Source: a virus
Strand: one strand, 5' to 3'
Virus record (IMG/VR): IMGVR_UViG_3300027985_000703
Location: 1-62,388 of that record
Length of the DNA stretch: 62,388 nt
Shown: one piece after another, positions 1-62,388 of the stretch
How the letters are laid out: every line of letters begins with the position of its first letter
Position numbering within the stretch: position 1 is the stretch's first letter
Program-made: the position numbers and the translations under genes
Notes under the pieces: model-generated
The model's input: the letters and a program-made list of their open reading frames with translations, nothing else
The model's database searches: none
Told to the model about the DNA's origin: nothing

Positions 1-283
1 GAATGCCGCAGCAAATGCAGTGGTGGCATCGTTCGTGGATACCGGCGCCAGCATGAGCCGTTACCGTAACGCCCAACTGGCCCAGCAGAGTGCCTACACC
101 AGGTCTGGGGCAATGACGGTCATCCGCACCGCTGTTGGGGCTTTAGTTAGGACCACGCCCACTGGCTACACCGCCATGCGCCAGTATGGCTCCATCATCG
201 TCAAAGGCGCAGCGTTGACAGACAAGCAGCGCAAAACATGCGAACGCTACTTGGCCAACAGAATAGGAGCAACCCTGCAATGA
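1..283 (+). CDS. Tail fibre C-terminus (5' end missing)
   Basis: The frame is open from base 2 with no start codon before the window edge, so this is the end of a longer gene. The residues have the look of the last part of a LamG/concanavalin-like lectin domain of phage fibres: a 'DTGASMSRYRNAQLA' stretch and the ending 'LTDKQRKTCERYLANRIG', which resembles the closing helix of such domains. The frame matches the gene that runs off the other end of the window at 62388, so the two are probably halves of one fibre gene. The next gene starts inside its stop codon (ATGA). A receptor-binding role is inferred from fold resemblance only. Confidence 0.6.
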   Translation, partial: NAAANAVVASFVDTGASMSRYRNAQLAQQSAYTRSGAMTVIRTAVGALVRTTPTGYTAMRQYGSIIVKGAALTDKQRKTCERYLANRIGATLQ

Positions 284-687
284 GTGAATGGACACACACC
301 TTAACCATCGCCTGCCCGCAGGCGCTCATGGCAGAGGCCAACCAACTGGCCTTGGCTATCGGCACCAGCCCAGACGATGTGCAGACGTTCCGCAGCGCCG
401 ACTGGACTGATGGCACCAACCTGTTCGCGGTCGCCAATACCCGGGCGGTGGACATGATCTTCGAGTACCTGGCCGGCTACTCGCAGTCCCCGGCCACGCC
501 CGATCTGCCCTATGACCACGCCATGATGCTGGCGGCCATCGACGCGCTGTCGTTCGTGACGGCGACCTACCAGGGGGACGGGACACCGGTCATCACCGGT
601 AACGACCCGACCAAGATTCGGGTAGCCGTGGACATGGAGCCGCTACAAGCCATCAGCCTGTTCGGGTTGAGCCGGCAGACAGAATAA
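280..687 (+). CDS. Small protein following tail fibre
   Basis: This 135-residue protein starts at an ATG that overlaps the fibre stop codon, with 'ATAGGAGC' as ribosome site. No membrane segment, signal peptide or catalytic motif is visible. Position directly after a fibre gene, translationally coupled to it, suggests a fibre chaperone or a small virion component. A strong hairpin terminator follows immediately, so it is the last gene of the rightward fibre operon. I do not recognise a named family. Confidence 0.7.
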   Translation: MSEWTHTLTIACPQALMAEANQLALAIGTSPDDVQTFRSADWTDGTNLFAVANTRAVDMIFEYLAGYSQSPATPDLPYDHAMMLAAIDALSFVTATYQGDGTPVITGNDPTKIRVAVDMEPLQAISLFGLSRQTE

Positions 688-690
688 GAA

Positions 691-714
691 AAGGCCCCGC
701 GAGGGGCCTCTTTT
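691..714. terminator. Bidirectional terminator between fibre and lysis operons
   Basis: AGGCCCC-GCGA-GGGGCCT hairpin followed by TCTTTT on the plus strand and preceded by AAGAAAA, which gives a U-run on the minus strand. It separates the converging genes ending at 687 and 713. Confidence 0.85.
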
Positions 715-1156
715 ATGCCATGCCTACGCCGGCACGGATGAGTTCGTCACTGTACGGCTGGATGCCGTTCTCGTGGCGGATGATTGCGGCGACCAGCACC
801 GCCAGCACCTGGGGGTCGCCCAGGTAGATGGTCTCGTCGGGCGCTTTGCCGAGGGCGGCGGCCACCCGCTTGACGTAGGCCCCGGTGTCATTCTCAATGG
901 GTGGGGCCCAGCGGTGAATGACCTCCTGCACGGTGTCAATACCCGGGCCGCCAACGCCGGGGGTGCCGTCGCGCTTGGAGTAGTTGCGCAGCACCCGAGC
1001 CATGGCACGGATACCCCACTCGGGGCTGGTGAACCGGCAGAAGCGGCCATCATGCGGCTGCACTGAGTCCAGTCCCTGCCACGGGTTGCGCGGGTTGAAG
1101 TCGATGTTGCCAGGGTTGTGGTTGCGGATCCCCCGCAGGTCGAACGCGAACTTCAT
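713..1156 (-). CDS. Putative peptidoglycan-degrading protein (endolysin-like)
   Basis: This 147-residue protein begins 'MKFAFDLRGIRNHNPGNI'. The RG-[IL]-R-N-x-N-P-G-N-I signature marks a family often annotated as structural protein P5 or phage lysin, thought to have a lysozyme-like fold. The remainder contains W and H residues (HRWAPP, RHENG) but I cannot assign catalytic residues with certainty. The ATG at 1156 was chosen because GGAGGG lies 8 bases upstream. It follows a small membrane protein gene by one base and ends at a terminator, which fits a lysis cassette. Alternative: a virion-borne muramidase used at entry. Confidence 0.6.
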   Translation of the reverse strand: MKFAFDLRGIRNHNPGNIDFNPRNPWQGLDSVQPHDGRFCRFTSPEWGIRAMARVLRNYSKRDGTPGVGGPGIDTVQEVIHRWAPPIENDTGAYVKRVAAALGKAPDETIYLGDPQVLAVLVAAIIRHENGIQPYSDELIRAGVGMA

Positions 1157-1157
1157 G

Positions 1158-1421
1158 TCAGGCCCTCCACAGGCTGAAAGGGGGTTTGTTGATCTCGTCC
1201 CACTCAATCGAGTTGAAACAGTGGCCCGCGCCGAACCAGGGCATACCGTCGATCAGTAGCTCCATCACCTTGCCCCAGCGCTTGCCCTGGTAGGCGGCAT
1301 AGCCCACCTCGCCACTGATGGTGTGGTCCGGTCGCAGCCAGATCACCCCGCAGATGCCCTGGTCGATGCATAGCAGGATGATGAACAGGCGGTTAGCCAC
1401 CGCCCGCAGGAACTTCTTCAC
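1158..1421 (-). CDS. Small membrane protein of lysis cassette
   Basis: This 87-residue protein has an N-terminal 'MKKFLRAVANRLFIILL' segment: positive residues followed by a hydrophobic stretch, consistent with a membrane anchor or signal-anchor, then a soluble tail rich in W, G and H. Small proteins of this general form often sit beside phage endolysins. It overlaps the upstream gene by four bases and nearly touches the lysin-like gene. A role in lysis (holin or helper) is inferred from position; a better holin candidate lies at 60759-60938. Confidence 0.65.
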   Translation of the reverse strand: MKKFLRAVANRLFIILLCIDQGICGVIWLRPDHTISGEVGYAAYQGKRWGKVMELLIDGMPWFGAGHCFNSIEWDEINKPPFSLWRA

Positions 1422-1642
1422 GTCGCCTCCTGGGTGAAAAGGAAACGGAGCCGGACACAGCCGGCCTCCTGGTCGATGATCGGTTTGTAGAAGGCCCGGT
1501 CCTGGGTCAGCTCGACCTGGGGCTCGGGCCAGTGGTGGAGGTAGTTGCCGATGCCCTGGGCGGACAGCGCATCACACGCCGCCCGGACAACCGCGCCATA
1601 GTCTTGCGACTGCAGAAGGTGCCGGGCGACGGGGATCTGCAT
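1418..1642 (-). CDS. Hypothetical protein
   Basis: This 74-residue soluble protein starts at an ATG overlapping the previous stop codon (ATGA at 1642). It holds a helical N-terminal half (residues about 5-35) and a C-terminal half that could form beta strands. I do not recognise a family. Tight coupling on both sides puts it in the head/lysis operon. Confidence 0.65.
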   Translation of the reverse strand: MQIPVARHLLQSQDYGAVVRAACDALSAQGIGNYLHHWPEPQVELTQDRAFYKPIIDQEAGCVRLRFLFTQEAT

Positions 1643-2301
1643 CAGGCACCCCGACCCATTTCGCTGTCGACCACCTGCTTGAACAGATAGTCCTTGGCCT
1701 GCTGCGCTGCCGGCAGCTGCTCGAAGGGGACGATGCACGGGTGCTCTTTCTTCTCCGCACTCTTCTCCGGGCCATACACCCACCCTTCGCGCTGCTTCTG
1801 CGCCAACCAGGAACGATGCGATGCGTCCGGGCCGGCGTCAGGGTTGGCCATGTGGAACTCCACGCCCTTGATGGCGGATACACGCTGCCACTCCGGGGCG
1901 TCTTCCCACGCCAATTGAGAGAAGTCACCGAGCGCCCGGCAGTAAGTCCGGTTCATCTCGTGGCACTTCTTGGCGAGGGCCAGGACATCCACTACCGCAC
2001 CGCTCATCAACCGGTAGGCTTCCAGGGCCCACAGCTTCTTGAAGCTGTTCTCGTAGGAGATGGTGCGGCCAATTTCCTCCCGCCAGTTGGCCGGGTCGAT
2101 GCACACCGAGGGGTCGCCCAGCGCCACGAAGCCGTTGTCCATGCGGATACCGCAGAACATCATTTTCTGGCCGGCGATTTCGACGGTCTGGTAGTCAACC
2201 TGAGTGATGCGGCTTTCGATCAGCTCCTTGGATACCCGCTTGCCAGTGCAGCCGAGGTCCGCGCACATCCGTTCGATTTTGTCGTTGTGGGTGCTGGTCA
2301 T
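1642..2301 (-). CDS. N4 gp49/Sf6 gp66-like protein fused to RyR domain
   Basis: The protein has 219 residues. Residues about 20-100 (RVSKELIESRI...NGFVALGDPSVCID...GRTISYENSF) resemble the phage gp49/Sf6 gene 66 family. Residues about 110-210 match the pattern of the RyR domain: 'HEMNRTYCRALGDFSQLAWEDAPEWQR', then 'HRSWLAQKQREGWVYGPEKS' and a final 'PFEQLPAAQQAKDYLF' helix. RyR repeats are also found in prokaryotes, often in phage proteins; the ligand is unknown. GGAG lies 10 bases before the start, and the last base pair overlaps the scaffold stop. Function is unknown; position after the scaffold may point to assembly or virion association. Confidence 0.75.
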   Translation of the reverse strand: MTSTHNDKIERMCADLGCTGKRVSKELIESRITQVDYQTVEIAGQKMMFCGIRMDNGFVALGDPSVCIDPANWREEIGRTISYENSFKKLWALEAYRLMSGAVVDVLALAKKCHEMNRTYCRALGDFSQLAWEDAPEWQRVSAIKGVEFHMANPDAGPDASHRSWLAQKQREGWVYGPEKSAEKKEHPCIVPFEQLPAAQQAKDYLFKQVVDSEMGRGA

Positions 2302-3356
2302 CAGAAATAGTCTCCGCGTGCTTTGGCCAGGGCTTCGGCGCTCAACTTGCCGAACTGCTCGTCGGACAGCCGGGTGATGTCGAGCTTGGTTTCCTTGTTG
2401 CGGGCCCCTTCACCCTTCAAGCGGGCAGGCGCGGCCTGAACCTTCTCGATCTGCTTGGCCACGTCCTTGGGCTTGGCCGCCGGCTTGACCGGCTTGGCAG
2501 TCTTCTCGGGCTGCTTGGCCACCGGCTTGAGGCCGTTTTCCAGGGCCACCAGGTGAGCGGCACGGCGCAGGGCGGCAGCCGGGGCCTCGCCACGGTCAAT
2601 CAGCAGGTCGCGCAGGGTCACTACTTCCTCGCTCAGGCCCAGGTCCACGCTCGCGCTGTTGGGGTCGAACATCGGGTACTCGGCAGCAACCTCGGTGGCC
2701 GCGGTGCGCAGCTGCGCCAGCTCGCGGTCATAGGACACGGTGTCCTTGGCGATGTTCTGGGTCTGCTCGGTCAGCTGGGTAGCCAGCTTGGTGCCGAAGT
2801 CCTTGAACAGGGCCTTCATCTTGGCGTGGGCACCGGCTTCATCACCCTCGAGCACGGCGCTGAACATGTCCGCAATCGCGGTGTCGTCCACGTCCAGGTC
2901 CACCGGGGCAGCAGCCGGGGCCGCCTGCTTAGGGGCAGCGCCCGGAGTGGCGGCAGCACCGGCTTCCAGTTCCTGGATGCGGGCTTCCAAGGCGCGACGC
3001 TTCTCAATTTCCTTGTTCAGGCGGGAGACAGGGACGCGCTGGTTCTGCTTCTTGGGCTTTTCTTCCGGCTTGGTTTCCTCGCCATCAGCTTCTTCCTCGC
3101 CCTCGGCTTCTTCCTCGCCCTCGGCTTCTTCTTCTTCGGCCCCGGCTTCTTCCTCGCCTTCGGCTTCTTCTTCGGCCCCGGCTTCTTCCTCGCCTTCGGC
3201 TTCTTCGGCCTCGGCTTCTTCGGCCTGGGCTTCTTCTTCTTCGGCTTCCTCGGCTACGAAATCGTCACCGCGATCAGCGTCGCCGGCGGGGACGGCATCG
3301 TCCCAGCTGGTATCGCCACCGAATTCATTGAGACCACCACGGCTGGTATCGGACAT
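2301..3356 (-). CDS. Capsid scaffolding protein
   Basis: This 351-residue protein lies directly after the portal gene. Residues about 35-100 are an extreme acidic run of E/A/G repeats (E-E-A-E-G-E-E-E type), followed by a KPKKQNQR basic linker, then a coiled coil (SRLNKEIEKRRALEARIQELE) and a helical C-terminal part with A/P linkers. Charged, helical, low-complexity proteins beside the portal are typical scaffolds that guide capsid assembly and leave the procapsid. AAGGAG sits 8 bases before the ATG. In most phages the scaffold abuts the major capsid gene; here the capsid gene lies in another operon at 54518-55642. Confidence 0.75.
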   Translation of the reverse strand: MSDTSRGGLNEFGGDTSWDDAVPAGDADRGDDFVAEEAEEEEAQAEEAEAEEAEGEEEAGAEEEAEGEEEAGAEEEEAEGEEEAEGEEEADGEETKPEEKPKKQNQRVPVSRLNKEIEKRRALEARIQELEAGAAATPGAAPKQAAPAAAPVDLDVDDTAIADMFSAVLEGDEAGAHAKMKALFKDFGTKLATQLTEQTQNIAKDTVSYDRELAQLRTAATEVAAEYPMFDPNSASVDLGLSEEVVTLRDLLIDRGEAPAAALRRAAHLVALENGLKPVAKQPEKTAKPVKPAAKPKDVAKQIEKVQAAPARLKGEGARNKETKLDITRLSDEQFGKLSAEALAKARGDYF

Positions 3357-5482
3357 TACTTTTTCTCCTTGGACACGGATTTAGGGTCGGGCTTGGGGTT
3401 GAGCTGAGCGCGTAGGGTCTCCAGCGCGAAACTGGAGCCACTACGCAGCTTGTTGAGGTAGCGTTGGTTCTGGTGCGACTGGGCGGCCAGGGTGATGCGC
3501 AGGCTGATGTCGCGCAGCCGCAGCTCCTTCTCCTGCTCCAGTTTTTCCAGTTCCATCGCCGCTTGGTTGTAGCCTTCCAGGGACGCGGCCTTGGCGGCAT
3601 CCAGCATGGCCTTGGCCTTCTTGCCGTCGATCTCGGCTTCGATGTCCTGCACTTCGGCCTGCATCTTGGCCATGGCAGTTTGGAACTCCATCTGCGACAG
3701 CTGCTGCTGTTCCGGGGTCGGTTCGGCAAAGCCCTGCTGGCTCTTGAGCAGTTCGGACAGCTCCTGGCGCTTGCGCAGCTGGCTGTACTGGACCATGACG
3801 AAATCGGGCACGGCCACACCCACTTCCCGCAGGCGCAGTGCCTCGTTGAACTGGGCCTCGGCCGCGGAACCGGTGGCCGGGGCGAAAGCAATGTCCACGT
3901 CATAGTGGCCGGTGGTCACGTCGTTGATGATGTTGCCGTCTTCATCCACGCCGTTGATGAAGCGTTCTTCCTCGACCTCGCCCAGAAGCTCGTCGTCCTT
4001 GGTGACGTTGTAGAACCGGGTGTCGGTGTAGAAGTCCTGCACCAGTTCCAGGATCTTCTCCGCCACCATGCGCCGGCAGCGTTTGAGGTTCTTGAGCACC
4101 ACGGAAATCTGCACCTGGCCCCGGGCCGTCTGCGACTCCAGGGCACGGCCGGAGGCGTCCGGGCGGGACAGGCCGAGCATGGCGGTGGACACGGCGGACA
4201 CATCACGGATGGTCTGCGCCGCCTTCTGGCTGATGCGGTCGATGCCGGAGGGGATCTGGTTCGGCTGGATTTTCTCCGGGGCCTCGGAAGTCTTGCGCTT
4301 GACGATGACCAGGCCTGTCTCGGCACCGCGTTGCTGCAGTTCTTCCTCATCCATGTTCGCCAGGGAGCCTTCCTCAACAATCCAGCCGCTGTTGGCGGTG
4401 GTGTTGACGATGTGCAGCTCCTGGGAACTGGTCTTGTTCAGCAGCTCCTGGGGCGAGGTCAGGTTCGACACGACGCCGAACGGCTTGCCCCGGCGGAAGT
4501 ACGGGAAGAAGGGGACGATGGTAAAGGTGCGGTAGGGCGACCAGTCATCGTGCAGCAACACCTGGTCGGCGCTGACGGTCATCCGCACACGGCGGACGGT
4601 CTTCTCGATCAGGTGCAGCCCGTTCTGCTGGGCGAACGCCTGGGCTTCCTCGGCCTTGACGTGGTGCGGGACCATGCGGAAGTCACCGGTCTCGGGGTCA
4701 ACCCAGTGCATGGCCTTGGTCAGCTTGTAGTGCTGGCACTCGATAACCCGCACGCGCTGGATTTCCCGCTCGGCCTGGTCAATGTGCTGGTCGCCGCCGA
4801 AGGTCGCCGGGTAGAAGTCGATGTCCTTGTCATCCCCGACGTAGCCGTTCCCTACCAGGGTGCGCAGCAGCTCGGCCTTCTTCTCGTCGTACTCGACCTC
4901 CACCTCGTCCGGGGTCATCCAGCGGGAGATAAAGACGCGGTTCCAGGTCTTCGGGTCCATCTCCTTGGCTTCGGGGTCCAGCACCACGTCCACCGGGTCT
5001 TCGCCGGTGATCACCACGTCGCCAAACAAGTTGGTCTCGTACCCGATACGCAGGTCGTAGAAGCCGCGGTCGCCAATGATGCCGTCCGCGAACACGGTAT
5101 CCTCGGTGTCGTCGAACTTGTTCTGTTGCAGGATGTGGCGGGTGAGCTGGTTCAGCTCAAAGGCAGTGTCGCCGCTGCCATTGCGGCGCGGGTTGTACCG
5201 GACCTCGATCCGGCGGTCCATTTGCTCGCCCAGGATGGCGTTCACGGTGGACAGCACCATGTTCAAGGTCAACGCAGGGCGGCCGGCGGCATCCAGACGC
5301 TGCCGGTCGGCCGGATCCCACTGCTCGCCGCAGTAAAAGTTGTCGTTCTTGCGGCTCCGGGCAACAAAGTCTTCGTGGCCGGCGTCGTAGGCGCGTCGGA
5401 ACGCCTCCTGGTTGCGCCGGGCCTTGGTCATATCGTCCCGGTTGATCTCCCCCAGGACATCTTCCTCACGCTCGCGTGCCAT
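3356..5482 (-). CDS. Portal protein (P22-like)
   Basis: This is a large portal of 708 residues. The opening part (ARRNQEAFRRAYDAG..., SRKNDNFYCGEQW...LNMVLSTVNAILGEQMDRR) and the following 'PEAKEMDPKTWNRVFISRWMTPDEVE' are characteristic of the P22-type portal family. The C-terminal third is a long helical, Q/E/K-rich barrel. It forms the dodecameric ring through which DNA is packaged and the tail is attached. The ATG at 5482 was preferred over a TTG six bases earlier. Its stop overlaps the scaffold start. A separate promoter region with two palindromes lies between TerL and this gene. Confidence 0.9.
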   Translation of the reverse strand: MAREREEDVLGEINRDDMTKARRNQEAFRRAYDAGHEDFVARSRKNDNFYCGEQWDPADRQRLDAAGRPALTLNMVLSTVNAILGEQMDRRIEVRYNPRRNGSGDTAFELNQLTRHILQQNKFDDTEDTVFADGIIGDRGFYDLRIGYETNLFGDVVITGEDPVDVVLDPEAKEMDPKTWNRVFISRWMTPDEVEVEYDEKKAELLRTLVGNGYVGDDKDIDFYPATFGGDQHIDQAEREIQRVRVIECQHYKLTKAMHWVDPETGDFRMVPHHVKAEEAQAFAQQNGLHLIEKTVRRVRMTVSADQVLLHDDWSPYRTFTIVPFFPYFRRGKPFGVVSNLTSPQELLNKTSSQELHIVNTTANSGWIVEEGSLANMDEEELQQRGAETGLVIVKRKTSEAPEKIQPNQIPSGIDRISQKAAQTIRDVSAVSTAMLGLSRPDASGRALESQTARGQVQISVVLKNLKRCRRMVAEKILELVQDFYTDTRFYNVTKDDELLGEVEEERFINGVDEDGNIINDVTTGHYDVDIAFAPATGSAAEAQFNEALRLREVGVAVPDFVMVQYSQLRKRQELSELLKSQQGFAEPTPEQQQLSQMEFQTAMAKMQAEVQDIEAEIDGKKAKAMLDAAKAASLEGYNQAAMELEKLEQEKELRLRDISLRITLAAQSHQNQRYLNKLRSGSSFALETLRAQLNPKPDPKSVSKEKK

Positions 5483-5498
5483 TCTCAACCCGATATAG

Positions 5499-5533
5499 AG
5501 TAAAACTGCAAGCAGTATATAACAGTAACACTG
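5499..5533. promoter_or_regulatory. Paired CAGT-N3-ACTG sites before the portal operon
   Basis: An exact site, CAGTAACACTG, lies at 5523-5533, and a one-mismatch site, GAGTAAAACTG, at 5499-5509; their centres are 24 bp apart. On the minus strand, TATACT lies between them and TATATC begins right after the second, so one or both may serve as a -10 box for the portal gene. The geometry repeats at other operons. Confidence 0.75.
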
Positions 5534-5545
5534 GATAAAACAGCG

Positions 5546-7255
5546 TCACGCGGACATAGCCGAGCGTTTCTTGGACCCGGCCTTGACGAAGCGGTCCAGC
5601 TTGTCCATGAAGGACTTTTTGACCACCTGCTTCTGGTTCACGATGCCAAACTGCATCAGCATCTGGCCGATCCACGCCAGCGCGTCCACCTGGTCGTCGT
5701 GTTTGCCCATGGGGAACGTCAGCAGTTCTGCGATCAACGCCTCGACCCACAACGCGCCACGGGGGAAGAACACCTTGCCCTGCTCCATACGACCCTGGAT
5801 GGGTCGGGCGCGGGTCTGTTTGTCCTTGCCCCGGGTGCGCAGCTTCTCGTAGGGGAGGTGCAGCTTGGTTTCCTCGATCCGTTTCAGCAGGAACGGCTCC
5901 AGGGTCATGTCGATGTGGCCGGTTTCGACGCCGAATATCTCCGGGTTCCACCGCTTCTGCAGCTCGAACATTTTGTCGATGATGCCCATGGAGTTCCAGC
6001 GCCCACGGTGCAGGTCCAGCAGGTAGATATTCTGCTGCCGGTCCACGCCCACGACCAGGAACACTGAAAAGTCGTTCGCCTCCGACTGGCCGATGGCCAA
6101 GTCCGCCGCCGCGTAGACCCGCATCTCGCCCAGGGGCGGGGTGGTGTCGTAGTAGCGGATCATGTTCTTGGTGAAGTAGTCACCGTCCTGGGACACCGGG
6201 TTCTGCTGGTACAGCGCCTCCCAGTCTCGCGGCAGCATGGTCCGTTTGATACGGTTCAGCGCCGGCAACGGGTACCGGGCGGTGTGCAGCGCCTCGCCCT
6301 GCTTCCGGTATTCCTCGTCATGCACGGCGATGGCCGGGTAGCGGACCACTTCCCAGCGGTCGGCGTCCTCGGGCCACACGCCGGAGTCGGCCATCTCCCG
6401 TTCGGCCTCTTTCATGACCTCGAGCAGCCAGCCGGACAGGTCGTCCTCATGCCAACGGGTCTGGATGACGAGCACACCGCCGCCGGGTGCCAGTCGGGTG
6501 TAGAAGGTGGACGAGTACCAGTCCTTCACCTTCTGCCGGGTGGTCTCCGACTCGGCTTCCTCGCGGTCTTTTACCGGGTCGTCGATGATGCCGAGGTGCG
6601 CGCCCCGGCCGGTGATCGGGCCCTGCACACCGGCAGCCGTAAAACCGCCGCCTTCGGTGGTCAACCACTTCTCAACCGCCTTCGACTGCTTCGAGAGCCG
6701 GGTTTTGAACACCGTCTGGTACTTTTCCAGCTCCATCATGTCCCGAACCTTGCGCGAGAAGTCCTCGGCCAGGCCGCCGGAGTAGGAACAGGCGATGACT
6801 TCGTGCTTCGGGTTGCGCCCCAAGTACCATCCGGGGAAGGTTTTGGAGCCGATTTCCGATTTCCCGTGCCGCGGGGGCATGAAAATCATCAGTCGGGGCG
6901 ATTCCTTGCGCTCGATGGCCTCGGCAAACCGTTCCAGGCGGGCGCAAATGTCCGCATGCACCCAACCAGGGTCATAGTCGGGGTTCATGCGCTTGATGAA
7001 CGGCAGCAACCGGCGACGTGCCAGTACCCGCTCGGCCAATTCCTGCTTGATGGACGCCTGCAGGTCGAACGCCGTCTGTTCTTCCTGGACGATGCGCTCT
7101 TTCTCCGCCGCGATATTTACCTGGTCGACCGGCAGCGCGTCCTGGTACACCGCCACGCCTTGCTGGATGGCGCATTTCGAGCACAAACCCTCGCTGTAGT
7201 AGAGGCGGGCAGGGTGGGTGCGGCCACAGGACTCGCAAAAGAAGGTCTCACTCAC
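5546..7255 (-). CDS. terL: Terminase large subunit
   Basis: This 569-residue packaging motor has an N-terminal zinc-finger-like set of cysteines (C7, C10, C25, C28), an ATPase with Walker A 'MPPRHGKSE' at about 126-134 and Walker B 'LGIIDDPVKD' at about 221-230, and a C-terminal RNase H-fold nuclease with Asp residues in 'AADLAIG' and 'GKHDDQVDAL'. It pumps DNA into the procapsid through the portal and cuts the concatemer. The GTG at 7255 was chosen because GGAGG lies 7 bases upstream; an ATG at 7270 lacks such a site. The start overlaps the TerS stop by 8 bases. Confidence 0.93.
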   Translation of the reverse strand: MSETFFCESCGRTHPARLYYSEGLCSKCAIQQGVAVYQDALPVDQVNIAAEKERIVQEEQTAFDLQASIKQELAERVLARRRLLPFIKRMNPDYDPGWVHADICARLERFAEAIERKESPRLMIFMPPRHGKSEIGSKTFPGWYLGRNPKHEVIACSYSGGLAEDFSRKVRDMMELEKYQTVFKTRLSKQSKAVEKWLTTEGGGFTAAGVQGPITGRGAHLGIIDDPVKDREEAESETTRQKVKDWYSSTFYTRLAPGGGVLVIQTRWHEDDLSGWLLEVMKEAEREMADSGVWPEDADRWEVVRYPAIAVHDEEYRKQGEALHTARYPLPALNRIKRTMLPRDWEALYQQNPVSQDGDYFTKNMIRYYDTTPPLGEMRVYAAADLAIGQSEANDFSVFLVVGVDRQQNIYLLDLHRGRWNSMGIIDKMFELQKRWNPEIFGVETGHIDMTLEPFLLKRIEETKLHLPYEKLRTRGKDKQTRARPIQGRMEQGKVFFPRGALWVEALIAELLTFPMGKHDDQVDALAWIGQMLMQFGIVNQKQVVKKSFMDKLDRFVKAGSKKRSAMSA

Positions 7256-7748
7256 CCGGAACCTCCACATACTCGCTCGGGGCGAGGGATATGGTCTGCC
7301 CGGTCATGCGCAACAGGTCTTCGTCGCTCATCCCCTCCAGCTGGCCGCGGCTGGTGACCTGGACCTCCACCTTCTCGGGGCTGGCGAGGCCGTGCAGCTT
7401 GACCAGCGAGTCCACCGCTTTGATTTCCTCGGTGGCCGTGGCGGCTTTGGCGTGCGCCTCCAGGTACAGCACCGTCGCGTCGTTGCGGGTGAACTCGATG
7501 GCGCCGGCGGCGATGGCTGTCTGGCGTGACATCTCCCGGAAGTAGGCCAGGGCGTCCTGGACCTCGGGCATTCGGGACAGGTCCACCACTGCCCGCTGGG
7601 GGGTGCTGTACCCGGCAGCCCGGGCGGCGGCCAGGGGGTTGAGCCCACGGGTCCGGTTCAGGACGTAGGCTTCTTCTTGCGAGGTGAGGCGACGGATGCC
7701 CAGCCCCGCATAGTGGGCCTTCATCACGTCCGGGGTGAGATCATCCAT
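7248..7748 (-). CDS. terS: Terminase small subunit
   Basis: This 166-residue protein has an N-terminal helix-turn-helix (LTSQEEAYVLNRTRG...LAAARAAGYSTPQRA), which resembles the DNA-recognition part of small terminase subunits, then a helical oligomerisation region and a short acidic tail. It recognises the packaging start site and loads TerL. The ATG at 7748 was preferred over a GTG at 7769 that lies inside the palindrome. It is the first gene of the leftward packaging operon. Confidence 0.85.
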   Translation of the reverse strand: MDDLTPDVMKAHYAGLGIRRLTSQEEAYVLNRTRGLNPLAAARAAGYSTPQRAVVDLSRMPEVQDALAYFREMSRQTAIAAGAIEFTRNDATVLYLEAHAKAATATEEIKAVDSLVKLHGLASPEKVEVQVTSRGQLEGMSDEDLLRMTGQTISLAPSEYVEVPGE

Positions 7749-7760
7749 AGGCGTCGTATC

Positions 7761-7771
7761 CAGTAGCACTG
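7761..7771. promoter_or_regulatory. CAGT-N3-ACTG site at terS
   Basis: CAGTAGCACTG lies 12 bases before the terS start codon. It is flanked by a GTATCC...GGATAC inverted repeat (7755-7760 and 7781-7786). At this distance a bound protein would cover the start of transcription or the ribosome site, which fits repression better than activation. Confidence 0.7.
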
Positions 7772-8073
7772 TATCTGACAGGATACAGGACGGCTACAAG
7801 TCGAGCAATGAATGGCGTGGGAAAAGGGACTGGGGCAAAATTTGAAAAATTTTTTACAGGGCACTCGCTTTCAAAGGGGGGTGCCCTGTTGCTTTTGTTC
7901 AGGGATAGGGGTCAAACGATACCGTTGAGGGATAGGGGATACTTGTTGGGGGTCGAGGGCTGGTATATGGGTGTCGCCTGTGGAGGGCGCGCCCGGTTGC
8001 TTTCGAGTTTGGTTTCGGCTCCCCAACTCTCGAGCGTTGAACCTACTTAGGAGTCCCATTAAGGAGTAACACC
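7772..8073. other. Divergent intergenic region terS / early genes
   Basis: About 300 bases with no credible gene. It holds a perfect 9-bp inverted repeat (ACAGGGCAC 7856-7864 with GTGCCCTGT 7881-7889, loop 16) followed by TGCTTTTG, a possible terminator or leader hairpin; two copies of AGGGATAGGGG (7901-7911 and 7928-7938); and TATATG at about 7963, a weak -10 candidate for the rightward genes. No exact CAGT-N3-ACTG site faces the rightward genes here. Confidence 0.5.
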
Positions 8074-8460
8074 ATGGAAGTCATCGACTACATCGCCAAC
8101 CTGACCTGGACGCTGGCCGTACTGCTGGCAGTAGCAGCCACCATCACCCTGCCTGCATTCATTGCAGCATGGGTAGCCCATGCCGTAGCACCGTGGGTGC
8201 AGCGCACACTGCGCACGCTGCGTCGTGCCCAGCGCCAACGCCGGCATGAACGCCTGATGGCGCAGTTCCAAGAGCGAGAGGCATACCTGCATCAGCGCAT
8301 AGCCGCGCTGCGCCTGGAGGGGCAGTTGCTGCGCGTGGAGATTGAGCACCAGCAACGTGTGCGCCAATGGTTCGAGCCTGTGGACATCACATTCAAGGGC
8401 GAGAACACCCAACCGTCACTGGCAGCCATGCCCGTGGCCGACGACAAAATCGACGTGTAA
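8074..8460 (+). CDS. Membrane-anchored coiled-coil protein
   Basis: This 128-residue protein has a hydrophobic segment at residues about 10-38 (LTWTLAVLLAVAATITLPAFIAAWVAHAVAPW), then a strongly basic stretch (R/Q/H-rich, 44-60) and a coiled coil (65-98). The basic patch after the membrane segment suggests the coil is cytoplasmic. The ribosome site and spacer, TAAGGAGTAACACC, are repeated exactly before the next gene. It is the first gene of the rightward early block. Function unknown. Confidence 0.7.
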   Translation: MEVIDYIANLTWTLAVLLAVAATITLPAFIAAWVAHAVAPWVQRTLRTLRRAQRQRRHERLMAQFQEREAYLHQRIAALRLEGQLLRVEIEHQQRVRQWFEPVDITFKGENTQPSLAAMPVADDKIDV

Positions 8461-8474
8461 GGAGTAACACCATG
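8458..8474 (+). repeat. Duplicated translation-start leader
   Basis: TAAGGAGTAACACCATG occurs at 8060-8076 and again here. In the second copy the TAA is also the stop codon of the preceding gene, so the leader serves as stop, ribosome site and start in 17 bases. Confidence 0.7.
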
Positions 8475-8666
8475 CGTTTAATCATCAAGCTAAGCGTCGT
8501 AACAGTGTGCGGTGGCTTCACCATGCACACCAACAAGGAGCTGTTAGTAGATGCGTCCGTGGTCACCACCTACAAGAGTGGTGACATGAAGATAGGGCGC
8601 GGCAAGGGGGCCATGACCTACATGGCCAAGGAAATAGTCCAAGTGATCCACGTAGATAAGGAGTAG
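8472..8666 (+). CDS. Hypothetical protein
   Basis: This 64-residue protein begins MRLIIKLSVVTVCGG, a short hydrophobic strand, and continues with a basic GRGKGA loop and a strand-rich end (EIVQVIHVD). The ATG was chosen for the perfect upstream leader shared with the gene at 8074. No family recognised. Confidence 0.6.
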   Translation: MRLIIKLSVVTVCGGFTMHTNKELLVDASVVTTYKSGDMKIGRGKGAMTYMAKEIVQVIHVDKE

Positions 8667-8670
8667 CAAC

Positions 8671-8940
8671 ATGAGCAATCGCGAACTGGCCCAGTTAGTG
8701 GCCTCCACCAACACATTCAAGGACGAGCTGGAGAGCCAGCAGTTCGTCGCCCTCGGCACTGTGGGGGAGTGGGAGCCACTGGTATCAGGTGTAGAGGACC
8801 TGTTAGAGCAGCAGGAGTTCGACACCGAGGAAGATTTGGACTACTGGCACGAGCTGGCCGAGGTCATGGCCAACGCCGAGTCAGTAGAGGAAGAAGCCGA
8901 AGACGACAGCGACGACCTTGCTGCCATCTTCGGCCTGTAA
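8671..8940 (+). CDS. Acidic hypothetical protein
   Basis: This protein has 89 residues, very acidic toward the C-terminus (EEEAEDDSDDL, residues about 72-84) with a hydrophobic ending 'AAIFGL'. An acidic tail with a terminal aromatic/hydrophobic patch is seen in proteins that mimic DNA or dock on DNA enzymes, but no function can be assigned. Ribosome site AAGGAG, spacing 7. Confidence 0.65.
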   Translation: MSNRELAQLVASTNTFKDELESQQFVALGTVGEWEPLVSGVEDLLEQQEFDTEEDLDYWHELAEVMANAESVEEEAEDDSDDLAAIFGL

Positions 8941-9004
8941 CACAAGTCGCTTCACCAATCGGGGGTGGGCCAACACCCCCACATCGAACACTAGGAGAAA
9001 CACC

Positions 9005-10390
9005 ATGAACACTAACACTCAAACCAAAGTAGAGCAACTGGCCAGCAACCTGCGCGCCCTGAGCGCAGAGCGCACCATCACCCAAACCCCGACCTTCTCC
9101 GAGGTCGTGGTGCCGGAAATCAATCTGGGCTTGTTTGCCCGGACCAACGTCGCGGCCATGGCCAAGGAGGTCAGCCACGCCATGCTCGCCATGCGCGGGG
9201 CGTCCGACCGTTGGAACCGGGACATCAGCGTCCTGCCGGCGCTGCTGGAAGAATCCAGAGAGTGGTGGGTGGAGCACACCCGCGAGCGCGTGGCGGCCTG
9301 CGCCCAGGAAGCCGCAAAGGCCCTGGACCACAAAGGCATGCTGCGGGTGTGGGCCCGGATGCTGGACCAGTTGGCCCTCGAGTACAACACGTTCTGCAAG
9401 AAGCAGGGCATGGTGCTTGAGGGGCTGCGTCATCCCAAGGGTTGGCACACCTGGGACCGTGAGAACGGCCAGGGGGTGGAGTTGGAGCTGAACAGCTTCA
9501 TCGTTCTCACCCTCAAGACGCCCACCAGCTGGACGCGCAAGGCGTTCACCAAGGCGGAGTTGGTCGACTTCATGGTCGGCCGGGGTGAATACGACACCGC
9601 TACCCGGTTCAACCGCGAGGACAACAAGTCCTTGGCGGACCGCTACCCGGTGCGGCTGCACATGGCCGGCCTGCGCGACTTCTTCCTCGATACAGAGGAA
9701 GGCAAGGCCGCGTGGCTGAGCGTGTACAACTCCCCGTTCACAAAGCAACGTCGCAAGGCGTTGATGGAGCAGGATTGGGTGCTGACCAATCCGCCCCGCC
9801 GTTTGTGTGGTGTCGATTCAGACGCCAAGAACGCCTGGGACAAGGCAGCGGAGGCTTTCCCCGAGGGCAAGCGCGGTGCGCCACGCAATGGCGAACTGCA
9901 CCACCTGCTGGGGGCGCTCAACCGCCAGTTCGACTTCGGTGCGGCGCTGCGTGAGCGTTCACTGAACCGGGAGCTGGAGCAGATGATGGCTGCCCAGCGC
10001 GCACTGCACACCGGCATGGCCGATGGCGAGCACGATTGGGAGCTGGGCCGGGATGATTTCCTGGGCACCCAGCACCCGGGCGCCATTGAGCTGCGCACCA
10101 AGTATGAGGACCAGGAGCTGTTCCACGCGCTGGTGCAGGAAGTGCTTCGCAAGGCCAACCTGGCCTTCGAGCCGGTGCATGGCGAGTTGGCGTTCCAATG
10201 GATCGTCAACGAGGCAGAGGGCACCTACACCAAGGTCACGGACAAGAACAAGGCTCGCGCCTTGAGCTACGCCGTGTGGCAGGCCAAGAACGACGCTCGC
10301 AAGGCGGCGGAATGGGAGGAACACCAGACGCTCACCCTGGACAACATCCGGGAGGCAATGGAACGTAACTACATCGACCTGCCGGAATAA
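9005..10390 (+). CDS. Large early protein of unknown function
   Basis: This 461-residue soluble protein is by far the largest in this early block. It is mostly helical by appearance, with W-rich stretches (REWWVEHTRER near 93; KGWHTWDRENG near 145) and several R/K clusters. I see no Walker motif, zinc-finger spacing, HTH or nuclease signature. AGGAG lies 7 bases before the ATG. A GC hairpin without a U-run (GGGTCGCC-TTCG-GGCGGCCC) follows at about 10407-10426. Its size and early position suggest a host-takeover role; this is inference. Confidence 0.65.
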   Translation: MNTNTQTKVEQLASNLRALSAERTITQTPTFSEVVVPEINLGLFARTNVAAMAKEVSHAMLAMRGASDRWNRDISVLPALLEESREWWVEHTRERVAACAQEAAKALDHKGMLRVWARMLDQLALEYNTFCKKQGMVLEGLRHPKGWHTWDRENGQGVELELNSFIVLTLKTPTSWTRKAFTKAELVDFMVGRGEYDTATRFNREDNKSLADRYPVRLHMAGLRDFFLDTEEGKAAWLSVYNSPFTKQRRKALMEQDWVLTNPPRRLCGVDSDAKNAWDKAAEAFPEGKRGAPRNGELHHLLGALNRQFDFGAALRERSLNRELEQMMAAQRALHTGMADGEHDWELGRDDFLGTQHPGAIELRTKYEDQELFHALVQEVLRKANLAFEPVHGELAFQWIVNEAEGTYTKVTDKNKARALSYAVWQAKNDARKAAEWEEHQTLTLDNIREAMERNYIDLPE

Positions 10391-10465
10391 GCAGGGCCAT
10401 ACTCAGGGTCGCCTTCGGGCGGCCCTCATGGATGGCCTTCATCCACCAACCAAGGAGTAAACAAC

Positions 10466-10879
10466 ATGAGTGATTTCGACGCCCTGCTCGATGACAGCAT
10501 CGAGAACGAGGCCTTCGGGGAGGAAACCAACCCGCTGGCGGAGCTGCTGCAACAGCCTGTAGTGGCTAAGGCCAAGCGCCGGATCGTGGCATTCAGCCGC
10601 GAGTATTTTGCCTGGCTGAAAGAGATGGCCAAGCCCCGCAAGGCCGTCGCAGTGCTAAAGGCCGTGCTCACTGAGCGCGAGGCCAAGGAGCAATGCCCGT
10701 GCTGTGGTGGCACCGGCGAGTATGTGGGTGCGGCTTACACCACCCGTTGCGCCCGTTGCAAGGGCAAGGGCTACCTGTTCCCGGCCGACATCATGGCCCA
10801 TCGCAAGTGGGAGGACGCCCGCGCTGCCGGCTTACCGCGTGTCCGGGATGACTTTGGCGCGGCCTTCAACTTCGCCTAA
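10466..10879 (+). CDS. DnaJ-type zinc-finger protein
   Basis: This 137-residue protein has an acidic N-terminus (DFDALLDDSIENEAF), a basic helical middle, and a C-terminal CPCCGGTGEY...TRCARCKGKGY element at about residues 73-96. The two C-x2-C-x-G-x-G halves copy a single DnaJ zinc-binding repeat and would hold one zinc ion. No J-domain is present, so it is not a full co-chaperone. Such stand-alone fingers occur in phage proteins that touch nucleic acids or host chaperones. AAGGAG precedes the ATG. Confidence 0.7.
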   Translation: MSDFDALLDDSIENEAFGEETNPLAELLQQPVVAKAKRRIVAFSREYFAWLKEMAKPRKAVAVLKAVLTEREAKEQCPCCGGTGEYVGAAYTTRCARCKGKGYLFPADIMAHRKWEDARAAGLPRVRDDFGAAFNFA

Positions 10880-10941
10880 CCGAAGGCCAATCACCCTCCT
10901 ATCAACCTCTCGCCGCTGTAACGCCTTCTGAGTTCTTTTTA

Positions 10942-10976
10942 CAGTGAGACTGCACACGCATTCGACAGCAACCATG
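10942..10976. promoter_or_regulatory. CAGT-N3-ACTG site with degenerate partner
   Basis: An exact CAGTGAGACTG lies at 10942-10952, and a weak copy, CAGCAACCATG, is centred exactly 24 bp further (10966-10976). TATTCT at 10980-10985 is a -10 candidate for rightward transcription into the small genes at 11246 onward. Confidence 0.55.
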
Positions 10977-11090
10977 CGGTATTCTTCTACCTGACCCACA
11001 CGGGATGGCCCACCAGTCTGTGTTCCCGTTAGCACTGAAGAGCACCCGCTTCGGGGTGTGCGAGTGCGGCCGACCCGCGGTGGTACGCAG

Positions 11091-11250
11091 CGGTGCGGTG
11101 CGGTGCGGTGCGGTGCGTGGATGATGGTTGGTGGATGGGGGTTGGTGGATGATGGATGGAGGGAGCTGGAAGGGGTTGGGGGATGGGCGGTGGATGGAGG
11201 TCGATGGATGTTGGTCGTTGGTCGTTGGATGGAGGGTGGTGGTTGATGAA
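11091..11250 (+). repeat. CGGTG pentamer repeat and G-rich GGAT/GGTT tract
   Basis: More than five tandem copies of CGGTG (11091-11116) are followed by about 120 bases of plus-strand sequence made almost only of G, T and A (GGATGATGGTTGG, GGGGGTTGGTGG, GGTTGGGGGATGGG types). Many G3-G5 runs lie close enough to form G-quadruplexes. With the preceding gap from 10880, this is a 366-base stretch without a gene I would defend. Confidence 0.75.
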
Positions 11251-11368
11251 TGAGGTGTATGGGTTAGTGGCTCGGGCGCGAGTGGCCTGGGTCGAGGGGC
11301 ACCGGGCGCTGGCTGAGCAGTACTGGACCCGTGCCAAGCAACGGTTGGTAGCTATTCAAGGATGGTGA
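11246..11368 (+). CDS. Small hypothetical protein
   Basis: A 40-residue helical, basic protein (MNEVYGLVARARVAWVEG...) that starts at the end of the G-rich tract; GGAGGG lies about 9 bases upstream. Its last codons and the ribosome site of the next gene lie in AGCTATTCAAGGATGG, which recurs at 11898. Small size makes it tentative. Confidence 0.4.
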   Translation: MNEVYGLVARARVAWVEGHRALAEQYWTRAKQRLVAIQGW

Positions 11369-11371
11369 GCC

Positions 11372-11626
11372 ATGAACAACTGGCAAATATTGTTAGACGA
11401 GCTGGCGATGGACCAGCTATTTGACCTGCGCCAACAGACCGGGGACGCGGAGTCCTACGGCTTGGCCGTAGCCTGCGTACAGCGGGGCTATGTCGGGGTG
11501 CCCGCGCACCGGGCTCTCGAAATGCTGGCGGACAACCGCTGGCTCAAGATTATTGAGTCCTGGTCGTGTGACCGGGGCTCAATGGCGCCGAACCGGGGTG
11601 ATGCCCGGCGAGGCACATGGCTGTGA
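11372..11626 (+). CDS. Hypothetical protein
   Basis: This 84-residue soluble protein is tryptophan- and leucine-rich in its first half (MNNWQILLDELAMDQLFDLRQQ) and ends in a basic tail. It starts four bases after the previous stop. No family recognised. Confidence 0.55.
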   Translation: MNNWQILLDELAMDQLFDLRQQTGDAESYGLAVACVQRGYVGVPAHRALEMLADNRWLKIIESWSCDRGSMAPNRGDARRGTWL

Positions 11627-11922
11627 TGGCCAATGGAGCGCAGGAAGGGAACGGGGAACAGTGGTAAGTGAGGGAGGGCCTATGGTCGAGCCGCCGCCGT
11701 TATAGAACGGGCAACACCTGATGGTGCAGTCATGATGCACCCCCCGAGTCCACCATGGTGTGGAGCTGGCAGTTGTCCACCAGTCAGGGTTACTGAATAC
11801 CAACGGCAAGGGGAGCCCGTCACGGGGCCTGTAACCCGTGACCCCCGGCACATGAGAGTGCAGGCTGGTCGTGCCGAGGCGGCCATGAATCCTCGGCAGC
11901 TATTCAAGGACGGAGGTCCACC
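11627..11922. other. Gap with repeats and one near-operator
   Basis: About 296 bases without a convincing gene. It holds a seven-of-eight match to the palindrome, CAGGGTTACTG (11785-11795); an inverted repeat GTCACGGGG...CCCGTGAC around 11818-11842; and AGCTATTCAAGGACGG (11898-11913), a near-copy of the sequence before the gene at 11372. Confidence 0.45.
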
Positions 11923-12123
11923 ATGAAAGTCAAACGCACCAGCTACAAGAACCCGTGGTGGATAGCCGTGGATACCACCGGGACCATCGTCGGTGGCGGG
12001 GTGACACCGGCCAAGGCACGCCGTTGGGGCGAAGGCCATGTGGCCACGGTCAGTGCAGCTGCGGCCAACCGTCGCTTGCTCGAGGCCGGGTTATACCCAA
12101 CCGAGTGGCAAATCCCGTTCTAG
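11923..12123 (+). CDS. Small basic hypothetical protein
   Basis: A 66-residue protein with a basic start (MKVKRTSYKNPWW) and an alanine-rich middle. A strong GGAGG precedes the ATG. It is the last gene before the large non-coding region and may be read with the 11246-11626 genes. No family recognised. Confidence 0.55.
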   Translation: MKVKRTSYKNPWWIAVDTTGTIVGGGVTPAKARRWGEGHVATVSAAAANRRLLEAGLYPTEWQIPF

Positions 12124-12712
12124 GGCCTCGATTGAGTGGTCTTGACAAAGGTCCGTGGATAGTATCTAACGATGGTGCCACATGGAGATGGTCGAGGGTC
12201 GAGATGCGGGACATGTGGGACAAAACATAGGACTCGTACCGTATCGGTCCCGCATTGTACCGCATTCCGCCCACATTCCTGAACCTGAGTCCCATTTCCA
12301 AGTGGCACCTACATGAGTCTGCTAAGTGGCTGATTTACCAAGGGTTTTGGGAGGGTAACAGCAACCGAAAATGCTCTCTGTACCGATAGTCCCAGATGTA
12401 CCGGTATTTTTTTCAGTTTGGCCTGAGTTAGCACTTTTGATTTTCGATTTTCATTTTCCAGCCGATGCCGAAAAAATGTGGGAATGTGGGACATCCGGTA
12501 CAGAGTGTCCTAAGTCCCTGTTCCATCTACCTTTTTCGACTGTACCGCATTCCTGAAAAAGCGGTACAGATGCGGTTCACGTCCCACTTGTCCCGCTTGT
12601 CCCATATCTACCGTCGCTCGGCCACCAACAAAATTTCATGCAACTTTATTCGTGGACAGGGCACAGATATTCCTGTACTACTGGACGCCGCTTTCCACAG
12701 GGGGACTAGGGT
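12124..12712. other. Repeat-rich non-coding region, candidate origin/control region
   Basis: 589 bases hold no credible gene but many short repeats. GGGACA occurs at 12208 and 12217 (9-bp step) and 12488. Its complement TGTCCC occurs at 12589 and 12598 with a CGTCCC at 12580, again at 9-bp steps. GTACCG or CGGTAC occurs at 12236, 12257, 12380, 12398, 12496, 12542 and 12562. An AT-rich block lies at about 12405-12460. TTGACA at 12142 with TATCTA at 12163 is a possible promoter, though the 15-bp spacer is short. The pattern resembles iteron origins; a multi-site control region is the alternative. Confidence 0.6.
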
Positions 12713-13078
12713 ATGCTCGACAAGGACCTGCGCCGGTCATGGACCGACGAAATGAACGCCACGCTGCTGGCCGAGTACGGGGTGACACCCAACGCGGAGC
12801 TGGCGGCCAAGCTCGGGAAATCGCAGAAGTCGATGCGCAACCACATCGCTCGGCTGCGTCGCATCAGCGGCATTTCGTTCCCACCCATCCCGCCGCTGGT
12901 ACCCAAACCAGAACCAGAACCGGTGCCCGTCACCCCAGCCCCGGTGCCCGTTGCCGGCGACCCGGTCCACCTGCTGGCGAAGGAGTTCGCCCGTTGGCAG
13001 GTAACGGTGGCCGAGATGCAGCAACACATCGACCGGTTGACTGATGAGCTCCGGTCTCTCAAGGAGGAAGGCAAATGA
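12713..13078 (+). CDS. HTH DNA-binding protein with proline linker and coiled coil
   Basis: This protein has 121 residues. Residues about 8-50 (RSWTDEMNATLLAEYGVTPNAELAAKLGKSQKSMRNHIARLRR) look like a SANT/Myb or GcrA-type helix-turn-helix. A P/V/E linker (residues 57-80) leads to a C-terminal coiled coil (88-120), so it is probably an oligomeric DNA binder. It starts just after the repeat-rich gap, with GGGGGA about 9 bases before the ATG, which makes it a good candidate to bind the GGGACA or GTACCG repeats. That pairing is inference from position. Confidence 0.65.
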   Translation: MLDKDLRRSWTDEMNATLLAEYGVTPNAELAAKLGKSQKSMRNHIARLRRISGISFPPIPPLVPKPEPEPVPVTPAPVPVAGDPVHLLAKEFARWQVTVAEMQQHIDRLTDELRSLKEEGK

Positions 13079-13326
13079 TACTGATGCACAGCGCGTTCAA
13101 CGCCGCCGGCCAACGGGTCGGCGTCATGTTGTCCCTCGCCGGTAGGAACGTGAACCTGGGCGGTGACTTTCTGTCCCGCCCCGGGATACGCGATTTCGTC
13201 GCCAGCCGCCCGGCCCGCTACTGGGTGACCGAATTCCGGGACGCGACCCGCAAGGTAGCCGACTGGAAAGACGTGATGCGTGGCCTGCGTCAGGCGGTCC
13301 GGTTCCAGCGGGCGATTCTGAAATGA
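13075..13326 (+). CDS. Hypothetical protein
   Basis: An 83-residue basic protein; its ATG overlaps the previous stop (ATGA), with AAGGAGG upstream. It carries a glycine-containing strand region and ends in a basic helix (RGLRQAVRFQRAILK). No family recognised. Confidence 0.55.
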   Translation: MILMHSAFNAAGQRVGVMLSLAGRNVNLGGDFLSRPGIRDFVASRPARYWVTEFRDATRKVADWKDVMRGLRQAVRFQRAILK

Positions 13327-13508
13327 GCGCCCGTAAACCCTACGCCGACGACTGGCAGTCGCTCGGTGATGGTGTGGAGTACAGCCCCCACCTGAAACTG
13401 TACTGGTGCAAGGGCCGGGTATACGACGAGCTGTCGGCCATGCACAACGGCATCATCGGCCCTGGTGCCCAGCTGCGCCGGATAATCGCGGAGGACCGGC
13501 AATGTTAA
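13323..13508 (+). CDS. Hypothetical protein
   Basis: A 61-residue protein rich in Y, W and G (SPHLKLYWCKGRVYDEL). Overlaps both neighbours by four to seven bases, and immediately precedes the six-gene paralogue cluster. No family recognised. Confidence 0.5.
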   Translation: MSARKPYADDWQSLGDGVEYSPHLKLYWCKGRVYDELSAMHNGIIGPGAQLRRIIAEDRQC

Positions 13509-13840
13509 TCAACCGACAGTGGTTGCAGGACCGCAAGGCCTGCGAGCCGGGAGTGGAATGGTTCCTCGAGCAGCAACGCATATTGATGGAGCCGGAGGAC
13601 GTGGAGGCGGACAAGCCGCTCGAGGACATGCTGGTGCTGCGGGCGCTGAGCATGGACCTGTACTGGGCCTCTTTCAACAACATCGACGAGGTGCGGACCA
13701 TCCGCGACTACTGGAAATGGTTCAGCTTGAACCTGGCCGTCGCCTACACCGCCGAGGTCCAGCAGCTGCAGGCCCGGGTAGCGGACCTGGAAGGTGAGGT
13801 GGCCGCCCAGCGGGCGTTCCTGGAAGATTTCGAGGGGTAG
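13502..13840 (+). CDS. WL-AC-G-WF family protein, copy 1
   Basis: This 112-residue protein is the first of six adjacent paralogues. Residues 7-21 carry the family signature W-L-x4-A-C-x2-G-x2-W-F (WLQDRKACEPGVEWF). A second motif, Y-x2-W-F (RDYWKWFSLNLA), lies near residue 70 and a coiled coil fills the C-terminus. The ATG was chosen because it places the signature at the same N-terminal position as in the other copies. Function unknown. Confidence 0.7.
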   Translation: MLINRQWLQDRKACEPGVEWFLEQQRILMEPEDVEADKPLEDMLVLRALSMDLYWASFNNIDEVRTIRDYWKWFSLNLAVAYTAEVQQLQARVADLEGEVAAQRAFLEDFEG

Positions 13841-13843
13841 TGT

Positions 13844-14128
13844 ATGTGGCTTACTGAACAGTGGTTGGTAGCCAACTGGGCCTGCGACGCTGGCATTGCA
13901 TGGTTCAACGACAGCCTGCGCCGCCGGACCCGTGACGAAGACAAAGCCTCGGTGGCCATGGTCACCGTTTGGTTGCGGGTGGACATGAAGCAGGCGTACC
14001 AGGACCGCGACTTCGATAAGGCCGCGCACCTGATGGGCTACCTGGCCTGGCTGTGTCAAAGGCTGGCCGAGCAAAACAGCCGCCAATCCAAGGAGCAGGC
14101 GGACAAGGAGGTGCAAGATGCAGATTGA
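13844..14128 (+). CDS. WL-AC-G-WF family protein, copy 2
   Basis: A 94-residue paralogue: signature WLVANWACDAGIAWF at 7-21, a middle 'VWLRVDMKQAY' shared in form with copies 4 and 5, and 'GYLAWLCQRLAEQ' near residue 66. It ends in a charged helix. Its stop lies 11 bases inside copy 3. Confidence 0.7.
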   Translation: MWLTEQWLVANWACDAGIAWFNDSLRRRTRDEDKASVAMVTVWLRVDMKQAYQDRDFDKAAHLMGYLAWLCQRLAEQNSRQSKEQADKEVQDAD

Positions 14129-14426
14129 CGAACACTGGCTGCGCGTAAGGAACGCCTGCCTTGATGGACAAGGCTGGTTCCAGAAGGAGTTTGGCAAATA
14201 TATAGAGGCCACGGACCGCGGCCCCACCGTGGAGGATGTGACCTGCGCCCTGAGCGAGGCGATCACCAACGCCTTCGACCCAGAGTGGCAGAACGCGGAA
14301 GGCGCCCGGGTGCTGGGCTACCTGGAGTGGCTGGCCGACCGCCTGGCCGACGACCTGGTGAAAGCCAAGGCGGACATCGCCGCGCTGCAGGCCGAGCTGG
14401 CCCAATTCACCGAAGGGGGTGAGTGA
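14118..14426 (+). CDS. WL-AC-G-WF family protein, copy 3
   Basis: A 102-residue paralogue: signature WLRVRNACLDGQGWF at 7-21 and 'GYLEWLADRLADD' near residue 75, followed by a coiled-coil end. Its ribosome site (AAGGAGG) lies within the end of copy 2. Confidence 0.7.
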   Translation: MQIDEHWLRVRNACLDGQGWFQKEFGKYIEATDRGPTVEDVTCALSEAITNAFDPEWQNAEGARVLGYLEWLADRLADDLVKAKADIAALQAELAQFTEGGE

Positions 14427-14731
14427 TGATCGCCATCGACTTGTTATGGCTGCGCCAGCGCCATGCCTGCCTGGAAGGTCAGCGGTGGTTCATCGGCGCA
14501 GACAAACAGTACAGCATCACGCCCGGCCAGCCGGTGCCGACCATGATAGTCATGGGCTGGTTAAAGAGCGACATCCGCGCAGCGGCCTTCAACGGGGAAC
14601 AGACCGCCGTAGTTAACCTGACCAGCTATGTGGACTGGCTGATGATTCACGTCCTGTGCGAGTGCAGCCGGCAGGAGAAGATCGTCCACGAGCTGGAACG
14701 CAAACTCAAAGCCATGGAGGGCCGCCCATGA
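14423..14731 (+). CDS. WL-AC-G-WF family protein, copy 4
   Basis: A 102-residue paralogue: signature WLRQRHACLEGQRWF at 9-23, middle 'GWLKSDIRAAA', and 'SYVDWLMIHVL' near residue 68, the most diverged second motif of the rightward-middle copies. ATGA overlap with copy 3. Confidence 0.7.
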   Translation: MMIAIDLLWLRQRHACLEGQRWFIGADKQYSITPGQPVPTMIVMGWLKSDIRAAAFNGEQTAVVNLTSYVDWLMIHVLCECSRQEKIVHELERKLKAMEGRP

Positions 14732-15072
14732 ACATCAACCTGCAATGGCTCCAGGAGCACCGAGCCTGCCCCGAGGGCCGGGCCTGGTTCATCCACACCT
14801 GCCGCGCCCATGGTCGAGACCACAACAGCGACGTGCCCTTGGAGCTGGTCACCGGCTGGCTGCGCGTCGCCATCGCCAAAGCGTCCCGGGCCCAGCGGCC
14901 GATAAGCGTGTGGGGACTGGCCGGCTACCTGGAATGGCTGTGCGATACCCTGGCTCAGGAAGCGAAAGCCAACAAGCAACTGCGCTGGCCCGAGGGGCTG
15001 ATCACCGCGGACTTTGCCGAACTGGAAGCCCGTGTCACTACCATGCCAAAAGGAGAGACCCCATGCGAATAA
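14728..15072 (+). CDS. WL-AC-G-WF family protein, copy 5
   Basis: A 114-residue paralogue: signature WLQEHRACPEGRAWF at 7-21, middle 'GWLRVAIAKAS', and 'GYLEWLCDTLAQE' near residue 68. It has the longest tail after the second motif. Overlaps copies 4 and 6 by 4 and 10 bases. Confidence 0.7.
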   Translation: MNINLQWLQEHRACPEGRAWFIHTCRAHGRDHNSDVPLELVTGWLRVAIAKASRAQRPISVWGLAGYLEWLCDTLAQEAKANKQLRWPEGLITADFAELEARVTTMPKGETPCE

Positions 15073-15383
15073 CGATGAAATGGCTCGAGCGTAACAGCGC
15101 CTGCTACAACGGCAAGCACTGGTTCATAAGCAACTTCCCGCAACACGAGACCTTGCCCCCGGAACACTGCGATGTGGTGCGCAAGCTCGACGAACAAAGC
15201 GATTCGGCCCGGGCCGGAGATCATGTACCTACGGCCGTAATTTTGGACAGCTACATCCTCTGGATGGCGATCAACCTGGGCGATGAGGCCACGCGCCAGC
15301 AATACGATAACGGGGCCTTGCAGCAGCGCATCAACGACCTGCGCAACCAGCTGCAAGCCGCGGGTATGGAGCCGTGCGAATGA
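15063..15383 (+). CDS. WL-AC-G-WF family protein, copy 6
   Basis: A 106-residue paralogue: signature WLERNSACYNGKHWF at 7-21 and 'SYILWMAINLGDE' near residue 64, then a coiled coil. It is the most diverged copy between the motifs. AAAGGAG precedes the ATG. A small membrane protein gene starts in its stop codon. Confidence 0.7.
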   Translation: MRITMKWLERNSACYNGKHWFISNFPQHETLPPEHCDVVRKLDEQSDSARAGDHVPTAVILDSYILWMAINLGDEATRQQYDNGALQQRINDLRNQLQAAGMEPCE

Positions 15384-15532
15384 ACCTGCTGACTCAAATC
15401 ACCTGGGAGGACCTGAAAACCGCGCTGCTGCTGGTGTTCCTGGCCATGGTGTCCTGTTCCGGCGCGGTGCTGCTGCTGGGCCTGCGCATCAAACACGTCC
15501 GTGACAGGAGGGAACGTGACCGGAGTAAATGA
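15380..15532 (+). CDS. Small membrane protein (50 residues)
   Basis: The gene starts in the ATGA that ends copy 6. It has one clear membrane segment at residues about 15-35 (ALLLVFLAMVSCSGAVLLLGL) and a very basic C-terminus (RIKHVRDRRERDRSK), which predicts a cytoplasmic tail. Coupling to the six-copy cluster suggests a shared task. Function unknown. Confidence 0.6.
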   Translation: MNLLTQITWEDLKTALLLVFLAMVSCSGAVLLLGLRIKHVRDRRERDRSK

Positions 15533-16019
15533 TTTCTGGACAGTCTCTCGCATAGAGACCATCAAGCGTGAGACCGGATACCTGCAGGATGCCGAACTGG
15601 CCAAGGCCATCGGCGTGAGCAAGGGAGCCCTGCGCACCAAACAGTACGAGCTGGGGTTGTTATTGCGCCTGCCGAAGCGACCGCTGGACGCATACCACCG
15701 CTACGAGTACAGCACCAAGGTGTTGCTGGACAAGGGCTACCTGAAACACCTGGAGCCAATGCCCTTCACCGCCGAGGGCCCCTGGTCCACCTACGACCTG
15801 CGCCGGACACAGTATTTCTACGGCCTGGTGACGGTGGAGCGCCTGGCCAAGGCCCTGGGCCGCTCGCCCGATGCCGTGCGCGCCAAGGTGCATGACATGA
15901 ACTGGGACATCGGCAAGAGCTTCGAGTACCGCCGCAACGCCCGCGGGGTGCCGAACTGGTTGCGCATCTTCAATGACATGCGTACCGCCACCATCCAACT
16001 GCAACAGGAGGTTGCATGA
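15516..16019 (+). CDS. HTH DNA-binding protein
   Basis: This 167-residue protein appears to have two helix-turn-helix units: 'LQDAELAKAIGVSKGALRTKQYELG' (about residues 22-46) and 'TVERLAKALGRSPDAVRAKVHDM' (about residues 107-129). The GTG at 15516 was chosen because AGGAGG lies 4 bases upstream; it overlaps the preceding membrane gene by 17 bases. The repeated HTH suggests recognition of two half-sites or a role as a small regulator. No named family recognised. Confidence 0.65.
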   Translation: MTGVNDFWTVSRIETIKRETGYLQDAELAKAIGVSKGALRTKQYELGLLLRLPKRPLDAYHRYEYSTKVLLDKGYLKHLEPMPFTAEGPWSTYDLRRTQYFYGLVTVERLAKALGRSPDAVRAKVHDMNWDIGKSFEYRRNARGVPNWLRIFNDMRTATIQLQQEVA

Positions 16020-17017
16020 AAACCGAACCGTTCGACCTGGATAAGGCGCTCAAGGGCCACCCCCTCATCACCAACGCCGGCGAGAAAGCGGTCAACTTCA
16101 GTCCACGGATCCCAGGCCGCTGCACCCTCCCGGGCTACGCCTTCGCGGCCGTCGTAAACGGAGTGTACCGAACCTACACCGACAAAGGGGTGTACCACCG
16201 ACCCAACCCGAACGGCCCCAACGACCTGCTACTGGACGTAAGCGAGGTCCACCCGTTCAAGGTCGGGGATGTTGTGCGCCCGACCAAGGGCAGCACCCCG
16301 GCCGAGTACCTGGGTAAGCAACCGCTCGTCCAGGTTGTCAGTACCGACCGCGAAACCTTCCGCGGCCGCGTGAACGGCGTTGAGCGCCTGTTCCGCTACA
16401 CAGGCTGCGCGCACCTGAACGACGGCGACTGGGAGTTGAGCACCCCGAAACCGGCCCCGATGCCGGCACCGCCGACCCACGCACCGGCACCGCCGACCCA
16501 CGCAGTGTTCGACCCGGTGCAGGCGCTGAATGGTCACCCGCTGATCCTCAGTAGCGGGGACGAGGTAATCAATTTCAAGCGCCGGCGCTGGACCCACCCG
16601 GACGACGACTTCCCGTACAAGGGAGAGTTCACGAAGGCCGACGACACCGTGGTCAAGCTGCTGTTCACCCGCCACGGGGTATCCAACACAAATGGGGCTC
16701 ACTTGCGGATGGACATGACCCGGCCGTGGGTTGCCCCGTTCGACCTGGACAAGGCGCTGGCGGGCCACCCGCTGGTGACGCGGGACGGCCGCCCAGTGTC
16801 CAATTTCCGCGAGCGCAAGACGGCACCCGCCGGGACGACGTACCCGTTCCTGGCTGATGTACCGTGCAAAGGTCACGAGCAAGACAAGGCCGAAGAAGCC
16901 TACACAGCCAAGGGCGAATACTGCGTGGACGGGGGTTTTGACGGCCGGACCAGCCGCGGCCGCGACCTGTTGCTGGACATCCGCACGCTGTACCGGAAGA
17001 AAGTTTGTAAACGCTGA
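16016..17017 (+). CDS. Three-repeat protein (FDLDKAL-GHPL module)
   Basis: This 333-residue protein has three copies of one module, starting at residues about 6, 165 and 242: F-D-x3-A-L-x-G-H-P-L, then G-x3-[VI]-x-N-F. The modules end in 'LLLD'-type strands. Between the first two lies an extra domain (77-145; GDVVRPTKG...) and a P/A linker with two APPTHA copies. Proteins carrying one such module are widespread in phages as hypotheticals. A terminator follows. Function unknown; the repeats suggest a binding or adaptor role. Confidence 0.7.
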   Translation: MKTEPFDLDKALKGHPLITNAGEKAVNFSPRIPGRCTLPGYAFAAVVNGVYRTYTDKGVYHRPNPNGPNDLLLDVSEVHPFKVGDVVRPTKGSTPAEYLGKQPLVQVVSTDRETFRGRVNGVERLFRYTGCAHLNDGDWELSTPKPAPMPAPPTHAPAPPTHAVFDPVQALNGHPLILSSGDEVINFKRRRWTHPDDDFPYKGEFTKADDTVVKLLFTRHGVSNTNGAHLRMDMTRPWVAPFDLDKALAGHPLVTRDGRPVSNFRERKTAPAGTTYPFLADVPCKGHEQDKAEEAYTAKGEYCVDGGFDGRTSRGRDLLLDIRTLYRKKVCKR

Positions 17018-17041
17018 TTGTTGTTGAGTGTGAAGCCAGTT

Positions 17042-17073
17042 CCCCCGGACCGCACCCCGGCCGGGGGCTTTTT
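17042..17073 (+). terminator. Rho-independent terminator
   Basis: CCCCCGG and CCGGGGG pair around a 12-base loop, followed by CTTTTT. It ends the 12713-17017 gene run. Confidence 0.85.
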
Positions 17074-17093
17074 ACCGCCACTAGGAGCCATGA

Positions 17094-17465
17094 ATGAACC
17101 CCATCCTACCGCACACCGCGCAAGTTGACCTGGACGACCAGGCCCGCACCAAGGAACTGTTAGCCCGTTGCGCCAAAGCCGCCAACCTGCTGTACGACCC
17201 GGAACACGGCCTGGCCTCCAAGGACGGGCTGGCCTGGGAGCCGTGGAACCCGCTGGAGGACGACGACCAGGCCCAGGCGCTCGCCATCACCTTCGGGTTG
17301 GAGATGGCGCTGTTCGCCAAGGTGCGCGCCCTGATTGGGCCGGACCAGTACATGATGCTGGAGGCGTGTGTCACCGGCCGCGACCAGCTCGAAGTAACCC
17401 GGACCCTGCTGGTCTACGGGACCATCCAACTGGCCGAAGAAAAGCGTCAAGGAGCACTGTCATGA
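17094..17465 (+). CDS. Hypothetical protein
   Basis: A 123-residue acidic, helical protein (LDDQARTKELLARCAKAANLLYD...). It starts right after a terminator with TAGGAG as ribosome site, so it must depend on read-through or an unseen promoter. An ATGA couples it to the HTH gene that follows. No family recognised. Confidence 0.6.
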   Translation: MNPILPHTAQVDLDDQARTKELLARCAKAANLLYDPEHGLASKDGLAWEPWNPLEDDDQAQALAITFGLEMALFAKVRALIGPDQYMMLEACVTGRDQLEVTRTLLVYGTIQLAEEKRQGALS

Positions 17466-17731
17466 AGAAACTGTCCGCCAAGCAATTCCTGAACGAGGAA
17501 CTGCGCCACCGCCTGCGCCACATGCGCGAAGACCTGGGGCTGTCCCGGCCGAAGATGGCCGAGCTGTTAGACCTGCCAGCGACCACGCTCAAGAACTATG
17601 AGCTGGGCTACCGCGAAACGTCCGCGCTGGTACTGCTGGCGGTGCTCAACCACGACGACGCCAGCATCCGCGCCTGGGGCGAGTACCTGACCAAGGTCGA
17701 CGCGCCGGTGCCGAAGGTGGGGGGCAACTGA
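17462..17731 (+). CDS. Cro/CI-type HTH protein
   Basis: An 89-residue single-domain protein; residues about 15-60 (LRHRLRHMREDLGLSRPKMAELLDLPATTLKNYELGYRE) are a classic HTH_3/XRE fold with the recognition helix 'PATTLKNYELG'. No dimerisation or peptidase domain, so it resembles Cro or a toxin-antitoxin-type regulator. It is a second possible binder of the dispersed palindromes, though none lies in its own gene cluster. Confidence 0.7.
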   Translation: MKKLSAKQFLNEELRHRLRHMREDLGLSRPKMAELLDLPATTLKNYELGYRETSALVLLAVLNHDDASIRAWGEYLTKVDAPVPKVGGN

Positions 17732-18018
17732 TGCGATACGACAACATCGAAACCGCCAAAATGTGGACCCTGAACACGGGGCATGTGTCCCGTGACGAAG
17801 CCGCCATGCTGGACGACGCCAATTGCACCATCAAAGCCATGGACAGCGACTACGGGTGGTTGATTTACACCCACCAGGGGCTTGGCGAGGAAGAACTGGT
17901 GGAGTACCCGAATGTGATAGCCATCATGCGCGCCGCCGTAGACGCCGGCATCGAGTGGCTGCGCTTCGACCGCGACGCCGAGCTGTACCCAGAACACTTC
18001 CCGACATTCGACTGGTAG
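17731..18018 (+). CDS. DUF5983-like protein
   Basis: A 95-residue acidic protein with a conserved-looking core: 'DYGWLIYTHQG' near residue 40 and 'GIEWLRFDRDAE...PTFDW' at the C-terminus. This pattern resembles DUF5983, found in phages and plasmids with unknown function. Stop-start overlap with the HTH gene. Confidence 0.55.
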   Translation: MRYDNIETAKMWTLNTGHVSRDEAAMLDDANCTIKAMDSDYGWLIYTHQGLGEEELVEYPNVIAIMRAAVDAGIEWLRFDRDAELYPEHFPTFDW

Positions 18019-18029
18019 GAGGGCAACTG

Positions 18030-18347
18030 ATGGAGCTCAAACACTACCGCAACGGTCGCTGGTACAAAGTCCGCCCCACGGCGGCCACCGCCAAAGGCGT
18101 GCATGACCTGCTGCGCCGGGCGCTGAAAGCCCAGCTGCGCAACGCCCGCGCCAACCTGCAGACGCTCCGGTCCGTGAACAACCATTGCGCCACCGAGAAC
18201 CGTGAGCTGCGCCACCGCTGCAGCTGCCAGGCCACCACCATCGCCGCGCTGCTGGAGTTCAAGAAAGCCGTGGCGGAGATGATGGACCTCAAGGTCCACG
18301 ACGACGACCAGAAGGTGCTGAAAAAGCTGCGGAGGAACGTGCTGTGA
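18030..18347 (+). CDS. Basic hypothetical protein
   Basis: A 105-residue, strongly basic, helical protein (RRALKAQLRNARANLQTLR) with three Cys/His (H-R-C-S-C) near residue 68. The charge suggests nucleic-acid or ribosome contact. GGAGG upstream. Unknown family. Confidence 0.6.
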   Translation: MELKHYRNGRWYKVRPTAATAKGVHDLLRRALKAQLRNARANLQTLRSVNNHCATENRELRHRCSCQATTIAALLEFKKAVAEMMDLKVHDDDQKVLKKLRRNVL

Positions 18348-18520
18348 CCCGAAATTACAGTAAGGGTGAATTCGTCACCCTGCACCGGGACGCCACCGAT
18401 GTGCAGAAAGCCCTGAACCAGTGGCGGCACCAGTACGCCATGGAGATCATCCACACCCGGTCCACTGACGGCGGCTTTATCCACATGTTGCTGTTCCGTG
18501 AGCCGCTGCCCAAGGAGTGA
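18344..18520 (+). CDS. Small hypothetical protein (58 residues)
   Basis: A GTG start lies in the stop codon of the preceding gene. The sequence ends '...EIIHTRSTDGGFIHMLLFREPLPKE', a strand-rich alpha/beta-type tail. Coupled on both sides. Unknown function. Confidence 0.55.
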   Translation: MTRNYSKGEFVTLHRDATDVQKALNQWRHQYAMEIIHTRSTDGGFIHMLLFREPLPKE

Positions 18521-18524
18521 TGAA

Positions 18525-18770
18525 ATGAGCGCCCGTTTGAGTGAACGCCAAATCATAGTCGTCGATGAGTTCGACGGCTTTACCGAGGTCGCGCTGGACA
18601 TTTCCAGAACCGAAGCCGAGCAGATAGCCAAGGAACAGGGCTGGCATATCGAAACGGTGAACTGGGGCGATGGCACGGTAGAAACCGACGCCTTCCGCGA
18701 CCCGGACGACCAAAACAGTCCGCTGCTGATCTGCGTAGATGGCTGCCCGGCCTCCTTTTACAGTCAATAG
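18525..18770 (+). CDS. Hypothetical protein
   Basis: An 81-residue acidic protein with a beta-alpha-beta look (RQIIVVDEFDGFTEVALDI, then a helix, then LLICVDGCP). Starts four bases after the previous stop with AAGGAG upstream. No family recognised. Confidence 0.55.
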   Translation: MSARLSERQIIVVDEFDGFTEVALDISRTEAEQIAKEQGWHIETVNWGDGTVETDAFRDPDDQNSPLLICVDGCPASFYSQ

Positions 18771-18777
18771 GTGACAC

Positions 18778-19812
18778 ATGGACAACCCCAACATAGCCGA
18801 CTTGTTAGTGGCATTGGTCAATGCCTGGAACACGCACAGCGAGGACTTCGACGCCGCGCTGGAAGAACTGGACACCCTGCGGGCCCAGCCCAAGCCCGAC
18901 CCCTGGGCCGGTGCCCGCGAAAAGGCGGCCCATGCCGCCACCCAGGCCGAATTGACCGCGGCCAAGACCCGCATCACGCAGCTGGAACTCGAAGTAGACG
19001 CCCTGCGCACCTGCCATGCCAGCGACATGCAGCGTATGAACGCGGCCAACCAGACACTGCAGACCGAGCTGGACAAAGTGCGCGGTGACTGGGCCGACAG
19101 CCGGGAAGCCCTGGCCGAAGTCCGGGAGCGGCTGGAGGCGGAATGTGCCGAGCACACGCGCAGCCTGAGCACCCTGAGCTTCGCCCGCAAGGAGTTGCGC
19201 ACGGCCCTGGCCGAGAGCGACACCCTGCGCAAGGAGGCCAAGCGCCTACGGGAGCAGGCCAAACGCAACAAGGACTCCATCGACAAGTCCCAGGCCCTCA
19301 TCAAGCGCCTGGAAGCCCAGGTGAAGGTCGCCAGCAACCGCGACTACGACGAGCTGGCCGGCCGCTATCAGCACGCCATCCAGACCCTGAAATCGAAGAA
19401 GGCGACCCAAACCTACCTGGGGGCCGTGGGCATCTTCCACAAGGGCGATCACCATGCGGTCACCTGGCCGCAGCTGATGACCCTCGAGAACCAGAAGGGC
19501 GAACGCTTCAACCAACGGCCGCTGCTGTACATGCACCAGAGCGGGCGAGGGGCGCTGCTGACCCTGGACCCGGACGACCGGACCCTGACCATGGCCAAGG
19601 CACCTGCCGGCGGGCTCAAGCCGCCAAAAGAGCTGCTGGAATTTGCCGGCGAGTGGCTGCACCGGGTCAACATCGAGCAGGGCGGGCAGATCAAGCCCCT
19701 GGACCTCGAGTGCCGCAACTACAACAAGGACCGGGCCGATGCGCTGGCCAGCAGCAACCCGGGGCTGGTGCAGGAGGTCAAGAATGCCTGTGCGAAAGCG
19801 AACGCCGCTTAG
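18778..19812 (+). CDS. Long coiled-coil protein
   Basis: This 344-residue protein has an acidic N-terminal helix, a long coiled coil from about residue 55 to 200 (rich in A, E, K, L, R with heptad spacing), and a C-terminal globular part with 'YLGAVGIFHKGDHHAVTW' and 'LLTLDPDDRTLTMAK'. No ATPase motif, so it is not an SMC or Rad50 protein. It could be a filament, scaffold or inhibitor. The next gene starts 29 bases before its stop. Function unknown. Confidence 0.65.
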   Translation: MDNPNIADLLVALVNAWNTHSEDFDAALEELDTLRAQPKPDPWAGAREKAAHAATQAELTAAKTRITQLELEVDALRTCHASDMQRMNAANQTLQTELDKVRGDWADSREALAEVRERLEAECAEHTRSLSTLSFARKELRTALAESDTLRKEAKRLREQAKRNKDSIDKSQALIKRLEAQVKVASNRDYDELAGRYQHAIQTLKSKKATQTYLGAVGIFHKGDHHAVTWPQLMTLENQKGERFNQRPLLYMHQSGRGALLTLDPDDRTLTMAKAPAGGLKPPKELLEFAGEWLHRVNIEQGGQIKPLDLECRNYNKDRADALASSNPGLVQEVKNACAKANAA

Positions 19813-20017
19813 CGACTGGCTGGACACACCGACCAAGATCGTCCTGCGGCAACTGTGGCGCGACGGTGTGCCCGGCCCGGAACTGGCACGCAAGTTCGAC
19901 CTGCCGATCCGGATAGTGCATCGCCTGTGCGCCGGCATCACCCAGGACACGGTCAAGCGCCAGGCCTACATCGACAACCAGGAACGGCACCGGCTGGTGC
20001 AGGGGGACGCAAAATGA
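19784..20017 (+). CDS. Small HTH protein
   Basis: This 77-residue protein has 'LWRDGVPGPELARKFDLPIRIVHRLCAG' at about residues 23-50, a compact helix-turn-helix. CAGGAGG lies within the end of the preceding gene. Likely a DNA binder; no target can be named. Confidence 0.6.
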   Translation: MPVRKRTPLSDWLDTPTKIVLRQLWRDGVPGPELARKFDLPIRIVHRLCAGITQDTVKRQAYIDNQERHRLVQGDAK

Positions 20018-20343
20018 CGACCAAGGAAAGGCTGCTGGCCATCTGGTACGGCTACGAAAACCAGATACCGGGTTTTCGACAGTGCTTAGGGCTGTGCTCG
20101 AACCTGATAGGGGCAACCGACGAAAACGATCTGCCGGACTTCTGGCTGGAACGCCAGAGCCAATGCTGGGGTGAACACTCAGACCGCAAATTCACACCGG
20201 TGCCGCACCCGACGGAAGCCGGGGCGGCCGCATCCAGGATTGCATACCACGACCACCACAACAAATACACGGGCGAGTACGGGCAATTGCGCCGCGAGCT
20301 GGCCTACTTCCTGGCCCACGAACTGATTGCCGAGGGCCGCTGA
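20014..20343 (+). CDS. Hypothetical protein
   Basis: A 109-residue protein rich in aromatic and His residues (YHDHHNKYTGEYGQ near 78). An AATGACG-type overlap joins it to the HTH gene. No family recognised. Confidence 0.55.
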   Translation: MTTKERLLAIWYGYENQIPGFRQCLGLCSNLIGATDENDLPDFWLERQSQCWGEHSDRKFTPVPHPTEAGAAASRIAYHDHHNKYTGEYGQLRRELAYFLAHELIAEGR

Positions 20344-20344
20344 C

Positions 20345-20551
20345 ATGTGGAAACGCTGCACAAAAGGGGTCCGGCGTGGCCTGCCGCTGTATGTGCGGCG
20401 CGTCGACTACCGGAACAGGGAATTTGCCGTGCATCACCCGACCAGGGGCTACCTGACCATCTGCCAGGTGTCCCGCGAGAGTTGCTACAACCCGGCCCGA
20501 ATGCGTGAACTGGCGCAAAAGGCCGCTCAACTACTGACGAAGGACCAATGA
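20345..20551 (+). CDS. Small basic hypothetical protein
   Basis: A 68-residue, Arg-rich protein (MWKRCTKGVRRGLPLYVRRVDYRNRE). Starts one base after the previous stop. Basic charge suggests nucleic-acid binding. No family recognised. Confidence 0.5.
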   Translation: MWKRCTKGVRRGLPLYVRRVDYRNREFAVHHPTRGYLTICQVSRESCYNPARMRELAQKAAQLLTKDQ

Positions 20552-20553
20552 CC

Positions 20554-21045
20554 ATGAACGAAGTTGCCAAGCAAGAAGCTGCCCCGACCACCGTGATCGA
20601 AATCAACGGCGTCAAGCTCGAGGTGGACCTGCGTTCCGCCCGTCGCATCGACACCCTGCGCGTGGGCGACCGTGTGAAGCTGCTGGAAAAGACCAGCTAT
20701 GGCGGACCCATCGTCCACCACGGCGTAGTCGCCGGCTTCGATCCGTTCCCGAGCCAGCCGACCATCATCGTGGCCTATTTGAAGCTGAACTACTCCGAGT
20801 CGACCATAGAGTTCGCCTACCTGAACGCCACCCCCGGCGCGGAGAACAAGTTCGAGCTGGTGGCCAGCATCGACCATGAGTTGCCGGTCGAGGAAGGTGA
20901 AATCGTGGCCAAAATGGACAGGGAGATTGCCAAGAAACAGGCCGAGATTGCCGACCTGGAGCGCAAGAAGAAGTACTTCCTGGACTGCTTCGGGGCCTAC
21001 TTCCCCGAGGCCCGCGTGCCCGTGACCGTCGACAGCGCCGAGTAA
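20554..21045 (+). CDS. Hypothetical protein with beta domain and coiled coil
   Basis: This 163-residue protein has residues 10-105 forming a strand-rich domain (IEINGVKLEVDLRS, LRVGDRVKLLEK, GVVAGFDPFPSQPTIIVAYLKL) and residues 115-145 a coiled coil (EIVAKMDREIAKKQAEIADLERKKK). The ATG at 20554 has better spacing to AAGGA than the one six bases earlier. An inverted repeat (GGGCCGG...CCGGCCC, about 21055-21074) lies after its stop. Function unknown. Confidence 0.6.
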   Translation: MNEVAKQEAAPTTVIEINGVKLEVDLRSARRIDTLRVGDRVKLLEKTSYGGPIVHHGVVAGFDPFPSQPTIIVAYLKLNYSESTIEFAYLNATPGAENKFELVASIDHELPVEEGEIVAKMDREIAKKQAEIADLERKKKYFLDCFGAYFPEARVPVTVDSAE

Positions 21046-21086
21046 CCCCAAACCGGGCCGGGTAACACCGGCCCCTGGAGATGACC

Positions 21087-21461
21087 ATGGACAAGACCAT
21101 TCACTTGAACTGCTGCTCCGGCGGCACCAGTGACCTGGGCGAGTACGACCACCTGGCCCTGGGCTATGTGTGGTGCTACGACCTGGGCGAAGACGGAACC
21201 TGCTGTGAGATGGTGGACGAGGCGTTCAAGGCCCCAACCGAAAACGACCTTGCCGAGGGCGTGAAGCATCACTTCTGGACCCTGTACGGCTACCTGGAGG
21301 ACGGCAGCTGCGAGGTGCTGCACGATGAGGAAGTCCCACAGCGGATGTTCCAGAAACTGCAGGAAATATGGTTGGCCCACCCACGCTTCGCCGGCGAGGT
21401 CACGGGCTTGTACGGCCTGATGGCCCACATAGACATGGGGCCCAACCATGGAGAAGCGTGA
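21087..21461 (+). CDS. Cysteine-rich hypothetical protein
   Basis: This 125-residue acidic protein has Cys pairs in its first third (LNCCSGG, YVWCYD, GTCCEM), which could bind metal. GGAG sits 7 bases before the ATG at 21087. The stop overlaps the next gene by 14 bases. No family recognised. Confidence 0.6.
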   Translation: MDKTIHLNCCSGGTSDLGEYDHLALGYVWCYDLGEDGTCCEMVDEAFKAPTENDLAEGVKHHFWTLYGYLEDGSCEVLHDEEVPQRMFQKLQEIWLAHPRFAGEVTGLYGLMAHIDMGPNHGEA

Positions 21462-21678
21462 GTATTACGACCGCTGCGCCCAACAGGACTGGTTCTACGC
21501 CTTCGCGGACGACCCAAAAGAGTTCTGGCCGGCGGACCAGGAGCACAAGATCCTGAAAAGCCTGGCCGACTCGGACCCCGAGCTGGACACCATCTTCGCG
21601 GCCTTCTGCGAGTGGCGCAACGACCGCATCAACCACGGCTACGGGCCGGCGATGCCGAAATGGGGGCAGTTCCAATGA
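21448..21678 (+). CDS. Hypothetical protein
   Basis: A 76-residue acidic, aromatic protein (QQDWFYAFADDPKEFWPADQE). Overlaps both neighbours. No family recognised. Confidence 0.5.
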   Translation: MEKREYYDRCAQQDWFYAFADDPKEFWPADQEHKILKSLADSDPELDTIFAAFCEWRNDRINHGYGPAMPKWGQFQ

Positions 21679-21743
21679 CCAAGCAATACCTGACCGTGCC
21701 TGACCTGTGGGACGAGATCAACCACATAAAGGATAAAAAATGA
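21675..21743 (+). CDS. Short leader reading frame before DNA polymerase
   Basis: A 22-codon frame starts in the stop codon of the preceding gene (ATGA) and ends in the ATGA that starts the polymerase. With AAGGATAAAAA just before the polymerase ATG, it could keep ribosomes on the message so that polymerase is translated by re-initiation. It may be non-functional. Confidence 0.35.
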   Translation: MTKQYLTVPDLWDEINHIKDKK

Positions 21744-23740
21744 ACCCGAATCTACGACCGCGCTATGCGAAGGCCATCGAGCAGATGAAGGAAGCGTTCG
21801 GTTTGGACGCCATCATCAGCCTGGACTATGAGACCTTCTACGGTAAGGGCTACAGCCTCAAAAACCGGACCTATGCCGAGTACATCATGGACCCCCGCTT
21901 CAAGGTCATGATGCTGGGGGTGGCCGAGGACAACGAACCGACGACCATCCTGGACCGGCACGAGATTGAAGAATACCTGATCGGCCTGCGCGACCGGCAA
22001 CTGGCCGGCGAGCGCCTGGGCATCATCGCCCAAAACACCGAATTCGACTCGGACATCAACCTGTGGCGGTTCGGCCTGCGCTTCGACTGGTACTTCGACG
22101 CCATGCTGATCTCCCGCCTGCGGTTCGTGAACCGTAGCGCCGCGCTCAAGGCCCACTGCGAATGCGTGTGGCCCGACGACCCGCTGATGCGCAAGGGCAC
22201 CGAGCTGGCCAGCGCCGAGGGCGTGGACGACTATCACGAGGCCGGTATCTACGAGCCCATGTCCGGCTACTGCGCCGACGACGTGGAGCTGACCCGCGCC
22301 CTGGTGTGCGAGCACTGGCTGTCCGGCCGGGTACCGATGAACGAGTGGCTGATGATGCACATCACCATCCGCGGCTCGGTGGAGCCCCAGTTCTTCATCG
22401 ACCAGCCGTTGCTGGACGAGGTGCTGGTGGACGACGCCAAGGACAAGCAGGACAAGGTGGCCGCCGCCATCGAGCACCTGAAAGCCCTGGGCATCACCGA
22501 CGTGCGGGACAAGACCTTCGCCAGCAACGACCAGTATGTGGCCCTGCTGCGCGACCTGGGCGTCACCATCCCCTACAAGCTGAACGCCAAGTTCGAGATG
22601 ACACCGGCGCTGGGCAAGACCGACCAGGAGTATGTGCAGTTCCAGATCGACCACCCGGAGCACCAGACCGTGTTCGCGGCCCGGGAGACCATCAAGTCGA
22701 CCATCGCCACCAGCCGGGCCACCCGGTTGAAGAACACCGCCAACATGCTGCCGTTGGATGGCTTCCTGCCGTTCCCGCTGAACTACCACAAGGCCCACAC
22801 CGGCCGCTGGTCGGGCGCGCAGAAGCTGAACATGCAGAACCTGCAGCGCGGATCCAAGCACCGGCTGTGTCTGCAAGCGCCGCCCGGCTACGTCATAGTG
22901 GTACGGGACTTGTCTGGCATCGAAATGCGGATGAACCTGTGGTTCTGCGAGCAGGACGACCTGCTGGAACTGGTGCGCGATGGCGGGGACATTTACTGCA
23001 AGGCCGCCGAGGGCATTTACGGACACCCTGTCAACAAAAAGGAACACCCGCTGGAACGCCAGGTAGGCAAGGTAGAAGTTCTCGGCCTGGGCTACGGCAT
23101 GGGCTGGTGTACCTTCCAGGCGACCATGGCCGGCGGCCCGATGGGCATGGACCCCATCTTCTTCCCGGACAGCTTCTGTAAGCAGGTGAAGAACGCCTAC
23201 GACCGCGACAACCCGATGATCAAGCAGATGTGGAACTTCCTGGGCAAGGTAGTCATTCCGGCCATGACGGACCCCGCCTGCGACCTGAGATTCGGCCGCC
23301 ACGGCTGCGTCCACGCCCAGCACCAGAAGATCGTGCTGCCGTCCGGCCGCGAGCTGCAGTACCCCGACCTGCACTGCCATGTCGATGAGGACGGGAAGGG
23401 GGTATGGAGCGAGTACCGCTACGACGACGGCACCCGGGACCGCTGGAAGAACGTGATCTGGAAGAAACTCTACGGCGGACTGCTGCTGGAAAACATCATC
23501 CAGGCCCTGGCCCGCGATGTGATCGCCTACCACATGGGTCTGACCGAACAAATGGTGCAGAAGGACGAGTGGGGCTGGGTAGCCGGCTCGGTACACGATG
23601 AAGTCCTGGTACTCACCGACCGCGAAAAGGCCGACCAGACCTACGACGAGATCGGCACCATCATGGCCACCCCGCCGCAGTGGTGCTTCGACCTGCCGCT
23701 GGCGTCCGAGGGCGGCTGGGCAGAGAACTACAGCAAATAA
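21740..23740 (+). CDS. Family A DNA polymerase with 3'-5' exonuclease
   Basis: A replicative polymerase of 666 residues. Proofreading domain: D29/E31 (LDYETFY), N99-x3-D103 (QNTEFDSD) and Y177-x3-D181 (YCADD). Polymerase domain: motif A at D390 (RDLSGIEMR, with Leu where Tyr is usual), motif B R440-x3-K444-x3-L448-x3-Y452-G, motif C HDE at 619-621. There is no 5'-3' exonuclease domain. Residue 448 aligns with E. coli Pol I Phe762 and is Leu here. It synthesises phage DNA with the primase-helicase at 26286. A terminator follows directly. Confidence 0.93.
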   Translation: MNPNLRPRYAKAIEQMKEAFGLDAIISLDYETFYGKGYSLKNRTYAEYIMDPRFKVMMLGVAEDNEPTTILDRHEIEEYLIGLRDRQLAGERLGIIAQNTEFDSDINLWRFGLRFDWYFDAMLISRLRFVNRSAALKAHCECVWPDDPLMRKGTELASAEGVDDYHEAGIYEPMSGYCADDVELTRALVCEHWLSGRVPMNEWLMMHITIRGSVEPQFFIDQPLLDEVLVDDAKDKQDKVAAAIEHLKALGITDVRDKTFASNDQYVALLRDLGVTIPYKLNAKFEMTPALGKTDQEYVQFQIDHPEHQTVFAARETIKSTIATSRATRLKNTANMLPLDGFLPFPLNYHKAHTGRWSGAQKLNMQNLQRGSKHRLCLQAPPGYVIVVRDLSGIEMRMNLWFCEQDDLLELVRDGGDIYCKAAEGIYGHPVNKKEHPLERQVGKVEVLGLGYGMGWCTFQATMAGGPMGMDPIFFPDSFCKQVKNAYDRDNPMIKQMWNFLGKVVIPAMTDPACDLRFGRHGCVHAQHQKIVLPSGRELQYPDLHCHVDEDGKGVWSEYRYDDGTRDRWKNVIWKKLYGGLLLENIIQALARDVIAYHMGLTEQMVQKDEWGWVAGSVHDEVLVLTDREKADQTYDEIGTIMATPPQWCFDLPLASEGGWAENYSK

Positions 23741-23745
23741 CCACC

Positions 23746-23768
23746 TGGCCCCTGCGGGGGCCTTTTTT
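23746..23768 (+). terminator. Terminator after DNA polymerase
   Basis: GGCCCC-TGCG-GGGGCC hairpin followed by TTTTTT. Strong intrinsic terminator. Confidence 0.88.
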
Positions 23769-23782
23769 CATAGGAGGCGGTC

Positions 23783-23896
23783 ATGCAACGCGGAACCATC
23801 TGTGTGGAACGCAGCGTGCGCGGTGAACTGGTCTGGTGCCGGCTGTACTACCAGCACCAGTACCGGGAGTGGACCAGCTGTTTCAGCGTACTGTAG
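23783..23896 (+). CDS. Very small protein (37 residues)
   Basis: The ATG follows TAGGAGGCGG, one of the strongest ribosome sites in the window, which is the main support for this gene. The product is rich in aromatic residues, Arg and Cys (VERSVRGELVWCRLYYQHQYREW). Function unknown. Confidence 0.5.
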   Translation: MQRGTICVERSVRGELVWCRLYYQHQYREWTSCFSVL

Positions 23897-23907
23897 GGAG
23901 ACGGATC

Positions 23908-24510
23908 ATGATGACCCTGAAAGAGGCGTTCGAAGACTGGAAAGAAAACATCCGCCCGAGCGTCATTGAACAATACAGCGAAGACGACGAACCGGCCCTG
24001 GCCGAGTCGTGGAGCGACTACACCGACGCCCTGTGCACGGACGGCGAAATCGGCCGGCTGCAGTACCACTATTGCCCGGCCGAAGACGACCCAATGCCGG
24101 ATGACGACCGGGAGTTCATCCTGGACGCCATGGATGTAAGCATGACCTACCGCCGCGTCCCGTATCGCCACGATGGGGTACATAGCCAATGGGACAATAC
24201 AGCAAGCCACTGGGAAATCACTCTGATACGCGGCGAGCGCCGGTTCATTATCGAAGACTCCATGGGCTCGGCACACACCCCGCCGCCCTGCCGCGAGGAC
24301 GTGCTGAACTGCCTGCTGCTTGACGCCCGCGCCGGCGAGCTGGACTTTGACGACTTCGTGTCCGACGTGGGCTACGAAACCGGGGAACCCGAGGACCGGC
24401 GCAGGGCCCTGCGGATGCACCAAGCCTGTAAAGACCAGCGCCGCAACATGCGCTCCCTGTTCACGCCGCAGGAACTTGAGGACCTGGGCCAACTGTTCGA
24501 GGACTACTGA
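23908..24510 (+). CDS. Acidic hypothetical protein
   Basis: This 200-residue protein is strongly acidic (YSEDDEPALAESWSDYTDAL, DDPMPDDDREF) with a Cys/His scatter. The middle 'HWEITLIRGERRFIIEDSMGS' suggests a beta sheet, followed by helices. High negative charge is found in DNA mimics that block host defence enzymes, but no specific resemblance to a known anti-restriction protein is clear. GGGAG upstream; an ATG three bases later is an alternative start. Confidence 0.6.
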   Translation: MMTLKEAFEDWKENIRPSVIEQYSEDDEPALAESWSDYTDALCTDGEIGRLQYHYCPAEDDPMPDDDREFILDAMDVSMTYRRVPYRHDGVHSQWDNTASHWEITLIRGERRFIIEDSMGSAHTPPPCREDVLNCLLLDARAGELDFDDFVSDVGYETGEPEDRRRALRMHQACKDQRRNMRSLFTPQELEDLGQLFEDY

Positions 24511-24511
24511 C

Positions 24512-24826
24512 ATGAGCGACTTCAAAACCGGGTCCGTCATCAGCGGCACCCACCGGCTGCAGGACATCCTGCCGAAGCTGCTGGACGAGCTGCGCGAACG
24601 CAACCCGACCGCCTACGCGCAGCTGTGCCTTACGCCCTTCGGCCCCATCCCGTCGCACGCGATGGAGGATGAGAACGCCGACTGGTGGGAGGGGGACGAC
24701 CCCATCTATCTGTACGACGAACTGATAACCGAGCTGGATTACACCGCCCCCGAGGGGTACTACTTCGGCACCCATCCCGGCGACGGTTCCGATTATGGTT
24801 TTTGGAACATGGAGGATGAATCATGA
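24512..24826 (+). CDS. Acidic hypothetical protein (YFGTHPGDGSDYGFW)
   Basis: A 104-residue acidic protein ending with the motif 'YYFGTHPGDGSDYGFW', a tail I associate with small plasmid and phage proteins of unknown function. Overlaps the next gene by four bases. Confidence 0.6.
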   Translation: MSDFKTGSVISGTHRLQDILPKLLDELRERNPTAYAQLCLTPFGPIPSHAMEDENADWWEGDDPIYLYDELITELDYTAPEGYYFGTHPGDGSDYGFWNMEDES

Positions 24827-25209
24827 GCGCAACAACCCGTCTGGACCCGAACAACCTGCCGACAGAAATCGTCACGGCCGCGGCAACCCTGCGGCGTTTC
24901 TTCCGAGAGCACAACATCACGCACTGGCAACTGGACGCGGTGTGCAGTACCGCCTCTCTGGACGAGATAAAAGACCGGATGGTGGCCTACCGAACCCAAT
25001 TGATAGGCGCTCAGGAGCGCGTGGCAGCCGAGCTGCAAAAGGCCCACGACGCCTGTAACCACGCCGCACTGAACGGCAGTATCTCCGCCCAGGTAGGTAC
25101 GCAGATGCGCCAACACACCCTTGAACGCGCCTACAGCCTGGTGCTGGGGCTGCCGGAGACCGCGGAACAGTTCGTGGACGAGCTGCGCCGCCTCGGATTG
25201 AGAAACTAG
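24823..25209 (+). CDS. Helical hypothetical protein
   Basis: A 128-residue, almost wholly helical protein beginning MSATTRLDPNN. The first codons and ribosome context are partly repeated just after its stop, at 25221. No family recognised. Confidence 0.6.
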   Translation: MSATTRLDPNNLPTEIVTAAATLRRFFREHNITHWQLDAVCSTASLDEIKDRMVAYRTQLIGAQERVAAELQKAHDACNHAALNGSISAQVGTQMRQHTLERAYSLVLGLPETAEQFVDELRRLGLRN

Positions 25210-25220
25210 GAGACACGACC

Positions 25221-25300
25221 ATGAGCGCAACAATCCGTCTGGACCTACCCGAGCCGCATCGAAGCCGCCCTGGAGCTGCACGAGGTGGACAATGACTAGC
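25221..25300 (+). pseudogene. Degenerate copy of the 24823 gene start
   Basis: ATGAGCGCAACAATCCGTCTGG nearly repeats the start of the 24823 gene and has its own AGGAGA. The frame closes after 24 codons. A +1 shift within it gives a sensible-looking ending (YPSRIEAALELHEVDND) that runs to a TAG at 25298, so this looks like the remnant of a shortened or frameshifted duplicate. Confidence 0.45.
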
Positions 25301-26014
25301 CCTGATGCCACTGAGGTAATCGAACTATGGGTGTTTGACCACCACCCCAACCCAAAGGCCGTGCTAGACACCCAGCGCGATTGGGACGTGTGCGAGGGGG
25401 ACTGGCACGCCCATATCTACCAGATGCTGTCCGAACAATGGCAGGAAGACCTGGGCATCATCGTACCGCCCAAGCACATGCGGTTCAGTGGCTTCAGCTA
25501 CCAAGGTGACGGCGCGAGCTTCACCCGAGCGGAGATTGACTGGGCCACGCTGCTGGACAAGAAAGATGCCGAATGGGACATCAAGCGCCGGTTCCCGCTG
25601 CTAAGCAAGTTCTACAATCACCTGCCGCAGCCCTGCTTCACCGTCATCAACCACCACTACGTCCACGCCCGCACGGTGAGTATCGAAATCGAATGGAACT
25701 ACCACGACCTGGACGAACTGGGCGTCGAGTGCCTGCACCTGCAGTACCCGAACCTACCCGCCTGGTGGGAGATCCAGCGCATGGGGGACGACGCCAAACA
25801 ATGGTATCAAGACGCCAGTGAACGCTTTACCAACCGCGCCCAGCATGAGCTGAATGGCCTGGGCGAGCTGGTGATCGACCTACTGCATGAGCTGATGGAC
25901 GAGCTCTACTCAACACTGGGCGACGAGTTCGAGTATCTGACCGGAGACACCAACCTGGAAGAAGCGTTTTCCAACTCGGATTACCTGTTCGACATAGATG
26001 GCATGTTGCACTAG
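25292..26014 (+). CDS. 'FSGFSYQGDGASF' domain protein
   Basis: This acidic protein of 240 residues has, near residue 65, 'MRFSGFSYQGDGASFTR'. The S-G-F-x2-Q-G-D-G-[AS]-x-F motif recurs in phage and plasmid proteins, some annotated as parts of toxin-antitoxin or stability systems; its role is not established. The C-terminal third is helical (LGELVIDLLHELMDELYSTLGDEFEYLT). Its start overlaps the remnant at 25221, and a palindrome follows its stop. Confidence 0.6.
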   Translation: MTSPDATEVIELWVFDHHPNPKAVLDTQRDWDVCEGDWHAHIYQMLSEQWQEDLGIIVPPKHMRFSGFSYQGDGASFTRAEIDWATLLDKKDAEWDIKRRFPLLSKFYNHLPQPCFTVINHHYVHARTVSIEIEWNYHDLDELGVECLHLQYPNLPAWWEIQRMGDDAKQWYQDASERFTNRAQHELNGLGELVIDLLHELMDELYSTLGDEFEYLTGDTNLEEAFSNSDYLFDIDGMLH

Positions 26015-26023
26015 CCAGCCGTG

Positions 26024-26041
26024 CAGTAACACTGCTAGTAT
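26024..26041 (+). promoter_or_regulatory. CAGT-N3-ACTG site and -10 box before replication operon
   Basis: CAGTAACACTG at 26024-26034 is followed by TAGTAT at 26036-26041, a good -10 hexamer starting 7 bp from the site centre. No -35 box of consensus form is seen. The same spacing to TATCAT occurs at the capsid promoter on the minus strand. Confidence 0.7.
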
Positions 26042-26064
26042 CAAAGGCCACCTCAACTACAAGC

Positions 26065-26283
26065 ATGAAATCCATGGACATTGCCGACTACGCCGACGAG
26101 CACATGGCGCAAGTACAGGCGGCCCGTATTGCTGAAATCCGGTCAAAGACTGGGCCAAAGCCTACGGGTCGCTGTTTTTACTGCGGGGCGCCGTTAGAAC
26201 CCGAACAATTATTCTGTGATGCCGACTGCCGCGACGACTACGAGTTCGAGCAGGCAGCCAAAGAGCGCAAGGGGAGGGTGTAG
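26065..26283 (+). CDS. Small zinc-ribbon protein
   Basis: This 72-residue protein has 'CFYCGAPLEPEQLFCDADC' (C-x2-C-x10-C-x3-C, residues about 37-55), a zinc ribbon typical of small phage proteins, flanked by helices with charged ends. It is the first gene of the replication operon, just before the primase-helicase. It may help primase or contact RNA polymerase; the role is not known. Confidence 0.7.
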   Translation: MKSMDIADYADEHMAQVQAARIAEIRSKTGPKPTGRCFYCGAPLEPEQLFCDADCRDDYEFEQAAKERKGRV

Positions 26284-26285
26284 CA

Positions 26286-28820
26286 ATGCAACTGCAGTTC
26301 CTGACCGCCGCGGTCGGCCCGATGCGCAAAGCCTTCGGAGTAGAAGGCGGCATCGACAAAGCATACCCGAAGGCATCCAAGGTCACTACCCACGACGAAG
26401 ACGTTTCCCTGGACGCTGCCGGACTGGCCGCCTACCGGGAACTGCTCGCTGAGTACGCCGCCAAGGGCGCATCGCTCTACAAGGGTATAACCTCCAAGCC
26501 GCTGCTGAACCAGTCCCGCAAGGGCCTGACCGACAGCCAGCGCAAGACCAACCTGCTGATCCTCGACATCGACGGGCTGCGCCTGCCGAACGTCGCCGTG
26601 CCACCATCAGTAACCGACAAGCACGTCCGCACCTGTGCCGAGGCCATCGTCTCCTTGTTACCGGCCCCGCTGAATGCCGCCTCCTATGTGGCCGTGGCCT
26701 CCAGCTCGTTCGGCCGCAAGGACGACCAGTTGAACATGCACCTGCATTTCTTCCTGGCCCGCGAAGTGGTGCCGGCGGCGCTCAAGACCTGGATCCGCGG
26801 CCTGAACGTCGGTATCGAGGCGGTGGAGAAGCAACTGTCGTTGACCCCCTCCATGCAGTCGGTCAAATCCACCATCGACCCCTGCCTGGCCGAGAACTCG
26901 CGGATCGTCTACATCGCCCCGCCCGAATTCGGCCCGGACGCGGACAACCCGTTCGCTGACGACCGGCACCGGATCGTGCTGGTGGACAAGGGCGAGCCGG
27001 TGGTGGACCTGCACCCGCTGCTGGCCGAGACCAACGCCACCTCCATCGCGGCGAAGATCGAGCGCAAGCGCAAGGACTTGCTGCGCGTGCTGGGGATCAG
27101 CCCCAAAGAACACCGCACCACCCGGTTGAAGACCGAGGCGGGGGAAATCGAGGTCATCACCAACCCGCACCACATCCAGATGAATTTCGTTCACGCGGAC
27201 CATCAATACGCCCGCTACAACGTGAACAACGGGGACAGCAACGCCTACTGGGTGGAGCTGAAAAACCCACTGGTGGTGCATTGCTTCAAGCCGGACGAGA
27301 AGCCGTTCCTGTTCGAGCAGGCGAACAAGGACATGTACGACTGGCACGTCCGTGAATTCGGTGGCCCAGTCACCAAAATGACCGACGACGCCGGCCGGAC
27401 CCGCAACATCACGCCGCTGCTGTTCCAGGATTTCGACACCAACAACCTGTACCGGGTCGAGTACGACCAGGACGAGGACGAGCTGGTGCGCCTGGCGGTC
27501 ACCAACAAGGACAACGCGGAACACTGGCTGCGCGAGTACGGTATGCCAATGCCGGACACCATCCCGACCTACTATCGGGAGATGCAGCCGAAGATGGACC
27601 GCTGTTTCGACGCCGAACGCCGGCTGGTGAACATGTTCAGCCCCACCCGGTTCATGCGCCACAAGCAGGGCGAGGAACTACGGGCCGACCTGAAAACCTG
27701 TCACGCGCTGCACGGCCAGTGCCCGACCATCTACACCGTGGTCTCGCACATGCTGAACTACGACGACGAGTCGATAGCCCGCTTCCTGAACTGGTTGGCC
27801 TTCATCTACCAGTACCGGGAAAAGGCCAAGACCGCGTGGTTACTGCACGGCACCCAGGGCACCGGTAAGGGCCTTTTCTTTCACCGGGTACTCAAGCCAC
27901 TGTTCGGCCAGCACGCGATGGTGAAAACCCTCGAGCGCATCGCGGACGACCAGTTCAACGCCTGGGAAGAAAGCGCGCTGCTGGTGCTGGTGGACGAGTT
28001 CAACGTCGGCAACGCCTCATCCGGGGTCTCCAAGACCGCGTCCCGGCTCAAGAACATGATCACCGAGCCGTCGACCACCATCCGTAAAATGCGGACCGAC
28101 CAGATAGAGGCACCCAGCTACTCGTCGTTCCTGTTCGCCACCAACGACATCGGGGCGTTGAACATCACCCCTGACGACCGCCGCTGGAACATCGCCCCGC
28201 GCCAGGAAGGCAAGCTGGTGGAGGTGCTGCCGCAGTTGCACACCGACCCGGCCGAGGTAGACCGGATCATCGACGCCGAACTGGCCGACTTCTCCGCGTT
28301 CCTGCGCAGTTTCCGCGTGGCCCGCGACAAGGTACAGGCACCGATGGCCGGGGAAGCCAAACGTGAAGCGATCGAAGCAGCCATGGACAGCACCACCCGG
28401 TTCTTCCGCGCCGTCATGGCCGGGGAGCTGGCCGAGTTCCTGCCCGAGCTGCTGGCCCGCCCGAACGAGTTGCTGCAGCGCGAGCAGCTGTTGATCCAAG
28501 GCGTGAAATCCATCCTGCGCCGCTGGGTCTCCTGCTGCAACAAGGGCACCGCCCATGTGCCGCTGACCGACCTGCGGGTTATCTACTCCTACCGCGCCGG
28601 CAAGGACATCAACCAGAACGCATTCAGCCGCATGTTGACCTCCCACGCCGTGAAGTCGGAGCAGACCCGCCGCGACTACCTGGACAAGAGCGCCAGCAAC
28701 GTGCGCGGGGTGTCGGTGAACTGGGTACTGCCGGAAGCCGAGCTGCTGGCCCTACAGGCCCAGCTAGGCCAGGTGCCAGGCGTAGCGCCAATAGACCCGA
28801 GCATGGACGCAGCCAGTTAG
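26286..28820 (+). CDS. Primase-helicase (AEP-like N-terminus, SF3-type helicase)
   Basis: This protein of 844 residues begins with a part (1-250) with 'LLILDIDG' and 'LNMHLHFFLAREV', which fits an archaeo-eukaryotic-type primase-like core, though I cannot place every catalytic residue. The C-terminal helicase has Walker A 'HGTQGTGKG' (about 520-528), Walker B 'LLVLVDEFN' (about 565-573) and a sensor 'LFATND' (about 615), as in SF3/DUF5906 phage replication proteins. It unwinds DNA and probably primes for the polymerase at 21740. GGAGGG precedes the ATG. Confidence 0.87.
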   Translation: MQLQFLTAAVGPMRKAFGVEGGIDKAYPKASKVTTHDEDVSLDAAGLAAYRELLAEYAAKGASLYKGITSKPLLNQSRKGLTDSQRKTNLLILDIDGLRLPNVAVPPSVTDKHVRTCAEAIVSLLPAPLNAASYVAVASSSFGRKDDQLNMHLHFFLAREVVPAALKTWIRGLNVGIEAVEKQLSLTPSMQSVKSTIDPCLAENSRIVYIAPPEFGPDADNPFADDRHRIVLVDKGEPVVDLHPLLAETNATSIAAKIERKRKDLLRVLGISPKEHRTTRLKTEAGEIEVITNPHHIQMNFVHADHQYARYNVNNGDSNAYWVELKNPLVVHCFKPDEKPFLFEQANKDMYDWHVREFGGPVTKMTDDAGRTRNITPLLFQDFDTNNLYRVEYDQDEDELVRLAVTNKDNAEHWLREYGMPMPDTIPTYYREMQPKMDRCFDAERRLVNMFSPTRFMRHKQGEELRADLKTCHALHGQCPTIYTVVSHMLNYDDESIARFLNWLAFIYQYREKAKTAWLLHGTQGTGKGLFFHRVLKPLFGQHAMVKTLERIADDQFNAWEESALLVLVDEFNVGNASSGVSKTASRLKNMITEPSTTIRKMRTDQIEAPSYSSFLFATNDIGALNITPDDRRWNIAPRQEGKLVEVLPQLHTDPAEVDRIIDAELADFSAFLRSFRVARDKVQAPMAGEAKREAIEAAMDSTTRFFRAVMAGELAEFLPELLARPNELLQREQLLIQGVKSILRRWVSCCNKGTAHVPLTDLRVIYSYRAGKDINQNAFSRMLTSHAVKSEQTRRDYLDKSASNVRGVSVNWVLPEAELLALQAQLGQVPGVAPIDPSMDAAS

Positions 28821-28859
28821 GCTGCGCTCCTTTTACAGTAATGGTGAACGAGGACCACT

Positions 28860-29723
28860 ATGAATTTCGCAGACGCACTGAAAAAACGGGCCGAGGAAAA
28901 GGGCCATGTGGCCATCGAAGCTACCAAGCCGGTAGTGGAGAAGGCCGAGGATAAAGGCGCATTCGCCGCCGCCCTGGCCAAGCGTAACGAGGCCAAGGAC
29001 CCCAACGCCATCGACGTGGAGTTCGGCACGGGCACCATCCCGGTGTGGTCGTTCTCGACCCTCAAGGACTATGAGGCCTGTCCGTTCCGCGTGTACTTAT
29101 CCAAGGTCGAGAAGCTGAAACAGAAGCAGTCCGACGCAGCGACCCGGGGCGAGCGAATGCACCAGGAAGCCGAGGACTATGTGCGCGAGGGCGGGGAAGT
29201 CCCGACCAGCCTGCGCAAGTTCGACCTGCGATTCCAGGAGCTGGCCGACCTGTTCAGACAGGGCAAGGTGGTCATGGAGGAAAACTGGGGCATCCGCAAG
29301 GACTGGTCGCCCTGCGGCTGGAAGGAAGACGGCCTGTGGGGCCGGGCCAAGCTGGACGTGTTCGTGCAGGAAAGCGAGACCTCGGCGCGGATCATCGACC
29401 ACAAGTCCGGCCGCAAGTTCGGCAATGAGCTGAAACACAGCGACCAGGGCCTGAGCTATGCGCTGCACGCGTACCACCGTTTTCCGGCCATCGAGGTGTT
29501 CAAGACCGAGTTTTGGTATCTCGACCACGGGCAGGTGATGGAGCGCACCTTCACGCGCCGCCAGCTGGGGATCCTGCTGCCGCGCTACCACCACCGGGCC
29601 ATGGACTTCACCGTGGCAACGCAGTTCCCGGCCAAGCCGAACTGTGTCAACTGCCGCTGGTGTGCCTACGGCAAGAGCAAGTACGGCACCGGCGACTGCA
29701 TCTATGCGGAGGAAGCGGTATGA
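28860..29723 (+). CDS. Cas4/RecB-like PD-(D/E)XK nuclease with Fe-S cysteines
   Basis: This 287-residue protein has 'WSFSTLKDYEACPFRVYL' (about 60-80), 'RGERMHQEAE' (catalytic His region, about 96), 'AKLDVF' (Asp, about 162) and 'IIDHKSG' (D-x-K, about 178), the RecB-family nuclease core. The C-terminal C-x2-C-x2-C cluster ending in GTGDC, together with the Cys in 'EACPF', suggests a 4Fe-4S site as in Cas4 and AddB. It would trim DNA ends for recombination-based replication, together with the helicase gene that overlaps its stop. Confidence 0.85.
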   Translation: MNFADALKKRAEEKGHVAIEATKPVVEKAEDKGAFAAALAKRNEAKDPNAIDVEFGTGTIPVWSFSTLKDYEACPFRVYLSKVEKLKQKQSDAATRGERMHQEAEDYVREGGEVPTSLRKFDLRFQELADLFRQGKVVMEENWGIRKDWSPCGWKEDGLWGRAKLDVFVQESETSARIIDHKSGRKFGNELKHSDQGLSYALHAYHRFPAIEVFKTEFWYLDHGQVMERTFTRRQLGILLPRYHHRAMDFTVATQFPAKPNCVNCRWCAYGKSKYGTGDCIYAEEAV

Positions 29724-31078
29724 GCCCGACCTTCACCCCTATGGCCCACCAGAAGCAATTTGCGGAGCTGTGGGGCCGCAACCAGCGAATGCTGAACACG
29801 TCGGGCTGCGGGACCGGTAAAACCGGGGCCTGCATCCTGGCGGTGGAACAAAACTGGGCGGGGGCCCGGGTACTGGTCCTGGGACCGCTGTCCATCCTGC
29901 AGCCGGCCTGGGGCGGCGACCTGGCCAAGTTCGCGCCCGAAGCAACGGTGGCCATCGCCTACGCCAAGAACCGCCGCGAGGTGTTCGAGAAAAGTAACGC
30001 CCAGTGGGTGATCTGCAACCACGACGGCATCAAGGACGTGGTGGAAAACGGCTGGCACCGCCATTTTGACGTGCTGATCGTGGATGAGGCGGATGCCTTC
30101 CGCAACAAGGACAGCCAACGCTCCAAGGCCCTGGCCAAGGCGGCGGAGGAAGTGCCCATCATCACGCTAATGACCGGCACGCCAACGCCGAAATCCATCA
30201 CGGACATTTGGCACCTGGCGTTTTGCGTGGACCGCGGGGAGCGGCTGGGGCGGAATTTCTTCGGCTTCCGCAACAACGTCTGCACCCCGATCCCCCTCAA
30301 GGCCAACGCGACCAAGTGGGTGGACAAGCCCCAGGCCCGCGACGTGGTGTCTGCGCTGCTGACCGACATCACCTTCCGGGTGAGCCTGGACGAAGTGACG
30401 GAGCTGCCGCCGCTGATCACCCGCACCGTGCCGGTGGTCCTGCCGCCCAAGCTGATGGCCATGTACCGCCAGATGCAGCGCGAGTCCGCCATGCTACTGG
30501 AGAGCGGGGAGATCCTGACTGCGGTCCATGCCGGTGCCCGGGTGGCGAAGCTGCTGCAGATCCTGTCCGGTGCCGTCTACGACGAGCGCGGGGTAGCGAA
30601 AGACCTGCACAAGGAACGCCACGAACTGGTGCTGGACCTGGCCTGTGAGTCGGACGCCTCCCTGGTAGCGTTCCAGTGGGAGCACCAGCGCCACGGTCTG
30701 GAAGCCGAGGCCAAGAAGCGCAAGCTCGAGTTCGGGATCATCGACGGCTCGGTGCCGGTCAAGCGCCGGGAGCAGATTGTCGCGGACTTCCAAGCCGGCA
30801 ACCTGCAAACGATTTTCGCCCACCCGGCCGCCGCCGGCCACGGCCTGACCCTGACCCGGGGCAACCGGGTGGTGTGGGCAAGCCCGACCAACCGGGCCGA
30901 CCTGTACGAGCAATTTATCCACCGGATCTACCGCAAGGGCCAGGAGCGGAAGTGCGAAATCCTGCACGTCGCCGCCGCCGGCACTGCGGAAGAAGATGTG
31001 TATGCCAACACCGGGCAGAAGCATCACAACATGTTGGACCTGCTGGGTCTGATGCTGAAACTGCAACACGCAGCGTAA
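29720..31078 (+). CDS. SNF2-like DEAD-box helicase
   Basis: This superfamily 2 ATPase has 452 residues: Walker A 'GCGTGKTG' (about 29-36), 'VLIVDEADAFRN' (about 117-128), motif III 'LMTGTPTPKS', and C-terminal 'HPAAAGHGLTLT...FIHRIYRKGQ' (motifs V and VI). The layout matches compact phage SNF2-like proteins. Likely role: branch migration, fork remodelling or protein removal during replication, working with the Fe-S nuclease. The start was set at the ATG overlapping the nuclease stop, with GGAGGAAGC upstream. Confidence 0.88.
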   Translation: MSPTFTPMAHQKQFAELWGRNQRMLNTSGCGTGKTGACILAVEQNWAGARVLVLGPLSILQPAWGGDLAKFAPEATVAIAYAKNRREVFEKSNAQWVICNHDGIKDVVENGWHRHFDVLIVDEADAFRNKDSQRSKALAKAAEEVPIITLMTGTPTPKSITDIWHLAFCVDRGERLGRNFFGFRNNVCTPIPLKANATKWVDKPQARDVVSALLTDITFRVSLDEVTELPPLITRTVPVVLPPKLMAMYRQMQRESAMLLESGEILTAVHAGARVAKLLQILSGAVYDERGVAKDLHKERHELVLDLACESDASLVAFQWEHQRHGLEAEAKKRKLEFGIIDGSVPVKRREQIVADFQAGNLQTIFAHPAAAGHGLTLTRGNRVVWASPTNRADLYEQFIHRIYRKGQERKCEILHVAAAGTAEEDVYANTGQKHHNMLDLLGLMLKLQHAA

Positions 31079-31108
31079 CCATTAACCGTGAACAAAAGGA
31101 AAATGACA

Positions 31109-31513
31109 ATGAACCAATTCTCCCATGACGTAGAAATGCTGTCCGTCGCCCACTTCGACCGCCTGCACGCCATCACCTGGGCCGCCCGCTGTGCCGCGCA
31201 AGGCCTGAAAGACATCCAGGGCAAGATGGATGATGCCAACGAAGCCCTGGCCGCGGCCCGTAGCTGCATCCAGAAGGCCAACGACGAGTGCAACTTCGAC
31301 AACCTGGCGTCCTACACCAAGGCCGCCCAGAAGTCGCAAAAGCAGCTGGAAGCCCTGCGCGCCAAGTTCCAGGAGGCCGAGGAAGTCCTGCGCACCAACA
31401 TGAACTACCTGGACAACTGGGAATCCGTGTGCCAAGCCCGGCCGGAGCCCGAAGCGGAACCCGAAGAACCGCAGTACCAGGGCGAGAACGACCAGCAGGA
31501 GAACGCAGCATGA
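31109..31513 (+). CDS. Helical hypothetical protein
   Basis: This 134-residue protein has a coiled coil at about 35-100 and an acidic, P/E/Q-rich end (PEPEAEPEEPQ). The ATG at 31109 has better spacing from AAAGGA than one six bases earlier. It lies in the replication operon, so a replication-accessory role is plausible. No family recognised. Confidence 0.6.
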   Translation: MNQFSHDVEMLSVAHFDRLHAITWAARCAAQGLKDIQGKMDDANEALAAARSCIQKANDECNFDNLASYTKAAQKSQKQLEALRAKFQEAEEVLRTNMNYLDNWESVCQARPEPEAEPEEPQYQGENDQQENAA

Positions 31514-31878
31514 AGGAAGTCATCACCCGCATTTTCGCCCTGAAAGCCGATCTGGATGCCGCCAACGCAGCCGTGAAGGAGATCAAGGAGCGGTATGACG
31601 CTGCAGTAAACGAAGCCATTGCCGAGCTGCTGGAGGCCGGGGTCGACCGCATGGCCATTGCCGGCATGGGTTCCGTGACCCTGAAAGAGGAAGTCGTGGC
31701 CAACGTGGACGACTGGGACGCGTTCTACGCCTACATCAAGGAGAACGATGCGTTCTTCCTGATGCAGCGCCGACCGGCAACCAACGCGTGCCGCGAAGCC
31801 TGGCAGATGGGCGAGTCCATCCCCGGGGTGGTGCCGTTCACCCAGAACAAGCTGTCGGTCACGAAATCGCGCGGATAG
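31510..31878 (+). CDS. Gam-like helical hypothetical protein
   Basis: This 122-residue protein has an N-terminal helix pair (FALKADLDAANAAVKEIKERYDAA) and a C-terminal mixed region (WDAFYAYIKENDAFFLMQRRP). The heptad start followed by a W/Y/F-rich domain recalls small end-binding proteins, but I cannot assign Gam. Coupled by ATGA to the preceding gene and last in the replication operon's first half. Confidence 0.55.
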   Translation: MKEVITRIFALKADLDAANAAVKEIKERYDAAVNEAIAELLEAGVDRMAIAGMGSVTLKEEVVANVDDWDAFYAYIKENDAFFLMQRRPATNACREAWQMGESIPGVVPFTQNKLSVTKSRG

Positions 31879-31917
31879 CAGGGAACCTGTTGCAGTCAGA
31901 TCCAGTAGTGCTATCAT
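31879..31917 (+). promoter_or_regulatory. Candidate promoter with degenerate palindromes
   Basis: TTGCAG (31890-31895), 16-bp spacer, TATCAT (31912-31917). Two imperfect palindromes, CAGGGAACCTG (31879-31889) and CAGTAGTGCTA (31903-31913), are centred exactly 24 bp apart, as at other operons. Transcription would run only about 50 bases before the terminator at 31949. Confidence 0.5.
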
Positions 31918-31948
31918 GACTGTACCCCGTGAAGTGTGCATCACGAAA

Positions 31949-31976
31949 GGCCCCGAGTTGTTACCGGGGCCTTTGT
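31949..31976 (+). terminator. Terminator after replication genes
   Basis: AAAGGCCCCG and CGGGGCCTTT form a 10-bp stem around AGTTGTTAC, followed by GTCTC. Strong stem, weak U-run beyond the paired TTT. Confidence 0.75.
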
Positions 31977-32355
31977 CTCAGCGACATAATGGACACTGCC
32001 CTGGCCGTTGCCTTCCCTGAATCGGATGGCTACATGTAGGTCTGCGGTGTGGTTAGGGCAGTGTCCATTGTGCCGACCGGACGCGGCGCAATAAAGTCCC
32101 CGGATGCGTGCAGCGGGGGAGTCGAGCTTGCCGACGATAACTGCAAGCACAAAACTGGGATGGCACCACGAAGCACTGATAGGACTGGGCTGAAAGATTG
32201 TCCAGAAATCCGGCAGACCGCAGTGCCATCCACAGTTGTGTCGAACAGGCGGTCGAAAGACCCAAGGCGAGCCGTGACCCGCGATGCCTGCAATGCGACA
32301 GGAGTCACCGGCACAACCACCAACCATTAACGATTGAACCATTAAGGAACCAACC
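31977..32355. other. Unexplained gap with 15-bp perfect inverted repeat
   Basis: About 380 bases hold no credible gene. AATGGACACTGCCCT (31988-32002) and AGGGCAGTGTCCATT (32055-32069) are exact inverted copies separated by 52 bases. The remainder is GC-rich and could fold, but I recognise no named RNA. Short ATTAA-containing repeats lie just before the next gene. Confidence 0.55.
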
Positions 32356-33072
32356 ATGACCAAATCTACCGATGTAGCTATCAAGGGCCAAGCCACCAAC
32401 CTGGAACGCCGCCAACAACAAGTCGGCCGCGGCTCCGAGAACGTGACCAAGGACGACCTGGCGCTGCCCCGCCTGAAACTGCTGCAGGCCCTCAACCCGG
32501 AAGTGACCAAGGGCTCCGCCCAGTACATCCCCGAGGCTGAGACCGGCATGATCATGAACAGCCTGAACAGCAAACTGTTCAACAAGCTGTTCATCATCAA
32601 CCTGCACTACGACCGCAAGACCGTGGTGTGGCGCAAGCGCAAGTTCGGCGGCGGTATGTTCGGCACCTACATGGACGAAGCCGAGGCGCTGCAAGCCCTG
32701 GCCGATGCCAAGGAAGACGCGGCCCAGTACGACATTTCCGACAACCCCACCCACCTGGTGATGCTGCTGTCCGACAGCGGTGAACCCATGGGCGTGGCGC
32801 TGCTGGATATGCCGGGCACCAAGGCCAAAATCTCCCGCAAGTGGAACTCTCTGATCGCCGAGCAGGAAGAAGCGGGTAACCCGCGCTTCGGCTGCGTGTG
32901 GGAGCTGGGCGTCACCAACGAGACTTCCCAGAACGGCCCGTACTTCAACTACGATATTGACTTCGTGGTGGTGGCACCGGACGAAATCTACGCTGCAGCG
33001 GAGAACGCCTTTAACTCCTTCTTCGGCCAGGCCGCAAGCCAGCCGCAGGAGCAGGATGAAGACGCAGCCTGA
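32356..33072 (+). CDS. Single-stranded-DNA-binding-like protein
   Basis: This 238-residue protein has a basic N-terminus, 'DLALPRLKLLQALNPEV' near 33, strand-rich segments (KLFIINLHYDRKTVVWRKRK; THLVMLLSDS) and an acidic C-terminal tail (QPQEQDEDAA). The same plan, an OB-like core plus an acidic tail, is found in podovirus proteins annotated as putative SSB. It would coat single strands at the fork and recruit partners through the tail. AAGGA upstream; a terminator follows. Confidence 0.65.
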   Translation: MTKSTDVAIKGQATNLERRQQQVGRGSENVTKDDLALPRLKLLQALNPEVTKGSAQYIPEAETGMIMNSLNSKLFNKLFIINLHYDRKTVVWRKRKFGGGMFGTYMDEAEALQALADAKEDAAQYDISDNPTHLVMLLSDSGEPMGVALLDMPGTKAKISRKWNSLIAEQEEAGNPRFGCVWELGVTNETSQNGPYFNYDIDFVVVAPDEIYAAAENAFNSFFGQAASQPQEQDEDAA

Positions 33073-33091
33073 TAGCAGGCAGTAACGAACT

Positions 33092-33111
33092 GGCACCCTC
33101 GGGTGCCTTTT
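33092..33111 (+). terminator. Terminator after SSB-like gene
   Basis: GGCACCC-TC-GGGTGCC hairpin followed by TTTTCC. A widened half-site pair, CAGTAACGAACTG, lies just before it at about 33080-33092. Confidence 0.85.
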
Positions 33112-33130
33112 CCTTTTCAGGAGGAACCGT

Positions 33131-33427
33131 ATGGCTACACCGAGACAAGAACCCGAAAAAGAATTCACGCTCAACGAGCTGATCACGCTGCTGGACCCGG
33201 ACATGACGCCGTCACCGATGGTTGTCCGTGCCGCCCGCAAGCGCCTGGTGCAGCAGCGCCGCTTTGCCGAGTTCGTGATGCACGCGCCGGTGGGCACCGG
33301 CATCTGCTGCTGCGGCGAGAGCATGGACAACCACCCCAGCACCGACCACCAGCCGGTGGACGAGTGGGTCAATCACGTTTACCACCAGCTCGAGGAACTG
33401 GGCTGCCTGCCGGAGCAGAAAGAATGA
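33131..33427 (+). CDS. Hypothetical protein with CCC-G motif
   Basis: A 98-residue protein with 'APVGTGICCCGESMDNH' near residues 52-68 followed by more His (STDHQPVDEWVNH). The Cys/His set could bind a metal. This motif occurs in short phage proteins without known function. AGGAGG upstream. Confidence 0.6.
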   Translation: MATPRQEPEKEFTLNELITLLDPDMTPSPMVVRAARKRLVQQRRFAEFVMHAPVGTGICCCGESMDNHPSTDHQPVDEWVNHVYHQLEELGCLPEQKE

Positions 33428-33675
33428 TGTTCCTGAACGGGTACAAGGTGATCGTGGTGCCGCCCACCAGAACCTACACCCGCATACCGAAGCAGACCAA
33501 ATCCAAGGTAGGGCGACGCTGGGTGCAGGTCCGACGCTTGCTGGAGGTGCGCGAGCTGCTGGCCAACGACAAAGTGCTGGTCCATGAAGGGGACCGCACG
33601 ATCATGATGAACGCCTATACCCATGCCCAACTCATTAAGGAAATCCGGGCCGGAGAGTGGGAGGGGGTTATATGA
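33424..33675 (+). CDS. Small basic hypothetical protein
   Basis: An 83-residue, basic protein (IPKQTKSKVGRRWVQVRRLLEVREL). ATGA overlap with its neighbour. No family recognised. Confidence 0.55.
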   Translation: MMFLNGYKVIVVPPTRTYTRIPKQTKSKVGRRWVQVRRLLEVRELLANDKVLVHEGDRTIMMNAYTHAQLIKEIRAGEWEGVI

Positions 33676-33902
33676 CCGAACCCAATATCTGGTGGCTGCT
33701 GTACTGCACGGCCGCCGCACTGATCGCCGCGCCCTTTTGGGCGTACATAGCGCAGCTCGACCGGAAGGAATCCGCCAGCGCGGTCGGGCCTTTACACCCG
33801 ATCAGCTTCGTGATGCTGTCGATGATGGGCCCGGTGCTGATCACCGCAATAGCCATTGCAGCAACCATAATCACCGCATTCGAGCATAGGAGAACCGCAT
33901 GA
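33672..33902 (+). CDS. Small protein with two membrane segments
   Basis: A 76-residue protein: hydrophobic stretches at about 6-25 (IWWLLYCTAAALIAAPFWAYI) and 45-68 (ISFVMLSMMGPVLITAIAIAATII) joined by a short polar loop, with a basic tail. This is the topology of a small hairpin membrane protein. It sits between nucleic-acid genes, so a lysis role is less likely than membrane-level interference; unknown. Confidence 0.6.
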   Translation: MTEPNIWWLLYCTAAALIAAPFWAYIAQLDRKESASAVGPLHPISFVMLSMMGPVLITAIAIAATIITAFEHRRTA

Positions 33903-34300
33903 CCGAATCCGACTACACCCAGGCGGTGCACAAGCGCCTGCCGGAACATGTCTTCGCCTGGAAGATCCGCGACGACTACCAGGGCGGGGTGCCGGACGCC
34001 TTCTACCGGCGAAAGGACGGCCTGCCGGGCAAGATACTGTGGATCGAGTACAAGTACCTCAAGCAGCTGCCGGCCCGGCCGGACACCTACGTCAAGCCGG
34101 ACCTGAGCACCCTGCAGAAGCAGTGGGCGCGCATGGCCGAAGGGGCGGGGGAGCAAGTGCGCGTGATTGTAGGCTTCGGGTCGAAAGGCGTGGTCTATGA
34201 TTTACCGGAAGCCTTGACCGGCATCCCAAACCAAGAGTTCCAGAACCGCCTGCGGAGTTACCAAGAGATTGCGGCCGAGATCGCATCACTGGTAGGATGA
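33899..34300 (+). CDS. VRR-NUC/resolvase-like nuclease
   Basis: This 133-residue protein has 'GGVPDAFYRR' (D33), 'LWIEYKYLKQLP' (E50-x-K52), then 'LSTLQKQWARMAEGAGEQVRVIVGFG', a compact PD-(D/E)XK nuclease of the VRR-NUC type, some of which act as Holliday-junction resolvases. It could resolve branched DNA before packaging. ATGA overlap with the membrane protein gene. It is the last gene before the regulator. Confidence 0.75.
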   Translation: MTESDYTQAVHKRLPEHVFAWKIRDDYQGGVPDAFYRRKDGLPGKILWIEYKYLKQLPARPDTYVKPDLSTLQKQWARMAEGAGEQVRVIVGFGSKGVVYDLPEALTGIPNQEFQNRLRSYQEIAAEIASLVG

Positions 34301-34324
34301 TCGGACGAATAATAACGTAGTCTG

Positions 34325-34355
34325 TTTACGTCCGGTTAAAATTGCAGTTATACTG
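34325..34355 (+). promoter_or_regulatory. Regulator promoter overlapped by CAGT-N3-ACTG
   Basis: TTTACG (34325-34330), 18-bp spacer, TATACT (34349-34354). CAGTTATACTG (34345-34355) covers the -10 box completely, so binding would shut this promoter. This is the basis for proposing that the gene at 34397 controls itself and the other sites. Confidence 0.7.
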
Positions 34356-34396
34356 GAACCCGTTACCCAAGCACAACGCCACGAAACGGGGGTTTT

Positions 34397-35041
34397 ATGG
34401 CACGCAAAAGACCAGAGCTTTACGGGCCGGACACGCACAAGCGTATCCTGGCCGCATGGGCGGCGTACAAGGACAGCACGCGGGCAACCCAAGCCGATGG
34501 GGCGAAAGCCCTGGGCATGGGGACTTCTGGCTTTAGTCAGTACCTTCGCGCTGAGATACCCTTAAACACCGACTTCATCATCAAGTTCGCCCAGCTCGTC
34601 GGGGTCCAACCCAGCGAATTGGCCACGGAATTGGCGGTGACTCCTATGTCTTTGCGACCGGCTAAAACCACGCTTCCGGTCAAGCTGACATTGGCCGGGC
34701 GTAAACCCGAGCACAGGAGCATTCTAGTGGATTCAGTTGGTGTGACATTGGACGCCTACGCGGTGGAGGTGGATGTGGTAGGGGCGCTGTACCCGAAAGG
34801 GACGTTCCTCATCGTGTCCGACACGCTGCCGAGGGAAGGAGACCTGGTGATAGTGGACATTGACGGCTCACCGCTGTTCGGCCCACTGCACTATGACGAG
34901 GCGCGGAACACCTGGTGGGTGGAACATACCCGCAACGCCCGTATTGAGGCCATCGACCTGGAACCGGGTCAGTCGCCGCAGCGAGTGTCCGGGGTGCATT
35001 ACCCCGAGGTCAAAGCGCATCGAGCTTTCGTAGCCGCGTAA
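34397..35041 (+). CDS. Phage repressor-like regulator (HTH + S24-like domain)
   Basis: This 214-residue protein has an N-terminal HTH (about 28-60: TRATQADGAKALGMGTSGFSQYLRAEIPLNTDFI...FAQLVGVQPSELA) of the XRE type. The C-terminal part (about 115-200: YAVEVDVVGALYPKGTFLIVSDTLPREGDLVIVDIDG) has the strand layout of LexA/CI S24 domains. The usual Ser in a G-x-S-M element is not present, and I find no clear Lys partner, so self-cleavage is doubtful. It is a candidate binder of the dispersed palindromes. Its operator overlaps its own -10 box. A GC hairpin (GGGAGGG-GCAA-CCCTCCC) follows. Confidence 0.8.
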   Translation: MARKRPELYGPDTHKRILAAWAAYKDSTRATQADGAKALGMGTSGFSQYLRAEIPLNTDFIIKFAQLVGVQPSELATELAVTPMSLRPAKTTLPVKLTLAGRKPEHRSILVDSVGVTLDAYAVEVDVVGALYPKGTFLIVSDTLPREGDLVIVDIDGSPLFGPLHYDEARNTWWVEHTRNARIEAIDLEPGQSPQRVSGVHYPEVKAHRAFVAA

Positions 35042-35048
35042 CCAACAA

Positions 35049-35071
35049 GGGAGGGGCAACCCTCCCTTATC
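35049..35071 (+). terminator. Hairpin after regulator gene
   Basis: AAGGGAGGG-GCAA-CCCTCCCTT, a 9-bp perfect stem, but followed by ATCT rather than a U-run. Partial terminator or message stabiliser. Confidence 0.6.
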
Positions 35072-35084
35072 TACGGCTTTTGAA

Positions 35085-35121
35085 TACAGTAACACTGGAG
35101 ATATGAATGGCAGTAACAGCT
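35085..35121. promoter_or_regulatory. CAGT-N3-ACTG site at nucleotide-metabolism operon
   Basis: TACAGTAACACTGG at 35085-35098 lies 10 bases before the ATG and shares bases with the GGAG ribosome site. A half-preserved copy, CAGTAACAGCT (35111-35121), is centred exactly 24 bp further, inside the first codons. Confidence 0.65.
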
Positions 35122-35535
35122 GGTGGCATCTTAGCCGAAGGCGTCGGCATCCTGACCGAGCGCGGCAAGACCTATGACAAGCCGAGCGGCGAACGCTCGA
35201 TGGAGAAAACCGTGGCCGTGTTCAACCTGCACCATGGCCTGAACCTGACCGAAGCCCAGGGCTGGCATTTCATGCAGATCCTCAAGGACGTGCGGCTGTT
35301 CACCAAAGACGGCTACCACCACGACAGCGCCCTGGACGGCACCAACTACTCCGCCCTGAAAGGCGAGGCCCGGCACCGGGAATTCGCAGAGAAGGCACCG
35401 GTAGAGCCGCTGAAGCATGTGTTCTATGACCTGCAAGGCAACCCCTTGGACAGCGACCCGCACCCGCACATCGGCATCCTGGGTGTTGGCGACGCCATCC
35501 CCTGCACCGTAGCCGAAGCCGGGGGTGCGGCATGA
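35107..35535 (+). CDS. DUF6378-like protein
   Basis: This 142-residue protein begins 'AEGVGILTERGKTYDKPSGERSM' followed by '...AQGWHFMQILKDVRL' and '...GTNYSALKGEA', a pattern I associate with DUF6378 and similar phage proteins near nucleotide-metabolism genes. The function is unknown; an enzyme acting on nucleotides would fit its operon with dCMP deaminase and ThyX. GGAG 8 bases upstream. Confidence 0.6.
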   Translation: MAVTAGGILAEGVGILTERGKTYDKPSGERSMEKTVAVFNLHHGLNLTEAQGWHFMQILKDVRLFTKDGYHHDSALDGTNYSALKGEARHREFAEKAPVEPLKHVFYDLQGNPLDSDPHPHIGILGVGDAIPCTVAEAGGAA

Positions 35536-35975
35536 CCAAGTGGGATGCCCGCTACCTGGGGCTGGCCGAGCTGATGAGCACCTGGAGCAAAGACCCCAGC
35601 AAGCAAGTCGGTGCCGCCATCATGCGCCCGGACAAAACCGTGGCCTCGACCGGCTTCAACGGCCTGCCATCGAGCGTCCCGGACACCCCGGCGGTGCTGC
35701 ACGACCGGCAACTGAAACTGGAGCTGGTGGTACACGCCGAGATCAACGCCATCCAGAACGCCCTATGGGAGGACCTGCGCGGCTACACCATGTTCGTGTT
35801 CCCGCTGCCGCCCTGTGCCGAGTGCGCCGACCGCATCATCCACGAGGGCATCCAGCGCGTGGTGGCCCCCGCCATCTACCCGGAAAGCCGCTGGTTCGAC
35901 TCCTGCACCGAAGGGCGCGCCAAGCTGGAAGCCGCCGGCGTGGAAGTGGAGTGGGTGCGGAGGTGGGATGACTGA
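35532..35975 (+). CDS. Deoxycytidylate deaminase
   Basis: This 147-residue zinc enzyme has 'H68-A-E70' (HAEINA) and 'P-C95-A-E-C98' as zinc and proton-transfer residues, with the N-terminal 'WSKDPSKQVGA' seen in dCMP deaminases. It converts dCMP to dUMP, the substrate of thymidylate synthase. Together with the ThyX gene 380 bases downstream it makes a short dTMP supply route. Confidence 0.92.
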   Translation: MTKWDARYLGLAELMSTWSKDPSKQVGAAIMRPDKTVASTGFNGLPSSVPDTPAVLHDRQLKLELVVHAEINAIQNALWEDLRGYTMFVFPLPPCAECADRIIHEGIQRVVAPAIYPESRWFDSCTEGRAKLEAAGVEVEWVRRWDD

Positions 35976-36183
35976 GCAGCACTGGCACCCTGACTACTGG
36001 TGCAACCTGAACAAGATGCAAGAGCTGTTCGGCTACTCCCCGAACGCCCTGCGCTGCAAGATCACCCGCCAGCAATGGCCAGAAGGGGACTTGTGGTGCA
36101 AAACGCCCGACAACCGCCTGGTGATGAACCCCCTGCGGTTCAGCCAGTGGCTGGCGTCCAACACGAATAAGAGAACTGCATGA
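35968..36183 (+). CDS. Excisionase-like small DNA-binding protein
   Basis: A 71-residue protein: 'LNKMQELFGYSPNALRCKITRQQWPEGDLWCKTPDNRLVMNPLRFSQWL'. The helix-turn-helix followed by a W-P-E-G wing and a final W-L helix resembles winged-helix excisionase (DUF1233-type) proteins. No integrase accompanies it, so it may be a regulator instead. Overlaps the deaminase by 8 bases. Confidence 0.6.
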   Translation: MTEQHWHPDYWCNLNKMQELFGYSPNALRCKITRQQWPEGDLWCKTPDNRLVMNPLRFSQWLASNTNKRTA

Positions 36184-36536
36184 CCCAGATCGCCAAACCC
36201 GCGGCCTTGTTACTGGCGGCCGCCCTAACGTCCTGCACCGCCCCGGCGTTCGCCATCACCGTTTCGGTGGCCCGCCCGGCGATGGTGCGCCCCATAACCG
36301 TTCGCCCGGCAGTACGCCCAACCATCAGCCCCGTATCAAGGACCACACCCCATGTCGAGAATAGCCGTCCGCATCGTTCAGGATTCTTCTTTCAGCCGCT
36401 TATGGCTCCGCCCCGCAAGAGTGACGACCTTTGTCCTCGAGTACCCGCGGATCGTCCACGCCGAACTGATGACGCACCGTGTATTCAGCCGCAACAGCTC
36501 GAGCAGCCGCGCCATCCCCATCGAGGCGGTAATTGA
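36180..36536 (+). CDS. Exported protein overlapping thyX
   Basis: This frame starts in the stop codon of the previous gene (ATGA). The N-terminus is a clear signal peptide (KPAALLLAAALTSCTAPAFA), with LTSC as a possible lipobox. The mature part is proline- and arginine-rich. The last 185 bases overlap the start of thyX in another frame; that part probably follows from thyX coding. The first 57 codons are not otherwise used. It may be a small lipoprotein, but an Rz1-type spanin is unproven. Confidence 0.4.
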   Translation: MTQIAKPAALLLAAALTSCTAPAFAITVSVARPAMVRPITVRPAVRPTISPVSRTTPHVENSRPHRSGFFFQPLMAPPRKSDDLCPRVPADRPRRTDDAPCIQPQQLEQPRHPHRGGN

Positions 36537-37224
36537 GCAAACATGCAAGAACCCGGTGATCCCGCTGCACATCGGTGCCAACCAGCCCGGCATGGTGGCC
36601 GATGAAGAACTGAGCCCGATGGACAAGGCCCAGGCCATCGCCATCTGGAAGCAGCACGCCAAGGATTCGCGCAAGGCCGCCCGCCGGCTGGCCAAGCTGG
36701 GGGTACACAAGCAGGTTGCCAACCGCGTGCTGGAGGCCCACCAGCACATGAAGGTGGTCCTGACCGGCACCGACTTCGACAACTTCTTCGCCCTGCGCAC
36801 CGATAAGGGTGCCGACCCGCATATCCGCGAGCTGGCGAAACAAATGTGGGTGGCCTACCAGCACAGCCAGCCGATGACGCTGAAACGCGGCGAGTGGCAC
36901 CTGCCGTTCATCGAGCGCAACCGGGTCGGGAGTCTGCTGGTCTACCGCAGCGAAGGCCGCGTGCTGTCCGAGGAAGAAGCGCTGATGGTATCCGCCAGCG
37001 CCTGCGCCCAGGTCAGCTACCGCAAGGAGGACTTGTCGCTGGACAAAGCCCAGCGTATCTTCGCCCGCCTGGCCGGCAGCCGCCCAATCCACGCCTCGCC
37101 CTTCGAGCACCAGGCCCAGCCGCTGTTCCTGCCCACCAGCCGCTGCCGCAACTTCCGGGGCTGGCGTCAGCTGCGCACGCTGATCCCCAACGACACCATC
37201 ACCGAGTTCAAGGAGGTCGCATGA
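36352..37224 (+). CDS. thyX: FAD-dependent thymidylate synthase
   Basis: This 290-residue protein has the ThyX signature at T41-H42-R43-x2-S46-R-N-S-S-S-S-R53 (the first Arg of the classic RHR is Thr), preceded by 'RVTTFVLEYPRIVHAELM'. It makes dTMP from dUMP using methylene-tetrahydrofolate and FADH2. AAGGA lies 9 bases before the ATG. Residues near the C-terminus ('CRNFRGWRQLRT') fit the family's substrate-binding helix. Confidence 0.92.
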   Translation: MSRIAVRIVQDSSFSRLWLRPARVTTFVLEYPRIVHAELMTHRVFSRNSSSSRAIPIEAVIEQTCKNPVIPLHIGANQPGMVADEELSPMDKAQAIAIWKQHAKDSRKAARRLAKLGVHKQVANRVLEAHQHMKVVLTGTDFDNFFALRTDKGADPHIRELAKQMWVAYQHSQPMTLKRGEWHLPFIERNRVGSLLVYRSEGRVLSEEEALMVSASACAQVSYRKEDLSLDKAQRIFARLAGSRPIHASPFEHQAQPLFLPTSRCRNFRGWRQLRTLIPNDTITEFKEVA

Positions 37225-37517
37225 GGGTGGAACAGTTACTCGAGCGTTACCGGGTGCGCGCCGGGTGTGCAGTCAACAAACTGGAGGTGGGGGCGCGGGG
37301 TAACGAACTGCGCCACGCTGTCATGGACCGCCTGCGCCGGGACATGGCCGCCCACACCGTGGAGCACAACCTGCACACCGAAACCCGGAACTTCCACACC
37401 ATGTTCAGCATCGACGCCTATGTAATCCCGGTGGATGAACTGCACCGAGTGCTGCAGATGATGGCCATGGACCTGGAGCGTATGAACCGACAATTCGAGG
37501 TACCATATGTGCGGTGA
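37221..37517 (+). CDS. Hypothetical protein
   Basis: A 98-residue helical protein with many Arg, His and Met (MAAHTVEHNLHTETRNFHTMFS). AAGGAGG lies in the end of thyX and the ATGA overlap couples them. No family recognised. Confidence 0.6.
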   Translation: MRVEQLLERYRVRAGCAVNKLEVGARGNELRHAVMDRLRRDMAAHTVEHNLHTETRNFHTMFSIDAYVIPVDELHRVLQMMAMDLERMNRQFEVPYVR

Positions 37518-37725
37518 GCCGCAGCAAGCCACCCCGCAGACCAACCCGATACTGCGATACTGGGCCAAGCCCACGCGCTCGAACGCCATCAAGGCCAAGT
37601 GCGCCGAGTGCATGGGCTGCACCGTGAAAGCCACCGAACCGGGCTTCCGGGTGCTGATCCGCGACTGCGGCAGCAGCCAATGCCCGCTATTCCCCTGGCG
37701 ACCGTACCAGGTAAAGGTAAAATGA
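37507..37725 (+). CDS. Conserved phage cysteine protein (AKCAECMGC)
   Basis: This 72-residue protein has 'RYWAKPTRSNAIKAKCAECMGCT' and '...RDCGSSQCPLFPWRPYQ', a pattern widespread in phages of Pseudomonadota. Four or five Cys would bind zinc. Function is not established. A terminator follows within six bases of the stop. Confidence 0.7.
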   Translation: MCGEPQQATPQTNPILRYWAKPTRSNAIKAKCAECMGCTVKATEPGFRVLIRDCGSSQCPLFPWRPYQVKVK

Positions 37726-37727
37726 CA

Positions 37728-37750
37728 AAGGCCCCCAACACGGGGGCCTT
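37728..37750 (+). terminator. Terminator after nucleotide operon
   Basis: AAGGCCCCC-AACAC-GGGGGCCTT, 9-bp stem. Followed by ACTTATT. Confidence 0.8.
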
Positions 37751-37767
37751 ACTTATTGGAGGTTGCA

Positions 37768-38007
37768 ATGAGCCACCTATTCGCCTACAACAAAGGGCCG
37801 CTACCGGTAGCCCTGGAGCTGCGCCTGGACACCGTGGTGCAGGACATCGACCCGGAGTGCCGGCTGGAGAGCAACTGCGCCGGCGGCAACCGCACAGTGT
37901 TCTGGGTATCCGCCCCGGACCACTACGCCACGGCCGAGTACGCCGAGCGCCGCACCAGCATCCTCAAGGCCATCCGCGACACGCTGGTGGCGCAGGTCAG
38001 GCGATAG
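37768..38007 (+). CDS. Hypothetical protein
   Basis: A 79-residue protein (VALELRLDTVVQDID..., ...TSILKAIRDTLVAQVRR). TTGGAGG upstream. It is the last rightward gene before the leftward tail operon; its stop is eight bases from the tail-tip gene's stop, with no terminator between them. Confidence 0.6.
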   Translation: MSHLFAYNKGPLPVALELRLDTVVQDIDPECRLESNCAGGNRTVFWVSAPDHYATAEYAERRTSILKAIRDTLVAQVRR

Positions 38008-38015
38008 CAGCTCGC

Positions 38016-40034
38016 TCACAAGAATGTACCGGTGTCTTTCTTGAACACGGTAAGCTGTATGTCCTGCGAATATACAGATACCTGCGCGCCATAAGTACAC
38101 TTGAACCGCAGCTCGACGCCAACGTTCCCGCTCGCGCCTACAGTAACGCCGGGGATTTTTACCGTCGTAGAGGCTTGGTACTCCTTAGAAAATTTGGTGA
38201 CCCCGCCCACTATTACTTCAACCGTGATGTAGCCAGATGTTGCAGTTACATAAAAGTCAGACACCAGCAGCCACCGGTCAAAGGATGCTCCTGCCAGGGT
38301 AGTGCTAATGATGTTGATCCAGTTCCCGCCGGCGTAACTGGTAGCACCACCCCAAGACCAGTTCTTCATCGCGGTAATGTCACCCACGATCTGGTTGGCG
38401 TTCAGCGTGCCCTGGATGGTGCAGTTGCTTGAAATGGTGCAGTTACTAAACGTCCCGCCGGTCGCTGTCACCGTGCCGGTGAACGTACCGCCCGTGGCGT
38501 AGAGGTTGTTGGTCTTGAGCTGGCCGGTGCTTTCGATGAAGGTGTTATACCCGGAATACGGGCCGCCCGTACCAATGCCGAGCGTACCGCCACGCAGCGC
38601 CGTACCGGTGATAGTGCCGCCGGTGATGTTGATGGCGTTCAGGGTCAGGGCGTTTATCCGGGCAGCCGTGATCTCCCCGGCGGCCAGGGTCTGAATATAG
38701 GCCGTGTCGATGGCGGCATTGTTGATCAGCACCTGGCCGCCACTGACCGCCAGTAGCGCCTTGTAGCTGTTGGTCGGGTCGTTGGGGTCGAACACATAGA
38801 AGCGGGATGCGGCCACCGCCACTTCCGACTGCCCGCCGGTGCCGGTCCAGACGCCGATCCCGGCCTTGATGTCGCCCACCTGGGAACGCACCGACCACAT
38901 AGCCCCGGCACCCAGCGAGAAACTAACCCCGGTGATGAACCAGTGGTGGTTGGTGTCGTTGTAGTTCAGTTGCACCCACAACTGGGCCTGGGCCGCGTCG
39001 GCAGGCACGGTCAGCGTGCCGGCAATCTGCTTCCAGGTCGACGACGTGGTGCGGGTCACTGCCCCGGTCCAGGCCAACACGCTTCCATCCTTGCGAGTGA
39101 ACTTGGCGCCAATCTGGATTTGCGGGGCGGTGGCGTCGTAGGTGGCGCACAGCATGGAGAAACTGAGCAAGTCCCCTGGCACCACGTCGATGGTCTTGCC
39201 TAGTGTGTCCCGGTTTTGGATCCGCAGCACGTTGGAAACCGGGCATGACGCGGGGACCGTGCCATCGCTCGATGGGTAGACTGCACCGGATATACCAAAG
39301 CCGTGCGGCAAACCGCCGGCAAAGGCCGGGTTGAGGAACAGGTTGGTGGTGTTGCCCTCGGCCACCTGGACGAGGCCAGGGATCTCCGAAATAGATTCGG
39401 AGAGCGTCTGGGCTAAGTGGCTTTCCTGAATCTGCGCGCTCAGCTGCTCAAGCAGATAGGTCGGGGCGTGCGGGTGAAACAGGAACGTGCCGCCGACCGC
39501 GTGGATGGGGCCGGCTTGCTGCGACTGGTTGACGTGCCGTACCCAAACGTAATACCCGTAGCCGGTGCGAACTGACAAGCCCACCGCCGCCGAGCTGGAG
39601 GAACCAGCCAGCATGGTGTCCAGGTCCAGCGCCGGCGCATCCACCGGGTCGTTATTGCCGTCCACCGCCGTTTGCTGCAGGTAGACTTCGGTGTGCGAAT
39701 GCCCGTTGTACCGGGGCAAGTCCCACTGCACGAAAACACCGCCCACATAGTTGGTGACGCCAACCCCGCTCGGGGTGGTCGGCCGGTCGACCGGGGAATA
39801 CGCCTGCACGCCGCCCTGGTCGATGAGCCCCTGCAAGGCCCCGGCAATCGCGGCCGTGCCGCCACCGCTGCGGGCCCCAAGGTCACGATAAGTTACCGCC
39901 TGGTCCAGCTCGCTACCGCGACCTTGGCCGGCGAGGATCTGCACCACCTCGCGCATGGCGCTCATGAACGGGCGCAACGCCTTGGGGGTGTCAGAAGGGA
40001 TAGCCGGGATCGCCGGCTGCTTGGGCTTGGCCAT
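38016..40034 (-). CDS. Tail tip / receptor-binding protein with DUF1983-like region
   Basis: This 672-residue protein has a helical N-terminus, a fibronectin-like segment (about 85-175: PTTPSGVGVTNYVGGVFVQWDLPRYNGHSHTEVYL), a carbohydrate-module-like middle and, near residue 385, 'DIKAGIGVWTGTGGQSEVAVAASRFYVFDP...GGQVLINNAAIDTAYI', the hallmark of DUF1983 in J-type tail-tip proteins. Then come repetitive G/T strands (TGGTFTGTVTATGGTF) and a beta-rich tip. It is the last gene of the leftward structural operon. GGAGC precedes the start. Confidence 0.75.
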   Translation of the reverse strand: MAKPKQPAIPAIPSDTPKALRPFMSAMREVVQILAGQGRGSELDQAVTYRDLGARSGGGTAAIAGALQGLIDQGGVQAYSPVDRPTTPSGVGVTNYVGGVFVQWDLPRYNGHSHTEVYLQQTAVDGNNDPVDAPALDLDTMLAGSSSSAAVGLSVRTGYGYYVWVRHVNQSQQAGPIHAVGGTFLFHPHAPTYLLEQLSAQIQESHLAQTLSESISEIPGLVQVAEGNTTNLFLNPAFAGGLPHGFGISGAVYPSSDGTVPASCPVSNVLRIQNRDTLGKTIDVVPGDLLSFSMLCATYDATAPQIQIGAKFTRKDGSVLAWTGAVTRTTSSTWKQIAGTLTVPADAAQAQLWVQLNYNDTNHHWFITGVSFSLGAGAMWSVRSQVGDIKAGIGVWTGTGGQSEVAVAASRFYVFDPNDPTNSYKALLAVSGGQVLINNAAIDTAYIQTLAAGEITAARINALTLNAINITGGTITGTALRGGTLGIGTGGPYSGYNTFIESTGQLKTNNLYATGGTFTGTVTATGGTFSNCTISSNCTIQGTLNANQIVGDITAMKNWSWGGATSYAGGNWINIISTTLAGASFDRWLLVSDFYVTATSGYITVEVIVGGVTKFSKEYQASTTVKIPGVTVGASGNVGVELRFKCTYGAQVSVYSQDIQLTVFKKDTGTFL

Positions 40035-41743
40035 CAGTCATTCAGCTCCGCAATGCTGTGGGCGAGGGCAACGCTGTGTACTTGGGGCGTACCCTCGACC
40101 TTGAACCACCAATCTCGAGCACGAAGCCCGCCCGGAAGCGCGAACGGGGCGGCCGAGGCCACCGTCTTGACGAACGTCATCACCGTGCCGGACTCGCGCC
40201 GGGCATAGACAGTGAGGGTCAGCGGGTAGGATTCACTGACCACCTTGGCGTGAGCGAACGCCGCCACCGGTGAGGGCAGCCGATACTCCTTGGTCTTGTA
40301 GGTCAGTGTCAGGCGGTTGTTGAAGTCGGAATTGAACTTCATCACCGTGCGCGTGGCGTCACCCCGGGCGACATAGTGCAGCTCGCCAGTGCCGTCCACG
40401 GTCCAGTGCAGCGTCGGGTCCAGCGCCAGCTCCCGGATACCGTCATCCGGGGCCTGGGGGTTGAACACCAGCGCGTTCTGGTTGGCCCGCAGAATGAACA
40501 CCCGGCCGTCGTAGTGGGCCAGGCGCATGGAGCTGGGGGTGAGCGCCGCCCAGTCCACGTCCATGTAGTAATCGCGGCTGACCACCTGCACCTGGGTACC
40601 GCGCAGCGCCACCAGACCGAACGGGCTGGCGTAGAACACCGTGCCGTCCACTTCGACGGCGGCATCCTGACTGACGCAGGGCAGGGGCTCGGGAATACGA
40701 ATGGGGGACATCGCCTCCGGGCTCAGGCCCTGGAACACATAGGGTACGCCCTTGGTCAGCACCACCACGTCGCCGCCGGCCAGCAGACAGGTCACGATGT
40801 CGTCGTTCACCGACTGCTGGTAACGGATCGGCCACGCGTGGGTGGTGCCGGGCTCGCTGAACGCCATCTCGCGCAGCGTGTGGCCGAACATGAAGCCGGA
40901 TGGGTGGGCACCGATGTGCCGCAACGGGCCGTTGGGGAACAGGCTGGTGTTATCGTCCGGCGGCCCGAACCAGTCGTCGGTGATCATCGCTTCTTGCAGC
41001 GACTCACTGGGCGACCGGTCGATGTAGCTGGTGGTGCCCAGGGCGACCTCGGCCACGAACTGGAACACCCCGGTACCGTTGCTGCCGTAGTTGGCGCGGT
41101 AGATACGCCACACCGACCCGGTGCCGAAGTTGTAGCTGCCGGTAGGGACGGCAGGGCGGCTGATGGTGGTCTGGGTATCGGTGTAAACCACCCCCGAAAC
41201 GGTGTACTCCTTCATGTCGCAGGCGGCGGATACCAGGCTGCCCGGACCTTCCCGGCCCCAGGCATCGACCCACGTCACCTTGTAGTAGACGGTGAACAGG
41301 TCCAGATCGTCGGCGTTGGCCGGTGCTGCCGGGCGCGTACCATCGGCGTTGGTGGCCACCGCCACGCTCGGGGCCGCGGGTTGCGGGATCCCCAAACGGT
41401 AAGTGAGCGTCGGGTACGGGGCAGCCGTCAGGGCCACATCGGCGCGGGACACCTTGGGGTAGCTTTCATCCGTGATGCAGGCGTAGGCATTGGCATCGTT
41501 GACCAGCGGCGCTTGCACCGCCTCGGCCCGGTTCTGCCAGGTGAACCAGTGGGTGTTGCGGTAGCGAAACCAGTAGTTCGAGTTCACCGGCAAGGTGACA
41601 CCGGCGCTGGACGGGTTAGCCCAGGACTCAAGCAGCCCGCGGCCGGCACGGGCATTCAGCGCCTGCACCGCCAGGCCATCGGCCAGTTGGGTGGGTTTGT
41701 ACTTGGGCGCGGTGCCCTTGAACTCATCGACGCGCAGTCGCAT
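40034..41743 (-). CDS. Tail nozzle-like protein (beta-propeller type)
   Basis: This 569-residue, strand-rich protein opens with 'GLAVQALNARAGRGLLESW' and has repeated blades such as 'DDIVTCLLAGGDVVVLTKGVPYVFQG' and 'DGTVFYASPFGLVALRGTQVQVVS'. The pattern is that of the nozzle/tail tubular protein B class of short-tailed phages, which closes the tail and holds fibres. AAGGGGA precedes the ATG. Its stop overlaps the tail-tip start. Exact family is inferred. Confidence 0.65.
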   Translation of the reverse strand: MRLRVDEFKGTAPKYKPTQLADGLAVQALNARAGRGLLESWANPSSAGVTLPVNSNYWFRYRNTHWFTWQNRAEAVQAPLVNDANAYACITDESYPKVSRADVALTAAPYPTLTYRLGIPQPAAPSVAVATNADGTRPAAPANADDLDLFTVYYKVTWVDAWGREGPGSLVSAACDMKEYTVSGVVYTDTQTTISRPAVPTGSYNFGTGSVWRIYRANYGSNGTGVFQFVAEVALGTTSYIDRSPSESLQEAMITDDWFGPPDDNTSLFPNGPLRHIGAHPSGFMFGHTLREMAFSEPGTTHAWPIRYQQSVNDDIVTCLLAGGDVVVLTKGVPYVFQGLSPEAMSPIRIPEPLPCVSQDAAVEVDGTVFYASPFGLVALRGTQVQVVSRDYYMDVDWAALTPSSMRLAHYDGRVFILRANQNALVFNPQAPDDGIRELALDPTLHWTVDGTGELHYVARGDATRTVMKFNSDFNNRLTLTYKTKEYRLPSPVAAFAHAKVVSESYPLTLTVYARRESGTVMTFVKTVASAAPFALPGGLRARDWWFKVEGTPQVHSVALAHSIAELND

Positions 41744-42032
41744 TGAAAGTCCCCTTCTGCATCTGGTCCTCGAGCACGGTCACGCGAATGACCAGGTTCT
41801 GTAGTCGGCCCTCGCTGTCCTTGACCGCCATCCGCACGTCCTGCACCGTGGCGACGCTGTGCTCGAGGCGCGTCTGCAGGACGGCCTGGGACTCTTTGAG
41901 CTTGTCCAGATCCCCGAACAGTCGGTCGAAGGACGCCTGGAACAGCACCCCTATGACCATCAGGAGCATGGAGGACAACAGGGTGATGACCCCGGCATTG
42001 CGGTTTAAGGTGTCCGTGGCCGACTCCGACAT
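41724..42032 (-). CDS. Membrane-anchored coiled-coil protein
   Basis: This 102-residue protein has one membrane segment at about 12-33 (AGVITLLSSMLLMVIGVLF) and then a coiled coil to the end. A spanin-like inner-membrane subunit or an ejection accessory would both fit. The ATG at 42032 has GGAG 6 bases upstream. It has its own promoter with TATAAT and paired palindromes, and its last 20 bases overlap the nozzle-like gene. Confidence 0.6.
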   Translation of the reverse strand: MSESATDTLNRNAGVITLLSSMLLMVIGVLFQASFDRLFGDLDKLKESQAVLQTRLEHSVATVQDVRMAVKDSEGRLQNLVIRVTVLEDQMQKGTFNATARR

Positions 42033-42072
42033 GGGCGCTCCAACAAAGAAAATGGCTGGTTGATTACCAGCC

Positions 42073-42116
42073 ATTATATACCAGTGCTACTGCATTTTAC
42101 GATTACAGTATCACCG
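42073..42116. promoter_or_regulatory. Promoter with paired palindromes before tail genes
   Basis: On the minus strand, TATAAT lies at 42078-42073 preceded by the exact site CAGTGCTACTG (42082-42092). A one-mismatch copy, CAGTATCACCG (42106-42116), is centred exactly 24 bp further and overlaps the stop codon of the giant gene. Clear example of the paired layout. Confidence 0.78.
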
Positions 42117-45100
42117 TCCGTTGCCTCCAACCATATCCATAACCCAAGCCTTGGCCCAGGGCAGCTGGTTGGACACCGGCAGCGCTTCGGCCAGCTTGGT
42201 TCCCGCCTTTTTGGATGGGTCGGCCAAATCAGTCATCAACCACTCGATGGTAGGGTTCATCCCGGCCAGCATGGCTGAGAACATCCCCTCGTGCTCGTAC
42301 GCCACGCGGGGGGAGGCCAACAGCTGGGCATGTGCCTGCATACCGGTAGCGTTGAACACCCGGGCCAACTTCTCGTCAAAGCTTTGCGGCATACCGCGCC
42401 CACGGGTCAACAGCGGCGGGTACTTGATCATCTCCCGCAGCCACTCGGCCAGCGACCCGAGGGCCATGGACGCCACTGCGAAACCGGCTGTCATCGCCAT
42501 GGCCTGGGAGATGCTGCCGTTGCGGCCCTCGTTGTAGACGCCCATATGCACCCGGTCTACCAGGCCGTATATGAACTTCTTGAGCGAGGCGAACACCTGG
42601 AAGCGCGGGTCGGACATCCACAGCGGCATGGCCCCAGCCTCGGGGTTGGTCATGGCCTGGAGCACGAAGCGGTGCAGCGCGTCCTTGTACTCGGGGCTGC
42701 TGGTTTCGGCGGCCTTCTCCGGGTCGATCTGCAGCTCCTTGAGATACCGCTGTGAAGTGGGGTCTCCGGCCGCAGCCTTGGCAGAGTGCTCCTTGAGGAA
42801 GCCCTGGGCCTGAACCAGCGACTGCATCCGTTGCAGGTTGGTGAGTGCGACCTGCCCGTTCATCTTGAACATCACCCCGGCCACCTTACTCGCCGTCTTG
42901 CCAACGGTCAGCTCATCCATCATGTAGAGCTGTTGCATGGCGTGGCGGGTCACTTCGGTGTCAATGATGCCCAGCTCGTCGGCCAGCGCCCGCAACCCCC
43001 CGCGGTCGCTGATCGCCAGCCGGTACAAGTCCGAGGTCAACACCTGCAGCTGGGCACGGAGCCCGCGCTTGGCCCGCACGGCCACAACAGCGGTCTCGGG
43101 GATGGAGGCCACCGCCGAGAACAGCAGGTAACGGGCGGCCGTCGCCGCGAAGAAACCGGCGTTCACGGCGCGGACCCAATTCGGCAGGTTGTGTCCCATG
43201 GAACCGGTGATGGCGGACATGAGCTGGCGGACCTCGGACCGGTCAGACTCGCTAATGGTCTCCATCAATGCCTTGTACTGAAACGAGCTGTCGAAATAGT
43301 CCTTGCCGTTCTTGGTCTTGCGCAGCAGGCCGTATTCCTTGCCCCACTCGGCGTACCGGGCGGCGCTGCGCACAAAGCCGGTGATCACCTCGGGGGCGTC
43401 GGTGCGCAGGAAGCCCAACTCGCGCAACTTGGGCAGGGCCGCTTTCAGCTTCGCCAAATCCTTTCGGGTGCCCAGAATGGACTTCACGGTCTCGCTACCG
43501 GCAAACACCTCGAAGCCCGGCACCCCCTCGGACAGGTGCAGGGCCTTAACCAGCTCGTCCACCTTAACCACGCCATTCTGGTTGAGTACCTCACGGAACT
43601 CGGCCATGCGCTCGTGGATGCGGCCGAGATTCAGCACGGTTGGGGCGCCATCCAGCTCGAATGTGGGGTCCACCTTCTTAATTTCCGCCACAATCTTGCC
43701 CAGCTCCCGGGACAACTTGCGGGCCAGCAGCGTGTTCTTGCCGTCGACCAAATCCTCGTAGCCGCGCTGCAGCCCCTTCGGGGTCTTGCCGTCAGCGCCG
43801 TGCAGAACGCCGGCCATCCAGGATACCCAGCGCTGCTGCCGCAGCCGCCAGTTGACCTCGAAGCGGTCGGACTTCTCGCGCAACAAGCCACTGATGCGGC
43901 CCAGCCGCCCCTTGGTGGTCTGCCGGAACACCTTGCTTAGGCCGTTGATCACCCTGCGGGCGCCGTGGTGTCGGTTATTGCCGAACACGGTTTGCTGCTT
44001 TTTGCGCAGCCCCGCCACCAGTTTAGTGGCGTTGACCGAGTCGCCCTCCACCTCGCCGTTGGTCAGGCGCTCGATGGCCTGTTTCACCGCCTTGGGGGCA
44101 GATTCCAGGGCTTCCTGGTTGACCTTCGCCGCCTTGGACTGGCTCTCGGCGTCGTGATCGCGCAGCTGCTCCAGTGCTTCGCGCTTACTGCGCAGGTCGG
44201 CATCGGCGGCGTCCATCTGCTTTTGCAGCTCGGCGTGCTCCTGGCGCAGCTTGGCTTCGTCCAGACCTTCTGACAAGACCCGCTGCTTGAGGGCCGCCAG
44301 TTCGGTTTCAATACGGCTGGTATCCCGTTGTGCCGCCGGCGGGAGATCTTTGAGCCGCTGTTCCAGTTTGGCCTGCTCGTTCTTGAGCCGGTTAGCCTCC
44401 ATCCGCAGCCGATTGTACACGTTGCGTTCCAGGTTAGGCTGCGCCCGGATGCTGTTCTCAATCGCGTCGATGCGGGCCTGTAGCTCGGCAATCTCATTGG
44501 GCGCACGGCGGCGAATGCGCTCGGCCAGCGTGTTGCGGGGCGCGGGCTTGTCGAGCTGCTTCTGCAGTTGCTGGATGCGATCGAACACCCGCAGCTTGTC
44601 ACCCACCGCGGCCACGGCGTCCGAACGCTCGCGCACGACCTCAACCGCATTGGCCACGGCTTCCTGCTGGGCCTCTGAACCGGGCTTGTAGCGACGGCCG
44701 ACAGACTGGGTAGCCGGGGCTTCCGTGAGCTTCGCCTTGGGCTCCTGGTCGGCGGGCGAGGTCTTGGCCGCCTGCTCTTTGGCAGCCAATTGCTGGCGCT
44801 CCAACTCCAGTGCACGTTGTTCCAGTCGCTGGACGGTAGCCTCGACTTCGGGGCGCGCAACCCGAGAACGGCCCTGAGCGTCCATACCCGACACCAGGCG
44901 ACGCAGCCGAGCCTGCTCGTTCAGCAGTTCGGCTCGGCGCTGTTGGACCTCTTGCAGGATGCGCCCCCGCTGGGCCTGTAATTCGGCGTCCGATTGGCCA
45001 ATGCGCGACAGCCAGGAATGCGCTTGCTCGCGGGTAATCGACCCCCGTTCAACCGCTTTGGTGAGCTGGCCTGATGCTGTAACCCGCTCCACCTGGTTGG

Positions 45101-48100
45101 CGTGCAACTGGGTGTCGATGTCCTCCACCTGACGCGGGGCCGCCTTCTGCTGGACCGGGGCCTCGCCACCGGTCGTGTTCTCGGGCGCGGTAGTGTTGTT
45201 CAGGTCGCGCTCGAGGTAGGCCAGCTCCTGGTCTACTTCCCGCAACCGGTTTGGTAGGGCGTTGCGCTCGGCCTCGGACAACGCCGCCAGTTCTTCGTGC
45301 AGCGCCAGGTTTTTGTGTGCCGCCGCCAACTGATCCTTGGTCTGCGCCAATTCTACCGCTGGGTCTTCGGCCTGGTGTCGCGCCGGCTTGCCGTCCTGCA
45401 CCGAGCGCAGCGGTTTCCAGCCCTTGCTGGCCAGTTGGGCGGGGGCCTCGTCCGGTAAGCGCGTCGGGTCGGAGTCGTGCGCGTGGCTGTCGTTGGTGTC
45501 CTTGTCCAGTTGGTCGCGGTCGACCTTGGCGATAGTGCCATCCTGCTCGCGGTAAACGACCTCGTCGCGGTTAACATAACGGGCGGTGGGGTCGGTTTCA
45601 GGGTCGAAATACGCGCCGCGGTCGTCGGGGCCGCCTTCCTTGGCCCAGCCGGCGGAGCGATCATCGTCGCGGTAAAGCCCGGCGATAGCGGCGTCACGCT
45701 CTGCCTCCAGCTCGGCCACCCGGGTGGTCAGTTTGGTAGCAAAACCTTTGTCGGCCGGTTCGCCTTTGGCCGCCCGACGATTCTGGCGGTTCAGCTCGGA
45801 GCGCAGGTAGCCGATGTCCTCGGATTTCAGCAGTGCTGCTTGGTCCTGGCGCTCATAAATCTTCTGCAGCGCCGGCTTAACGTCGCCCCAGGTCCAAAAC
45901 GCTTCCGGCGAGCGCGGGTCGCGGTAGATAACCGTGCTGTCGGGGATCATGTTGTCGGTGATGCGCAACTTAGGGTTGGAGTCCAGCAGCTTGGCGATGC
46001 CTTCGGAGAACGCACGGGCCAGCACCTCCTTGAACCCCGCCTGCCGGGTCTCACCGTTCTTGCCCACCTCGGTGAGCTGCAGATCGCCGTTACTGTCCAT
46101 CCGCTGCTGGTCAATCAGCCCTTCGCGGGTCAGGCGCTGGGCGTCAAAGGCCGCAGGCGTGGCAGAACCGTCGCTCGCTTCTTCCTCCAGCCACAAGGCC
46201 GCCTTGCCTGCCGCGTTCGCACGCTTATTACCCGCTAAAGCCGCACGCTCGTGCAGGGGGCGGCGGTCGACCGCCGTTCCATCAACCGCAACCCCATCGG
46301 GGAACAGGCCGTGCCGTTCCAGTACCTCGACCGCGCCGGCATTGTCGCCGGCGGCGATGCGGTCCTTGAGGGTCTGCAGCATCTTGGGCGTGACCTTGCG
46401 CACGTCCTTGTGCTGCTGCACATCGCCGTGGTCCGCTGCCGCCCGCTCGCTGGCCTGGTCGCTGCGGGTCAGGATAACCGCGGCGTCTTTCTCCGAACCG
46501 GTGCGGACACCGGCCTTGGCCCCCGTCTTCTGGCTGTAGGCGGTTACAGTCGCCTCGATCTCCGGGTACTCGGTGTGCAGCTTGTTGGCCTGCCGGGTGT
46601 TGTATTCACCGAGCACACCGGTAAGGTCCACACCGGGCAGCATCGCCTGCAGTTGGCCGACAACGCTGCGGGCGTAGCCAGTCTGCCGGCGGTAATGGTT
46701 TACGGCCTCAATGGCATCAACCGCGTTCAAGTGTTCGCCGTCAGTGACCGACAACTCGCCCGTGCCGAGGGTGTCCTGGGCATCATTACCGCCCCAGGTG
46801 TCACCGCTCTCCCGGTCAGACTGCATCATGTCAACTTGCTGGTCCTGGCTAAACTCGTCGCCCGCGTCCTGGGTGAATTCATCCTGGGTTTCCAGCTCCT
46901 TGCCGTAACCCAACTCGGCGCTATCGCCCACGGTTTCGTCGCTGGCGGCCTTGGCCTGCTGCTCGTCCCGGTACTTGAACAGTCGGGCCCGGACCGTGGC
47001 CTCAACCTGGGCGCGGGCCGAATCCTGCTTGTCGGCGGGCAGGGCGGCGATCATCTGCTCGGCCTGGCCCACCAGCTCCGCTACCTTGCGCACCGCCTGC
47101 TCCCCGCCGGGCAGTTTGCGCACCACATCCACCAGGGTGTTGGTCGGCAGTTCCGCATCGGAGACGCCGGCCTTGCGCTCACCGCCGAGGGGTGCCGGAT
47201 CCGGTTTAGTTGGGCGACGCTGGGCATCCACCGCTTCCTGGTAGGTAGCCCGCCAGTCGTATTGCCGACCGCTTGCGTAGGCATCATCGCGTTCGACATT
47301 GCGCTCAAACACCCGCAGCACGTCGGACAGCACCGAGTTCTCGGCCTTCATGCGCGAGATGTCGTCCTTGAACTGGCGCTTGCGGACCTGGCCGTCCGTG
47401 TCCTTGTACTCGCCCTTCGTCAGCGCATCGGTGGCCGCCTTGAGCACAGCACGCTCCCGCTCGGTTTCCTCGTACTTAGTACCGCCGCGGCGGGATTCCT
47501 TGTACTTGGCCGACAACTCAGTGCGCAGATCCTCCACCCTCTGGCGCAAGTGCAGGTTTACCGCGTCCGCCGGGGCGGTACTGAACACGGAGCCCACTTT
47601 GCGGGCAGTAGGGTCCGCCAGGTAGGCCACCAGTTCATGGTCGGACAGCTCACCGGTCTGCAGAAGTTTGCCAACCTCGTTGAGCGGCAGCAACTTGCCA
47701 TCGGGGCCAGTAACCATGCGCGCCACCTCGTCGTAACGCACCTGGGGCAGGGGTTCGATGTCATCGGCCTGAACAGCGTGCATCTTGCCGGAACCACTAA
47801 CGGTACGCTGCTCACCGACATCCTTGAGCACGTCGCCCGGGGTCGGCGCAACTTCGCCCGCTTCCGCCTTGGTGGGGTCGGCGCGGAGGGCAGCACCCAC
47901 CATGTTCTCGGTGGAAACCTGACCGTCAGGAGTGGCCTGGCGGCCATCCTCCATGGCGCGGTCGAGGTAGTCACGCTCCAGGGCGGTGCGCTCGGCCATG
48001 GCCGCCTGGTCGACATATTCGGCCAAGTTCTTGCGGGCGTATGCAGTTGCGTGCCCCAGGGAAGCGGCCCCGACGTTAATGGCCCCGCCAGTGAGCGCCC

Positions 48101-49457
48101 CGCGCAAGCCGGCGTCAACCATCTGCGCGACATCGAAATCGCCTGCGTCCAGATGGTCATCCGCGTTGATGTGTACCGCCTGTTCAACGGCCATCTGTGC
48201 CGCACCGACCACGCCGCCGACGCCTGCGCCGGTAGCAAAGCCCTTAACCGCCCCCACGACTTTACCCGCCTGGGCGGCGACGGTTTTTTCCACCGCCTCG
48301 CCAACCCCGGCAGCTTTCATGAATGAATGCACGGGCACCAAGGCGGTAGCCACACCCAAGCCGGCACCGGCGGCACCACTGGCCAGTGGGGAGTTGCCAA
48401 TCTGCTCGTCGCTGAGACCGGCATTCTTCATGCGGGCGTAGGCGGAACCGGTGGCCTGCGTGCCGGCGGACAGCGCCCCCGGGACAGTAGCGCCGATCAG
48501 GGCACCAGACTTTTCGACAGCAGCGATGCGGGCCCCCATACCGGGGTAGGCCATGGCCTTAGACACCGCTTGGGCTCCGAACTTGCGGGTCAGCGCCCCA
48601 ATGGCCGCGTGACGGGCGGCAACAACCCCGACACCGGCGCCCGTCATAGCCAGGATGAGGTCCGGGATCGCCATCAGCACGTTTTCCCCCAAAACCTCGG
48701 CCCCGTAGGTGAGCGCACGGTCGGTTTTTTCTTTGAGCGATAGGTGTTTGCCGTCTTCGCCGGTGTAAATGTCGGTGAAGCTGGCCACCCGCGCCGGGTT
48801 AACCGCCAGATCAAGGGTGTTGTCCTGCCGAACCTGTTGGCCGTAGTCAGCCATGTGCTGGTCGCCCAGCTTGCGGCCGGCAAACTCGGCTGCGGCACCG
48901 AGGACCATTTGTGTGCCGTCAATCCCGCGGTCTACCGCGTCACGGAACACGCCCTTGCTCTTGCGCGAAGGGACGGGGGCCATCAACGCGGGGTTAGGCT
49001 GGAAGGGGGTGGAGTTATCCCGAACGAACTGGTCAACGGCACCGGACAGCTCGGGGTGCGCGGGATCACGCGGCAAGCCGAGGGAAGCGCGAACGGTGCC
49101 GGACGTGCGGGCACCCTCGATAGCAGGGTCAATGCCATCAAACGCAGTCGGGGTAGCGAGGCCAAGCTGAGCCAATTGAACGCCGATGTTGTTGCCTTCG
49201 GCGTCCAGGTAATCGCCCTTGCCCCGGTTGTGGCCGCCACTTTCGCCGTCCCGAATGTGGATCTGCTCGGTGATAACCTGGGCTATGAGGCCGGCCACCT
49301 GACCGGGGACAGTGGCCTTTTCCTGGGAATTGAAGCCGGCGGCACGAACACCTGGGCGCTGCCCATCAATGAACGCGGTGTCGCCATCGTAAAATTCAGT
49401 GTTCGATGATCGGGGGTCGTCGCCGTTGTGGGTGACGATAATATCTTTCCAGCCCAT
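42111..49457 (-). CDS. Giant internal virion protein with nuclease-like N-terminus
   Basis: This is a 2,448-residue protein. Residues about 1-130 resemble a staphylococcal-nuclease fold: 'YDGDTAFIDGQRPGVRAAGFNSQEKA' gives Asp, Arg and Glu in catalytic spacing, and 'HNRGKGDYLDAEGNNIGVQLAQLGLA' the second Arg and closing helix. Next come Ala/Gly-rich hydrophobic stretches (about 250-480), then about 1,300 residues of charged coil, and a C-terminal helical domain (ATAARYLLFSAVASIPETA; DPRFQVFASLKKFIYGLVDRV) resembling large polyvalent phage proteins (LPD38-like, tentative). It probably leaves the capsid with the DNA to form a channel. No transglycosylase or RNA polymerase motif was found. Confidence 0.75.
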   Translation of the reverse strand: MGWKDIIVTHNGDDPRSSNTEFYDGDTAFIDGQRPGVRAAGFNSQEKATVPGQVAGLIAQVITEQIHIRDGESGGHNRGKGDYLDAEGNNIGVQLAQLGLATPTAFDGIDPAIEGARTSGTVRASLGLPRDPAHPELSGAVDQFVRDNSTPFQPNPALMAPVPSRKSKGVFRDAVDRGIDGTQMVLGAAAEFAGRKLGDQHMADYGQQVRQDNTLDLAVNPARVASFTDIYTGEDGKHLSLKEKTDRALTYGAEVLGENVLMAIPDLILAMTGAGVGVVAARHAAIGALTRKFGAQAVSKAMAYPGMGARIAAVEKSGALIGATVPGALSAGTQATGSAYARMKNAGLSDEQIGNSPLASGAAGAGLGVATALVPVHSFMKAAGVGEAVEKTVAAQAGKVVGAVKGFATGAGVGGVVGAAQMAVEQAVHINADDHLDAGDFDVAQMVDAGLRGALTGGAINVGAASLGHATAYARKNLAEYVDQAAMAERTALERDYLDRAMEDGRQATPDGQVSTENMVGAALRADPTKAEAGEVAPTPGDVLKDVGEQRTVSGSGKMHAVQADDIEPLPQVRYDEVARMVTGPDGKLLPLNEVGKLLQTGELSDHELVAYLADPTARKVGSVFSTAPADAVNLHLRQRVEDLRTELSAKYKESRRGGTKYEETERERAVLKAATDALTKGEYKDTDGQVRKRQFKDDISRMKAENSVLSDVLRVFERNVERDDAYASGRQYDWRATYQEAVDAQRRPTKPDPAPLGGERKAGVSDAELPTNTLVDVVRKLPGGEQAVRKVAELVGQAEQMIAALPADKQDSARAQVEATVRARLFKYRDEQQAKAASDETVGDSAELGYGKELETQDEFTQDAGDEFSQDQQVDMMQSDRESGDTWGGNDAQDTLGTGELSVTDGEHLNAVDAIEAVNHYRRQTGYARSVVGQLQAMLPGVDLTGVLGEYNTRQANKLHTEYPEIEATVTAYSQKTGAKAGVRTGSEKDAAVILTRSDQASERAAADHGDVQQHKDVRKVTPKMLQTLKDRIAAGDNAGAVEVLERHGLFPDGVAVDGTAVDRRPLHERAALAGNKRANAAGKAALWLEEEASDGSATPAAFDAQRLTREGLIDQQRMDSNGDLQLTEVGKNGETRQAGFKEVLARAFSEGIAKLLDSNPKLRITDNMIPDSTVIYRDPRSPEAFWTWGDVKPALQKIYERQDQAALLKSEDIGYLRSELNRQNRRAAKGEPADKGFATKLTTRVAELEAERDAAIAGLYRDDDRSAGWAKEGGPDDRGAYFDPETDPTARYVNRDEVVYREQDGTIAKVDRDQLDKDTNDSHAHDSDPTRLPDEAPAQLASKGWKPLRSVQDGKPARHQAEDPAVELAQTKDQLAAAHKNLALHEELAALSEAERNALPNRLREVDQELAYLERDLNNTTAPENTTGGEAPVQQKAAPRQVEDIDTQLHANQVERVTASGQLTKAVERGSITREQAHSWLSRIGQSDAELQAQRGRILQEVQQRRAELLNEQARLRRLVSGMDAQGRSRVARPEVEATVQRLEQRALELERQQLAAKEQAAKTSPADQEPKAKLTEAPATQSVGRRYKPGSEAQQEAVANAVEVVRERSDAVAAVGDKLRVFDRIQQLQKQLDKPAPRNTLAERIRRRAPNEIAELQARIDAIENSIRAQPNLERNVYNRLRMEANRLKNEQAKLEQRLKDLPPAAQRDTSRIETELAALKQRVLSEGLDEAKLRQEHAELQKQMDAADADLRSKREALEQLRDHDAESQSKAAKVNQEALESAPKAVKQAIERLTNGEVEGDSVNATKLVAGLRKKQQTVFGNNRHHGARRVINGLSKVFRQTTKGRLGRISGLLREKSDRFEVNWRLRQQRWVSWMAGVLHGADGKTPKGLQRGYEDLVDGKNTLLARKLSRELGKIVAEIKKVDPTFELDGAPTVLNLGRIHERMAEFREVLNQNGVVKVDELVKALHLSEGVPGFEVFAGSETVKSILGTRKDLAKLKAALPKLRELGFLRTDAPEVITGFVRSAARYAEWGKEYGLLRKTKNGKDYFDSSFQYKALMETISESDRSEVRQLMSAITGSMGHNLPNWVRAVNAGFFAATAARYLLFSAVASIPETAVVAVRAKRGLRAQLQVLTSDLYRLAISDRGGLRALADELGIIDTEVTRHAMQQLYMMDELTVGKTASKVAGVMFKMNGQVALTNLQRMQSLVQAQGFLKEHSAKAAAGDPTSQRYLKELQIDPEKAAETSSPEYKDALHRFVLQAMTNPEAGAMPLWMSDPRFQVFASLKKFIYGLVDRVHMGVYNEGRNGSISQAMAMTAGFAVASMALGSLAEWLREMIKYPPLLTRGRGMPQSFDEKLARVFNATGMQAHAQLLASPRVAYEHEGMFSAMLAGMNPTIEWLMTDLADPSKKAGTKLAEALPVSNQLPWAKAWVMDMVGGNGR

Positions 49458-49471
49458 GCGCTTTATCCGTC

Positions 49472-49494
49472 CAGTAATACTGCACACCATTCTA
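49472..49494. promoter_or_regulatory. CAGT-N3-ACTG site at giant gene
   Basis: CAGTAATACTG (49472-49482) lies 14 bases before the start codon. On the minus strand TAGAAT (49494-49489) precedes it, so the site covers the start of transcription. A terminator just upstream makes this an independent unit. Confidence 0.7.
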
Positions 49495-49520
49495 ACACCG
49501 GCGCTGGATGCGGGGTAAGC

Positions 49521-49545
49521 AAAAGGGCCCGAAGGCCCTTGATTA
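49521..49545 (-). terminator. Terminator after 49558 gene
   Basis: Read on the minus strand, AAGGGCC-TTCG-GGCCCTT followed by TTGCTT. It separates the upstream virion genes from the giant gene. Confidence 0.82.
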
Positions 49546-49557
49546 TCTGCTATACCG

Positions 49558-51468
49558 CTAGTTGGTGTGGCCGAGAAGCCGGTCCAGTTTGGCCTGGTCC
49601 GCCGGACTTAGGCGCGGGTTCCTTGCCGGGGCCGTGGGCCGGGACAGGTCGACCGGAGGCACGATAGGCGCGGTGCTGCCAGCGGGAGCGGGGGCCGGCG
49701 TCGTAGTCCCGCCGGTTCCGGCGGCCCGGTCGACAAAGTTCTGTAGCAGTACCCGGCGGTTCTGGACAGGGACGCCGTCAACGTCCGCCTGGTGCATCAA
49801 CGCCCCCACATCCTGGTAGGTTAGCCCGGAGACGTTCATCTTTTTCTCGATGTCGTCGCTGAACGCCGCCAACTCGGAGCGGCTGACCCCGATCATGGCA
49901 TAGGTCATCGCAGCCAGGGCGGCATTACCGGAGTCCATCCCCTTGTCTTTGCCCCGAAGCGCATTGTAGTAGCCCGCAGCGATGTCGATGGTCTGGGTGC
50001 GGCTGTAGTCATCCTGCAGCGTGTTGCCCATCAAATACAACGCCCCCATAGCTTGCCGCTGAAACTCGCCGGCCATAGCCTCGTATTTGGCTTTGTTGTC
50101 CTCGAAATCCTTGTTGGACTTGTAGCCGTTGAGCGCAGTGTCGTAGACCAACTGTTCCGTGCCGGCCAGCTCCTGCCGGAAGGCCGTTCTCTGCTTGCGC
50201 AGTTCAGCCGCGGTGGTCTTGCTTTCGTTGGCCTGTTTGTTCCGATAATACTCGGCCTGCGCACCGGTGAGCCCGATCTGCGCCTGCAGCTGCTGGATTT
50301 TGAGCCCCGCTTCCTGCATCGCGTAGCGCGAGGCGACCTTCAACTGAATTTCCGCCGCCCGCAACTGGGTGCTGTCGAGCTTGTACTTCTGCTTCAACTC
50401 CTGGAACTGGGCGGTGTTCATGTTGGCGTATCCGGTCTGCGCCACGTTCATGGCCTCGGACCCGGAGTAGACCCCAGCACGGAAACCGAGCACCGCCAGT
50501 TTGACCCGCTGGCGTTGGCTGACCTCGGCCATACGGATTTTGCCAGCGTCCAGCTTGTCGACCACCTTCTGGTCGTGGTGGTCCAGTTTGATCTTGGCCG
50601 GAGAGTTCAGGACCAACTCAAACCGCTTGGGGTCATGAACATCGGCCCGCGCCACCTTGTTAGGGTCCGGCTGCGCGGCAACGGGGGCCGCGTTACTCGG
50701 CACACCCGCCCAGTTGGATTGTTGCGACTGGTCGGGCAGCTGCTGCGGCAACTGGTCCGGGCCAGGGGCGGCGGACTGCAACGGCGGCTGTGTCGGACCC
50801 GGGACCGCGCCGGACCAGTTGGACCTGGGCGGGGCGGGTTGAGCGTTTTGCGGGGGTTGTGCCAGGTCGGTGGCGGCGAGCGCGGTCTGACCGGGGGCGG
50901 TAACGAACCCGTTTTCATCCATCTGCAGCCCGAAGTGGTTGCGGGTCAGCGCCTCCATGGCCTGCGGATCGCCGTTGGTAGCGGCAATCTGCTGTTGGAC
51001 GTAGGTAAGGACCGCCTTGGACTGGCCGGCCGGGATGCGCAAGGGGGCCGAATTGTTGTTGGTGGGGTCCACGGTCAAGGGCGCAGCAGTCTGACCCTCG
51101 GCATCTGCCAGGCCGAGCCCGACGCTTCCATCGGCCTGGGGCGAGAACACCAGGCGGCGGCCGAGACCGCTGTTGCCGCGTTGTTCGTTCAGTGCCGGGA
51201 TGTGCGGGGTGACAGCATCGGCCACCTGCTGTGCTTGCTGGGCGGTGCCGTCGTCCAGCGACAGGCCGGGAACGCCACCACCGCTCTCGAGCTGTTCAAC
51301 CCACCGATCCTGGTATTGCTTCTGCTCCTTCATGGCGTCGAGCTGCATACGCCCGGACTCCATCTGCAGGGCGTGGGACTCCTGATCCATGCGCAACCGA
51401 GCCCGATCTTGACGAGCTTGGTGGTAGCGGTCCATCGCCCCCAGGAAATAATCTGCTGCTTCTGCCAT
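49558..51468 (-). CDS. Internal virion protein (helical, Gln-rich)
   Basis: This 636-residue protein has a helical N-terminus (YHQARQDRARLRMDQESHALQMESGRMQLDAMKEQKQ), a P/Q/A-rich linker (about 185-260), a helical middle (QKVVDKLDAGKIRMAEVSQRQR...) and a P/A/T tail before a last short helix. This plan, with its place before the giant gene, fits a second ejection protein. The ATG at 51468 was chosen over a distant upstream start because of the GGGTGA site and close packing to the previous gene. Confidence 0.65.
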   Translation of the reverse strand: MAEAADYFLGAMDRYHQARQDRARLRMDQESHALQMESGRMQLDAMKEQKQYQDRWVEQLESGGGVPGLSLDDGTAQQAQQVADAVTPHIPALNEQRGNSGLGRRLVFSPQADGSVGLGLADAEGQTAAPLTVDPTNNNSAPLRIPAGQSKAVLTYVQQQIAATNGDPQAMEALTRNHFGLQMDENGFVTAPGQTALAATDLAQPPQNAQPAPPRSNWSGAVPGPTQPPLQSAAPGPDQLPQQLPDQSQQSNWAGVPSNAAPVAAQPDPNKVARADVHDPKRFELVLNSPAKIKLDHHDQKVVDKLDAGKIRMAEVSQRQRVKLAVLGFRAGVYSGSEAMNVAQTGYANMNTAQFQELKQKYKLDSTQLRAAEIQLKVASRYAMQEAGLKIQQLQAQIGLTGAQAEYYRNKQANESKTTAAELRKQRTAFRQELAGTEQLVYDTALNGYKSNKDFEDNKAKYEAMAGEFQRQAMGALYLMGNTLQDDYSRTQTIDIAAGYYNALRGKDKGMDSGNAALAAMTYAMIGVSRSELAAFSDDIEKKMNVSGLTYQDVGALMHQADVDGVPVQNRRVLLQNFVDRAAGTGGTTTPAPAPAGSTAPIVPPVDLSRPTAPARNPRLSPADQAKLDRLLGHTN

Positions 51469-51472
51469 CACA

Positions 51473-52069
51473 TCACCCAATCGCGCCGCCAACGGCGCTG
51501 CCAAGACTCGCTCCGGCCGCTGCACCGGCAGGGCCACCGTAGATACCGCCGATCACCGCGCCGCCGAGGGACAGCAGCTGACCGGTAAACGACTTCTTGG
51601 CTGCTGCCGCCGCCTGCTTGCGCTGCTGCTCGTTGGCCGCGAACTGCGTCAGGTTGGCAGAGCCATTGTTGATCATATCCTCGCTGACCTGCATGAGGTC
51701 TGAACGCAGCGACTCGTTGCGGCTACGCTGCTGCGCCCGGGCGGTGTTGACCGCACTACCGGCACTGAGGGCCGCCAGCCCGTTCTGGCTGTGGGACACC
51801 TGCATCCGTTGCGCGGCCGTCAACCCGCCGGCATAGCGGGACTGGGTACGGGCGCTCATGGCGGACAACTGGCCGGGGAGCAGCTTGGCCTGCCGCTGCG
51901 CCGACGCCACCAGCGACCGGGAGTTGGTGTCCCCCGCCAACTCGTCCAGCAGCGGGACGTAGTTCTTCTCGAAATTCGCCTGTCGTTGCTGGTACAGGCC
52001 GGAGAGCACCTGTTCGTGGTTCTGGCCAGACCTGATCGTCGCCAGCGCGGGTTGATTGAAAAATGCCAT
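51473..52069 (-). CDS. Small internal virion protein (Gly-rich C-terminus)
   Basis: This 198-residue protein is Ala/Gln-rich and helical, ending in glycine-alanine hydrophobic repeats (LLSLGGAVIGGIYGGPAGAAAGASLGSAVGG), a form common in podovirus proteins that insert in the host membrane during ejection. GGAGGAAG precedes the ATG at 52069. ATGA overlap with the gene before it. Confidence 0.65.
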   Translation of the reverse strand: MAFFNQPALATIRSGQNHEQVLSGLYQQRQANFEKNYVPLLDELAGDTNSRSLVASAQRQAKLLPGQLSAMSARTQSRYAGGLTAAQRMQVSHSQNGLAALSAGSAVNTARAQQRSRNESLRSDLMQVSEDMINNGSANLTQFAANEQQRKQAAAAAKKSFTGQLLSLGGAVIGGIYGGPAGAAAGASLGSAVGGAIG

Positions 52070-52701
52070 CAACGCTTCCTCCCGTTAGCAAACCGGCGAC
52101 TAGGGCCGCTTGCCACCGAACCCGAGCCGAACAGCTGGTCCTGATACGCCGCGTCGAGCGCGTTCTGCTCGTTCCAGTAGTCGTTGTTGATTTTCCCGGA
52201 TTCGCCGGCTTTGTTGACGCCGTAGGCCGCAGCCACGCTGCCGGCATTGATGAGCTGGCTGCGCTTATCAGTGCGTTCCTGGAACCGGCGCATCTCGGCA
52301 TCGTTGGCGATCCGTGCCAGGGCTGACTGCCCTTGGAGGGTCCGCGTCTGCCCGGCCAAGCCGCCTTTGGCACCCCCCATCAGCCGACTGGTGCCGCCAA
52401 TCGCCGCCGTGTTGCGGGCGGTCAGGGCCCCCAGGCTTTGGCTGGCGGCCATGTTGCTGCTGTGTTCAGCCACCGCCATCGGGTTGCCCCGCAGCCGTTT
52501 GACCTGTGCCGCCGCCAGGGACGAAATGTCCGCGCTGGTAGCACCGGCCTCGCGGTGGCCAGTCTCACGCTTCACGTCGGCCAGGTAGCCGTCGAGAACC
52601 TTGCCCTGGTAGCCCTGGCCGAGGTCGAGCATCCGCTGCGCATTGCGGGCGGCTACCTTCTCATACTCGGGCGTCTTGGGCTTTTTGCTGCCACCTGCCA
52701 T
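52069..52701 (-). CDS. Internal virion-associated protein
   Basis: This 210-residue protein is basic at both ends (MAGGSKKPKTPEYEKV; GPSRRFANGRKR) with A/S/Q-rich helices in between. It lies between the connector-type genes and the ejection proteins, coupled on both sides by ATGA. Probably a virion core protein; no family recognised. Confidence 0.6.
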   Translation of the reverse strand: MAGGSKKPKTPEYEKVAARNAQRMLDLGQGYQGKVLDGYLADVKRETGHREAGATSADISSLAAAQVKRLRGNPMAVAEHSSNMAASQSLGALTARNTAAIGGTSRLMGGAKGGLAGQTRTLQGQSALARIANDAEMRRFQERTDKRSQLINAGSVAAAYGVNKAGESGKINNDYWNEQNALDAAYQDQLFGSGSVASGPSRRFANGRKR

Positions 52702-53093
52702 CAGAGGCTCCTTGCGTAAGTCACTTCCACCGGGCGGAAGCCCAGCGGCGGGGCCACCCGTTCCCAGCCCTGGCGGGCAGTACGGAACTGCAGCTCCTTG
52801 AAACCATACCGGCGGGCAAGCTCGGCCACACCGTCCAGGGCGGCGGACAAGTCGCTGATCGCGCCGGTGAACGCCGCCGCCACCCACACCAGCAAAACAT
52901 CCTCGTCGACTGCGGTCAGGACGACGAAACCCTCGTCACCCACCCAATGCAGCGTGGCCGAGGGCGTGAACAGGGCGTCGAACACATCGTCGGGATCCTC
53001 ACCGATGCCCGTGGCGGCGGCATGGACCGCCGGGTGGATACGGGCTATCGCATGGGCCAGTTCGCCCAGTGGCACCGCCTCAGAGACCACCAT
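52701..53093 (-). CDS. Acetyltransferase-fold-like virion gene
   Basis: A 130-residue protein with a beta-alpha plan: 'EGFVVLTAVDEDVLLVWVAAAF', a helix (DLSAALDGVAELARRYG), then 'FKELQFRTARQGWERVAPPLGFRPVEVTYARS'. The ending resembles GNAT-like proteins placed in podovirus structural operons. No clear acetyl-CoA-binding Q/R-x2-G-x-G/A motif, so activity is doubtful. Overlaps its neighbour by 14 bases. Confidence 0.5.
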   Translation of the reverse strand: MVVSEAVPLGELAHAIARIHPAVHAAATGIGEDPDDVFDALFTPSATLHWVGDEGFVVLTAVDEDVLLVWVAAAFTGAISDLSAALDGVAELARRYGFKELQFRTARQGWERVAPPLGFRPVEVTYARSL

Positions 53094-53640
53094 ACCGGAC
53101 CCTCATAACCCGGCCGCTGTTGCGACCCGTTGCATGGGACCGTGCCCGGTCGATACCGGTTCGGTACAGCTGCCGGTGGTAGTCGGCCAGTTTGGCGTCG
53201 AACCAGCCATACTGGGGCAGCGCGTACAACCGGGCCAGCGCCCCCGAAGTCAGGGTCTCAAGCCAGGGCTCCACGATCTCGTAGTCCATGTCCCCGTCCA
53301 GCGGGGCGATGGTCAGGCTGATCTCCAGTTCCAAGTCGCCCTCGAAGCCCTCGGGTATGTAGACCCGGCCGGCGTTGACGGTCGGCCAGGGCACCCCTTC
53401 GGTGAACACGACATGGTTGCCGTCGATAGCCACGCGGCGGATACCCACCGCCGACGTGCCCCAGGGGATGTCCAGCGTGTAGTAGTTGTCCGGCACAACG
53501 GTGAGTTGCAGCGTCACCCGGTACACGTTGGTCTCGCGCAGGAACTCAGCGGTGGCAAACCGGGCGCAGCGTTCGTGCAGCACCGGCATTGCATCAGGGA
53601 TTTCTGCGGCCGACAACGCGGCGATGGTCTGGATCAGCAT
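53080..53640 (-). CDS. Tail/connector protein
   Basis: This 186-residue protein is strand-rich in the middle (NVYRVTLQLTVVPDNYYTLDIPWG) with an acidic stretch before a C-terminal helix pair (WLETLTSGALARLYALPQYGWFDAKLADYHRQLY). It follows the adaptor-like gene and fits a head-tail joining or tail component. Family not named. Confidence 0.6.
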   Translation of the reverse strand: MLIQTIAALSAAEIPDAMPVLHERCARFATAEFLRETNVYRVTLQLTVVPDNYYTLDIPWGTSAVGIRRVAIDGNHVVFTEGVPWPTVNAGRVYIPEGFEGDLELEISLTIAPLDGDMDYEIVEPWLETLTSGALARLYALPQYGWFDAKLADYHRQLYRTGIDRARSHATGRNSGRVMRVRYGGL

Positions 53641-53643
53641 TCG

Positions 53644-54273
53644 TTACGACCCCTGTTTGGTCAGCCCCATGGCCGCGTCGAACAAGGCTTTGTGCTCGGC
53701 GGCACGGGAGCGGGATTCCTCGCTCTCGAGCTGCTTGAGGTAGGCCCGGTAGCAAACGTAGTCGACCAAGGGTGCCAGGTATATGTCCGCCACCGGCAGC
53801 AAGTCCGTGGTGGCCGTCACCGGAGCCGGCTTGGCGCAATAGGTGACACTCAACTTGCCCGTACCGTCGTTCGGTGGGTACACCCAAAAACCCATCGGAT
53901 CGACTTCGGACGGCATGACCTGCGACACCAGGGCTGCCGGGGTCGCCAGCTGCCAGTCGGGCATCAGCGCATCCATCTGCGCGATGGGGAAAGTACGACA
54001 GAACCGCCCGGGGGCGGCAGGTGTTCCGTTGTGGTTGACCCGTAGCACCTTGAGGCCACCGCTGGGCAGCTTCTGGAGCGTACCGGCCACCAGCGACACT
54101 TCGCTAGTAACAGCCCCGGCCGCCGGGTTGTGCCGCAGCACCTCCAACGCGCCTTCATTGATGTGCTGGTACAGCTCAGTGTCGAGCCACTGCACGCCAC
54201 CGGTCTCTTTATCGCCCAGCAGCTCCCGTGCGCGGGTAAAGATCTCCTGGACCGTCAGCGTTCCGGCAGCCAT
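53644..54273 (-). CDS. Head-tail adaptor (DUF6682-like)
   Basis: A 209-residue protein: N-terminal helices (LTVQEIFTRARELL...VQWLDTELYQHINEGALEVLRHNP), a beta sandwich (AGTLQKLPSGGLKVLRVNHN; 'PMGFWVYPPNDGTGKLSVTYCAKP'), and C-terminal helices (APLVDYVCYRAYLKQLESEESRSRAAEHKALF). I associate this layout with DUF6682, adaptor-like proteins that bind the portal ring. Close after the capsid gene. Confidence 0.65.
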   Translation of the reverse strand: MAAGTLTVQEIFTRARELLGDKETGGVQWLDTELYQHINEGALEVLRHNPAAGAVTSEVSLVAGTLQKLPSGGLKVLRVNHNGTPAAPGRFCRTFPIAQMDALMPDWQLATPAALVSQVMPSEVDPMGFWVYPPNDGTGKLSVTYCAKPAPVTATTDLLPVADIYLAPLVDYVCYRAYLKQLESEESRSRAAEHKALFDAAMGLTKQGS

Positions 54274-54279
54274 GGCTCA

Positions 54280-54459
54280 TTACTCCTTGGCAGCAGCGCC
54301 GCGCTTCTTGGTCTCGACAACCGGCACCAGGCCAGCTTCGATGCAATCTTGTTCGTGTGCCTCGGGCACCTCACGCTCCTGGCCGGCGTCAAAGTGAACG
54401 ACGTGGCCGGAAGGGGTACACACACGAAGGTCGGTAGTTCGGTGGTTCTTGAAAATCAT
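54280..54459 (-). CDS. Small capsid-operon protein (59 residues)
   Basis: The ATG has AGGAG 7 bases upstream. The product (MIFKNHRTTDLRVCTPSGHVVHF...) begins with strands and ends in a basic KK-R tail. It sits between the capsid terminator and the adaptor gene. It may be a small head decoration or joining protein. Too short to classify. Confidence 0.6.
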   Translation of the reverse strand: MIFKNHRTTDLRVCTPSGHVVHFDAGQEREVPEAHEQDCIEAGLVPVVETKKRGAAAKE

Positions 54460-54467
54460 GCGACGCT

Positions 54468-54510
54468 CCTAAAAAAAGGGGGTGACGGGCTGTCCGGGGC
54501 CCGCCACCCC
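54468..54510 (-). terminator. Terminator after major capsid gene
   Basis: Minus-strand GGGTGGCGGGC and GCCCGTCACCC form a long stem around CCCGGACA, followed by CCTTTTTTT. Partial termination here would give more capsid message than downstream tail message. Confidence 0.85.
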
Positions 54511-54517
54511 AAACCGA

Positions 54518-55642
54518 TTACACAGCCATGTCGACCGCGATAACGCCGTAGTCCTGCTTGACGGTGCCGTCAGCGGACATCTTGGCGCCCTTGAACTTGG
54601 GCTTCTTGAAGCCGAAAATCTTGCCGTAAGCGATACCCTGGGTGTTGCCGTAGTCCATGTGGTCGCGCTCGTCCCACTCACCGACGCCCAGGTCAACGAA
54701 GGCCAGCGCCTGAGCACCACACAGCAGCGCACGGGAACCGTCGATGGCGTTGGCTGCACCCCACTTGGTGACAGCGCCCTTGGTGGTGTAGACGTGACGG
54801 AACTCGTGGATCATCATGCCGTCGACCATGAAGGACTCGGTGCCGGCCCACAGCGGGTTGGCGGTACCACGGGCCAGAGCCAGCTGGCTGTTGGCCATGA
54901 AGTCGGCGTCCAGTTTCAGGTTGGCCATGGCCGCCGGGTTCAGGAACAGGTGGTAGATCTCACTGTTGCCCGCACCGCGCACACCGCGCAGGTAGCGTTC
55001 CTTGGCAATCGCCTGCAGCTGGACGATGTGCTTGTAGCCCATCTTGTCGCCGGCGGTGATTGCGGTGGTGTCGCCCTGCGCGATAGTGGTGCCGCTGATA
55101 CGCAGGTGGCGCTCGGAAGACGGCGCGGCCACGTCGGCGGCATAGGCCAGGTCGCCCAGGTTCTGGCCGGTGGTCTTGACAGCACGGGCCTTGCCGTTGG
55201 TGTGGTTGGTGTAGGCGATACCGGCCATGGTAAGGAACGCCAGCTGGTCCATGCGGTCCGCCAGCCAGTAGGACAGCTGGTCCTTGGCTTCGGTACGGAA
55301 GTTCACAACGGACTTCTGGTTGTTCAGCTTACCGGTGGTGACGTGACCGTTACGCAGCTGGTCGATCTGGATCACGTCATCGTAGGCTTTCAGTGCAGCC
55401 TCGTTGCCGGCCAGAGTGTAATCCCCGACCACGCCATCTTCTTCGATGTCCGGTACGAGGGTGATGGTGGCTTGGGTGCCGCGCTCGGTCTTGGTCAGCT
55501 CGGTGATGCGCTGGATCAGGGCATTCTTACCGGTGCCGGTAAAGCGGGTCATGAAGGAGTTTTCGCGGGCCTGGTGCCATACATCACGGGACCAGACGTT
55601 CTTTTGCTCGCTAGTGAGCGCGGTAAAGTTAGTAGCTGCCAT
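54518..55642 (-). CDS. Major capsid protein (N4-gp56/DUF4043 type)
   Basis: This 374-residue protein opens 'FTALTSEQKNVWSRDVWHQARENSFMTRFTGTG', continues with an E-loop-like strand section (ERGTQATITLVPDIEEDGVVGDYTLAGNE) and 'LNNQKSVVNFRTEAKDQLSYWLADRMDQLAFLTMAG', the pattern of the N4-gp56/DUF4043 capsid family, HK97 fold. It forms the head shell on the scaffold. It is the first gene of the leftward structural operon. GAGG precedes the ATG; a 160-base leader contains a stem-loop. Confidence 0.9.
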   Translation of the reverse strand: MAATNFTALTSEQKNVWSRDVWHQARENSFMTRFTGTGKNALIQRITELTKTERGTQATITLVPDIEEDGVVGDYTLAGNEAALKAYDDVIQIDQLRNGHVTTGKLNNQKSVVNFRTEAKDQLSYWLADRMDQLAFLTMAGIAYTNHTNGKARAVKTTGQNLGDLAYAADVAAPSSERHLRISGTTIAQGDTTAITAGDKMGYKHIVQLQAIAKERYLRGVRGAGNSEIYHLFLNPAAMANLKLDADFMANSQLALARGTANPLWAGTESFMVDGMMIHEFRHVYTTKGAVTKWGAANAIDGSRALLCGAQALAFVDLGVGEWDERDHMDYGNTQGIAYGKIFGFKKPKFKGAKMSADGTVKQDYGVIAVDMAV

Positions 55643-55662
55643 TGCTGCCTCTGCAAGTTGTT

Positions 55663-55693
55663 GTCCTGACCGCTAGGAACAAGCGGCAAGGAC
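55663..55693 (-). other. Stem-loop in capsid message leader
   Basis: GTCCT-GA-CCGCT-AGGAACA-AGCGG-CA-AGGAC folds into two 5-bp stems with an internal loop, starting 21 bases before the capsid start codon on the minus strand. It could protect the message or control translation. Confidence 0.5.
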
Positions 55694-55803
55694 GGGGAAA
55701 TTCCGTTCTCTGTGCTTGTCCCTTGACGCGGGGCGGACGCTTGCGCAGTGGAGCCTGGCTGCGGGCAGGGGCCGGGTGACGGGGGCCAATCGAAATTACC
55801 GCC

Positions 55804-55872
55804 ATGATAGCAGTGTTACTGGGGAAATAGAATACAGTTACACTGTAAAAACAACGTGCCCGGTGAGATAAT
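55804..55872. promoter_or_regulatory. Divergent capsid/fibre promoter region with paired palindromes
   Basis: CAGTGTTACTG (55811-55821) and TACAGTTACACTGTA (55833-55847, a perfect 15-base palindrome with central 3) have centres 24 bp apart. Leftward, TATCAT (55809-55804) lies 7 bp from the first centre. Rightward, GATAAT (55867-55872) lies 27 bp from the second centre. One pair thus faces both the capsid and the fibre operons. Confidence 0.8.
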
Positions 55873-55901
55873 GCCCAAAATCCACCTTCCGAGGGCCCAC
55901 A

Positions 55902-56273
55902 ATGGCGGACCAACTCGACTTTGACATTGATGTTACCGAGGGTGCGGACTTTCAGATGGAGATGCACCTGGGGGAGGACGGGTTAGACCTGGACCTCACC
56001 GGGGCGACTTTTCTGGCGCAGATCCGCGACGACTTCCAACAAACGTCCCCTGTCCGGGCGACCTTCACGGTCAGCGCCCCCATTCCGACAAATGGCAAGT
56101 TCTACCTGCAGCTGGCCAACGCCGACACCGTGAACCTGTTTCCCGCCGCCGGCCCACTGCAGCGGCAAACCCGCGGGGGTTTCTATGACGTGTTCATGAC
56201 GCTCAACAACGTCCGTACCCGTCTGGTCGGCGGGCGGGTGTTGTACCACCAAGCGATCTCCCGGAGTGTATAA
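55902..56273 (+). CDS. Fibre-associated beta-domain protein
   Basis: This 123-residue, strand-rich protein (GADFQMEMHLGEDGLDLDLTGATFLAQIRDD..., GKFYLQLANADTVNLFPAAG) has the look of small immunoglobulin- or BppU-like domains that tie fibres to a tail. It is the first gene of the rightward fibre operon and its stop abuts the large fibre start. Confidence 0.6.
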   Translation: MADQLDFDIDVTEGADFQMEMHLGEDGLDLDLTGATFLAQIRDDFQQTSPVRATFTVSAPIPTNGKFYLQLANADTVNLFPAAGPLQRQTRGGFYDVFMTLNNVRTRLVGGRVLYHQAISRSV

Positions 56274-58376
56274 ATGGCCTTTACTCTGACGATTACCCCT
56301 CCGGCAAACGGGGCTAGTGCCGTGGTGCAGCCGGGCGGGAGCACGACCATGACCGTGGCGGCGAGCGCACCCCCCACGGCGGTGAGCGTGGCCGCTACAC
56401 CGGGACAAGTGCCAGCCGCCGTGATCGCCGCGACCTTGGCAACCATGGCCGCCAACGAAGCTGCCGCAGCCGCCAGTGAGGTCGCCGCAGCCAACAGTGA
56501 AGCTGCCGCAGCCGCCAGTGAGGTCGCCGCAGCCAACAGTGAAGCTGCCGCAGCCAACAGTGAAGCTGCCGCAGCCGCCAGTGAAGCTGCCGCAGCCGCC
56601 AGTGAGGTCGCCGCAGCCAACAGTGAAGCTGCCGCAGCCAACAGTGAAGCTGCCGCAGCCAACAGTGAAGCTGCCGCAGCCGCCAGTGCTACATCAGCTT
56701 CGGGCAGTGCCACCACCGCCACCACCAAAGCGGGGGAGGCGGCCGCAAGTGCTACCAGCGCATCGGCTAGTGCCACCACCGCCACCACGCAGGCGGGGGT
56801 AGCCACCACGCAGGCGGGCAACGCAAGCGCCAGCGCAGCAGCAGCCGCCGCATCCGCTGCCGCTGCCGCCACAGCGGTCGACAACTTCGATGACACCTAC
56901 CTGGGCGCAAAAACCAGCGACCCGGCCCTAGACAACGATGGTGACCCCCTGACCATCGGGGCCATGTACTTCGACAGCGTGGGCGGCCAGATGCGCCTAT
57001 ACACCGCCATCGGTTGGGTAGATATTTCAACCGCGGTGGCCACGACACTGGAACGATTCCGGTTCACCGCCAGCGCCGGGCAGACCGTGTTCAGTGGTGC
57101 CGACGATAGCGCCCGCACGCTGACCCTGACCCCTGCCTTTGCCGCCGTGCTGCTTAACGGGGCGCTGCTGGATGAATCCGACTACACCGTGACGGGTAGC
57201 AGCGTGACCCTGGTCAGCGGCGCAACCGCCGGTGATGAGCTGGTCGTACTGGCATTCGGGGTGTTCCAGGCCGCAGACACCGTAAGCAAGAGCCTAGGCG
57301 GCACCTTCGACGGTCCGGTAAACCATGCGGGGACACTGAAAAGGGGCGGTGTCGACGTGGCGGTGGAAACCGGTCTGGGGCTGCGCAACAAGATCGTAGA
57401 TGGCCGGTTTGATTTCTGGTACGAGGGCACCAGCCAGACCACGATGGGCTACGGCTCCGCAACCATGTGGGTGTCCCACAACGCCGGGTCGACAAAAGTC
57501 CACTCGCGGCAGGCGCTAACTCCCGGTGTAGACCTCCCGGCGGTCGAGTGCCCCTCAGCCAAGCACTACTCGCGCACGGTCGTTACCTCCGTTGCGGGGG
57601 CGTCAAACAATGCTTTGCTGTACCACCGGATCGAAGACGTGCGTGTGCTGGCGGGTAAGAACGCAGTGCTGTCGTTCTATGCCCGCGCCGACGCCCCAAA
57701 GAACATGACCGCCGAGCTGAACCAGCATTTCGGTAGCGGGGGCAGCGCCAATGTTGAAGGCATTGGGACCACGAAACTGGCGCTGACCACCGAGTGGGCG
57801 CGGTACAAAGTGCCGGTGGCCATCCCGAGCGTGCAGGGGAAGACCATTGTCGACGGCACTAATTGTTACCTGCGAGTGCTCTTGTGGTTCGACGCCGGCA
57901 GCGACTACGCCGCCCGGACAGATTCTCTGGGCCAACAGTCCGGCACCTTCGACATTGCCTGCGTGCAGCTGGAAGAGGGCACGGAAATGACGCCGTTCGA
58001 GGAATTGCCGTTGAGCTTGAGCATGGCCCGGGTGGACAGGTACTACGAAACCTCTTACCCCCACGAAACCGTGTTGGGGGCCATCACCTACAACGGGTCG
58101 CATGGCGTTCGGGCCGCCGCAGCTACCGTCACGCTGCAGTGCGGGATACGGTTCCGCGCCCAGAAACGGGCCTTGCCAGCGGTCGCTATATATAACCCGT
58201 CCACGGGGGCTTCCGCCTCGGTTCGGGATGCCTCCGCCTCGACAGACGTGGCCGTTACATCCCCCGTCAGCGGCGAAGGGTACAGCCGAAACGGACTGCT
58301 AGCCATCACCCTTGCGACTACGGCGACGGCGATTAACGCCTATTACCTGCATTTCGTGGCAGACGCCCGCCTCTAA
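56274..58376 (+). CDS. Tail fibre with alanine heptad repeats
   Basis: This 700-residue protein has a strand-rich N-terminus (about 1-60). Residues about 62-138 are eleven heptads of the E-[AV]-A-A-A-[AN]-S type, then further A/S/T repeats to about 200, which form a trimeric coiled shaft. A connector (FDDTYLGAKTSDPALDNDGDPLTIGAMYFDS) and two strand-rich domains follow, the last one (FDFWYEGTSQTTMGYG...; 'TFDIACVQLEEGTEMTPFEELP') being the carbohydrate-module-like tip seen in podovirus fibres. Confidence 0.8.
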   Translation: MAFTLTITPPANGASAVVQPGGSTTMTVAASAPPTAVSVAATPGQVPAAVIAATLATMAANEAAAAASEVAAANSEAAAAASEVAAANSEAAAANSEAAAAASEAAAAASEVAAANSEAAAANSEAAAANSEAAAAASATSASGSATTATTKAGEAAASATSASASATTATTQAGVATTQAGNASASAAAAAASAAAAATAVDNFDDTYLGAKTSDPALDNDGDPLTIGAMYFDSVGGQMRLYTAIGWVDISTAVATTLERFRFTASAGQTVFSGADDSARTLTLTPAFAAVLLNGALLDESDYTVTGSSVTLVSGATAGDELVVLAFGVFQAADTVSKSLGGTFDGPVNHAGTLKRGGVDVAVETGLGLRNKIVDGRFDFWYEGTSQTTMGYGSATMWVSHNAGSTKVHSRQALTPGVDLPAVECPSAKHYSRTVVTSVAGASNNALLYHRIEDVRVLAGKNAVLSFYARADAPKNMTAELNQHFGSGGSANVEGIGTTKLALTTEWARYKVPVAIPSVQGKTIVDGTNCYLRVLLWFDAGSDYAARTDSLGQQSGTFDIACVQLEEGTEMTPFEELPLSLSMARVDRYYETSYPHETVLGAITYNGSHGVRAAAATVTLQCGIRFRAQKRALPAVAIYNPSTGASASVRDASASTDVAVTSPVSGEGYSRNGLLAITLATTATAINAYYLHFVADARL
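56457..56687 (+). repeat. Eleven 21-bp repeats in fibre gene
   Basis: Tandem units GAAGCTGCCGCAGCC[GCC/AAC]AGT and GAGGTCGCCGCAGCCAACAGT, coding for seven residues each. Nearly identical DNA units allow unit gain or loss by slippage and so a change of shaft length. Confidence 0.85.
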
Positions 58377-58391
58377 TACCAGGAGACCAAC

Positions 58392-58838
58392 ATGAACATC
58401 CTTTCCATGAAATACGGCAACCAGGAGGGCACCACCCTCCGCGTCACCCATGACGGCGGCGAGTGCTCCGTGCCCTGGCCCTGCCACACCTGGCACGGCG
58501 AACACATCCAGCAGGCGCTGGGTAACGGTATGGCCATTGCGCCGTGCATGACCCCGGAAGAACTGGCCGCCAAGACCGCCGCGGAAACCGCCGCTGCCGC
58601 CAAAGCCGCCCGCGATGCCGCTGTAGCGGCGATCACGGTGGAAGTGGCCGGCAAGGTGTTCGATGGCGATGAGGTGGCCCAAACCAGAATGGCCCGCGCC
58701 ATCCAAGTGGCGGAGATCACCGGACTGACCAGCACCAACTGGAAGCTGGCCGACAACAGCATGGTGACGGTGACACTGGACGAGTTGAAGCAGGCGCTGG
58801 CGCTGGCCATGCAGGCACAAGGCGCGTTGTGGGTATAA
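58392..58838 (+). CDS. DUF4376-like fibre assembly protein
   Basis: This 148-residue protein has an A/K-rich helix (about 60-78) followed by 'VAGKVFDGDEVAQTRMARAIQVAEITG...WKLADNSMVTVTLDELKQALA', the pattern of DUF4376, found in small proteins after fibre genes and thought to aid fibre assembly or trimerisation. AGGAGA upstream. Confidence 0.75.
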   Translation: MNILSMKYGNQEGTTLRVTHDGGECSVPWPCHTWHGEHIQQALGNGMAIAPCMTPEELAAKTAAETAAAAKAARDAAVAAITVEVAGKVFDGDEVAQTRMARAIQVAEITGLTSTNWKLADNSMVTVTLDELKQALALAMQAQGALWV

Positions 58839-58850
58839 GGAGCGGGACCG

Positions 58851-60713
58851 ATGAGTAAAGCCAGAACGCTCGCCGCCGTTGCCCGAGTGAACATCCCCAT
58901 CAAGCGGCACTCGTGCCTGGCAGACCTGTGCGGCGACAGCGAAGTGGCGTTGGGGCAGATCGTGGACACCGTGGACTACTACGCGGGATGGGCGATCTCC
59001 CTAGACGAGCCCCTTGGCGGCAACCGATACATCGTCGTATCTGCGGCTACGGGCACACATGACGGCGGCAGCCACATTGACCTCCCGGCGTCGGGCCTCC
59101 AAGCCAAGGCCCTGTTCCCGAACAACGAGGTCCGGCCGGAACAGTTCGGGCTGATTGGCGATTATGTATTCACGCCACACTCAGGAACGGACAACACCGT
59201 GCAGTGCCGGAGGATGTTCAACTATGCCGCCATTGACGGGAAAACCATACGCCTGTCAGCGGGTAAGAAATACCTAACAGACAGCATCTACCTATACAAC
59301 GACGCCACATTGAACCCGGACTACCCCTCCCGGGCGGGTCGGATCCGTATCCAGGGCGCGGCCATGGGTCTAGCGACCGGCGATATAGAGCCGCAGGGCT
59401 GCGGGTTCGCCCACATCAACGGGTCCGCGGGCAAGTTGTTTGAGGTGGGGGGCCGATTCTCGTTCACCACGGCGGGGTCGGCCGGCAGCATGATCGAGAT
59501 GGATAACATGGTCTTGATCGGCGGGGACACGACAGCGGACGTGCTGTTCATTGAGGGTTCTGAGGGGCAAATGTCCTTCAAGAATATGATCATCCGTGGC
59601 AGGAACCCGGCAGGTAACGGCGTTACCGAGGCCACAACCTGGGCCACAACATGGGAAAACGTCCTTATCCGCGGGGACGCCGACTCGGTCACCCCGATCG
59701 GTTGGACAGGGATCGGTCTGAACATCACCGCGTCGGATAAGTTGTCCGGGGGGTCTCCGATCGCGGATGGTCAGAATAACATGAAGGTGTACCGCAACGT
59801 GGAGGTGTACAAGTTTGGGCGGAACATCGAAATCGGCCGAAAGGCGGTGGACAGGGGGACATTTGCCCCCTTGGTGTTCATCGGTGGTCAGGCGTCACAG
59901 GCGGAGCACCACAACCTGATATTGGGCGGCGGAGCCTACGCCTGCCTGTTTCTGGGGTGGCAGTCAGAAGGCGCTTACAAGAACGGCATCTTCGTGGACC
60001 GCAACGACCCGGTGACCGCCAATGACCTCCCACGCTCAAACAAGTTCATCTCCTGCTATCTGACGAATAACGGCAAGATAGTGGATGGGTCCAGCAACGA
60101 GTTCCAGGTGTGTGTGAAAGAGGGGGATGGCGTTGAGTTCGACTCCATGGTGCTCAACAACTCCAATTCGGGGTTCTACATAGACGTGCCCGCCGGCGCC
60201 AATAACGTGCTGATACGCAGACCATTGTTCCGAACGGTGACCGCCTACGGCCAAGCGAACGGGACTGGCATAAAAGTGGTGACGGGCGGGGCGTTGTCCG
60301 ACACCATGCTGGAAAACCCAACCTTCAACCAGAACTTCTCCGTGAATGTGGACGACACCAGCGGCGCGCTGGCTATCGCCGCGTCCGGTGGGTACCTGTC
60401 GATCTCAAACAACAGCGCCACGCCGTCACTCTACACGGGTGCAGCAGGAAAGTTCGTTAAGCACCTGAACTTCAACAATACGTCGCCAACAACAGTCACC
60501 GACATAACGGGGCCCTCGACTACATGGGGGCAACTAGCCATGGAGCACCATGTTGTACACATAACGTTCTCGAACACCCTGACGACCATCCAGTCCAATG
60601 GCAACATTTTCTTGGCCGGCAGCGCGGACTTCACCCCGACGACAAACAAAGGGTCTATGACCCTGATGCGCGTCGGGTCTAAGTGGATCGAGGTGAGCCG
60701 ATCCTCGGGCTGA
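58851..60713 (+). CDS. Tailspike with right-handed beta-helix
   Basis: This 620-residue protein has an N-terminal head-binding part (about 1-90), followed by 'VRPEQFGLIGDYVF...DNTVQCRRMFNYAAIDGKTIRLSAGKKYLTDSIYLY', the usual entry into a pectate-lyase-like beta-helix of tailspikes. Regular strand repeats (GQMSFKNMIIRG, NNMKVYRNVEVYKFG) run to about 500, then a compact C-terminal domain. It probably binds or degrades surface polysaccharide. Catalytic residues cannot be named by eye. A hairpin terminator follows. Confidence 0.82.
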   Translation: MSKARTLAAVARVNIPIKRHSCLADLCGDSEVALGQIVDTVDYYAGWAISLDEPLGGNRYIVVSAATGTHDGGSHIDLPASGLQAKALFPNNEVRPEQFGLIGDYVFTPHSGTDNTVQCRRMFNYAAIDGKTIRLSAGKKYLTDSIYLYNDATLNPDYPSRAGRIRIQGAAMGLATGDIEPQGCGFAHINGSAGKLFEVGGRFSFTTAGSAGSMIEMDNMVLIGGDTTADVLFIEGSEGQMSFKNMIIRGRNPAGNGVTEATTWATTWENVLIRGDADSVTPIGWTGIGLNITASDKLSGGSPIADGQNNMKVYRNVEVYKFGRNIEIGRKAVDRGTFAPLVFIGGQASQAEHHNLILGGGAYACLFLGWQSEGAYKNGIFVDRNDPVTANDLPRSNKFISCYLTNNGKIVDGSSNEFQVCVKEGDGVEFDSMVLNNSNSGFYIDVPAGANNVLIRRPLFRTVTAYGQANGTGIKVVTGGALSDTMLENPTFNQNFSVNVDDTSGALAIAASGGYLSISNNSATPSLYTGAAGKFVKHLNFNNTSPTTVTDITGPSTTWGQLAMEHHVVHITFSNTLTTIQSNGNIFLAGSADFTPTTNKGSMTLMRVGSKWIEVSRSSG

Positions 60714-60733
60714 TGACCGGGCAACAACAACAA

Positions 60734-60755
60734 CAAGGGGCCTGCGGGCCCCTTC
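60734..60755. terminator. Terminator between tailspike and holin
   Basis: AAGGGGCC-TGCG-GGCCCCTT hairpin, between converging genes, with AACAACAACAA before it giving a partial U-rich run on the minus strand. Confidence 0.75.
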
Positions 60756-60758
60756 ATG

Positions 60759-60938
60759 TTACTTCAACCATTTGTCCGGCAGCACCATACCCAGGAAACC
60801 AGCCAGGCCGATACCAAAGGTGATGACCACCTCCTGGTGCTCGGGGCTCCAGTGCGCGCCCAGCGCCGCAGCGCCGATGACAATGCCGCGCCAGGTGGAC
60901 GGCTCTTTCAGTCGGTTGAGGATGTAACCAAGGACCAT
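60759..60938 (-). CDS. Holin
   Basis: This 59-residue protein has 'MVLGYILNRLKEPSTWRGIVIGAAALGAHW', two hydrophobic segments (about 17-29 and 36-53) and a short polar end (PDKWLK). The 'NRLKEPSTWRG...' start and the G-rich second segment match a family of small phage holins. It would permeabilise the inner membrane at the end of infection, releasing the lysin (candidate at 713-1156). AAAGGAG lies 7 bases before the ATG. It is alone on the minus strand among fibre genes, with its own palindrome-bearing promoter region. Confidence 0.78.
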   Translation of the reverse strand: MVLGYILNRLKEPSTWRGIVIGAAALGAHWSPEHQEVVITFGIGLAGFLGMVLPDKWLK

Positions 60939-60992
60939 ATCGTCGCTCCTTTAGTGGACGCCGCCCGGGGCGGGTGGCACCGCTACAAGGTA

Positions 60993-61054
60993 CAGTAAAA
61001 CTGCTTGCTTCGCGAGCAGGAATACTGTAATTGCCGGCGCTCGGGTGCGATAAT
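60993..61054. promoter_or_regulatory. Divergent holin/fibre promoter region with paired palindromes
   Basis: CAGTAAAACTG (60993-61003) and one-mismatch CAGGAATACTG (61017-61027) have centres 24 bp apart. GATAAT at 61049-61054 begins 27 bp from the second centre, the same distance as at the other fibre promoter (55867). A hairpin CTGCTTGC-TTC-GCGAGCAG lies between the two sites. Confidence 0.75.
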
Positions 61055-61085
61055 GGGGCTCCACCTTTACTGTGAGCCCGACACC

Positions 61086-61430
61086 ATGAACCTCTACACC
61101 GCTTTCCTCACCATCCCGATCAACGACAGTGTGTCCCCGGCCCTGGATGTCAGCGACGCGCCACTGGTCGGCATCATCATGCCCGCCGCTTGGACCGCCG
61201 CCGCCCTCAACCTGGAAGTGTCTGCAGACGGCACCCGCTGGTGCAAACCCTACGACGCCTACGGCTCCGCCGTGGCCTCGCTGGCGACCCCGGTCGTGGA
61301 CGGTGCCTATGCGGTAGACTTCTCGGCCCTGTTGCCATGGCGCTGGGTTCGCCTGCGCTCCGGCACCAGCGGCTCCCCGGTGAACCAGGCCGCCGCCCGT
61401 ACCATCACCATGCTGCAGCGGGGTATGTAA
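61086..61430 (+). CDS. Small fibre-operon protein
   Basis: This 114-residue beta-rich protein (LYTAFLTIPINDSVSPALDVSDAPLVGIIMPAAW...) matches the pattern of small phage tail proteins that precede fibre genes; one conserved W and 'LRSGTSGSPVNQAAARTI' close the fold. The ATG at 61086 was chosen because it follows the shared leader (GATAATG...CCACCTT) at the same distance as in the 55902 gene; the ribosome site is weak. It ends in TAATG, starting the next gene. Confidence 0.65.
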   Translation: MNLYTAFLTIPINDSVSPALDVSDAPLVGIIMPAAWTAAALNLEVSADGTRWCKPYDAYGSAVASLATPVVDGAYAVDFSALLPWRWVRLRSGTSGSPVNQAAARTITMLQRGM

Positions 61431-62388
61431 TGGATCTGGCACTGCTGACTAAAGCACCGCTGGCGGTGCAAGTGCGGCGGGCGCTGAACGGGTTGGACTT
61501 TGCATGGCACGACCCGTTCGACCTCGCCACCATGTTCCAAGACTCCGCTGGCACGACCCCGGTCACTGCTGTAGAGCAGCCTGTTGGGTTGCATCTGGAT
61601 AAGAGCATGGGGTTGCAGCTTGGGCCGGAGCTGGTGACAAATGGGGCGTTTGATAGTGACGTTACAGGATGGAACAATACTTCAACACCTGTAAGCGTGG
61701 AATCTGTTAATGGGGTGTTGAATGTGACAGTTGATGGACCAGGTGAGGGCGTAAATCAATCATTCACAACTGTAGCCGGAAGAACATATAAATTTACTCT
61801 ATCGTATGATGTTGGGACGTTAAATACTGGGTCAATGGCTGCTAGTTTTGGTGCTTCTGTGTTTTTCATTACCGGGTCTGGAATAAAGACATTTTACGCT
61901 GTGGCTACATCTGCTACCACAAATATCATAGTTAGGTCAGCAGGAACTGCCGGGGTGTATAGCGGAACATTTACCGCAGACAACATAACAGTCAAAGAAC
62001 TCCCCGGCTACCACGCCACCCAAAGCATCACCGCCAGTCGGCCTACGCTGTCGGCAAGGTATAATCTGCTGACCAAGACAGAGGATTTTGCGGATGCGGT
62101 GTGGGTTAAGAGTGCTACATCTATAAATAGTGACGCAATAAATGGCCCGATAGGTGCAATTGAGTTTGCTGATAAAATTGTAGAATCAGCGTCAACAGCT
62201 CCGCATAACATAGCGCAGATTGCCGGTATAGTTTCTGGTGTTGAGTACCTGATTTCTGCTTATGTTAAAGCATCTGAGATGCATTTTGCTTTTATCTCAT
62301 TCAATGCAACAGCACACGCAATCGCTGTAGATTTAACCAGTGGCGCTGTTGGCGTAGTAACAGGGACCCCAACAAATCTAGCATCTCT
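61430..62388 (+). CDS. Tail fibre, N-terminal part (3' end outside window)
   Basis: 319 complete codons are present before the edge. The opening 'FDLATMFQDSAGTTPVTAVEQPVGLHLDKS' and 'LGPELVTNGAFDSDVTGWNN' are common in phage fibres, followed by carbohydrate-module-like repeats and 'ARYNLLTKTEDFADAVWVKSA'. From about 61640 the DNA is clearly richer in A+T than the rest of the window, a sign of recent transfer. The frame continues, if the genome is circular, into position 2 and ends at 283 (413 residues in total). Probable receptor-binding fibre. Confidence 0.7.
   Translation, partial: MDLALLTKAPLAVQVRRALNGLDFAWHDPFDLATMFQDSAGTTPVTAVEQPVGLHLDKSMGLQLGPELVTNGAFDSDVTGWNNTSTPVSVESVNGVLNVTVDGPGEGVNQSFTTVAGRTYKFTLSYDVGTLNTGSMAASFGASVFFITGSGIKTFYAVATSATTNIIVRSAGTAGVYSGTFTADNITVKELPGYHATQSITASRPTLSARYNLLTKTEDFADAVWVKSATSINSDAINGPIGAIEFADKIVESASTAPHNIAQIAGIVSGVEYLISAYVKASEMHFAFISFNATAHAIAVDLTSGAVGVVTGTPTNLAS

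Follow-up and report, generated by a model that had tools for sequence, protein, structure and literature searches.

CAGT-N3-ACTG palindromes at the promoters of a podovirus genome and its temperate relatives as putative operators of a CI-type repressor

What does one short palindrome do at the head of almost every operon of a viral genome? The window (the whole stretch of viral DNA analysed here, 62,388 nt) contains 11 exact copies of CAGT-N3-ACTG, whereas dinucleotide shuffles of it average 0.84 copies and never exceed 3. The copies start at 5523, 7761, 10942, 26024, 34345, 35087, 42082, 49472, 55811, 55835, and 60993. An earlier note on this DNA had listed the same positions, in or beside gaps, and had estimated about one chance copy per 62 kb; every coordinate is correct, and the count against shuffled sequence that it proposed agrees with its estimate. 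Sites as frequent inside genes as in gaps, named there as evidence against a regulatory role, were not observed. According to the gene calls made for the present analysis, all 11 exact copies are intergenic, and intergenic DNA represents 8.7% of the window, where about one copy would be expected. CAGT-N3-ACTG is also the top motif of the window in an unguided palindrome search of intergenic DNA, with no coding match at the threshold. A search of the open-access literature found no paper describing this network. About 15 matching sites, often paired, lie at the promoters of nearly all operons, and judging from the sequence they are very probably occupied by a CI-type protein encoded in the window.

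Position and spacing of the palindromes

From the left, the first exact site (5523..5533; 23.6 bits) lies at the leftward portal promoter, with TATATA/TATACT resembling a -10 element directly downstream. The site at 7761..7771 (exact; 19.7 bits) separates the terminase genes on the left from the divergently oriented early genes on the right; in relatives, TerS is preceded by a counterpart at 43 bp (G013, the nearest relative) or by a pair (G022). The site at 10942..10952 (exact; 20.2 bits) is in the gap 10879–11156, facing rightward. A convincing adjacent -10 element was not found at either 7761 or 10942, which counts against the operator reading. The small-gene block 12713–25209 had been described as free of a strong site. 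This holds for strong sites, but a putative weak operator with one mismatch (12673..12683; 16.9 bits) precedes its first gene by about 35 bp, and the block is not wholly uncovered.

The primase/replication operon is preceded by an exact site at 26024..26034, 257 bp before the primase start, with the extended -10 TGCTAGTAT. A weak candidate before the exonuclease (28836..28846; 14.2 bits) is not conserved in relatives. The repressor gene carries an exact site on its own promoter (34345..34355), overlapping the -10 TATACT of TTTACG-18-TATACT. Another (35087..35097; exact; 22.3 bits) is before the 35107 gene and the nucleotide operon, corresponding to 56518 in G013. The internal-virion/tail operon (leftward) has an exact site at 42082..42092, directly followed by TATAAT and conserved in relatives. 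The exact site before the gene for the giant 2448-aa virion protein (49472..49482) has a counterpart before the giant gene in all seven genomes compared. Between the leftward major capsid protein gene and the rightward fibre genes, the exact site at 55811..55821 directly adjoins TGCTATCAT, the extended -10 of the capsid promoter, and its partner at 55835..55845 covers the -35 side of the same promoter. The corresponding pair in G013 is 21188/21212, also 24 bp apart, and other relatives have either a pair or a single site here. The last exact site (60993..61003) is close to the right end, in a gap between divergently oriented genes.

The earlier note had also reported pairs exactly 24 bp apart. 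The exact pair 55811/55835 has this spacing, as do the one-mismatch partners of 42082 (42106..42116) and 60993 (61017..61027; 19.2 bits). The one-mismatch partner at the portal promoter, GAGTAAAACTG (5498..5508; 20.0 bits), starts at 5498 rather than 5499, and thus the fourth pair of the window, 5498/5523, is 25 bp apart. Among the weaker partners proposed, 10966 (CAGCAACCATG) and 35111 (CAGTAACAGCT) were rejected, each being mismatched at three of eight positions. The sites at 31879..31889 and 31903..31913, before the 32356 gene, have two mismatches each and are 24 bp apart; they might be a degenerate real pair, because a strong 24–25-bp pair occupies the orthologous position in each of five relatives (G013, G001, G003, G006, and G014). 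Of 41 best partners in seven genomes, 31 are 23, 24, or 25 bp away, against 0.1 expected with shuffled flanks. G013 also shows spacings of 20, 26, 27, 31, and 33 bp. A fixed distance of 24 bp is therefore too strict as a rule, and 23–25 bp describes the pairs across genomes.

Counterparts in related phages

The network is common to related temperate podoviruses, one of them an integrated Oceanisphaera litoralis prophage (strain DSM 15406), and the relatives contain tyrosine integrases, which indicate their temperate lifestyle. Protein identity between the window and the network-bearing relatives is only 26–76%. Even so, the sites precede a shared set of operon heads at similar distances, those of the portal, the major capsid protein, the giant virion protein, primase, and the repressor; had they been absent there, this would have spoken against the proposal. 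In 7/7 genomes compared, operators of at least 15 bits precede the genes for portal, primase, giant protein, and capsid; the distance to the primase gene is 255–260 bp in six of them and 299 bp in the other one. For the internal genes examined, which encode TerL, DNA polymerase, exonuclease, helicase, and DUF7307, the 320 bp upstream contain no operator of at least 15 bits in any of the seven genomes. In G005, the half-site is kept, but at every operon the central gap appears shortened from 3 bp to 1 bp.

Lytic relatives without a CI-type repressor have zero or one copy of the motif, and the nearest named isolates of this podovirus group (KPP25-like) have neither the motif nor the repressor. 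A distant relative, MW202615, was rejected as a carrier of the network, its four exact copies all being inside annotated genes. The Pasteurellaceae prophages G024 and G025, which have weak CI homologues, revealed no such motif in the palindrome search, and this was counted against the present reading. A primase search of bacterial genomes gave no match.

Candidate binding protein and mode of action

The candidate binder is a CI-type protein of 214 aa (34397..35041, + strand; Pfam HTH_31). Its best sequence match in PDB is the lambda repressor 3bdn, covering both domains (profile E 3.8e-4). In the AlphaFold model (pLDDT 82.6), the predicted N-terminal helix-turn-helix (HTH) domain is lambda-like, with Z 11.2 to the lambda repressor 1lmb, and the predicted C-terminal domain has the CI/LexA fold, with Z 12.1 and rmsd 2.8 over 108 residues to the lambda repressor 8gmu. 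Foldseek matches to proteins other than CI (phosphonate enzymes) were set aside, as they have mainly the common HTH part in common. The Ser/Lys dyad for self-cleavage was not found: lambda residue 192 (Lys) aligns with a conserved Gly162 in the repressor alignment, and the stretch matching the dyad region of lambda contains no Ser.

A single-sequence search of viral contigs with this protein returned no close relatives, and an alignment-based search found homologues. They are at the syntenic place in the relatives with near-complete records, and an operator is upstream of the repressor gene there too. The gene is in a co-directional gene row with no divergent cI/cro pair. Where the recognition helix of a relative has NQS (compare GQS in lambda), about 90% of the half-sites carry A at operator position 2. 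The window protein has TS, and its operators have T at this position in 18/24 half-sites. The helix–operator match is only partial, because G013 has the TS helix as in the window, yet A in 71% of half-sites. Sequence and model together make the 34397 product the likely binder of the palindromes. The suspicion of the earlier note, that this one phage protein sets the state of the genome, is supported by the gap sites, their conservation, the CI homology, and the site on the repressor's own promoter.

Lambda CI and Cro use the same operators, and the window encodes, at 12713 and 15516, a pair of small D5-like HTH proteins that are possible co-binders. Another phage protein, Cro-like or D5-like, might thus bind the operators alone or compete with the CI-type protein. 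This is improbable, as only the CI-type protein combines a matching type of recognition helix, an operator at its own promoter, and a location beside the sites that is conserved in the relatives.

The palindromes are placed on elements of sigma-70-like promoters, where they either immediately precede an extended -10 or abut the -35. The start of the -10 clusters at 7 bp (33 cases) or at 29–31 bp (26 cases) from the operator centre, and a pair spaced by 23–25 bp covers both positions. Many of these promoters have a weak -35 and rely on the extended -10. This is often seen in activator-dependent promoters, and together with the presence of the site at nearly all operons it could suggest an early, middle, or late activator that turns the operons on. 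Such an activator is slightly less probable again than a different phage binder. The sites occupy the -35/-10 spacer or overlie the -10, not the places where ordinary activators bind, and the spacers are a normal 17 bp, in contrast to the long spacers of MerR-type promoters. Besides, several promoters with a full TTGACA and a good -10 still carry two sites, and the candidate binder is a CI homologue.

The use of host regulators is common among phages, and the motif might have been borrowed from one. This is very unlikely and largely refuted by O. litoralis. In its 3.4-Mb genome, 9 of the 38 motif copies are in the 60-kb prophage, and the motif is therefore no host regulon; the 29 copies in the other 3.34 Mb are fewer than those of a reversed control pattern. 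The motif is also repeated in prophages of different genera. A role in DNA handling (partition, replication, packaging, or recombination), which the dispersal around the whole genome might suggest, is the least probable of all, since the sites are locked to promoter elements and operon heads at conserved distances and ParA was not found in the window.

The sites are thus highly likely to be the operators of a genome-wide lysogeny switch, in which the CI-type 34397 protein would silence essentially all phage promoters, including the late ones. Each palindrome would be bound by a dimer. We infer that dimers 23–25 bp apart bind cooperatively and that the outcome is repression rather than activation. 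On host sigma-70-type promoters, a putative operator occupies either of two positions, between the -35 and the -10 with its end on the extended -10 or at the upstream edge of the -35; because the operators overlap promoter elements, bound repressor would exclude RNA polymerase. Almost every operon carries a site (packaging, portal, capsid, giant virion protein, tail, primase, nucleotide genes, and the repressor itself), and one protein would therefore shut off early and late genes directly, while limiting its own synthesis. As the same wiring is kept in distant prophage relatives, the whole virus appears to be switched off directly by one protein.

One result counts against this reading: no integrase, resolvase, or ParA-type protein was found in the window, although both ends of the record are open. 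Three small genes (37221..38007, + strand) occupy the place of the tyrosine integrase of G013. With the Ser/Lys dyad missing, repression is probably released through an antirepressor or another signal, not by RecA-stimulated self-cleavage. A search for LexA boxes through which induction might run gave no more than a few scattered candidates between genes, with no target in common.

Known repressor systems and implications

Lambda CI at OL and OR resembles the present system in protein architecture and fold, in its palindromic operators of about 17 bp, and in their overlap with promoter elements. Adjacent lambda operators are about 24 bp apart, centre to centre, which is close to the spacing of the window pairs. 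Lambda CI acts directly on early promoters only, at two clustered tripartite operators, while the window sites are at nearly every operon, late ones included. The window has no divergent cI/cro at the repressor, and the self-cleavage dyad is lost. A lambda-type immunity region was rejected, as the sites are spread over the genome and the repressor is in a co-directional gene row.

The repressor sites of phiC31 are inverted repeats. phiC31 and L5 have 18–30 dispersed sites, and the phiC31 repressor is produced as three isoforms (PMC4557955). The dispersed sites and the repressor without a divergent cro are shared with phiC31; the three isoforms, by description, are a difference. In mycobacteriophages of cluster A (L5/Bxb1), one repressor has 20–30 sites across the genome (PMC6550527). 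These sites measure 13 bp, are asymmetric, follow the direction of transcription, and for the most part are away from promoters, and the L5 repressor binds as a monomer without cooperativity (PMC9283540, PMC6550527). The many genome-wide sites for one repressor are alike, but the window sites are palindromes, often paired and at promoters. The comparison with stoperators drawn previously does not hold, since the present sites are palindromic promoter operators locked to the -10 and -35, in contrast to asymmetric off-promoter stoperators (PMC6550527), and membership was rejected on the perfect palindromic core and the location at promoters and operon heads.

P1 C1 silences lytic genes from 22 dispersed operators (PMC8546580). 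These are asymmetric and 17 bp long, and P1 controls its late genes by way of the activator Lpa (PMC8546580). The window motif is a different, symmetric sequence, by which the P1 system was rejected. P1 is also a plasmid prophage. MrpR of SP-beta is a master repressor acting on a repeated 15-bp element, SPBRE, at several promoters, and has a tyrosine-recombinase fold (PMC10516654). The general plan is similar; MrpR is unrelated to the 34397 protein, and the system was rejected on the CI fold of the latter. The best reading is that the network operates in the manner of the dispersed P1, phiC31, and L5 operators but is a member of none of these systems, phiC31 being set apart by description.

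More tentatively, a CI-type family may govern whole podovirus genomes through dispersed paired operators whose geometry has itself evolved, as in the apparent gap change of G005, and the window phage, its network intact and no integrase detected, might use the network for non-integrative dormancy or as a timing switch during infection. In textbook temperate phages, late genes are silenced indirectly; in the present case, a single CI-type repressor seems to hold every promoter through a simple, repeated operator–promoter design. The many natural operators per phage, in several host genera, provide a data set for repressor–site co-evolution, which includes an apparent 2-bp change of the dyad spacing. 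The network also offers a sequence test for temperate members of the podovirus group whose nearest named isolates are KPP25-like.

Palindromes in the window and their pairing

The window, 62,388 bases long, belongs to a podovirus, with genes for portal, terminase, capsid, internal virion protein, DNA polymerase, primase, helicase, thymidylate synthase and dCMP deaminase. As the earlier note had listed, 11 exact copies of CAGT-N3-ACTG are present (5523, 7761, 10942, 26024, 34345, 35087, 42082, 49472, 55811, 55835 and 60993), against 0.84 expected. All 11 lie between genes, and the intergenic share of the window is 8.7%; because genes were called by a simple script, "intergenic" is approximate. 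When the central gap of CAGT-Nk-ACTG is varied from 0 to 7, k = 3 gives 11 copies and every other k gives 0–2. A blind palindrome search of the window gaps, with no motif given, ranked CAGT-N3-ACTG first, with zero coding hits. At 56495–56673, inside a tail fibre gene, CAGTGAAGCTG is repeated at multiples of 21 bp; this repeat is coding and mimics one-mismatch copies of the motif.

The 3.4-Mb genome of Oceanisphaera litoralis contains the motif 38 times, nine of them within a 60-kb prophage. The 29 copies outside it are no excess (the reversed pattern is seen 112 times), so the motif network is the phage's own.

The claimed fixed spacing of 24 bp holds for three pairs in the window, while the fourth, 5498/5523, is spaced by 25 bp, its partner having been placed one base off, at 5499. 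With three mismatches each, the partners proposed at 10966 and 35111 are rejected. Good partners are found at 4/10 window sites, all at 24–25 bp, against 0.02 expected with shuffled flanks. Across seven genomes, 41 of 81 primary sites have a good partner. Of these partners, 31 lie at 23–25 bp, where 0.1 are expected, and 10 at other distances, where 1.95 are expected. Adjacent operators of lambda are 23–24 bp apart, and the spacing seen here fits cooperative dimers side by side.

Conservation at operons and overlap with promoters

Terminase and repressor searches collected a family of G001, G003, G006, G014, G023 (a Bermanella metagenome bin), G013, G022 (Shewanella gaetbuli) and G005, with partial records G002 and G004. 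G013, the nearest relative, is the same element as a prophage within a 202-kb contig of O. litoralis (G021). Proteins of the relatives are ~26–76% identical to those of the window. G001–G007 contain 21 exact motif copies and none of the reversed-pattern control. In AT-richer relatives the operator is extended to about TTARYAGTRNYACTRYTAA, whose position 2, not a selection criterion, is A in 42/42 oriented sites.

The strongest result is the conservation of sites at operons. The association with operons proposed for the window recurs in 7/7 genomes at portal, primase, giant virion protein and major capsid protein, at similar upstream distances; for primase, six genomes have 255–260 bp and one has 299 bp. 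The repressor gene and the 32356-type gene (the 32356 gene of the window and its counterparts) have an operator upstream in most of the seven. Internal genes lack one: no operator of at least 15 bits lies within 320 bp upstream of TerL, DNA polymerase, exonuclease, helicase, DUF7307 or several structural genes. All sites were scored with matrices trained on these same genomes. A few sites that were counted as coding, for example inside the ends of portal genes in relatives, probably serve as operators for the gene that follows. The giant protein (42111–49457, 2448 aa) is almost without family match, is kept in relatives at 22–48% identity, and is probably an injected virion protein.

Sites were oriented to the next gene, and the best sigma-70-type -10 was scored relative to the operator centre. 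The -10 starts 7 bp from the centre in 33 cases, a clustering that alone is weaker evidence because this class is partly built into the operator sequence, and 29–31 bp from it in 26. The 7-bp class reads ACTGTTATAAT or similar, where TG is part of an extended -10; the last T of the -10 is outside the operator, yet enriched (28/42). The 29–31-bp class reads ACTGTTGACA, adjoining the -35. A 24–25-bp pair would place one dimer at each of the two positions of a single promoter. The window capsid promoter has this layout (55835, 55811, TATCAT). The operator at 34345 contains the -10 (TATACT) of the repressor's own promoter.

The candidate repressor and apparent changes in its target

The protein of 34397–35041 is the candidate binder of the palindromes. 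It matches an HTH family, and the best PDB match of a six-homologue alignment is lambda repressor, over both domains. Its AlphaFold model (mean pLDDT 82.6; pTM 0.53, relative domain placement uncertain) matches lambda repressor with Z of 11–12, each domain compared separately. The catalytic lysine 192 of lambda is aligned to a conserved glycine in the homologues, and the corresponding stretch of the window protein contains no serine; self-cleavage is therefore unlikely. Homologues in relatives are in a conserved gene row with an operator upstream. In the lytic relatives KPP25, AP1 and phiA008, no homologue is detectable and the motif is seen 0–1 times. Two small proteins (12713–13078 and 15516–16019) match the PHROG "transcriptional regulator, D5-like" and are possible Cro-like or antirepressor partners.

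In the lambda complex, Gln44 contacts operator position 2. Relatives with the recognition helix NQS, which resembles GQS of lambda, have A at this position in 191/212 half-sites. The window helix is TS, and position 2 is T in 18/24. G013 also has TS, but A in 17/24, so the match between helix and operator is only partial.

The blind search of G005 revealed AGT-N1-ACT in place of CAGT-N3-ACTG (L032–L035; e.g., record positions 5736, 8997, 9020, 15667, 52920 and 59323). These sites are at the promoters of TerS, portal, capsid, giant protein and primase, with a pair 23 bp apart at capsid. The flanking TA is kept in 20–22 of 22 half-sites, supporting a putative shift of the operator centre. Among the aligned repressors, that of G005 is the most diverged, with 29% identity to the window protein. 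The half-site appears unchanged and the dyad gap is 1 bp versus 3 bp, which would be a 2-bp spacing change within one repressor family. Related prophages of Pasteurella testudinis (G024) and Spirabiliibacterium mucosae (G025) have weak CI-type homologues and no detectable CAGT-type network (L187–L194).

Lifestyle and known dispersed operators

Relatives with long records encode a tyrosine integrase. No integrase, resolvase or ParA was found within the window record, but both of its ends (1 and 62388) are inside open tail-type genes; the genome is thus incomplete there, and the absence of integrase is only provisional. Three small genes with no assigned function (37221–38007) occupy the slot of the G013 integrase.

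No prior paper on this palindrome network was found in the open-access literature searched. The layout can be likened to the dispersed operators of P1, phiC31, L5 and SP-beta. P1 has 22 dispersed operators (PMC8546580), the phiC31 and L5 systems have 18–30 sites (PMC4557955), and SP-beta has dispersed operators too (PMC10516654). Membership in any of the tested systems was rejected, each differing in the symmetry of its sites, in their position relative to promoters or in the fold of its repressor. The protein type is that of a CI-type repressor, and the layout is not that of a lambda-type immunity region.
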